From positions 1 through 30,594 of the IMG/VR virus record IMGVR_UViG_3300035204_001788: a stretch of 30,594 nt of DNA; one strand, given 5' to 3'. Below the pieces are notes generated by a model. That model saw only the letters and a list, made by a program, of their open reading frames with translations, was not told the DNA's origin and did not search any database. The position numbers and the translations under genes were made by a program. Shown piece after piece: positions 1-30,594 of this stretch. Positions within the stretch are counted from its first letter, which is position 1, and each line of letters opens with the position of its first letter. Origin of the DNA: a virus.

Positions 1-1
1 A

Positions 2-460
2 GTGCATGAAAATATAACAGGTTTAGCCAAAGACGAAATTACATATCCTGCTATTTTTATAAGAAATGATGGAAGCCATAATGACCCTCTCTCATTTGGG
101 GGGGTAGACCAAACCACCATTGATATTAGGGCGATTGTTTTTGCTGAGTCCCAATTTCAGCTTGACGCTACCTGTTCCCTGTTGCGTGACACTAGGTACG
201 AAACGGTTCCTCTTATGTCTGAGTCAGATATGCCATTCAATGGCTTCGGCGACTTCAGAAATGGTAAAAAATACGACTATAGAAATTTCGCCACGGGACA
301 AAGTCACCCCGGATCAGGGCAATTTTACGTCGAAGACGTGATAGTAAGACGCTTTCCAAGGCGAATGATGGAAAGATCTGCAATAGTAGATTTAAATCCT
401 GATATTTATTTCGCAGTAGCTGATTTTGAATTAACGCAGATAAGGAGACCAAGGGCATAG
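2..460 (+). CDS. Tail-completion/connector-like structural protein, C-terminal part (5' partial)
   Basis: The frame is open from the left edge; a GTG at base 2 is available but is probably internal, because the protein begins in mid-domain without a ribosome binding site in view. The visible 152 residues are a soluble alpha/beta sequence with no membrane segment; motifs include TYPAIFIRNDG near residue 15, FGGVDQTTIDIRAIVF around 32-47 and FNGFGDFRNGKKYDY around 79-93. It lies directly upstream of the probable tail tube gene, where lambda-like phages keep head-tail joining or tail terminator proteins, and it ends with an Arg/Pro-rich tail. The role is inferred from position and general resemblance to cyanophage structural proteins, not from a recognised catalytic or binding motif. 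It could equally be a neck or tube-terminator protein. Confidence 0.5.
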   Translation: MHENITGLAKDEITYPAIFIRNDGSHNDPLSFGGVDQTTIDIRAIVFAESQFQLDATCSLLRDTRYETVPLMSESDMPFNGFGDFRNGKKYDYRNFATGQSHPGSGQFYVEDVIVRRFPRRMMERSAIVDLNPDIYFAVADFELTQIRRPRA

Positions 461-586
461 CAGTATTATCATTTGACAATTATATGTGTAATTCACACCA
501 AAAAATCATTTATTTAAATTTCTCTTTTGAAAATAAATAATGTAATAAAGGATAGTAGTTTAAAAATCGCCTAATAGGAATTTATC
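461..586 (+). promoter_or_regulatory. Intergenic leader of the tail tube gene, possible promoter
   Basis: This 126-base AT-rich gap holds no gene. It contains GTGTAAT at 486-492, inside a short GTGT-AATTC-ACAC inverted repeat (486-498), and a second ATGTAAT followed by AAAGGATAG at 540-553. Both resemble the GTGTAA element found before other genes in this window, but the usual downstream GGTAAAAGG is absent. A TTGACA (473-478) lies too close to the first GTGTAAT to form a normal -35/-10 pair. AGGA at 576-579 is a suitable ribosome binding site for the ATG at 587. Promoter activity is inferred. Confidence 0.3.
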
Positions 587-1804
587 ATGCCGAGAAATAG
601 AGTAATTTATCAAAGTGAAGCCCTTTATGTGGGCCCTACCCCATCGACTGGAGCCCAACTGGAGCACTCCATTAAACAATTACATAGGGTTCAATCCTGT
701 AATTATTCGTTTAATATTGATAGGACTGATGTAAATCAGTTCGGAGAACTAGCTGCTATCGACAGAATTGCCCTTGATACGCCGACTGTGGCTTTGGACT
801 TTTCTTATTTATTGGCTAACTTCCAAAACGAGACTAATCTGGGACTTGTCACGGACGGATCTGACACCTCGATTAAGAATCTTATCAACAAATCCGAAGA
901 CGATAAAAACTACTATATTCGTACTGCTGCGGAGGGTGTTGACGCCATTGGCGATTTGACGAAGGGGGCAAATTCTTCAACGATTGGTATCGGTAACGGA
1001 TTCATAACGTCTTACTCTTCTGAGGCGTCAGTGGGAGCTTTCCCAACCGCTACAGTAAATGTCGAAGGTCTCAATATGATCTTTGTCAATACTACTTCCG
1101 GAGATAACCCTGCGGTTGATCCTGCCAATGGCAGCAGAATTACGGATAATTCCTACGACTTTATCCTCCCAGACGCTTCTGGTAACGCTGGTACAGGCGA
1201 TCTCGCCTTTAGTACCTTGCGTCCGGGTGATATTACATTCCACTTCAAACAGAGAGACGCAGAGTCGATTGACCTTGGAACCGGAGTAGACGGTTCAGAA
1301 GCTGCGACTGCCTATGCGGCTCCGGGTGCTTATTTGGGAGATGGAACAAGCGAGGGTCACGGTAAGATTCAGAGCTACAACTTCTCTGTTGATCTACCCC
1401 GTGAAGCGATCATGAAATTAGGCTCAAGATTCGCATTCTCTCGTGAAATCACCTTCCCGATTACTGCGACATTGGGTATTGAAGCCCTTGTTTCCGACCT
1501 TCTTGAAGGGTCCTTATCGGATCTTATAAATTGTGATGACTCTTACGACATCACAGTTAATCTGTTGAGACCTACTAGTTGTTCAGGCTCTGGTTACAAC
1601 GACATCTTCGCTCAATACAAGATGAAGAATGCCAAAGTGAACTCTCAAGCCTTTAGTTCCGATATCGGAAGTAATAAAACTGTAAGTCTTGAGTTCTCGA
1701 CTCAGATTGGTGGACCTAACCAAGACAGCCAAGGATTGTTCTTGAGTGGTATCTCTAGCTCGAATTTGGCTCCGATGACGCAGGACTCAGCAGCTAGAAA
1801 CTAA
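587..1804 (+). CDS. Probable major tail tube protein (gpV-like position)
   Basis: A 405-aa, Gly/Ser/Asp-rich, mainly beta protein without signal peptide or membrane segment. It follows a leader with a ribosome binding site (AGGA) and is followed at once by a strong terminator, as expected for an abundant virion protein. Two motifs stand out: GFITSYSSEASVGAFPTATV (from about residue 138) and SYNFSVDLPREAIMKLGSRF (from about 262). Near the C-terminus is YKMKNAKVNSQAFSSDIG (about 345-362). The same three motifs recur in the products at 22752 and 23659 and in the N-terminus of the giant adhesin at 24511. Major tube status is inferred from position upstream of the chaperone-like and tape measure genes, the terminator and the beta-rich composition. 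Alternatives are a tail sheath-less decoration or baseplate ring protein. Confidence 0.65.
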   Translation: MPRNRVIYQSEALYVGPTPSTGAQLEHSIKQLHRVQSCNYSFNIDRTDVNQFGELAAIDRIALDTPTVALDFSYLLANFQNETNLGLVTDGSDTSIKNLINKSEDDKNYYIRTAAEGVDAIGDLTKGANSSTIGIGNGFITSYSSEASVGAFPTATVNVEGLNMIFVNTTSGDNPAVDPANGSRITDNSYDFILPDASGNAGTGDLAFSTLRPGDITFHFKQRDAESIDLGTGVDGSEAATAYAAPGAYLGDGTSEGHGKIQSYNFSVDLPREAIMKLGSRFAFSREITFPITATLGIEALVSDLLEGSLSDLINCDDSYDITVNLLRPTSCSGSGYNDIFAQYKMKNAKVNSQAFSSDIGSNKTVSLEFSTQIGGPNQDSQGLFLSGISSSNLAPMTQDSAARN

Positions 1805-1821
1805 GGAGTTAATTAAAATAT

Positions 1822-1852
1822 ACCCCTCAGCTTCGGCTGGGGGGTTTTTTTA
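1822..1852 (+). terminator. Rho-independent terminator after the tube gene
   Basis: A ten-pair stem ACCCCTCAGC / GCTGGGGGGT (one G-T pair) closes a UUCG tetraloop and is followed by a run of T residues (1845-1851). It lies 18 bases after the stop codon of the tube protein and would end most transcripts there, letting the tube protein be made in excess over the chaperone-like and tape measure proteins. Confidence 0.92.
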
Positions 1853-1886
1853 TTTAAATCTTTTTTTCGATAAAAAGAACATAGGG

Positions 1887-1911
1887 GTGTATAATAATGT
1901 TAGGTAAAAGG
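1887..1911 (+). promoter_or_regulatory. GTGTA(TAAT)...GGTAAAAGG element before the 1925 gene
   Basis: GTGTATAAT (1887-1895) contains a perfect TATAAT and is followed by AGGTAAAAGG (1902-1911). The same two-part element precedes the genes at 4360, 22668 (minus), 22752 and 23659. It lies just after a terminator, so a new transcript start here is plausible. No convincing TTGACA-like -35 is seen at the usual distance, so it may need a phage factor or may be recognised as an isolated -10. Confidence 0.5.
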
Positions 1912-1924
1912 TATTTCTAAGGAT

Positions 1925-2155
1925 ATGGAAGAAGGTAGAGACAATGCTCAAGAGTTCGTTCGTTTCCAAGTTCATAGGAAAATTACCAACCTTTATAAAC
2001 AATTTTTGTTTATTTTAGAGGACACAAAAACGAATAATGATGAAATTAGCGAGGAAGCATTTCAGAAAGCTAGAAAGCGAGTTCTTGATCATGGCAACGA
2101 CTCAATTAGAGAAATAGATGAGATGCTAGAAAAGTTTCATTTTCGATTAAAATAA
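1925..2155 (+). CDS. Small helical protein of unknown function between tube and tape measure genes
   Basis: A 76-aa, highly charged protein predicted to be almost all helix, with no membrane segment or recognised domain. AAGGA lies just before its ATG, closer than usual, while the GGTAAAAGG of the upstream element is 13 bases away and may also help ribosome loading. It is the first gene after the tube terminator and sits seven bases before the next gene, in the place where lambda-like phages encode tail assembly chaperones. Only position supports a role in tail assembly; it is not recognised from sequence. Confidence 0.6.
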   Translation: MEEGRDNAQEFVRFQVHRKITNLYKQFLFILEDTKTNNDEISEEAFQKARKRVLDHGNDSIREIDEMLEKFHFRLK

Positions 2156-2162
2156 TTTTTCT

Positions 2163-3203
2163 ATGAAAAGACTATATACATTTGATCTAGATGAGGAAGT
2201 CGAGTCACGGGTTCAAGAGACTAGTAAAAACGAAAACGGGGAAGACGTCACTACCACTAAAGTAGTAAAAGAAACAAAGCTCCGAACCCTTTTTATAAGG
2301 AAGCCGTACAGAAAGCTATATGATGATGCTGAGTTATTTTATGGCGTTATGATCTCTCAGGGCATCCAAGCTGGCTTGATTACTCGTCCATTATTGGCGA
2401 AAAGATACGAAAACGATGGGGGCGTATTAAACGAAAAAGAAAAAGGAGAATATGCAAAGCTGTATATGCAGTTATTTGAATATCAAAATGAGTTCTCCAG
2501 AATTCAACTAGCGAAAGACGAAGCAAAGACCCCGGAGGAAAAAGAGAATTTAGAGTCAGAACAGGAAAAAAATATTATTGAATTAGTGAGGATAAGAGAA
2601 AAGCTTCAAGACTACGAAGCTGCTCAACAAACAATTTTTGAACAGACAGCAGAAAACAGAGCAAGGGATAAGACTATTCTGTGGTGGACCCTGATGTTGT
2701 CTTACATAGAAGACGAAGACGGAAGTGAACGTCCATTTTTTGGGGCAGGGGAATTCGATGAGCGTTTGGAAGAATATGACAGAATGGAGACGTTGGAAGA
2801 TCCTTTCTTATCAGAAGTCACTAGAAAATTTGCTTATTATGTAAGCTTTTGGTACATGGGCAAAGTAACAGATGAAAGTGAATTCAAAGAGTTAGAAGCC
2901 TTCGATACTAGAACAGAAGAGGAAAAAGAAAAAGAGGCGAATTTAATTAAAGAGGTTATAGAAAGAGACGCAAAGATAGCATTAGATGCCCAAGATGAGA
3001 TATCAGATCTGGTCTTAAAAACGAGAGAGGAGCAAGAGAAGCTGGAAGAAGAGGATGCAAAAATAGAAGCCGAGGTTAAAAAAATCGACGAAGAAGGAGA
3101 AAGAATAAGGGCTGAAGCCATGGAAGGGCAGGAAGAATCTCCTCCTGAGGGTAATCAGGAGAGTACTGAAGCGAACGATTCTGAATCGAAAGAGGCAGGA
3201 TAA
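2163..3203 (+). CDS. Charged coiled-coil protein in the tail-assembly-chaperone position (copy A)
   Basis: A 346-aa acidic protein. Residues 1-50 are beta-like and contain a KxxKLRTLFIRKPYRKLYDD segment; residues about 55-245 form a helical domain with ETA-type helices (IFEQTAENRARDKT near 160-173, then WWTLMLSYIED); residues about 250-315 are a long Glu/Lys-rich coiled coil and the last 35 residues are disordered and acidic. No strong Shine-Dalgarno precedes the ATG, so translation may be coupled to the 76-aa gene seven bases upstream. A terminator follows at 3226. The next gene product, of nearly the same length, shows a similar helical layout. Tail assembly chaperone is inferred from position before the tape measure gene; no frameshift signal was found. 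Confidence 0.55.
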   Translation: MKRLYTFDLDEEVESRVQETSKNENGEDVTTTKVVKETKLRTLFIRKPYRKLYDDAELFYGVMISQGIQAGLITRPLLAKRYENDGGVLNEKEKGEYAKLYMQLFEYQNEFSRIQLAKDEAKTPEEKENLESEQEKNIIELVRIREKLQDYEAAQQTIFEQTAENRARDKTILWWTLMLSYIEDEDGSERPFFGAGEFDERLEEYDRMETLEDPFLSEVTRKFAYYVSFWYMGKVTDESEFKELEAFDTRTEEEKEKEANLIKEVIERDAKIALDAQDEISDLVLKTREEQEKLEEEDAKIEAEVKKIDEEGERIRAEAMEGQEESPPEGNQESTEANDSESKEAG

Positions 3204-3225
3204 TTGGCGAAACTACTAATAAAAT

Positions 3226-3252
3226 GCCCCGCTTCGGTGGGGCTTTTTTTTT
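3226..3252 (+). terminator. Rho-independent terminator between the two chaperone-position genes
   Basis: Stem GCCCCGC / GTGGGGC (3226-3232 and 3237-3243, one G-T pair) closes a UUCG loop, followed by nine T residues (3244-3252). It starts 22 bases after the stop of the 2163 gene and its T-tract ends only five bases before the ATG at 3258, so any transcript ended here excludes the downstream gene. Confidence 0.9.
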
Positions 3253-3257
3253 AAAAC

Positions 3258-4304
3258 ATGGAAACAAAAGAAGACAAGCAAACAGCGGAAGAACTCAGAA
3301 ATCTGTTCGGAGAAATGATCAGACAAAGATCTCCGACGTTTAGTAGTACCTATAAAAATATATATATTAAGCACTTTAACAATTTTGATACGGCGGATGT
3401 AGATCAATCTGGTCAGGCTCATTACAAATACGCAAAGGAGAAGGGCTTACCCACGGAAAAGGAGCGATTGGATTGTCTCGATAAAGAGGAATCGTGGACA
3501 AAATTAGAAGAAGAAAATTTAACAACGTTAAGAAAAAGATTGTCTAATTTGATGGAGGCGAAAGAGAAGCTTTTTATAAAATCAGAAACAGAGCCAATAG
3601 AAAAAGAAATAGCTGATCTCTCCTTAGAGGTGGGGGCGAAATTAAATAAGAGATCGGCTTCCATCGGTTTATGTTGCGAAACATTTACTGAAAAAAAGAT
3701 GCATGAAGAATTCGTTCTGTATGCTGTTTACAAAGATGAAGATTTAAAAGAAAGACTTTTCTCTAAAGAGGAATTTGATGAGTTAGAGCCTGACGATCTT
3801 AGTGAGTTGGTTGATCTTTATAAAAAATACCAATTGAGATTCGATGATATTTCCTTAAAAAGAGTTTCAATGAGTAATTTCTTTCTTAATTTTTATTACT
3901 TGTGTGATGATAACCCAACTACTTTTTGGGGGAAACCAGTGGTCGAATTGACTTACTATCAAGCTACTTTGTTTTCTCATGCTAGATTTTTCAAAAACAC
4001 CCTTTCTCAGTCAAAACACAAGCCTCCTACAGAAATGTTTAAAGATCCGGATTCTTTAATTGAATGGATGAATTCCGCCAATCAAGCCGAAGAAATGATG
4101 GAGAAATTAGACGAAAGGGGCAAAGATAAAGAGGGGAAAGAGAAGGTCGCTGGGGCCACCTCGTTAGTTGGGGCAACCAAGGAAGATTTGGAATATCTGG
4201 GTATAGATACCGAAACCCAAGGGGTAAGCCTTGCTGAACAAGCCAAGAAAAAGGGCGGAACTTTAGATATGAGTGACATGCTCAAAATTCATGGAGTTTC
4301 TTAA
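3258..4304 (+). CDS. Charged helical protein in the tail-assembly-chaperone position (copy B)
   Basis: A 348-aa acidic helical protein with no recognised domain. Coiled-coil-like helices span about residues 75-125 and 150-200; an aromatic stretch SNFFLNFYYLCDD lies near 209-221; the C-terminus (about 295-348) is Lys/Gly-rich and ends with MSDMLKIHG. The order of elements (GLxT segment, two long helices, a FDEL segment, then an aromatic helix with FYYL) parallels the 2163 product, where FDER and SFWYM occupy the same places; this suggests distant paralogy but identity is low. The ATG is five bases past a terminator T-tract and has no Shine-Dalgarno; the GGTGGGG of the terminator stem, 15 bases away, is the only purine run. 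Location immediately before the tape measure gene supports a chaperone or initiator role, by inference. Confidence 0.55.
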   Translation: METKEDKQTAEELRNLFGEMIRQRSPTFSSTYKNIYIKHFNNFDTADVDQSGQAHYKYAKEKGLPTEKERLDCLDKEESWTKLEEENLTTLRKRLSNLMEAKEKLFIKSETEPIEKEIADLSLEVGAKLNKRSASIGLCCETFTEKKMHEEFVLYAVYKDEDLKERLFSKEEFDELEPDDLSELVDLYKKYQLRFDDISLKRVSMSNFFLNFYYLCDDNPTTFWGKPVVELTYYQATLFSHARFFKNTLSQSKHKPPTEMFKDPDSLIEWMNSANQAEEMMEKLDERGKDKEGKEKVAGATSLVGATKEDLEYLGIDTETQGVSLAEQAKKKGGTLDMSDMLKIHGVS

Positions 4305-4312
4305 TATTTTAG

Positions 4313-4335
4313 GTGTAATTACTCCTGAAGGTGCA
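4313..4335 (+). promoter_or_regulatory. GTGTAAT...AGGTGCAAGG element before the tape measure gene
   Basis: GTGTAAT (4313-4319) is followed after nine to ten bases by AAGGTGCAAGG, a variant of the GGTAAAAGG half seen elsewhere. A clean AGGAG (4342-4346) lies further downstream before the ATG pair at 4360 and 4363. The element suggests that the tape measure gene can be transcribed independently of the terminator-limited upstream genes. Confidence 0.42.
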
Positions 4336-4359
4336 AGGTATTAGGAGAAATTTAGAACT

Positions 4360-7300
4360 ATGATGGGCGGCAGTTCAGGCGGCGCTATGAGGATGACAGT
4401 CGACGTTTACGGAAACGTCAGACCTCTTGAAAGGAGTATCAAACAAGCTGCTGCCAGCTTCAATCAATTAGGCAGTAGATCGATGCGCCCACTTGGGCAA
4501 GGGCTTTCAGCCGCTACGGTTAAAGCTGATGAATTCACGAAATCTCTTGATGCCTCCAATGCTCGTGTTATGGCCTTCGGTGCTTCTGCTGGTGTTATTT
4601 ATGGCGTAGTAAGAGCAATGAAGGAACTTGTTAATGCCACTGTTGATGTAGAGAAAAACATGGCAGAAATGAACGTTTTATTAAGGCAGACTGGTTCGAA
4701 TTTAAAACGAACACAAAATGAATTATTCGATATAGCAAGAGCTACAGGTCAGAGTTTTGCGGAAGTATCTGAAGCGGCCAAGGAGTTTGCGAGACAAGGT
4801 TTAGGAACCGAAGAGATGATAAAACGAGTCAATGCCGCCATGGCTCTTACGAGGTTGTCTGGTCAAAGTACCGCAGATTCAATTAAGACGGTAACTGCTG
4901 CGCTTAATACTTTTACCAAGGAAGCGTTAACAGCCAGCGAAGTAGTAAATAAAATGGCTAATGTTGACGCAGCATTTGCGGTGAGTATGGAGGATCTTTC
5001 CTCTGCTATTAGTCGTGGTGGTGCAGTCGCAGCTTCTGCGGGGGTAAAATTTGATCAATTCATGGGTATGGTTGCTGCTGCACAGCAGACAACTGCTCGT
5101 GGCGGTAAGGTGATTGGTAATGCATTCAAGACTATTTTTATAAGATTGCAGCGGCCAACAGTACTCAGATATATGGAGGAACTTGGGCTTCAAACTAAAG
5201 CGGTTGCTGGTCAGGCTGGATACGCAGAAGGAGAATTACTTTCCTTAAAAGACCGTTTAAAGATTTTAGCTAAGGCCTATGATGGAGCATCAAATAGTGC
5301 AGTCAAACTAAACGAGGCACAAAAAAGTAAAATTGCAACTATGTCTGCTGGCTTACACCAAGTTAACGTCTTCATAGCGATGCTGTCTGATTTAGCCAAA
5401 CAAGAGAGCCTTACAGAAAGAGCGATTCAAATTTCGTCTAAATCAAGAAACGAGGCTTTTGAAAGATTAACTGCGCTTCAAAAGACTCTGTCTCACTTAA
5501 TGCAGGAGACGAAAGCCTCTTTGGTAGAGATGGGAGAGGCACTCGGATCGTTAGGAGTGAGTAATTTACTGAAGGATGTATTCACGACTATAAAAGGCAT
5601 GGCAGAAGGGCTTAAGGGATTCACAGAGGAGGGTTCCAAATGGGGTACTGCGCTAAGAAGTATTTTTAAAGGAATAGGGGAATTCCTTAGTGGCCCCGGA
5701 TTCACCGCAGCTCTATTGGTGCTTGGTAAAATGATGCATACGTTTGCCCAGCAGGGCATTCAAGCGTTGGGATCAATAGCGGGTATCAACAATGCGACCC
5801 AAAGACGAGCCGTTTTAGAAAAGCAAGTCTCTAACATTTTATCTCAAGAAGTTGGCCTTTTAGCTCAAGTCCAGAGAGGGGAGATTACTAGAGCGCAAGC
5901 AGCAGCACAAGTTTTAGCAACCCTGCAAGCTCAGACAGCGCAGATGCAATTGCAGTCCTCCTTAGGTGCAACCACAATGGGTATGGCGGCTCGTGGCTTA
6001 CAAGGCAGTAGGGGGTATAGAACAGGTAAAGTCCCCAATTTTGCCGCTACTGGATCAGGGGGAGTGCCTAATTTTGCGATGTCCGCATCAATTGGGGATG
6101 TGCTATCGGCAGCTAGAGCTGAAAAGGCTGCTGGTTATTCGCCAATGGTGGGATATACCTCTAAAACCGGATTAATGGTTTACGGTCGAGAACAGGGCTC
6201 AGCGCAAGCTGCAATAGGGGAGCACCTGAGCAGTGGGCAGACTCTAGGTCAAGCCAAGGCGGCATCGTTTAGGTCTCAAAGGGGAATGGGCCGTAAAACG
6301 GTTCCTCATTTCGCTATGGATCTCTTTTCTTCGCCATTCATGCAAATGGCTGGTCTAGCCGCTTTATCCGGTGGGTTAAATAAATTAGGGGATCAGGTTG
6401 ATGATACAGCGGCTGCCTTTAAAGATAATTCTCAAAACGTCGCACGCAGTAATTCCGTAATGGAAAGAGATTGGAACATAAGGAAGAAAGTTGGCGAAGC
6501 GAATATAAGAAGTTTTGCAGGACTGACAGGGGGAACCGCCTTGCCCGGAGGAGCCATATTACCGGGAGGAGGGAAGACCCAATCCGCCACTGGACAACTT
6601 CATTCTCAAACTGCGGTATATAAGGGGCAAATTAATGCTGCTCAATCACAAATTACTGCCCTACAAAAAGATACAGCGGTAAAGCAAGAGATAATTACCA
6701 GTCAGACGCAAAACATCGCCGCAGGACAAGCTGCTTTAGATAGAGGCAAAGGTCAGTTTACTATGGAATCTTTGAAAGCTGGCGGGGGCGGTGCTTGGGC
6801 AAGTCGTGAAACATTTAATCTGAATACTTCGAAGGGTAGAGAAGGACTTTCCAAAGCCATCAGGGACCAGAGTTCTGCGTTGCGGGGGAACGAAAAGAGT
6901 TTAAAAAGTCTAGGAGGCAAAATATCCACTCAGAATGCAGTTATTAGTGCGGCTCAAGCTGGAATCGGCGCACAAACGGCGGTGAATCAGCAGAAATTTT
7001 TGCAAGCGTCGGGGATGGGTAGTGGAACAATGAACTACAAGACGGGAAAATTCGAAGTATTCGATACTATTTCTGAAAAACAAACCAGACAAGCCCAAAA
7101 AACCCTTGCCGATCCCAAGTCGACCATACAACAAAAGGCGGGGGCGCAAGGGGTTATAAGGGAATTACAAAGGCAAACCAACATAGCCCAAACGTCTATG
7201 CGTGTGGACGATATGAATGCCAAAGTAAACCAAAAGAACGCTCATATCGCTGCTAGACAATCGTTGAAGGAATACAATGAGCAGAAAAAAGCGACTAGTC

Positions 7301-10300
7301 TTTTTGGTCATCGAGAAAGAACACTATCCTACGTTACGGACCCTGTAACAGGGGAACAGAGAGCGAGATATGGAAAAGGACAATATCGTGGTCCTTCTGC
7401 ACAAGCGTGGAAAGATTTTGGAGGAAGACATGCGGGCACGGCGATGTTCGCAGCTCCAATAATAGGATCTATGGCGAAAGGAGCAATCGGTGATGAAACA
7501 AGGGGACAGAGAATAGCCGGAGCCGCAGCGGGAGGTCTTGGGAATACGCTCGGATACGCAGGAATGGGTTTCATGATGGGCGGTCCGTGGGGTGCTGCGG
7601 CTGGTGCTGCAATCGGCGGGTTACAAATGATTGGCGATATAGCGGAGGCAGCATCTGATAATACCTATGGACTTGCCGAAGCCTCCGAACGTGCCCAACA
7701 GTCAGTTGAGGAGTTGACCGGAGCAATCCAGAGAGAGACTCAGTCTAGAGCAGCTTATGAGAAGGCGTTAGGTGATAAAAATATGACGCCAAAGGAAATA
7801 GGGAAAAGGCGGGAGAGGTTCATCGCTGACATGTCCAGTAGAATGGCGCAAATAAAAGATCCGGGGGTGAGAAAGGAATTGAGAGGAGCCCAAGGGGATA
7901 TGCCTGAAACAATGAGGATACTTGACGATTACACAGAAGACATGAAAAACATAGCTGTTAGTAAAAATCTTGCGGAAAATTTATTGACGAAAAGGAAGGA
8001 TCAGGACAAATGGTATAAAGTTAGTCAAGACTCAATATACGGAGGAGAAAGAGGAGCAGGGAGATTAACTGCTGATGCGAAGGCGGTATTCGATACGATG
8101 GACTTGGATAAGCTCAAAAAAAATATGGGTGGGGCAATGTATTCGGAGTTCCTAAAGGGAAATACGGGAAATTTCTGGGAAATGCCGACCTTTGGCGGTC
8201 CCGGTATGGGAGGTGGCTTAGGCCAAGGCAACGCCTCATTCGTACAGATGTTAGGCATGCCCGGTGGAGTGGACAAAGATGTACTTGAGTTTTTCAAGGG
8301 CTTAAACTCCAAAGATTTGGCTGGATACGTGGTTGCTTTCAGGGAATTAATGCGGAATCAAGAGCATGGTGAAAAGATTGCTAAGATATATGCTGATCAT
8401 ATAAAAGCTGTTTCGACTGAGACAGACAAAATGACTAGGCGGCTTTTTCGTTTAGGAGAGGGCTTAGAGAAGACCCAACAAAATTTATTATCTCTTCAAG
8501 ATAGATTAGGGCGGGTTTTTGGCGGTAGACAAGATATCCTTACTGGTAGAAAATCAGACGCAAGAAGCCTAAAACTAAAAGAACTTGAGCTTGCCCAAAA
8601 CCTGACCAGTCCGTTCTTGAATCAACGTCAAGGGGCTCTTCAAAAACACGATTTCGGACGAGCTTCTGCTCAAGCTCAATACAGTCAAGGAATGTCCGAG
8701 CTATTGAATAGATACGGCCAAGGAGGATTAGGGGGTATGACCGGAAAGGCTAAGGAACTATCTTCGGAACTTAGGAGCTATTTTAAGAATCAGGCCAGTA
8801 ATGACGCTGCTTTATCAGAGGAGAATAAAGAGGCAGCCAAGAGGACACGAGAGTCACAGATCGCCATGACTCAGCTTCAAGCTCATTTGGCAGATTTCTT
8901 GGAAAAAGGAGGCTCTCCATTATGGATGGAGAACGAACTCAAGCATCTAATAGAAAATGACCCACAATATGCATCGTTGGGGCCTCATCTTCAGAATATA
9001 CAAGATATATTAAGTAAACAAAGAGATACTTTTAACGTTGAATTAATTAAGCTCAATGATTCATTAGATAAAGCAAATTCCATTGCTGATTTGGAATTAC
9101 AGTATCAATTGGAATCGATTAGGATACAAAAACAAATCCAACAACAAGGAGGATTGAGGGAATTTCAGCAGGACATTTATTCGGGTGCTAATCGGATTTC
9201 CAATATGATAAGCGGTCCGCAAGGCCTAGCAACCTATGAGGGGCAGGATAGGGGAATGATGAGAGGGGCACAAATGACGAATATGTTGGACATGTACAAG
9301 AATTACTTTGGACAAGAAGGTATACCTCCAGAAATTTTGGAGCAAGTAGCTTCCCAGAGGGCCAGACAAATGGCTGCTACAGCAAGCGAGTACAACATGG
9401 GGGCGGGAGCAGCAGGATTACCCTTGCTTCCTGCTAATTTAACGACTGCTGAAGGTAACCTTGATGCTGCCCAGACACAGGTTCAGGCGGCGTTAAGCGA
9501 AAGTGTCCCAGAAAAATTACAGCATGTTGTAGACAGGATAACAGAGTTGAAGTCTTCCATCGAAGCTGAAGCGGCTACGGAGGAGATGAGGATGAAGTCA
9601 GCGCATAGAGACGCAATTAAAGAAGTCCTTCATAACGGTAGTTCCTCTATTTTTAACGAAACACTAGTCGCTGTTAAGAACCTTCATAGACAACAGATTA
9701 AGATGGATAGTGAAAAGAACATACTAGATAAAAAGAAAGGAGAGATTTCGTTCAATACTAGGAAAAAAGAGTTAGAATTGTCAACGACCAAAATAGCGGG
9801 GGATATGCAAGCCTCAATTAGGGCACTGTCGGACCAAGGAACACAAACATCAGGTGGCGGGTACGGCGGACGGATGGGTATACGTGCTGGGGGTCGTAAC
9901 GTTGGTGGAGCAATGTCCATGTGGGGCCAGCTCAATCAAAGCTTAACAAACATCTCAAACCCAAGCGCAATGGGCCATGCTGTGGATACTCGTAGGACAA
10001 TTATCGAAGCCCTAGAACAATCTGCTACTATAGATAAAAAGAGTAAAAAAGAAGGATTGGGAGAAAGACAATATGCAAAGATGTTGATTGATGATCGAAT
10101 AAAAGCTCTTCAGGCAGAACTCGATGCTAAGCCTACTGATACCCCCGACACGAGCTACCAGAAGGGGGCAAGTTGGCCAAGCTATCACGGGAGAGAGGCA
10201 TCGAGTTCCAAGAAAGACAGGATAGAAAGGGAGATGGCTGAGTTGGAGAATTTATCGAGCATCATGGTAGATTCTTTTGCTGAAGTCTCTGGCCTTGAGG

Positions 10301-13032
10301 GCATTGGGAGAGAAATGGAAGAAATAACCGAAACATGGAAAAAATTATCTGCTGATTTAGATGAAAAAGGAAAAGGTTTTACAGAGGCAATTGACTCTTT
10401 GGCGACTGAGATCAAGATTGTTAAAGCTGAAATATCAGGAGGCAAAGGCGCTCAATCCGAGGCGATATTAGATGAAGGAATGAGGCAATATGATCAGTGG
10501 AAAAAAGCTCGTGCAGCGGCGGAAGCAAAAGCAATGGCAGCAGCGGCCAGTGTAGGTGGAAAGGGACCGGGTCTCACCCCTGAAACGAGAGGACCACAAG
10601 TACAATTCGATCTTGTAAGACTTCTTAAGAATGCGGGTCTCAGTGAGTCTGACATAGGCAAATCCGGGCTAAACAGTGAGCAATTTCGAGCACAAACATC
10701 CGGTGCTCAAAGAGAAATGCTTAGGTATGGTATCGACGCTACCACTGCTCAGGCTAAATTAGCTAGGGAAATACAGGAAGAACTGAAGGGAGCAGCAGAG
10801 TGGGGTTATGACATCGAAGAATCCTTAGAGTTCGCCGCAGCAGCCGTAGCAAGAGTTTTAAATAGGGAAAGATTTAAGGCTGGTAAAATGTCCGGGGGTG
10901 CATATGGAGCATCGGTAGAAGCGGACATGCAAGACAAAGTCAACAAAGGCACTTTCGATCCGAGTAAAGACTTTGGTGAGCTATTTACTAGTCAATTCGC
11001 TCGAAACTTCAGGGATAATATGCAGGAGATGAAGGATCTAGTGCTTGACCTTACATCTACCATGAAGAGTGAAATGGGTAGTGCTTTCGAGTCATGGATG
11101 TCCGGATCTATGAAGGCAAGGGATGCCCTTAAAGGCATGTTCACTTCCATCATGCAGACAATGCTCGATGCATCTGTAAAGAGCGGGATGGATAGCCTTT
11201 TTGCCATGACCATGGGCCCCTCAAAAGACAAAGGGGGAATTAGGCTTTGGAACAAGGGAGGGCTTGTTCCTAAGTACCAAAGGGGAGGCCGTGTAAGAGG
11301 GGGATCTGGGGTTAAGGATGACGTACTTGCTCAAATGCAAGGCGGTGAATATGTAATGCGTAAATCTGCCGCCCAGAGATTAGGATATGATAATTTAGAC
11401 AAAATGAATCAAGGAGGAATGATTCGTGGTTTTGCAGGAGGTGGTGTAGCTAGTTTCACAGGAGAGCATAGGGTAGCTTGGAATGATCCTAAGAAACCAA
11501 CAATGATGAAGTTAATAAATGACCCAAGGATGTCTGCAATAGCGAAAGATAAAGATTCTAGTAATCCTCAAATTCAAAAATATTACGAACGTGAGGCGGC
11601 TTTCTATGATTATAAACATTACCTGTACGAGAGAGCTGAAGAACATAGATTAGCGATGGAGCAATTCAAAAGGCAGAAGAAGAATAGAGTAATTGGCGCA
11701 GCTATAAGTGGTCTTTTGTCGGTAGGAGGTGCGATGGCTAGCCAAGCGGCACAAGCGGCGGCGGGAGGGCCGTCATCTGTTGCGGGGCCAGACGGAACAA
11801 CTCAATACTTACAAACAGATGGATCTTATGGCCCTAGTGCCCCTGTAGGGTGGGGTAGCGGAGGACAATCTTTAACTGGGGCGGAAGCTATGCAAGCAGG
11901 ACTGGGGGGTCTTGGAGGTCAAGCTGGCGGACTGGCCTCATTGGGTGACCCTGCTCAAAAACTCGGTCAGCCTCAGGGGCTTTTAGGTAAGATGTTTGGA
12001 ACTGTTACAGGTAGAGCTTTAACAGGTGCTGCTGCGGGGTGGGCAGTCGGACAGCTTGGCGGTGGTGATCGAGAGGAAAGACATACAGCACGGGGAAACA
12101 TGGCAATAGGCGGAGGACTCACTGGTCTTATGTCAGGCTTGTCTGACATAACGATACCGAACATGATCCGGAAAAGGAAACAGAAGGAGATGCAAGAAAA
12201 GCTCCGGAAGATGCAGGAAAAAAGAAACACTCGGTTGCACCACCAATTAAATCGTCCAACCGTGAGTGGCGGTTCGAAACTTTCGAAAGCAAGTCAGGGA
12301 GCCATGAAGCTTCCGAGGTCAGGATTCGGCCAAGCTGGTAAACTGGACTTGGGCGGAAAAGGAAAAAATAGAAGAGGAGGTCAAAATCTTTTATACAAAC
12401 CTAATTGGTGGGAGGATTTGGGATTAGCAAATGGCGGATCTATTGGGGGCACTGCCGCAGATGTTCACCCAGCGATGTTAATGGGCGGAGAATATGTTTT
12501 AAACAGAGATGCCGTGGAAAATTTAAGCAGACAAGGCTACGGTGTTAATTTCTTGAATCAGTTGAATCAAGGCGGCATGAGTCCAGCCTTTGGTCAGGCT
12601 GGTGGTTTAGTTGGAGAAGACCTCGGCAAGGGAAGCTCTTCTCCAGCAATGGGTGGGATTGATCTGGATAAGTTGATTAGTGTTACTGAAGACGTGAAAA
12701 AGGCAGTGGAGTATGGAAACGAATTGAGGGAAGGTTCTCCTAATAATACTTCCAGCCGAAAAGAACAAACTCCACAAAACACCGGGTCTGGGGGGACTAC
12801 TAATAATATTAGTATTTCAGTTAACGTAGCTTCAAATGGCGACTCAAAGACTCGAACTGATTTTTCATCCTCTTCTACAGGAAGTCCAAGTCGAGGAGAA
12901 GAAGGCTTATTCGACAATATGTCACAGGAAGACGGCAAAAAATTTGGTCAAATAATAGAAAGTTCAGTACTTGATATTATCAATAGAGAACAAAGACCAT
13001 TTGGCCTATTATCTAAAGAAAAGTACGAATGA
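4360..13032 (+). CDS. Tail tape measure protein (very long)
   Basis: A 2890-aa protein that acts as a ruler inside the tail tube and is usually ejected with the DNA. Residues about 60-290 match the TP901-type tape measure core (VEKNMAEMNVLLRQTG, then TAALNTFTKEALTASEVVNKMA and GGAVAASAGVKFDQFMGM). Residues 558-652 hold three VPNFA/VPHFA motifs. A Gly/Ala-rich hydrophobic stretch lies at about 1028-1095, further hydrophobic segments near 2446-2470 and 2550-2565, and long helical coiled-coil-like stretches in between. Two GGEYV...LNQGG-type motifs begin near residues 2326 and 2707. The C-terminus has TTNNISISVNV and a QRPFGLL ending, typical of this family. By the lambda rule (853 aa for about 135 nm) the tail could be some 430-460 nm, if all of the protein counts. 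ATG 4360 follows AGGAG by about 13 bases; ATG 4363 is also possible. Confidence 0.93.
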   Translation: MMGGSSGGAMRMTVDVYGNVRPLERSIKQAAASFNQLGSRSMRPLGQGLSAATVKADEFTKSLDASNARVMAFGASAGVIYGVVRAMKELVNATVDVEKNMAEMNVLLRQTGSNLKRTQNELFDIARATGQSFAEVSEAAKEFARQGLGTEEMIKRVNAAMALTRLSGQSTADSIKTVTAALNTFTKEALTASEVVNKMANVDAAFAVSMEDLSSAISRGGAVAASAGVKFDQFMGMVAAAQQTTARGGKVIGNAFKTIFIRLQRPTVLRYMEELGLQTKAVAGQAGYAEGELLSLKDRLKILAKAYDGASNSAVKLNEAQKSKIATMSAGLHQVNVFIAMLSDLAKQESLTERAIQISSKSRNEAFERLTALQKTLSHLMQETKASLVEMGEALGSLGVSNLLKDVFTTIKGMAEGLKGFTEEGSKWGTALRSIFKGIGEFLSGPGFTAALLVLGKMMHTFAQQGIQALGSIAGINNATQRRAVLEKQVSNILSQEVGLLAQVQRGEITRAQAAAQVLATLQAQTAQMQLQSSLGATTMGMAARGLQGSRGYRTGKVPNFAATGSGGVPNFAMSASIGDVLSAARAEKAAGYSPMVGYTSKTGLMVYGREQGSAQAAIGEHLSSGQTLGQAKAASFRSQRGMGRKTVPHFAMDLFSSPFMQMAGLAALSGGLNKLGDQVDDTAAAFKDNSQNVARSNSVMERDWNIRKKVGEANIRSFAGLTGGTALPGGAILPGGGKTQSATGQLHSQTAVYKGQINAAQSQITALQKDTAVKQEIITSQTQNIAAGQAALDRGKGQFTMESLKAGGGGAWASRETFNLNTSKGREGLSKAIRDQSSALRGNEKSLKSLGGKISTQNAVISAAQAGIGAQTAVNQQKFLQASGMGSGTMNYKTGKFEVFDTISEKQTRQAQKTLADPKSTIQQKAGAQGVIRELQRQTNIAQTSMRVDDMNAKVNQKNAHIAARQSLKEYNEQKKATSLFGHRERTLSYVTDPVTGEQRARYGKGQYRGPSAQAWKDFGGRHAGTAMFAAPIIGSMAKGAIGDETRGQRIAGAAAGGLGNTLGYAGMGFMMGGPWGAAAGAAIGGLQMIGDIAEAASDNTYGLAEASERAQQSVEELTGAIQRETQSRAAYEKALGDKNMTPKEIGKRRERFIADMSSRMAQIKDPGVRKELRGAQGDMPETMRILDDYTEDMKNIAVSKNLAENLLTKRKDQDKWYKVSQDSIYGGERGAGRLTADAKAVFDTMDLDKLKKNMGGAMYSEFLKGNTGNFWEMPTFGGPGMGGGLGQGNASFVQMLGMPGGVDKDVLEFFKGLNSKDLAGYVVAFRELMRNQEHGEKIAKIYADHIKAVSTETDKMTRRLFRLGEGLEKTQQNLLSLQDRLGRVFGGRQDILTGRKSDARSLKLKELELAQNLTSPFLNQRQGALQKHDFGRASAQAQYSQGMSELLNRYGQGGLGGMTGKAKELSSELRSYFKNQASNDAALSEENKEAAKRTRESQIAMTQLQAHLADFLEKGGSPLWMENELKHLIENDPQYASLGPHLQNIQDILSKQRDTFNVELIKLNDSLDKANSIADLELQYQLESIRIQKQIQQQGGLREFQQDIYSGANRISNMISGPQGLATYEGQDRGMMRGAQMTNMLDMYKNYFGQEGIPPEILEQVASQRARQMAATASEYNMGAGAAGLPLLPANLTTAEGNLDAAQTQVQAALSESVPEKLQHVVDRITELKSSIEAEAATEEMRMKSAHRDAIKEVLHNGSSSIFNETLVAVKNLHRQQIKMDSEKNILDKKKGEISFNTRKKELELSTTKIAGDMQASIRALSDQGTQTSGGGYGGRMGIRAGGRNVGGAMSMWGQLNQSLTNISNPSAMGHAVDTRRTIIEALEQSATIDKKSKKEGLGERQYAKMLIDDRIKALQAELDAKPTDTPDTSYQKGASWPSYHGREASSSKKDRIEREMAELENLSSIMVDSFAEVSGLEGIGREMEEITETWKKLSADLDEKGKGFTEAIDSLATEIKIVKAEISGGKGAQSEAILDEGMRQYDQWKKARAAAEAKAMAAAASVGGKGPGLTPETRGPQVQFDLVRLLKNAGLSESDIGKSGLNSEQFRAQTSGAQREMLRYGIDATTAQAKLAREIQEELKGAAEWGYDIEESLEFAAAAVARVLNRERFKAGKMSGGAYGASVEADMQDKVNKGTFDPSKDFGELFTSQFARNFRDNMQEMKDLVLDLTSTMKSEMGSAFESWMSGSMKARDALKGMFTSIMQTMLDASVKSGMDSLFAMTMGPSKDKGGIRLWNKGGLVPKYQRGGRVRGGSGVKDDVLAQMQGGEYVMRKSAAQRLGYDNLDKMNQGGMIRGFAGGGVASFTGEHRVAWNDPKKPTMMKLINDPRMSAIAKDKDSSNPQIQKYYEREAAFYDYKHYLYERAEEHRLAMEQFKRQKKNRVIGAAISGLLSVGGAMASQAAQAAAGGPSSVAGPDGTTQYLQTDGSYGPSAPVGWGSGGQSLTGAEAMQAGLGGLGGQAGGLASLGDPAQKLGQPQGLLGKMFGTVTGRALTGAAAGWAVGQLGGGDREERHTARGNMAIGGGLTGLMSGLSDITIPNMIRKRKQKEMQEKLRKMQEKRNTRLHHQLNRPTVSGGSKLSKASQGAMKLPRSGFGQAGKLDLGGKGKNRRGGQNLLYKPNWWEDLGLANGGSIGGTAADVHPAMLMGGEYVLNRDAVENLSRQGYGVNFLNQLNQGGMSPAFGQAGGLVGEDLGKGSSSPAMGGIDLDKLISVTEDVKKAVEYGNELREGSPNNTSSRKEQTPQNTGSGGTTNNISISVNVASNGDSKTRTDFSSSSTGSPSRGEEGLFDNMSQEDGKKFGQIIESSVLDIINREQRPFGLLSKEKYE

Positions 13033-13036
13033 TTTC

Positions 13037-13915
13037 TTATTCAGCCTTTCCTTCTAATAACTTTATTCTTTTTTCGAGATAGCCCACTTTAGCGTCGAGG
13101 AATGATATCGCTTCGTTGAAAGCCATTTCTTTATTGCCTCCCCCTTCGCTCATCAAAGGAAGTTTAAGGTTCGGAGTGAAATCTCTTGTTATATGACAAA
13201 TTTCGTCGAATTTAGTTTCGCCAGCATAACTTGAAGATAAAAATAGTTCCCATTTCCGGATAGATACCTTGCCTTTGGCAACGCCTTTCGGTAACGGGTA
13301 GAGAAGCGTTGCGTAGGAATGGTCATCTTGTCTTTCGACTGATTTAATAGTCTTTTCTATCGTGGCTCTTTGTGACTTCTCTTGATATTCAGCTTTTATT
13401 TTTAAGTTGACTCCTTTTGCATCTGAAACAGTAAGAATTTCGGAGTCTGGTTGGGTTAAATATTTGCCTTTATTGACGACTTCTAATTTTTCCACCCCTC
13501 CTTCTTCGTTAATTTTGGTAACCACAAGGTGACATGGATCTGTTAAATTATCATTAACATTCACAGATAGTTCTCCGGGGAGAAACACATTATCCTTTAA
13601 GCAAAAACCAGACCCTTTATTTATTATGTCGATAAGTAATTTAAGTTCATATTCTTTATAGGTTATTTTAACCACGTCAGAACGAGTTAAATTACCTCCT
13701 ACATTTTCTTCGAGTCTAATACGAACGAGATCGTCACAGGTAAAATCTTTTATATAAAAAAATTCATTTGAGCTGGCTACAACGTAATGACCATGATCGT
13801 TTTCGAATTTTAAGTAACTTCCCGGCCTAACTGTTACCCAATCATTTTCAGATTCTCCAATTGCTCTATTGGTTCCCTTTATTATCGACGCTACGTAATC
13901 AAGTTGTTTTGACAT
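13037..13915 (-). CDS. J-distal structural protein with beta repeat and C-terminal coiled coil
   Basis: A 292-aa protein of unknown function, last gene of the minus-strand tail-tip block. The N-terminal part (about 20-90) is beta-rich; a KGSGF...LPGELSV segment (from about 103) and a VVNKGKYLTQPDSEILTVSD segment (from about 150) resemble the GSGYxxxP beta repeats in the neighbouring 13943 product. The last 30 residues (EAISFLDAKVGYLEKRIKLL) form a short coiled coil that could trimerise it. No signal peptide or membrane segment. No Shine-Dalgarno is evident before the ATG, 27 bases after the previous stop. Its stop lies four bases from the stop of the convergent tape measure gene. A tail-fibre or tail-tip accessory role is inferred from position. 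Confidence 0.6.
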   Translation of the reverse strand: MSKQLDYVASIIKGTNRAIGESENDWVTVRPGSYLKFENDHGHYVVASSNEFFYIKDFTCDDLVRIRLEENVGGNLTRSDVVKITYKEYELKLLIDIINKGSGFCLKDNVFLPGELSVNVNDNLTDPCHLVVTKINEEGGVEKLEVVNKGKYLTQPDSEILTVSDAKGVNLKIKAEYQEKSQRATIEKTIKSVERQDDHSYATLLYPLPKGVAKGKVSIRKWELFLSSSYAGETKFDEICHITRDFTPNLKLPLMSEGGGNKEMAFNEAISFLDAKVGYLEKRIKLLEGKAE

Positions 13916-13942
13916 AATTTTATGTTATTTAGTGTTCTTGTT

Positions 13943-14731
13943 TTATTTTTCTTGTTCCACAGGCGGATGTTCAAAATAGAAGCTTATTTTGCTAGTTACT
14001 TTTGCTCTAATTCCGTTTTCTGACTCAGGTTCTGTTACCGTTATCTTTGGAGGGATTGAATAACCGTGTCCGGGGTCTACAATTATTATATCTACTAATT
14101 CTCCATTATCAATTCTTGTTTGAACTATTGGCTTTGAGCCTCCCCCGTCCTCCTCTAAAGGGCTTGAAAAAAGGAGATTTGGTTCTTCAATATATCCAGA
14201 GCCTTTGTCGGTAATCTCCATGATTAAGACGTTTCCATATGGATTAAATTGGAAAGCTTTTTCCAAATCCATTTTCCAGAACCCCCATTTTTCAATAAAA
14301 AAAGGCAGATCTCTGTAGAAGTTTTTTTCTCTAATTAGAGTCTCTTTTTCTTCGAACCCTTGCTCTTCAAGACACCTTAAGAATCTATAATCCAAGTCTT
14401 TGAAGATGTCGTCTCTATATGCCATAAAAGACCCTATATATTCCTGTTTCCTTTGTTTGTGGGTTTTTTTGGGGGGCGTCTCGATATTGGGTTTATTAAG
14501 ATCCCCTTTCCCTTCGCTTAAAAAAGTACCTTTTAAAGGGTCGGGGTCGTGTTCTCTAATCGTTTCTTCATCTAAAACTTTCCACTGGGTTATTAAATTT
14601 GGATCTTCGTCTATTTCTGTTAGGATTTTGGATATGTTTTTTTGAACGTAATCTTTATCTTGCCCTTCTTTTAAATTTATCAATAAGCTAGACCCGTTAT
14701 TAAAGTTAACTGCTAAAGTTTGTATGCTCAT
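13943..14731 (-). CDS. J-distal structural protein with GSGY-type beta repeats
   Basis: A 262-aa protein of unknown function following the gpJ homologue. The start chosen is the ATG at 14731, which overlaps the J stop codon (ATGA, four bases) and has AGGAG seven bases upstream; an upstream in-frame ATG at 14800 would overlap J by 73 bases and lacks support. Residues about 105-165 form a helical region (YRDDIFKDLDYRFLRCLEEQG). The C-terminal part has ITDKGSGYIEEPNLLFSS and IIVDPGHGYSIPPKITVTEP, two GxGYxxPPxI-type beta repeats that are common in structural proteins of aquatic phages. It may be a tail-tip or fibre attachment protein; this is inference from location. Confidence 0.65.
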   Translation of the reverse strand: MSIQTLAVNFNNGSSLLINLKEGQDKDYVQKNISKILTEIDEDPNLITQWKVLDEETIREHDPDPLKGTFLSEGKGDLNKPNIETPPKKTHKQRKQEYIGSFMAYRDDIFKDLDYRFLRCLEEQGFEEKETLIREKNFYRDLPFFIEKWGFWKMDLEKAFQFNPYGNVLIMEITDKGSGYIEEPNLLFSSPLEEDGGGSKPIVQTRIDNGELVDIIIVDPGHGYSIPPKITVTEPESENGIRAKVTSKISFYFEHPPVEQEK

Positions 14732-17700
14732 TCTTGTTCTCCTGACATTACCCCTATGAAAATTTGTTGCCCTTTGTCTATTCTTTCTCCATTTAAACAA
14801 TAGAAAGCTTGTCTAGCGTAACTATAATAATCCCAAAGAGAAACTTGTATCTTAATGGCGAAACCATCTCTAGCTTGAGCCACTCCCACTCCGGGGTCCG
14901 CTTGTATGGAGCAAACCCATCCCTCGCCCGGTGTTTGACCCCTGCCTTCTAGCCATCTACTTGTATAGAGCTGATCATGCCGTTCCTTTAACACATGGTC
15001 TAGTTTTGAAAGATATTTTTGATACTCAGGATCGGTGGTAAGATCGAAATATTTTACACCTACAGTAGCAAAGGGATTATTATTATTTGTACTGCCAGTC
15101 CACATTATCGGAGGGATAGTTTGGACGTAATATCTATTAGTAGGCATCATCCCTTCTGTAAATTTGAAGTACAATACCCAAGCAGATTCTATGCATTTGT
15201 TCCAATAAGCTTCGTGTCCCCAATATTCACGACGTCCCCCTTTCCTCCACCATGGTACATCAGGAGTAATAGAACCTCGTCCGTTTTTAACTCGCTGCTG
15301 ATTAAAAATCGTATAGTTGTCCTTGCATCTTTCCTGCCAACCCTCTCTGTTACCAAAAATCCTTGGGTGGGTAGAGGATCTATAAGCCGACGTTTGCCTG
15401 TGGCTAACAAGGAACGAAGTGAAATGTGGTGGATTGTGGTTTGAATAATTCGCCCCCATCCAAGGAGTTTCGTAATGTGGCAGCGCACAAGTAATACCAT
15501 ATCCAAAAAACTCTCTATGAACAGGGCCTTTTGTTTCCCATTGGCTGCTTTTTGGGTCGTCCCATGTGGTATGTTGTTTCGTTTTTACTAGCTCTAATCC
15601 ATTTTGAGCCCTGACATTGGTAATCGTTCCTCCCCATCCCGACCATTCGCCAGCTATGAATGCCGTATATCCCCCGCCTCCTAACATATCAATGATAGCA
15701 CTTCGCATTTCTATTACTTGTGTGTTTGATATTTGATCGAAGAGAAGATCTAATACGTATGATTCTCCTTTTTCGGCTCTTATTCTTTCGTCATAGGCAT
15801 CGGCGTAAGCTACCGCTATATGCGCTTCTGAACCAATAAAGCCAGCGATAATTGAAATTTTATTTGGAGCTTGAGAACTATTAAGAAAAATTACTGTTTC
15901 AATACCATTAGCCTCTCTCCATGTTTCACTTTTGATGTTTGCATTTAGGTTATCGTTTTGGTCTCTGGTCTCGAATGGCTCTTTACTGATTAATAGTAAT
16001 CCACCTTTTACAGTTAAATCTTGCGTCGCCTTTTCTGGCGAATGGTCGGTGTATGCGATGTACACGTTTCCAGATGCGTCCATGTATTGATCAGAACAAA
16101 AACCTGATCCCCCTTGTCCTTTTGCTGTTTGACAAGCCTCTAAATCCTCAGGCGGCGTCATCTCAGTTCGCCCGATCCTAGGGTTGTTCAATTCTAAAAT
16201 ATCATACCCATAAGGGTTCGACACAGAGGATGCAGACATGGTTCCTGCTGAGCTGTCTCCGTTTGAATCAATTGCTTCTACTACAATATCGTAGTCTCTT
16301 AAATAAACACGGCTTCCAGTAAGCGCCTTTATGTTTTTATTAATATCAAATTCAAAATTGAACTCCCCCTGACTCAATTGGCTCAAACTACCAAGATACT
16401 CGCCCGTGCCGCTTGTCGGATCAGTACTAGAACTATCGTAACCTTGATATGTTAATATGATGTTTTGGCTGGGAACGTTAGAGTTAGAAACTTCACGAAT
16501 TGTAACTTTATAATCGTACCTGATTTTAATATCTGATTTTCCTGCCACTCTTATACCCCAAGAAACAGAAGGTTCCGAAAGGTCGTGAGTTTTTTCCCCT
16601 CTGACTCCGGGGTCGGTCTCGCCGTCGGTAATGGTAGTTGTTCCGACGGCCAAGGTTAGAGAATGGATATGTGTATCGTAAATTGGCTTAATCGCATCAA
16701 TAACAATTGAATTATAAGCGTAAGAATCAGAAGCTAGCCCGATTCTATTAAAAGAATAAACTCTAAAATGGTAAGTACCGTCTGAAGAGGGAATGTATCC
16801 TTCTCCAGACAAATCCATCGGCCCACTATGGATGTGGATTAAATATTTAGAATCCGGTGGAGAATTTAAAGCTGCTTCTTCCGAGGTCCTATCAGAGTCT
16901 GTTTCTTTAAAGTCCGCCCCATTCCAAGCTCCTTTTTTAATGTAAACATAATAACCTTCAACATTCGTTGTGCTCCCCGGCCCAATGACCCACGTTAGTT
17001 CCTTTGTGTTTTGCGTAATCGTCCTTGCGGTTGGCGATACGCTATTTGGGGCATATACCGTTGGGCTTGGTTCAGCTTGCTCAAAATCGATAGTCCCATC
17101 GAGTCTTTGAAATTTTTCATCGTTGTACTCTATACAAGTGACGTTGTATTCATTTTCTTTTTCTGAGACAGTCATTACTTTCCATTCAGTAGAGACATTA
17201 AACTTTTCAGAAAAAGCAGTTTTAGTAGATCCGGTTGGCTCAATACTCCAAACAAGTCTATTATTTAATTGATAACCAGATTCAAGAAATCCATTTGGTA
17301 AAGCGATCTCAGTTTTACCATTAGCGTTTACAGAAACGTGACTTCCATTAAAATCAATTGACTGTAATTGCGACCTCCTAATTTCTTCACTAAGGGCAGA
17401 TGCTGTTATATTAGTGATAGAAGGATCGTATTGATAAGAAGGGATGAGCAATGTGAATCTGTAGGTGTCAGTAGATGATGTTAACAGATCTATTTTCGAG
17501 TCTAGCGTAACTGTGCATGAGCCTCCTGCCGGAGGAACACTTCCTGATTCAGAGGTGTCACTAAAAGACATATCTCCAGAAGGGGAAACGTTATTAATCA
17601 AAGATAGTCTTCCTCCGTACCTTTTCGTGTTGCGAAACTGGTCACTAACAGAAATTATGTCTCCGGGCTTAAGAATGTTAGCTTCCATTCCAGTGATGAA

Positions 17701-19401
17701 GGATAAAGATTCTTGATCCATTTGCTCAGTGAGGAGCATCCATTGTCCGTATCTTATCGCTTGGCCTCTACTAGTTATTCCTACTCCGGCGATTTCAATT
17801 TCCCTAATTCCATACTTCCTTATTCCCTCTATGTCTTCTACGTATTCTACTTCGCTATCAAAATCGTTGACCTTGTCTCTATACCTGATTATTGCTACCG
17901 TCCTTCTTGCTTTCGTGGCGGAAGACTGGTAAACAAAATCTCCATTCTTAACATTCGAATTGTTAAATTGATAGACTGGTTTCTTTTGTCTGTCTTGGCT
18001 TAAGAATATGTTTCCTCCTTGAAAATAGGTAATTGCCCTAAATACGCTCGCTAAATCTTGGATGACTTTATGTGCGGCATCTCTGTTTTTAATTACTATA
18101 TTACATGTAAATCTAGGCTCAAGCCCTCCGTATCCATCATCAACAAGTTGATCGCAATATTTTGCTATTTCGTAGAGGGTCCACTTATCGAGGTAATCAG
18201 GATGCACATATTGCCCTAGTCCATATCTTCTGTTTGTTACAAGATCGTAGAAGATCCAAGCAGGGTTATCGGTCCAAAATTTATTTTCGTTCCATTCTCC
18301 ATTCCAATAAGTATGACCACCATTCAAATAGGTTTTTGTAATCGGGTCATAGTCAACTGGTATTTTTACTCTTAATCCCCTAACGTCATATGTTCTTTTG
18401 GGGATTCTATCCCCAAAATATTCAGCAAGGAACCTGTGTTCTACCACTGCTGTATTAGGGTAAGTAAATTTATTCCCATAAATTTCATAGAATGAATCAA
18501 CATATGTCTGATTCATTACTGTTGTAGTTATTGAGTCTTCCGTGTCTCTATAAATCCTTATTTCATACCCTAAGAACCCATCTGTGTTCGAAAAATCTTG
18601 ACCGAATCTTACAGTGGTTTGGTGTACATAGGGGTGATTGAGGTAGCCTTTTATTGTTTTTTCCGCTCCTGTGGTGAATAGTGAAGCACCACGACGGGCA
18701 TCTTCTGCTTTTGTAAATATAGGGCGGTATTGTATAGTGTAATCTACAGTCGTATCGGATTTGTCCCCGTATTCTGTTGAGCTTTGTTTTTCTACGGCTA
18801 ATAAACTAACTACTTTTATTGATACAGCGACTCCTTTGCAGTCCTTATTCTTTATCCTATATGTTTTAGCGAAACCCTCCCCGCCTCCCCTTAGTCTTTC
18901 GCCGACTGACCTGTGTATGGTCAATGGTGTATCTATTACGCCCTCAACAGTTCCGTCTGGAGATCCTTTAGATTGCTGTATGCCAATTTGTTGAAAATTA
19001 AATTGATCGTGTTTATTAATAACTGGAAGGTCATTATAATAAACAGAAGGGAGCCATTTGTATGTTCTACTACTGGTTTCGCTAGGCGTTATTGTTGAGT
19101 TAGATTCGAAATCCACCGAGTCCCACCCTATTTGACCTCTTGATTCTTCCACGGTTCCTGTAAATTTTCCTACGAACTCCCCTTCTACCAAACCGTTAAT
19201 TTCTCCTTCGGAGATAACGTCGGTAATCTTAACTAAAGTGGATGATATAGCTCTATCCAGAGCATTGCCGTCACCGTCAAGTTGACCTATTACTCCTTCG
19301 TCTGGTTCTTCAGGGATACGATTCCATACGAGAGCTGATGAAATTCCATAGCTTTTTCTGAGCCTCGTGTTGATTCCGTGCTGGCTAAATATTTTAATCA
19401 T
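14728..19401 (-). CDS. J: Central tail tip / host specificity protein, gpJ family
   Basis: A 1557-aa homologue of lambda gpJ, which forms the tail-tip hub and extends to bind the host receptor. Residues 25-75 carry the typical N-terminal ISSTLVKITDVISEGEINGL segment; residues about 380-500 match the Phage-tail_3 region (LVTNRRYGLGQYV, then SVFRAITYFQGGNIFLSQDR); about 500-610 contain the GQAIRYGQWMLLTEQ and KPGDIISVSDQ hub motifs; about 780-905 is a fibronectin type III domain (YYVYIKKG...YHFRVYSFNRIGLAS). Residues about 1080-1557 are not recognised and the last 300 are rich in Trp and Tyr. Lambda gpJ is 1132 aa, so the extra length is at the distal, receptor-facing end. It is coupled to the gpI homologue nine bases upstream and overlaps the next gene by four bases. 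Confidence 0.93.
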   Translation of the reverse strand: MIKIFSQHGINTRLRKSYGISSALVWNRIPEEPDEGVIGQLDGDGNALDRAISSTLVKITDVISEGEINGLVEGEFVGKFTGTVEESRGQIGWDSVDFESNSTITPSETSSRTYKWLPSVYYNDLPVINKHDQFNFQQIGIQQSKGSPDGTVEGVIDTPLTIHRSVGERLRGGGEGFAKTYRIKNKDCKGVAVSIKVVSLLAVEKQSSTEYGDKSDTTVDYTIQYRPIFTKAEDARRGASLFTTGAEKTIKGYLNHPYVHQTTVRFGQDFSNTDGFLGYEIRIYRDTEDSITTTVMNQTYVDSFYEIYGNKFTYPNTAVVEHRFLAEYFGDRIPKRTYDVRGLRVKIPVDYDPITKTYLNGGHTYWNGEWNENKFWTDNPAWIFYDLVTNRRYGLGQYVHPDYLDKWTLYEIAKYCDQLVDDGYGGLEPRFTCNIVIKNRDAAHKVIQDLASVFRAITYFQGGNIFLSQDRQKKPVYQFNNSNVKNGDFVYQSSATKARRTVAIIRYRDKVNDFDSEVEYVEDIEGIRKYGIREIEIAGVGITSRGQAIRYGQWMLLTEQMDQESLSFITGMEANILKPGDIISVSDQFRNTKRYGGRLSLINNVSPSGDMSFSDTSESGSVPPAGGSCTVTLDSKIDLLTSSTDTYRFTLLIPSYQYDPSITNITASALSEEIRRSQLQSIDFNGSHVSVNANGKTEIALPNGFLESGYQLNNRLVWSIEPTGSTKTAFSEKFNVSTEWKVMTVSEKENEYNVTCIEYNDEKFQRLDGTIDFEQAEPSPTVYAPNSVSPTARTITQNTKELTWVIGPGSTTNVEGYYVYIKKGAWNGADFKETDSDRTSEEAALNSPPDSKYLIHIHSGPMDLSGEGYIPSSDGTYHFRVYSFNRIGLASDSYAYNSIVIDAIKPIYDTHIHSLTLAVGTTTITDGETDPGVRGEKTHDLSEPSVSWGIRVAGKSDIKIRYDYKVTIREVSNSNVPSQNIILTYQGYDSSSTDPTSGTGEYLGSLSQLSQGEFNFEFDINKNIKALTGSRVYLRDYDIVVEAIDSNGDSSAGTMSASSVSNPYGYDILELNNPRIGRTEMTPPEDLEACQTAKGQGGSGFCSDQYMDASGNVYIAYTDHSPEKATQDLTVKGGLLLISKEPFETRDQNDNLNANIKSETWREANGIETVIFLNSSQAPNKISIIAGFIGSEAHIAVAYADAYDERIRAEKGESYVLDLLFDQISNTQVIEMRSAIIDMLGGGGYTAFIAGEWSGWGGTITNVRAQNGLELVKTKQHTTWDDPKSSQWETKGPVHREFFGYGITCALPHYETPWMGANYSNHNPPHFTSFLVSHRQTSAYRSSTHPRIFGNREGWQERCKDNYTIFNQQRVKNGRGSITPDVPWWRKGGRREYWGHEAYWNKCIESAWVLYFKFTEGMMPTNRYYVQTIPPIMWTGSTNNNNPFATVGVKYFDLTTDPEYQKYLSKLDHVLKERHDQLYTSRWLEGRGQTPGEGWVCSIQADPGVGVAQARDGFAIKIQVSLWDYYSYARQAFYCLNGERIDKGQQIFIGVMSGEQE

Positions 19402-19410
19402 TTTTCAGTA

Positions 19411-20235
19411 TCAACCTATCCATCCCCCATTATCTGGATCAGCTACCTGTGGTTCTCTAGTCACTGTTTCGTAGCTGCCTACTGCGATTCCTCCGGCTAT
19501 TATGGCTATACCCATCACGAACATACCATCACCATCGGTTGCTGTGTGGTGGCCTGCTAATAAATCTGCCATCGTCAATGGTTCTCCTCCTGACTCTGCA
19601 TCTATGTTAAAAGTATCATAATCTGCCTGAATAACATGGCTACCAACGAGTAGACGTCCGTAAATAATAGGGCAGGGGCTTCCTTCTTTATTTGTATTTT
19701 CGTAATCAGAGAACAGATAAGACGTAGCCCCTCTTGTCTGAATATTTCTCTGTTCAGCTATTTCAGGTGGCTTTGCCAAGAGATTTATAACTCCTGAGGC
19801 CAATAACCCTATTCCTGCCATTAACAACGCAGCTCCTATTGCTCCCCCTATCATAGCGCCTGCTGCTGCTGTGATGATACCAGCCGTTATCGCAGCAACC
19901 CCCATAGAACCTTCTAATACGGGTACTATATCAATTGTTTTCAAGTTGCCTCTTTCGATTACTAATTCTGATTCTTTAATTTTTTTTATTAATTTTTCTG
20001 AAGTTTCTATGGTCTTTTCGATTGGGTTTATTAATTCTTCAGAAAGGCGGACTTCTTTTTCATTTATTAAGATCTCGTATTTTTGGTTGAGAGAATTTTC
20101 GGCAAGGTAATCAAAGAGTTTCCGTCCAGACATTATTTCGATAGCGTGAACGGCTTCGCTGACGCTTTTCACGCTCAGGTCCCAACGACTACCAACTTTT
20201 TCCCCTAATTCTCCATGTAGTTTTATTTCTACCAT
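19411..20235 (-). CDS. I: Tail assembly protein, gpI family
   Basis: A 274-aa homologue of lambda gpI. The N-terminus (VEIKLHGELGEKVGSRWDLS, residues 2-21) is the beta-grasp start typical of the family; residues about 100-155 are a Gly/Ala-rich hydrophobic region (GAMIGGAIGAALLMAGIGLL) with the look of one or two membrane segments; the C-terminal part contains PCPIIYGRLLVGSHVIQADY, also typical. Lambda gpI is needed for tail-tip assembly and is thought to leave or be degraded. It starts six bases after the gpK homologue and has no clear Shine-Dalgarno, so translation is probably coupled. Confidence 0.88.
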   Translation of the reverse strand: MVEIKLHGELGEKVGSRWDLSVKSVSEAVHAIEIMSGRKLFDYLAENSLNQKYEILINEKEVRLSEELINPIEKTIETSEKLIKKIKESELVIERGNLKTIDIVPVLEGSMGVAAITAGIITAAAGAMIGGAIGAALLMAGIGLLASGVINLLAKPPEIAEQRNIQTRGATSYLFSDYENTNKEGSPCPIIYGRLLVGSHVIQADYDTFNIDAESGGEPLTMADLLAGHHTATDGDGMFVMGIAIIAGGIAVGSYETVTREPQVADPDNGGWIG

Positions 20236-20241
20236 GATATT

Positions 20242-20997
20242 TCATTTTATTTTTCTAAAAACACACACTGTATCTTTTAGGAAAGCTTTTCCATAATTTC
20301 TTATTTGGGATTTAGCATCTCTTGGCTGATAAAGAACTTTGCCGTTACCTAAATATATCAAAACATGGGCTACGAAGTCATGTTCCTTGGAGTACAAAAC
20401 AATTCCATCGTTTCTTTCTAAATCTTCTACGGAATTGACCTCAATTTTTTCAAACCCGATTGATTTGGCGAATGCGAGTGCTTCCGAGGTAACAGCTTCG
20501 CCCTTCCGAACTGGTTTAAAATTTTCATGGATAGTTTTCCAATTAAATTTTTTAGGAATATCGTACCCCACTTCTTTTTTATAAAATTCCCTAAAGATGG
20601 TTATGCAATTATTACCATCTTTTTTAAAACTTCTGCCTGTATATTCTTCTTGTGGGGTTTCGGGGGAATATTCCAAAAATTTGTCTTTCCCAACGCAATA
20701 TAATAGATAGTTAATATTGTGATTTTTACTGTTCGTTTTATCAATTGGTGAAAAATTTTCTGAGTCGTCGGGGTGAGAGTGATACACAGCCAAGATTTTG
20801 CCTATTTCTGAAGACTTTAAATAATCACGAGGAGAAAGGGAAAATCCCATACTTTTTGAGGTCGATTGGTTCTTATATTGGTGGACTTCAACAAGACTGG
20901 TGCTCTTGTTTTTGACTATTAAGCCGCAACATTCATTTGGCATCTCTATTAAAGAATGCTCTTTGATCTTACTTTTTATTTCTTTTGTAAGAGTCAT
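20242..20997 (-). CDS. K: Tail tip JAMM peptidase + NlpC/P60 protein, gpK family
   Basis: A 251-aa two-domain homologue of lambda gpK. The N-terminal Mov34/JAMM domain has E22 and an exact HxHx7SxxD zinc site: H73, H75, S83 and D86. The C-terminal NlpC/P60 domain has its probable nucleophile C131 (in GNNCITIF) and H211 (in VAHVLIYLGNGK). The residue before the Cys is Asn rather than the more usual Asp. These domains probably process tail-tip proteins and/or open peptidoglycan during infection. Its ATG shares one base with the gpL homologue stop (TAATG), so translation is coupled. Confidence 0.9.
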   Translation of the reverse strand: MTLTKEIKSKIKEHSLIEMPNECCGLIVKNKSTSLVEVHQYKNQSTSKSMGFSLSPRDYLKSSEIGKILAVYHSHPDDSENFSPIDKTNSKNHNINYLLYCVGKDKFLEYSPETPQEEYTGRSFKKDGNNCITIFREFYKKEVGYDIPKKFNWKTIHENFKPVRKGEAVTSEALAFAKSIGFEKIEVNSVEDLERNDGIVLYSKEHDFVAHVLIYLGNGKVLYQPRDAKSQIRNYGKAFLKDTVCVFRKIK

Positions 20998-22082
20998 TAG
21001 GTTAACCTACCTAATCCGGGGAACCCACCAAAAGGTAAGGCTCCACCTTTGTTATGATTACAAATTTCTGTTTCCCATCTCAATTTACATCCTCTAACGG
21101 TTTTAGAGCATTGGTCAGGAATCCAATAGTTTGTATTTGTTACGTCTATTCCCTCTGGGCCAGTAACTGATCTGACAAAATAGTAGCGAATTCCACCTTT
21201 TTCTATGTATACAAATTCCTTTGCTCGATAGGGTTTGTTTATGCTAAATTCTCCTGCGTTACTAAGGCTGCCCTGAAGGAGATCGACAAATTTTTCATCT
21301 AAAACATTAGCTTTTGGCGGGGCAGATCCGGGTAGAGACGCTCCTTTATGTGCTTCTTCTTCGGAAGGTGGGTAAGAATGTTTGATTTTAGGTGCTCCAC
21401 TGCTGTATTCATAGCAACATCCTTCTCCCCTATATTCAAAAGAACATCTTCGGCTCCACATTCTCCTTTTAGGCAAAAAAAGATTTTCAAAATCAAGTAC
21501 AGTGCTTAATTCCCATTGCATTTCTCCTTTGCTCTCTCGTGCTAACCTACTTATGTAATAAACATCCCTTGGGAATTCAGCGTACTCGTTCGATTCAAAC
21601 CCATGTGGCTGTGTGTCGTCTGTAAAATTAGAACTGTCTAGAAATTTAGCCAGAGTACGTATCCTAGTAACTGTTGCTCCACTTGGGTCTCCTAGTTTTT
21701 TTATTTGAGCCCTAAAAGCGGAGAAAGCAGGAAGAGAATCATCAGTAGAAGTAATTCCCAATTTGGGTTTCGGAAGAGCCCCTTTTGAGGACACTTCGAA
21801 GCCTTCAGCGTGACACGGACAAGCGAGATAACAATGCCCTTGCCACTGAATAGTACTACTAAAAAGATTGACTGAATTATGAATTCTAAAAATACGAAGT
21901 CCTTCAGGGGTATTTGGGCTAATGAGGTTTTTGGCGAATAAAATATCCGTAAAATCGAACTCGAACATTGTGATTACCGCAGTCGGATCTAGCGACATCA
22001 TCTCCTCATTCCTTTTGGGGATAGCTTCTTGAGTTAGAGAAGTGCTGGCTTTAGAAAGGCCTTTTAGGGGAGGAGTGCTCAT
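20997..22082 (-). CDS. L: Minor tail protein, gpL family, predicted Fe-S protein
   Basis: A 361-aa homologue of lambda gpL, which seals the tail-tip hub. FTDILFAKN and IQWQGHCYLACPCHAEGF lie in the N-terminal beta domain, and a FLPKRRMWSRRCSFEYRGEGC segment follows at about 203-222. C213 and C222 are nine residues apart and C325 and C332 (CSKTVRGC) seven apart, the same spacing as the cysteines known to hold a [4Fe-4S] cluster in the lambda family, as I recall it. Extra cysteines are at 223 and about 341. It ends with FGGFPGLGRL, typical of the family. It starts four bases after the gpM homologue stop. Lambda gpL is 232 aa, so this one is longer, with insertions in the N-terminal half and between the cysteine pairs. 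Confidence 0.9.
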   Translation of the reverse strand: MSTPPLKGLSKASTSLTQEAIPKRNEEMMSLDPTAVITMFEFDFTDILFAKNLISPNTPEGLRIFRIHNSVNLFSSTIQWQGHCYLACPCHAEGFEVSSKGALPKPKLGITSTDDSLPAFSAFRAQIKKLGDPSGATVTRIRTLAKFLDSSNFTDDTQPHGFESNEYAEFPRDVYYISRLARESKGEMQWELSTVLDFENLFLPKRRMWSRRCSFEYRGEGCCYEYSSGAPKIKHSYPPSEEEAHKGASLPGSAPPKANVLDEKFVDLLQGSLSNAGEFSINKPYRAKEFVYIEKGGIRYYFVRSVTGPEGIDVTNTNYWIPDQCSKTVRGCKLRWETEICNHNKGGALPFGGFPGLGRLT

Positions 22083-22086
22083 ATTT

Positions 22087-22668
22087 CTATGTTGGTACTT
22101 CTTCGAAAGTAGCTGTTATATCGTAATTATCAAAAAAGTTATAATTGCTAGCCCAAGCCTTACAAACAAAAAGCTTTTGTTTCGAATAGGGATCAGGAGG
22201 CGTAAAAAGAAATTGATCCGTACCCTGTCTAGCTTCAAGAAAATGGAGAATCGCCCTTGTTTGATTTGTACCCCTAAGCCCAAAGCTTAAGGATAAATTG
22301 AGTAGGATATTATTGATTCCGTCCTGTGTTCTTTGTTCGTATCCATCCCCAAAAACTATAGATCTCATCCTTGGCGTTTGATTAGCGTTAACAGGGTAGG
22401 ATGGCGTCCAGATAAAATGAGGGTAATATTCGCTATTGTTATCAGTGGTAAAACCAGCCCAATTTGTTGAATCGTTAAACGGAGCAGTGCTAGATGTATG
22501 ATCTCTTTTTGAGTAGTAATACATGAATTCCGTAGCAGAAGGCTTCGCTACAGCGGACAAATTTGGGTAAATAGTAGAGTCTGAACCCGCTACTACCTTA
22601 GTAACGTCATCCTGTTTGTAGCTTACTGGGCTGAAAGGCCACTCGGTTATATCGTAAACGTTAGCCAT
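22087..22668 (-). CDS. M: Minor tail protein, gpM family
   Basis: A 193-aa homologue of lambda gpM, a tail-tip ring protein that joins tube and hub. The family signature is clear from about residue 100: MRSIVFGDGYEQRTQDGINN, then FLEARQGTDQFLFTPPDPYS, then VCKAW and a C-terminal TATFEEVP. The first 95 residues are longer than in lambda (gpM 109 aa) and show no recognised domain. It is the first gene of the minus-strand block; the ATG follows AAAGGATT and the two-part GTGTAA/GGTAAAAGG element 26 bases upstream. Confidence 0.9.
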   Translation of the reverse strand: MANVYDITEWPFSPVSYKQDDVTKVVAGSDSTIYPNLSAVAKPSATEFMYYYSKRDHTSSTAPFNDSTNWAGFTTDNNSEYYPHFIWTPSYPVNANQTPRMRSIVFGDGYEQRTQDGINNILLNLSLSFGLRGTNQTRAILHFLEARQGTDQFLFTPPDPYSKQKLFVCKAWASNYNFFDNYDITATFEEVPT

Positions 22669-22751
22669 AATCCTTTTACCTCTTTATTTTACACGAAATT
22701 TGTACATTTTTATAAAAAAAATTGGTGTAATTTGTAATGGAAAAAGGCGTT
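22669..22751. promoter_or_regulatory. Divergent control region with back-to-back GTGTAA elements
   Basis: Minus strand: GTGTAAAAT followed by GAGGTAAAAGG (22694 down to 22672) sits 26 bases before the gpM ATG. Plus strand: GTGTAAT (22725-22731) followed by GGAAAAAGG (22739-22747) sits 27 bases before the ATG at 22752. The two are arms of an imperfect inverted repeat, TTACACGAAATT (22689-22700) and AATTGGTGTAA (22720-22730), around an A/T-rich centre. This is most simply two divergent promoters with their translation starts. No consensus -35 is visible for either. Confidence 0.55.
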
Positions 22752-23627
22752 ATGTTTGACTTTAACAAATCTCCACGGCTACATCGGGGTAATCAGCATT
22801 TTTTTATAAATGAAGAGGAGGTTAGTGGGGTCCAGCAAGTTTCTGCTAATTTTTCTCTACCTATAGCCCAGTTGGAATACATGGGAATGAGATCTTCGCC
22901 TATAGAGTATGCTCCCGACGGAGGATTCAAGGGCGAAGTTAGCTTGGGTGCGAACCTCATTTCTAAAGACTTTTTTATAGACTTAACTGGTTATTCTGGG
23001 TTCAACGGTTATATTTTAAAAAACAAGTCAAATTCTACTGAAAATTTTAGTTTTACTTCTGGGTATTTAACCTCTTATTCCCATAAAGCCAGCATAGGCA
23101 AAGTTCCCACGGTTGATGCGACAGTATCGGTATTAGGTAAAATGGGGCGAATTCCGACTGGGGAATCGCCTAAAGTCACAACAGATTTAGAAAATATACA
23201 AAATTATTATCCAAAATACGGTTCAAATATAATTGCCCCCGGATCTATAGAGATAGAAGGAGAAGGTTTCGAAGATTTTAAAAGTAATCGAATTAACCAA
23301 TATTCCATAGAAATTAGCACAGAAAGAAATCCAATATACGTACTAGGACACCGTTACCCTACTCAGGTGGAATTGAATTATCCTGTCGAAGTTACTTGTA
23401 AATTTAGTTTAGAAAGCAATGATATTGTTCCATATACCAATTCAGATTACCCATGCGCCCCTAAAAACGGGGACCTTACAATCAAACTGAGAGACAAAGA
23501 CAGCAATGCGATTGCTTATCAATATCACTTTACTAATTTAATATTACATTCCCAATCTTTCTCGACTTCTGTTGGTGGAAATCAAACTCTGGATTTATCA
23601 TATAAAACTTACATAAATAGACCATAA
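22752..23627 (+). CDS. Tube-like structural protein, paralogue of the 587 product
   Basis: Start chosen at ATG 22752 (MFDFNKSPRLHRG), because AAAAAGG ends four bases upstream; an in-frame ATG at 22737 would place that purine run inside the gene and has no ribosome binding site. The 291-aa product is beta-rich with no membrane segment. It repeats the motifs of the probable tube protein: GYLTSYSHKASIGKVPTVDA (about 103), QYSIEISTERNPIYVLGHRY (about 182) and YQYHFTNLILHSQSFSTSVG (about 256). The last strand closely matches AQYKMKNAKVNSQAFSSDIG of the 587 product. It likely forms a ring or sleeve of the tail, perhaps at the tip, since it is followed by another paralogue and by the giant adhesin with the same fold. 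Confidence 0.6.
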   Translation: MFDFNKSPRLHRGNQHFFINEEEVSGVQQVSANFSLPIAQLEYMGMRSSPIEYAPDGGFKGEVSLGANLISKDFFIDLTGYSGFNGYILKNKSNSTENFSFTSGYLTSYSHKASIGKVPTVDATVSVLGKMGRIPTGESPKVTTDLENIQNYYPKYGSNIIAPGSIEIEGEGFEDFKSNRINQYSIEISTERNPIYVLGHRYPTQVELNYPVEVTCKFSLESNDIVPYTNSDYPCAPKNGDLTIKLRDKDSNAIAYQYHFTNLILHSQSFSTSVGGNQTLDLSYKTYINRP

Positions 23628-23631
23628 ATCC

Positions 23632-23656
23632 GTGTAATATCCTCTAAGGTAAAAGG
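23632..23656 (+). promoter_or_regulatory. GTGTAAT...GGTAAAAGG element before the 23659 gene
   Basis: GTGTAATAT (23632-23640) is followed by AAGGTAAAAGG (23646-23656) and the ATG starts 27 bases after the element begins, the same distance as at 22752. The GGTAAAAGG half probably doubles as ribosome binding site here, since AAGG lies nine bases before the ATG. Confidence 0.5.
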
Positions 23657-23658
23657 GA

Positions 23659-24507
23659 ATGGTTTATTTCGATAATTGTGATGTTGCGGTAAACGGTAGC
23701 GGCGTAATGGCTACTTCCGCCAATATCCAATCTCAAAACTATCTTGACCCCGCTTATATCCTAGAAATGAGGGGGGAAATGAGCAAACCCGCCGCCGATT
23801 CCATAAGAAATGTCTTGAATATAGACTATTATGTTGAAGTAGATAACGAGCCAAATATAGAGATTATAAATTCGATAAAAGCTTTCAGGCAGGATGACCA
23901 TGTCGCAAAACCATTTCCGGTCGAAGTTGCGGGTATAACAGGGAATTTTTATCTTCAAAGTTACAGTTTTGCAGTAGAGCCGAATAAAGTGACTCACGCA
24001 AGAGCTAGCTTCGTTTGTTATGATCAACTCACTGGGAATGGGGATTTATCAACGAAGAAAAAAGGAGATGAAGAAATTGATTATAATAAGTCAAATTCAT
24101 TAGCACATGGGTGGACCACTTACGTAGCGTCAAGTGGGACGCATATTGAAGTCCCGACTTATAAAATGGATTACGGTTTCAATGCTGAGTACAAGCCAAT
24201 TTATACGATAGGAAGAAAATTCCCTAAACAAGTACAAATGATAAAGGCTAATGAAGAAATTAAATTCGTGAGGGATAAGTATAAGCATATCGTCTTCTCT
24301 GGAGAAAAAGCTGAGGAGGCGTTGCCTAATTTCGAAAACGACAGTGAAGCTGATTTATTTGAAATAGAAGCATTATGCGGTTCAGAAGAATCGCAGACTA
24401 ATCAACTTAAGATTTTGGTAAGTGGAGCCGTGGTAACAAGCACCGCAGTTATAGCGGGGGTCGGTAAACAGGTGAGAACCGCAGTATCAGTGAACAGAAA
24501 TTATTAG
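23659..24507 (+). CDS. Tube-like structural protein, second downstream paralogue
   Basis: A 282-aa protein with the same two motifs as the probable tube protein: FYLQSYSFAVEPNKVTHARA (about 97) and DYGFNAEYKPIYTIGRKFPK (about 170). The 70-residue spacing is close to that of its neighbours (78 at 22752, 65 in the adhesin). Residues about 110-160 carry a charged loop (KKKGDEEIDYNKS) and the C-terminus (LKILVSGAVVTSTAVIAGVG) matches the final strand position. No signal peptide; the C-terminal hydrophobic strand is too short and interrupted for a convincing membrane helix. It sits three bases before the adhesin gene, suggesting co-translation and a shared structure. A ring or adaptor protein at the tail tip is inferred. 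Confidence 0.58.
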   Translation: MVYFDNCDVAVNGSGVMATSANIQSQNYLDPAYILEMRGEMSKPAADSIRNVLNIDYYVEVDNEPNIEIINSIKAFRQDDHVAKPFPVEVAGITGNFYLQSYSFAVEPNKVTHARASFVCYDQLTGNGDLSTKKKGDEEIDYNKSNSLAHGWTTYVASSGTHIEVPTYKMDYGFNAEYKPIYTIGRKFPKQVQMIKANEEIKFVRDKYKHIVFSGEKAEEALPNFENDSEADLFEIEALCGSEESQTNQLKILVSGAVVTSTAVIAGVGKQVRTAVSVNRNY

Positions 24508-24510
24508 AGT

Positions 24511-27500
24511 ATGTATTTTACTTATAAAAATTGTAAGATACAGATAAACGAAGAATCATTTTTCGTATCAGATGCTAATGTCTCCTTTCAGAGCAGTAAT
24601 GATCCAAAATATATCGCTCATCAGCGTCATTCAAATAGCTATTCCCCAACTGACGGAATAGGTGGTCAATTATCTGTTTCTTATTACCTTACAGGGAAAG
24701 ACCCTTTAAAAGAATTTGTAAGTTCCGAAACGGGGGTTATATCTGGCGACTTTGGAGGACTCACTTTTCGTAGCGGCTATCTTACGTCTTATAATTTTCA
24801 GGCTGTCCCCATCAGCCCCGTAAAAATAGACGCAGAGATCGTTTTTTTTGATGAGTTGCAGGGGTCTTTTGAACCCACGTACCAAGAAGCGGGCAATGTA
24901 GATTTTTTAAATTTTACTGATGCAACCATATCTAGTTTATCAGGCATTGGAGACATAGATAGTATTGCTTCCATTCAATATGGGTTCTCTTCTGAGATAA
25001 GGCCAGTGATAGAAGCGGGCAATTCAGTGCCCAGTAGAATTTACTTTGGACAAAAAGAGGTTCAAGTAGGAGTCACTATAGATACCCTTAGTGGAAATTT
25101 ATCTTTCTATGGAAACGATGCGGCTATATCTCTGAATTTAAAAGACAACACCAATAGAATTGTTGATTCCTATAGTGTAATCGGAATTCTTAATCAGAAA
25201 CAAATTGGCGTCGATTCGAATTCTCCTTTAAGCACTCAACTTTCAATCAGGGAAAATCGACTTGGAGAGAACCCTACGCTAACAAGCTTCAGCCCTTCTA
25301 CGTTTAAAGAAGGGGAAACGGTTACGGTGTATGGAACCGAGTTTAATACGGCCTCGCAAGTTAGCTTTGGCAATGTTTCAACAAGAGATTTAAACATTGA
25401 AAGCGACAACAAATTAACTGTTAAAGTTCCTTACGGTCCACCCCCAACTGATTATGTTTACGTGACTAATGCTAGGGGTATGGCGCAGTCATTAGAGACT
25501 TATTCTTTAAACTTCGACACGATGACGCTTACGTCATTTGGCCCAAAGAAAGGACGTTTAGCGTCGGATGACCACCCCGGCACTGAAGTAACAATAACAG
25601 GAACTAATTTAAGTAGAATATCTTACATTCATTTCGGCGCTGGCCAAGGAGTCGACCGATTTAGACTAATTGGTCAACCCTATGGGACCAAGATCATAAC
25701 AGAAGTTCCGAGGAATGCTTTCCGAGACAGGATTACTGTCAGGTCTAATGATAAAAATCAGACAGTATACACCTCTGATTTTTTTACTCCTTATCCGAGG
25801 GTAGATAAATTTTTTCCTTCTGGCGATAGCCGAGCAGGGGACCTTATCGATGTTTACGGGGCTTCGTTCTACGGGGCTACAGGAGTTATAGTCGGAAACA
25901 GCCCTGTAGCCTTTAACGTGCTTTCTCCAAGCGGTTTACAATTTACCGTTGGCGATGGTGTGTGCAAAGGCTTTATAACGGTTCAAGGCAGAGATCAAAC
26001 TTCAGGAACTAGCTTAGGCTCTTTTGGTCAAGAAGTAGCTATCACAGGAGTATCCCCCGAAAGAGGACCTACTGGAGCTTACATTCGTGTTTCGGGGAAA
26101 AACTTTCACTCTAGCTTGTTATACAGTCATTCTGCTACTGAATTTGGAGTAAGGATAAACAATGGGACAGGAAAATTTGTTAGAGTAGATGAAAATCTAC
26201 TAACAGGAAATGTCCCAGATAATATTTCTATTTTTGGTTCCGGCTCGATCCATCTTTTGAAACCTGATGGGGCGTCTGAGTATAATTCGGGGGCTAATTT
26301 TTATGTAACTCCTCCAGTGGGAAACATTGTTTCCGTTGCTCCTCACACTGGTTTTTCTGGAGATTTTGTATCGATAGTCGGTAGAGGATGGAGTGAGAGT
26401 ACGCTTACGGGGCTGAGGCTTGTTCCTGTTGAGCACGGCGAAACAAAAATAGACGGAAGCCACGTTGGCGTCGGGTACAATATTAGCAATTATACTTTAA
26501 ATTATAATCAGACTACACAGGACTCCGTTATAAGTTTTAATGCCTCTGTTCGCCCCGGAGCTTATAGATATGAAATTGACTCAATAGAAAAAACAGTTTC
26601 TGGGTTATATACTACGGCTACTGCCTCGAATAGAGGGCTTCGTATCATTGGGGATATTGGGGATATCCCTGACTCTACGGATCTGGACCTTACCTTATCT
26701 CCACCGAGTGGCGTACATAAACAAACCATAACAATTACTGGTACAAATATATATAAGGAGCATTCTAGAGTTTATTTCAATGATCAATTAGTTCCAAGAA
26801 CATTCATGTTAGACGCTTGGGAGTCTGAAGCGACGAACAAATTAAAATTCATGGTTCCCGATGAGTTCATGATTGATCCGAACTTGTACCAACATAATGC
26901 AAGCGGGATAGTTCAATACGCTGTTAAAGTTAGAAATGAAGGTTACGCTAGTTTTAATACTGGTTATTATACAGCATATGATTCATTTGAATTAATAGGA
27001 AAGCCTTCGATTACTGGGTTTTCACCCACCTCTGGTAAGTTCGGTGCTACCATAAATGTTACTGGGCAAAATTTTATAAATGTAACAGGCGTGTCTGTAG
27101 GTGGGGCGGCGGTTTCTTCGGGAGTCTTTACTTCTGGGGATGGATATAATTACTTGTCATTTGCGATAAACAAAAGTTTAAACACAGATTTCATAAAGAT
27201 AGAGGCGACGGGCGGTACTGTTTATTCAAACCAAATTCTAAGAACTATTGGCGTTGATCCTTATATTAGCGGTTTCCGCCCAGTTTCCGGAAAGATAAAT
27301 TCTTACGTTACGATTAGCGGTTCGAGACTCAATCTTGCGAAAGAGATTCATTTATCAGGAGCCAACGGTACAAGAACAGATCTGGTAAGTGACAGACAGG
27401 GAGGGGTCGAAAGAGCTTGGGCAAGCAACGGGTCCTCCGGAATTACTTTTAGAATTCCATCCGACGCAAAGGATGGAGAAATCGAAATAGCTTTCGATGG

Positions 27501-30500
27501 AGGAGTAGTAAGATCATCGAGTGAGCTGGATGTAATAAATGATTCTGAGGTTTTTGGCCTTACCCCCAAATATCAAGTTTGGGGAGAACATATATACGCT
27601 TCGGGCGTAGAGCTTCAAGGGTCTAAATGGGGTTTCCCATCCGAGTTTACTGGTTACTCGCAAGAAGCGGAAAATATTGAGTACCAAAGAGGTACTGGCT
27701 TACTCGTTAAAGTCCCAAGGGAAATCTTTGGGAGTAATATTGAAATAACGGATAATCAGGGGCTAGTTTCCTACTTGGATTTCGAGGTTGCTCCTCAAAT
27801 ATCCGGTTTCTACGTGAGCGGAAAAAACGAAGGAACAGATCTTGATTACATAGAGATTGATAATTCAGAACATTATATTTGCTTAACTGGGATCAACTCG
27901 TATGGCCCAAAATCATTCGGGATAACAGGTGATGGAAAAATAGCGATTTGGGATATACCAACAGACGAATATAACGGAGTGCCTGTTACAAAAGTAGATC
28001 ACTCTACTATCAGATCGGCCCAAGTATTACAAAATGGAAATCCCGCCACTGGTTATACAAAAATCCAAACAATAATTTCGGGAAATGATTTAGTAAATCA
28101 GCAACTTAAAACCGAAGGTTTTGCTACTCTTTCTGAGTTAGTAGAAGCCGTGCCAAAATCGGGATACCCATTCCTGATAAACGTTGATGCCGCCACAAAA
28201 CTACACGATGCAGTTGCTATTACCGGAGTCGAGATTAGCCCATATGAAGGACTATATGAATCAAATAGAAAAACTCCTTGGGAATGGGTAAGGAATAATA
28301 TATTTGAGGAGCATTACCCAGTATTTACCCAAACAGTATTTTCAGATAAGATTTTAAATATTCGTTTCCCTGCTCCTGAGATACTTAGTTTTTCCCCACA
28401 GATTGGCGATGACAATACCACCGTTGTAGTAAAAGGAGACCATCTTTCTTACGCCACTGGTTGGAGATTAAGCGGAAGTATGGTATCCGACATCCGTGAT
28501 AATCATACTATTGGTCCTGAAGGGTTTGAGTTCAATATCCCTTCGGGGTTCCAAGGCTCTGGTTATATTGAGCTTTTTGGCATCGAAGGCAACGCTGTTT
28601 CGAAAGACCCAGTCAAAGTAATCAGAGGTATTTATCCGAGTGGAATGACCCCGTTGTTGGGAGTACCTAATTCTTATTTTTCTATAAGCGGCTCGAATTT
28701 GGAGTATACTGAGTCGTTATTTTTTGGTGCTCATCAAGTAAACTTTGGTGTAAGTGGCGATCATCCCTATGTACACTTAACAGGATTCATTCCGGAAATA
28801 GTACCGTTACCTCAACGCTTACTCGTCAAGGTAGCTAATGGATTAGGATCAAGCGATATTCATCGTTTTATAATCGAAGCGACCGGAACCGACATAACCA
28901 AACGATTGGATGTATATGGAACTTCTGCGGTTCATGGGTTTGGATTAAAGGTTGATGGGGATATTATTTCTTACAGTGGGGATATTTCAGCGGTTACTGG
29001 AGATATTTATTCGAAAGGGGAAAAGTTAATTAGCCATATCGATGTTGAAAAAAACACCGTTTTAAAATCGGGTCTTGTTTTAGATGTCAACGTTGCAAAT
29101 ATAGATAGCTATCCTAAGTCTGGTAACAAGCTTTACGATCTATCCACATATGGGAATGATATAACTCTTTATGGTACTTACGATTCTCATTGGCACGAAG
29201 TAATCTTTAGTGAACCGGGGAGCTATGGGTTAACAGATGATTCAGAGACCTTACGACCAAAGGAATTTACTCTCGACGCAAGGTTTGAACCGATTATCGA
29301 TGGGGAAAACAATAGAAATTTAATTGCTGGTAAATCGTATTCCGAGACAGCAGCGAGCTATGGGCTTTGGTATACTATTAATAATAGAGTTATTAGTGAA
29401 ATAACTTTTACTGATGGTTCAATATCCCAAGTTTCTGTTGGTGATATATCCCCGAATACTTATCACCATATAACTTCCAAATGGGATGGGACCAATCACT
29501 CTATCTACAGTGGGGGCAGAATTATATCAGGCAACGATGGGTCAGCCGGAAAGACTATCTCTTATACAAATGATAGTTTTGCGATAGGTGGTCTTAGTGG
29601 CGAGAACTATGCGTTTACAGGCAACATCGAAGCTGTCCGACTTTATCGTGGTGCTATTTCTGATGAGGAGATTTACAAGAATTACGAAGTATCAAGGGAA
29701 ACTTTTGTACATAAGGATGTTAATGTTTCTGGTCAGGTTAAGATCACAGGGTCATTGATCATTAACGACACGGATGTTGAATCTAAGTTAGAAAATAAAA
29801 TTGATATATCTATTGGTAGACAGGGTGATCCGGGCCCAACGGGTCCTGCGGGCCCAGCGGGCCCAGCGGGGCTCACTCAAGAAGGCTTTAGGGCGTATCG
29901 CTCCACTAACCAATCGATTTCAGCGGAAACTGCTACTAAGTTCCAAGCTAATACTGAAGATTACGATGACGGTGGAGTATACAATACCTCTAGTTATAAA
30001 TTCACACCTGATACTACTGGTTATTATTATTTATATCTTCAAGCTGCTACCGTAGCGGACCCGACTACCGACATCAAAACTACTGGCAACGTATGGTCCG
30101 TGTATCTTTACAAGAATGGTTCGTCTATTGCGTCTAGCAGAACTAGTCATCCAAGTATATCAAACCATGAGGCGACGTATGCAGATGTTTCAACAGTCAG
30201 CTATGCAGATCCGGGGAACGAGGATTATTATGAGGCCTATATTTGGCATAATGGACAGTCAGCTACTCTTTCAACAAATAGTGCCGAAACTTATTGGGGC
30301 GGTGCTTTTATTGGTGCTGCCCAAGGCCCCACAGGACCAGAGGGCGCAGCGGGAGTTGATTCTACTGTCACTGGTCCTACTGGACCTACGGGGCCATCAG
30401 GCGAAGCTTTTGTAGGAAGTTCGGGTCCTCAAGGAATACAAGGATTTGCTGGAGGGGTTACAGGAGTAGGGTTTTCGGCAAATAACGAGGGGACTGCCCA

Positions 30501-30594
30501 AAGCGTTACCGAGAACGTAAGGACTCAAGTTTCTTTTGTGGGGGAAGATTTCGATAATGAATCTGAGTTCGATTTATCTACTAACAGGTACGTA
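24511..30594 (+). CDS. Giant modular tail adhesin: tube-like N-terminus, TIG repeats, LamG, collagen and C1q-like modules (3' partial)
   Basis: The frame is open from the ATG at 24511 to the right edge, 2028 codons, without a stop; the gene continues outside. Residues 1-250 repeat the tube-like motifs of the three paralogues (FRSGYLTSYNFQAVPISPVK near 87, IQYGFSSEIRPVIEAG near 155). Residues 256-1470 contain about 11-12 IPT/TIG-type Ig-like repeats, for example PTLTSFSPSTFKEGETVTVYG at 255-275 and PSITGFSPTSGKFGATINVTG at 832-852, with an unrecognised insertion at about 1103-1285. Residues about 1520-1730 look like a LamG/concanavalin-type lectin domain (LYDLSTYGNDITLYG, then NIEAVRLYRGAISDEEIYKNY). 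Collagen-like GXY triplets lie at 1772-1787 and 1939-1975, with C1q-like domains at about 1792-1937 and from 1986 on. It probably reaches out to bind host surface glycans or proteins. Ribosome binding site weak; coupling to the previous gene is likely. Confidence 0.85.
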   Translation, partial: MYFTYKNCKIQINEESFFVSDANVSFQSSNDPKYIAHQRHSNSYSPTDGIGGQLSVSYYLTGKDPLKEFVSSETGVISGDFGGLTFRSGYLTSYNFQAVPISPVKIDAEIVFFDELQGSFEPTYQEAGNVDFLNFTDATISSLSGIGDIDSIASIQYGFSSEIRPVIEAGNSVPSRIYFGQKEVQVGVTIDTLSGNLSFYGNDAAISLNLKDNTNRIVDSYSVIGILNQKQIGVDSNSPLSTQLSIRENRLGENPTLTSFSPSTFKEGETVTVYGTEFNTASQVSFGNVSTRDLNIESDNKLTVKVPYGPPPTDYVYVTNARGMAQSLETYSLNFDTMTLTSFGPKKGRLASDDHPGTEVTITGTNLSRISYIHFGAGQGVDRFRLIGQPYGTKIITEVPRNAFRDRITVRSNDKNQTVYTSDFFTPYPRVDKFFPSGDSRAGDLIDVYGASFYGATGVIVGNSPVAFNVLSPSGLQFTVGDGVCKGFITVQGRDQTSGTSLGSFGQEVAITGVSPERGPTGAYIRVSGKNFHSSLLYSHSATEFGVRINNGTGKFVRVDENLLTGNVPDNISIFGSGSIHLLKPDGASEYNSGANFYVTPPVGNIVSVAPHTGFSGDFVSIVGRGWSESTLTGLRLVPVEHGETKIDGSHVGVGYNISNYTLNYNQTTQDSVISFNASVRPGAYRYEIDSIEKTVSGLYTTATASNRGLRIIGDIGDIPDSTDLDLTLSPPSGVHKQTITITGTNIYKEHSRVYFNDQLVPRTFMLDAWESEATNKLKFMVPDEFMIDPNLYQHNASGIVQYAVKVRNEGYASFNTGYYTAYDSFELIGKPSITGFSPTSGKFGATINVTGQNFINVTGVSVGGAAVSSGVFTSGDGYNYLSFAINKSLNTDFIKIEATGGTVYSNQILRTIGVDPYISGFRPVSGKINSYVTISGSRLNLAKEIHLSGANGTRTDLVSDRQGGVERAWASNGSSGITFRIPSDAKDGEIEIAFDGGVVRSSSELDVINDSEVFGLTPKYQVWGEHIYASGVELQGSKWGFPSEFTGYSQEAENIEYQRGTGLLVKVPREIFGSNIEITDNQGLVSYLDFEVAPQISGFYVSGKNEGTDLDYIEIDNSEHYICLTGINSYGPKSFGITGDGKIAIWDIPTDEYNGVPVTKVDHSTIRSAQVLQNGNPATGYTKIQTIISGNDLVNQQLKTEGFATLSELVEAVPKSGYPFLINVDAATKLHDAVAITGVEISPYEGLYESNRKTPWEWVRNNIFEEHYPVFTQTVFSDKILNIRFPAPEILSFSPQIGDDNTTVVVKGDHLSYATGWRLSGSMVSDIRDNHTIGPEGFEFNIPSGFQGSGYIELFGIEGNAVSKDPVKVIRGIYPSGMTPLLGVPNSYFSISGSNLEYTESLFFGAHQVNFGVSGDHPYVHLTGFIPEIVPLPQRLLVKVANGLGSSDIHRFIIEATGTDITKRLDVYGTSAVHGFGLKVDGDIISYSGDISAVTGDIYSKGEKLISHIDVEKNTVLKSGLVLDVNVANIDSYPKSGNKLYDLSTYGNDITLYGTYDSHWHEVIFSEPGSYGLTDDSETLRPKEFTLDARFEPIIDGENNRNLIAGKSYSETAASYGLWYTINNRVISEITFTDGSISQVSVGDISPNTYHHITSKWDGTNHSIYSGGRIISGNDGSAGKTISYTNDSFAIGGLSGENYAFTGNIEAVRLYRGAISDEEIYKNYEVSRETFVHKDVNVSGQVKITGSLIINDTDVESKLENKIDISIGRQGDPGPTGPAGPAGPAGLTQEGFRAYRSTNQSISAETATKFQANTEDYDDGGVYNTSSYKFTPDTTGYYYLYLQAATVADPTTDIKTTGNVWSVYLYKNGSSIASSRTSHPSISNHEATYADVSTVSYADPGNEDYYEAYIWHNGQSATLSTNSAETYWGGAFIGAAQGPTGPEGAAGVDSTVTGPTGPTGPSGEAFVGSSGPQGIQGFAGGVTGVGFSANNEGTAQSVTENVRTQVSFVGEDFDNESEFDLSTNRYV
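29821..29877 (+). repeat. Collagen-like GXY triplet coding repeat 1
   Basis: In the adhesin frame this encodes QGDPGPTGPAGPAGPAGL. At DNA level GCGGGCCCA is repeated in tandem (29848-29856, 29857-29865, then partial) and the tract is far more GC-rich than its surroundings. Such tracts form trimeric stalks in phage fibres and are prone to length change by slippage. Confidence 0.85.
30325..30453 (+). repeat. Collagen-like GXY triplet coding repeat 2
   Basis: The adhesin frame encodes QGPTGPEGAAGVD, TGPTGPTGPSGEA and SGPQGIQGFAGG, an interrupted collagen-like stalk between the first and second C1q-like modules. It is less repetitive at DNA level than the first tract. Confidence 0.8.

Follow-up and report, generated by a model that had tools for sequence, protein, structure and literature searches.

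Four tail tube paralogues, one joined to a giant adhesin, in the tail module of an apparently uncultured siphovirus group

Few phages with long non-contractile tails have a known mode of side-fibre attachment. The locus analysed here, a virus record of 30,594 nt taken at its full length (the window), encodes four proteins that look like tail tube proteins, the last of them running without interruption into a giant adhesin. This raises the questions of whether the four are truly related and of what the additional copies do in the virion. The initial annotation proposed that a tube protein was duplicated to form tip or decoration rings and that one copy became the anchor of the fibre. The reading preferred here is a refinement of this: the three additional copies, T2, T3 and T4, are probably extra tube rings at the distal tip of the tail, and T4 would root a giant side fibre of the TIG/collagen type.

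The tail module of the window

The window carries a siphovirus tail module that is whole but for the 3' end of its last gene (Table 1). On the plus strand, a putative terminator is followed by the major tail tube protein TTP1, two putative chaperone genes and the tape measure gene. The minus strand contains two conserved genes of unknown function and then the gpJ-, gpI-, gpK-, gpL- and gpM-like genes. The plus strand resumes divergently from M with T2, T3 and a single open reading frame that starts with T4 and leaves the window. A lambda-like tail tip set M-L-K-I-J is present, with M, L and J recognised by PHROG families and K and I by their position. The gpK-like product gives a JAB-type match to a desampylase model, under the cut-off of that model. 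Two contigs from other metagenomes (L004 and L009) show the same junctions as the window with 86-99% protein identity, and their shared gene order rules out an assembly artefact. The coordinates first given for the four tube-like products are correct, except that T2 may begin at the in-frame ATG at 22737.

Table 1. Features of the tail module in the window
Feature	Coordinates	Strand	Evidence or context
Tail terminator candidate	2-460	+	separate gene upstream of TTP1
TTP1, major tail tube protein, 405 aa, two tandem tube domains	587-1804	+	between putative tail terminator and putative chaperone/tape-measure genes
Tape measure protein, 2890 aa	4360-13032	+	size, position, homology to tape measures of relatives
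gpJ-like central fibre/hub	14728-19401	-	phrog_31 central tail fiber J, 4.2e-133
gpI-like tail assembly protein	19411-20235	-	between K and J; position kept in relatives
gpK-like tail assembly protein	20242-20997	-	between L and I
gpL-like minor tail protein	20997-22082	-	phrog_18, 1.6e-44
gpM-like minor tail protein, divergent neighbour of T2	22087-22668	-	phrog_14, 2.3e-26
T2, tube paralogue beside M	22737-23627 (alternative start 22752)	+	hhalign to TTP1
T3, tube paralogue	23659-24507	+	hhalign to T2 and T4; own clade
T4, tube-fold anchor, residues ~1-250 of the giant adhesin	24511-25260	+	AlphaFold2 (AF2), Foldseek
Adhesin stalk, open at the window end	25261-30594	+	Pfam, own TIG profile

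Several further observations concern the neighbouring genes. The two genes between the tape measure and J (13037-13915 and 13943-14800, minus strand) are conserved across relatives and encode GSGY..P-like repeats; family searches with their products, including Pfam, gave no match. K is one gene in the window and two adjoining homologous genes in many relatives (e.g. L032:553-2207). A short module, perhaps a carbohydrate-binding unit, is common to M at its N-terminus and L at its C-terminus (hhalign probability 74, E 2.8e-5). The J-like proteins of L206:3-4478 and L207:104-5185 (minus strand) start with a stretch that, read by eye, is Hint/intein-like (GCFVAGTKIYTPFGYKNIEDIKIGD).

The tape measure of the window is homologous to those of relatives, which reach 6037 aa (L030/L031, G003:72847-90960) and 6429 aa (L034/L035, G004:22482-41771). 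If tail length scales as usual, these proteins would specify tails that rival or exceed the tail of P74-26, which is the longest known tail described, at nearly 1 micrometre (PMC10034513).

Homology and fold of the tube-like proteins

The case for one common fold had been built on two motifs in the same order, and both motifs are confirmed in all four proteins once relaxed forms are admitted. TTP1 (GFITSYS at 138), T2 (GYLTSYS at 109) and T4 (GYLTSYN at 89) have the first motif, [GN][FY][LI]xSY[SN], in its strict form, which arises in no more than 0.12% of shuffled versions of these proteins; T3 has a relaxed version only (YLQSYS at 98). The second motif is strict in two proteins, and its relaxed form, Yx[FI]...[LAI]G, occurs in all four. 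The C-terminal pattern QYxxxNxxxxSQxFSxxxG is found in TTP1 (343) and T2 (262) exactly as described.

Profiles were built from IMG/VR with 53 homologues of TTP1 and 15-20 each for T2, T3 and T4, and were compared by hhalign. The comparison unites the four proteins in one family, with TTP1 and T4 joined only through T2. The E-values are 5.6e-15 for TTP1-T2, 1.5e-11 for T2-T3, 5.8e-11 for T2-T4 and 3.6e-20 for T3-T4; TTP1-T3 is marginal (2.4e-4) and the direct TTP1-T4 comparison is not significant (E 0.003, probability 10%). Small profiles of 4-5 sequences each give 4e-11 for TTP1-T2, 7e-8 for T3-T4 and 1e-5 for T2-T4. Tail-gene pairs from seven control families have E-values of at least 0.07, with the exceptions of M-L (2.8e-5) and G-GT (0.0026), and these controls rule out a chance or low-complexity similarity. 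By profile, then, TTP1, T2, T3 and T4 share common ancestry. Searches of the four proteins against Pfam, PHROGs, NCBIfam and PDB sequences gave no usable match.

When neighbouring pairs are compared half by half, N-terminal halves match N-terminal halves and C-terminal halves match C-terminal halves. TTP1 also contains an internal repeat (N versus C half, E 3.1e-5), a tandem-domain signal that is weak by sequence in T2-T4. Because the halves of TTP1 are alike and the corresponding halves match between proteins, TTP1 and, by homology, each of the others would be a tandem pair of tube domains. The first motif would therefore mark the end of domain 1 and the second the start of domain 2.

AlphaFold2 monomer models were obtained for TTP1 (pLDDT 74.2, pTM 0.76) and for T4 plus its first TIG domain, from an alignment of T4 and T3 rows (pLDDT 82.7, pTM 0.74). 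The strand order is alike in both halves of the two models. In Foldseek searches against the PDB, TTP1 matches the tube proteins of SH-Ab15497, DT57C, T5 (pb6) and P74-26 with E-values from 4e-11 to 2e-9. The best match of T4 is to the tail tip of T5, chain 7qg9_G with 298 residues (E 7.9e-9), followed by the tail-tip counterpart of DT57C and then by tube proteins, over a range of 8e-9 to 1e-5; a chain of HFTV1 matches more weakly. The chain 7qg9_G is taken by exclusion to be T5 p140, the only protein that fits a two-tube-domain chain of this length, since pb6 has 464 residues and is too long. With TM-scores of about 0.5, the models make the class of fold clear but not its details. The models support a tail-tube fold for TTP1 and T4, and this modelled pair from the four regions matches two-domain trimeric tail-tube proteins. 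The single-domain gpV-type unit first suggested for comparison is replaced by the two-domain T5/P74-26 type, as indicated by Foldseek and by the TTP1 half repeat. The TIG domain of T4 lies C-terminal of the second tube domain, which is the position of the outward Ig-like domain of pb6.

These matches bear on where T2-T4 are placed. Tube-like folds are also found in neck proteins, as the neck matches of phage 812 to the TTP1 model illustrate, and neck fibres occur in some phages. T2-T4 might accordingly form neck or terminator-side rings, with the adhesin as a collar or whisker fibre. This is hardly likely, given that a terminator candidate already lies upstream of TTP1, that the cassette goes together with the M-L-K-I-J genes rather than with head-neck genes, and that the top structural match of T4 is a tail-tip chain.

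The adhesin, its anchor and their relatives

The last tube copy is tied to a giant adhesin, as the initial annotation had stated, by gene fusion in the window and by gene adjacency in dozens of relatives. The fused form occurs in the window lineage and few others, whereas most relatives encode the anchor separately. The fused reading frame of the window lineage has at least 2778 aa (extent seen in L004). Its stalk contains about nine TIG domains, a LamG domain (~1572-1721) and collagen-like Gxy runs (Pfam TIG 1.6e-26, Laminin_G_3 3e-13, complemented by an own TIG profile; collagen match in the L004 adhesin 4.8e-23).

In most relatives T4 has about 290-370 aa, comprises the tube fold and one TIG domain, and is directly followed by the giant TIG adhesin gene. 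The giant gene encodes 1,119-3,676 aa, or 553-570 plus about 1,800, and its TIG string typically begins near the N-terminus. The lengths of T4 form a series of 290 aa (without TIG), 359 (one TIG), 420, 505, 625, at least 891 and at least 2778 (window lineage). This passage from a bare anchor to an anchor with one TIG domain and to a giant fusion illustrates the way in which such a fibre can evolve. In the split relatives the stop codon of T4 is followed by the ATG of the adhesin after 0-16 nt (L039 has a one-base overlap), and the adhesin frame relative to T4 is +0, +1 or +2. The variable frame and the stop-ATG spacing indicate separate, translationally coupled genes, and they rule out a programmed frameshift at this junction.

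T4 was found on more than 50 metagenomic contigs, most of them with a T2-T3-T4 block divergent from M-L-K-I-J. The order T2-T3-T4 is kept in 44 of 55 T4 rows, in which one contig is counted twice and many are close relatives, and all except two of these 44 have M as the divergent neighbour. The block is divergent from M on about 40 contigs, and a giant TIG gene comes next wherever the contig extends far enough. Among 50 TTP1-bearing records, T3 or T4 was seen in 19, many of the records being fragments, so that absences mean little. In a nearly identical set of 50, all with TTP1, a strong T2-like second copy is present in 32. Some relatives depart from the common order. In L070, L077, L078, L079 and L204, T4 occurs but T2 and T3 are missing, and those contigs that are long enough lack a giant gene after T4; L209 has a T2-like copy only; L206-L208 have T2 at M and a T3-T4 pair away from M, near the tape measure gene.

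A single heteromeric ring of T2, T3 and T4 (1:1:1), with one giant fibre per virion, would suit the uninterrupted run of three similarly long genes on about 43 contigs and the need for three two-domain subunits per ring. It is nevertheless quite unlikely, as the relatives with T4 only and with T2 only imply that each protein can act alone.

In the tree, TTP1 and T3 are single clades (T3 with 16 members, 100/97) and T4 is one clade apart from the L206/L208 pair. T3 and T4 group together (100/99), T2 and TTP1 fall on one side of a 100/99 branch, and T2 is nearest to TTP1. The tree thus indicates four ancient orthologous groups, with T3 and T4 as sisters. Of the proposed duplication, the common ancestry is retained, while the copies are ancient; a recent duplication in this phage is ruled out by clades that span the whole group.

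A further possibility is that T4 (perhaps also T3) is a minor tube subunit scattered over the length of the shaft, with adhesins projecting from all of the tail. SPP1 (gp17.1 with FN3) and the 936 phages (MTP-TpeX) do so with extended tube proteins, which decorate a minority of their subunits, and L154, L120 and L122 carry a second, longer tube gene beside TTP1. This arrangement is unlikely here: T3 and T4 have diverged strongly from TTP1 and make up a clade of their own, which makes copolymerisation at the TTP1 interface doubtful, and their genes are grouped with the tip genes, away from TTP1.

In the three relatives just named, the two tandem tube genes (L154:4838-7802, L120:1007-4028 and L122:4121-7014) encode ~390-450 aa and ~530-575 aa, and the longer product has a C-terminal extension without a Pfam match.

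The TTP1 family comprises at least 159 loci in IMG/VR. Searches with TTP1, T2 and a divergent TTP1 by tblastn against 50,697 phage records gave no match, and the phage group appears uncultured. The MAG contigs matched by TTP1 belong to unrelated bacterial groups, which looks like binning noise, and host assignment failed.

Proposed tip architecture and known systems

In the preferred arrangement, with extra tube rings at the distal tip, the tube would be of the T5/P74-26 type, with two tube domains per subunit and three subunits per six-fold-like ring. T2 would most likely form a ring between the trimeric tube and the hexamer of M and link the two, the role of p140 in T5; frequent and adjoining M, it is the natural p140 counterpart. 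T3 and T4 would most likely form additional rings at the same place. The C-terminus of T4 would then leave the ring outward, where the T5 tube protein bears its Ig-like decoration, and continue into the TIG string, the lectin-like domain and segments of collagen type that presumably trimerise, as runs of this kind in the distal adhesin suggest. The adhesin would thereby be a side fibre rooted in a tube ring that needs no separate collar. There would be three adhesin chains on the T4 ring (three T4 copies if it is homotrimeric), and these chains may bind the host surface. In split relatives, the adhesin would dock on the single TIG domain of T4.

Some results weigh against this reading. The direct TTP1-T4 match lacks significance and the TM-scores stay near 0.5. 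In L206-L208 the tip position is not proven, since T3-T4 lie away from M, and the relatives with T4 but without T2, T3 and the giant adhesin mean that T4 need not serve a giant fibre. The extension to the whole uncultured group is evenly balanced: its members would have up to three extra tip rings, the outermost paralogue being continuous, covalently or by TIG-TIG docking, with an adhesin of 1,100-3,700 aa. The fibre would then start from a ring of the DNA conduit, without a collar protein.

For a large uncultured group the cassette offers a testable answer, in which a tube ring was duplicated and a fibre grew from it. It also points to the likely host-attachment proteins of a group without match in the cultured-phage records searched.

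The view that no described tail uses the tube fold in this way was too strong, since T5 p140, SPP1 and the 936 phages are precedents. Tube paralogues at the tip and adhesive extensions of tube proteins are already known, and the present design enlarges that of T5 rather than being wholly new. A dedicated paralogue as the covalent root of a giant adhesin, with a lambda-like tip and three paralogues, was not found in the open-licence literature searched. In T5, p140 forms a trimeric ring with the last tube ring on one side and the hexameric distal tail protein on the other, and three side fibres are held by a dodecameric p132 collar around p140; the authors infer that p140 arose by duplication of pb6 and state that phages outside the T5 family, lambdoids especially, must attach side fibres differently (PMC10038345). 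TTMP of DT57C is a tube-paralogue tip ring like p140, with an LtfC collar, and gp54 of phage T4 is cited as another tube paralogue at the tip.

The T4 product resembles p140 and TTMP as a two-domain tube paralogue from a separate gene encoded with tail-tip genes, and p140 is its best structural match. It differs in that p140 is undecorated and its fibre sits on the p132 collar, whereas T4 bears TIG domains and, in the window lineage, the whole fibre; the remaining tip is lambda-like, and there are three paralogues instead of one. No p132 homologue came to notice. T4 is thus not classed as a p140, and T2 may be the equivalent.

With SPP1 gp17.1-FN3 and 936 MTP-TpeX, T4 shares adhesive Ig/CBM domains fused C-terminally to the tube fold. 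These adhesive extensions are carried by the shaft tube protein (PMC8718954, PMC6669499), in subunits made by frameshift and with ~100-300 aa added, whereas in T4 about 2,500 aa or more are appended to a dedicated paralogue, at a junction without frameshift.

Three further systems are comparable in part. The HFTV1 connector also has two homologous tube domains in a trimeric pseudo-hexamer between tube and hub; the three fibres of HFTV1 are borne by the baseplate hub rather than by the connector. Evolved Dit proteins are tube-fold rings with carbohydrate-binding domains, but have a single tube domain, form hexamers and carry an internal insertion instead of a C-terminal giant stalk. Rhodobacter phage RcTitan gp17 (737 aa) is likewise a long protein with a tube-fold match in the viral library; it differs in that its gene, assigned to gp17 from the length of the product, occupies the place of the shaft tube protein in the genome.
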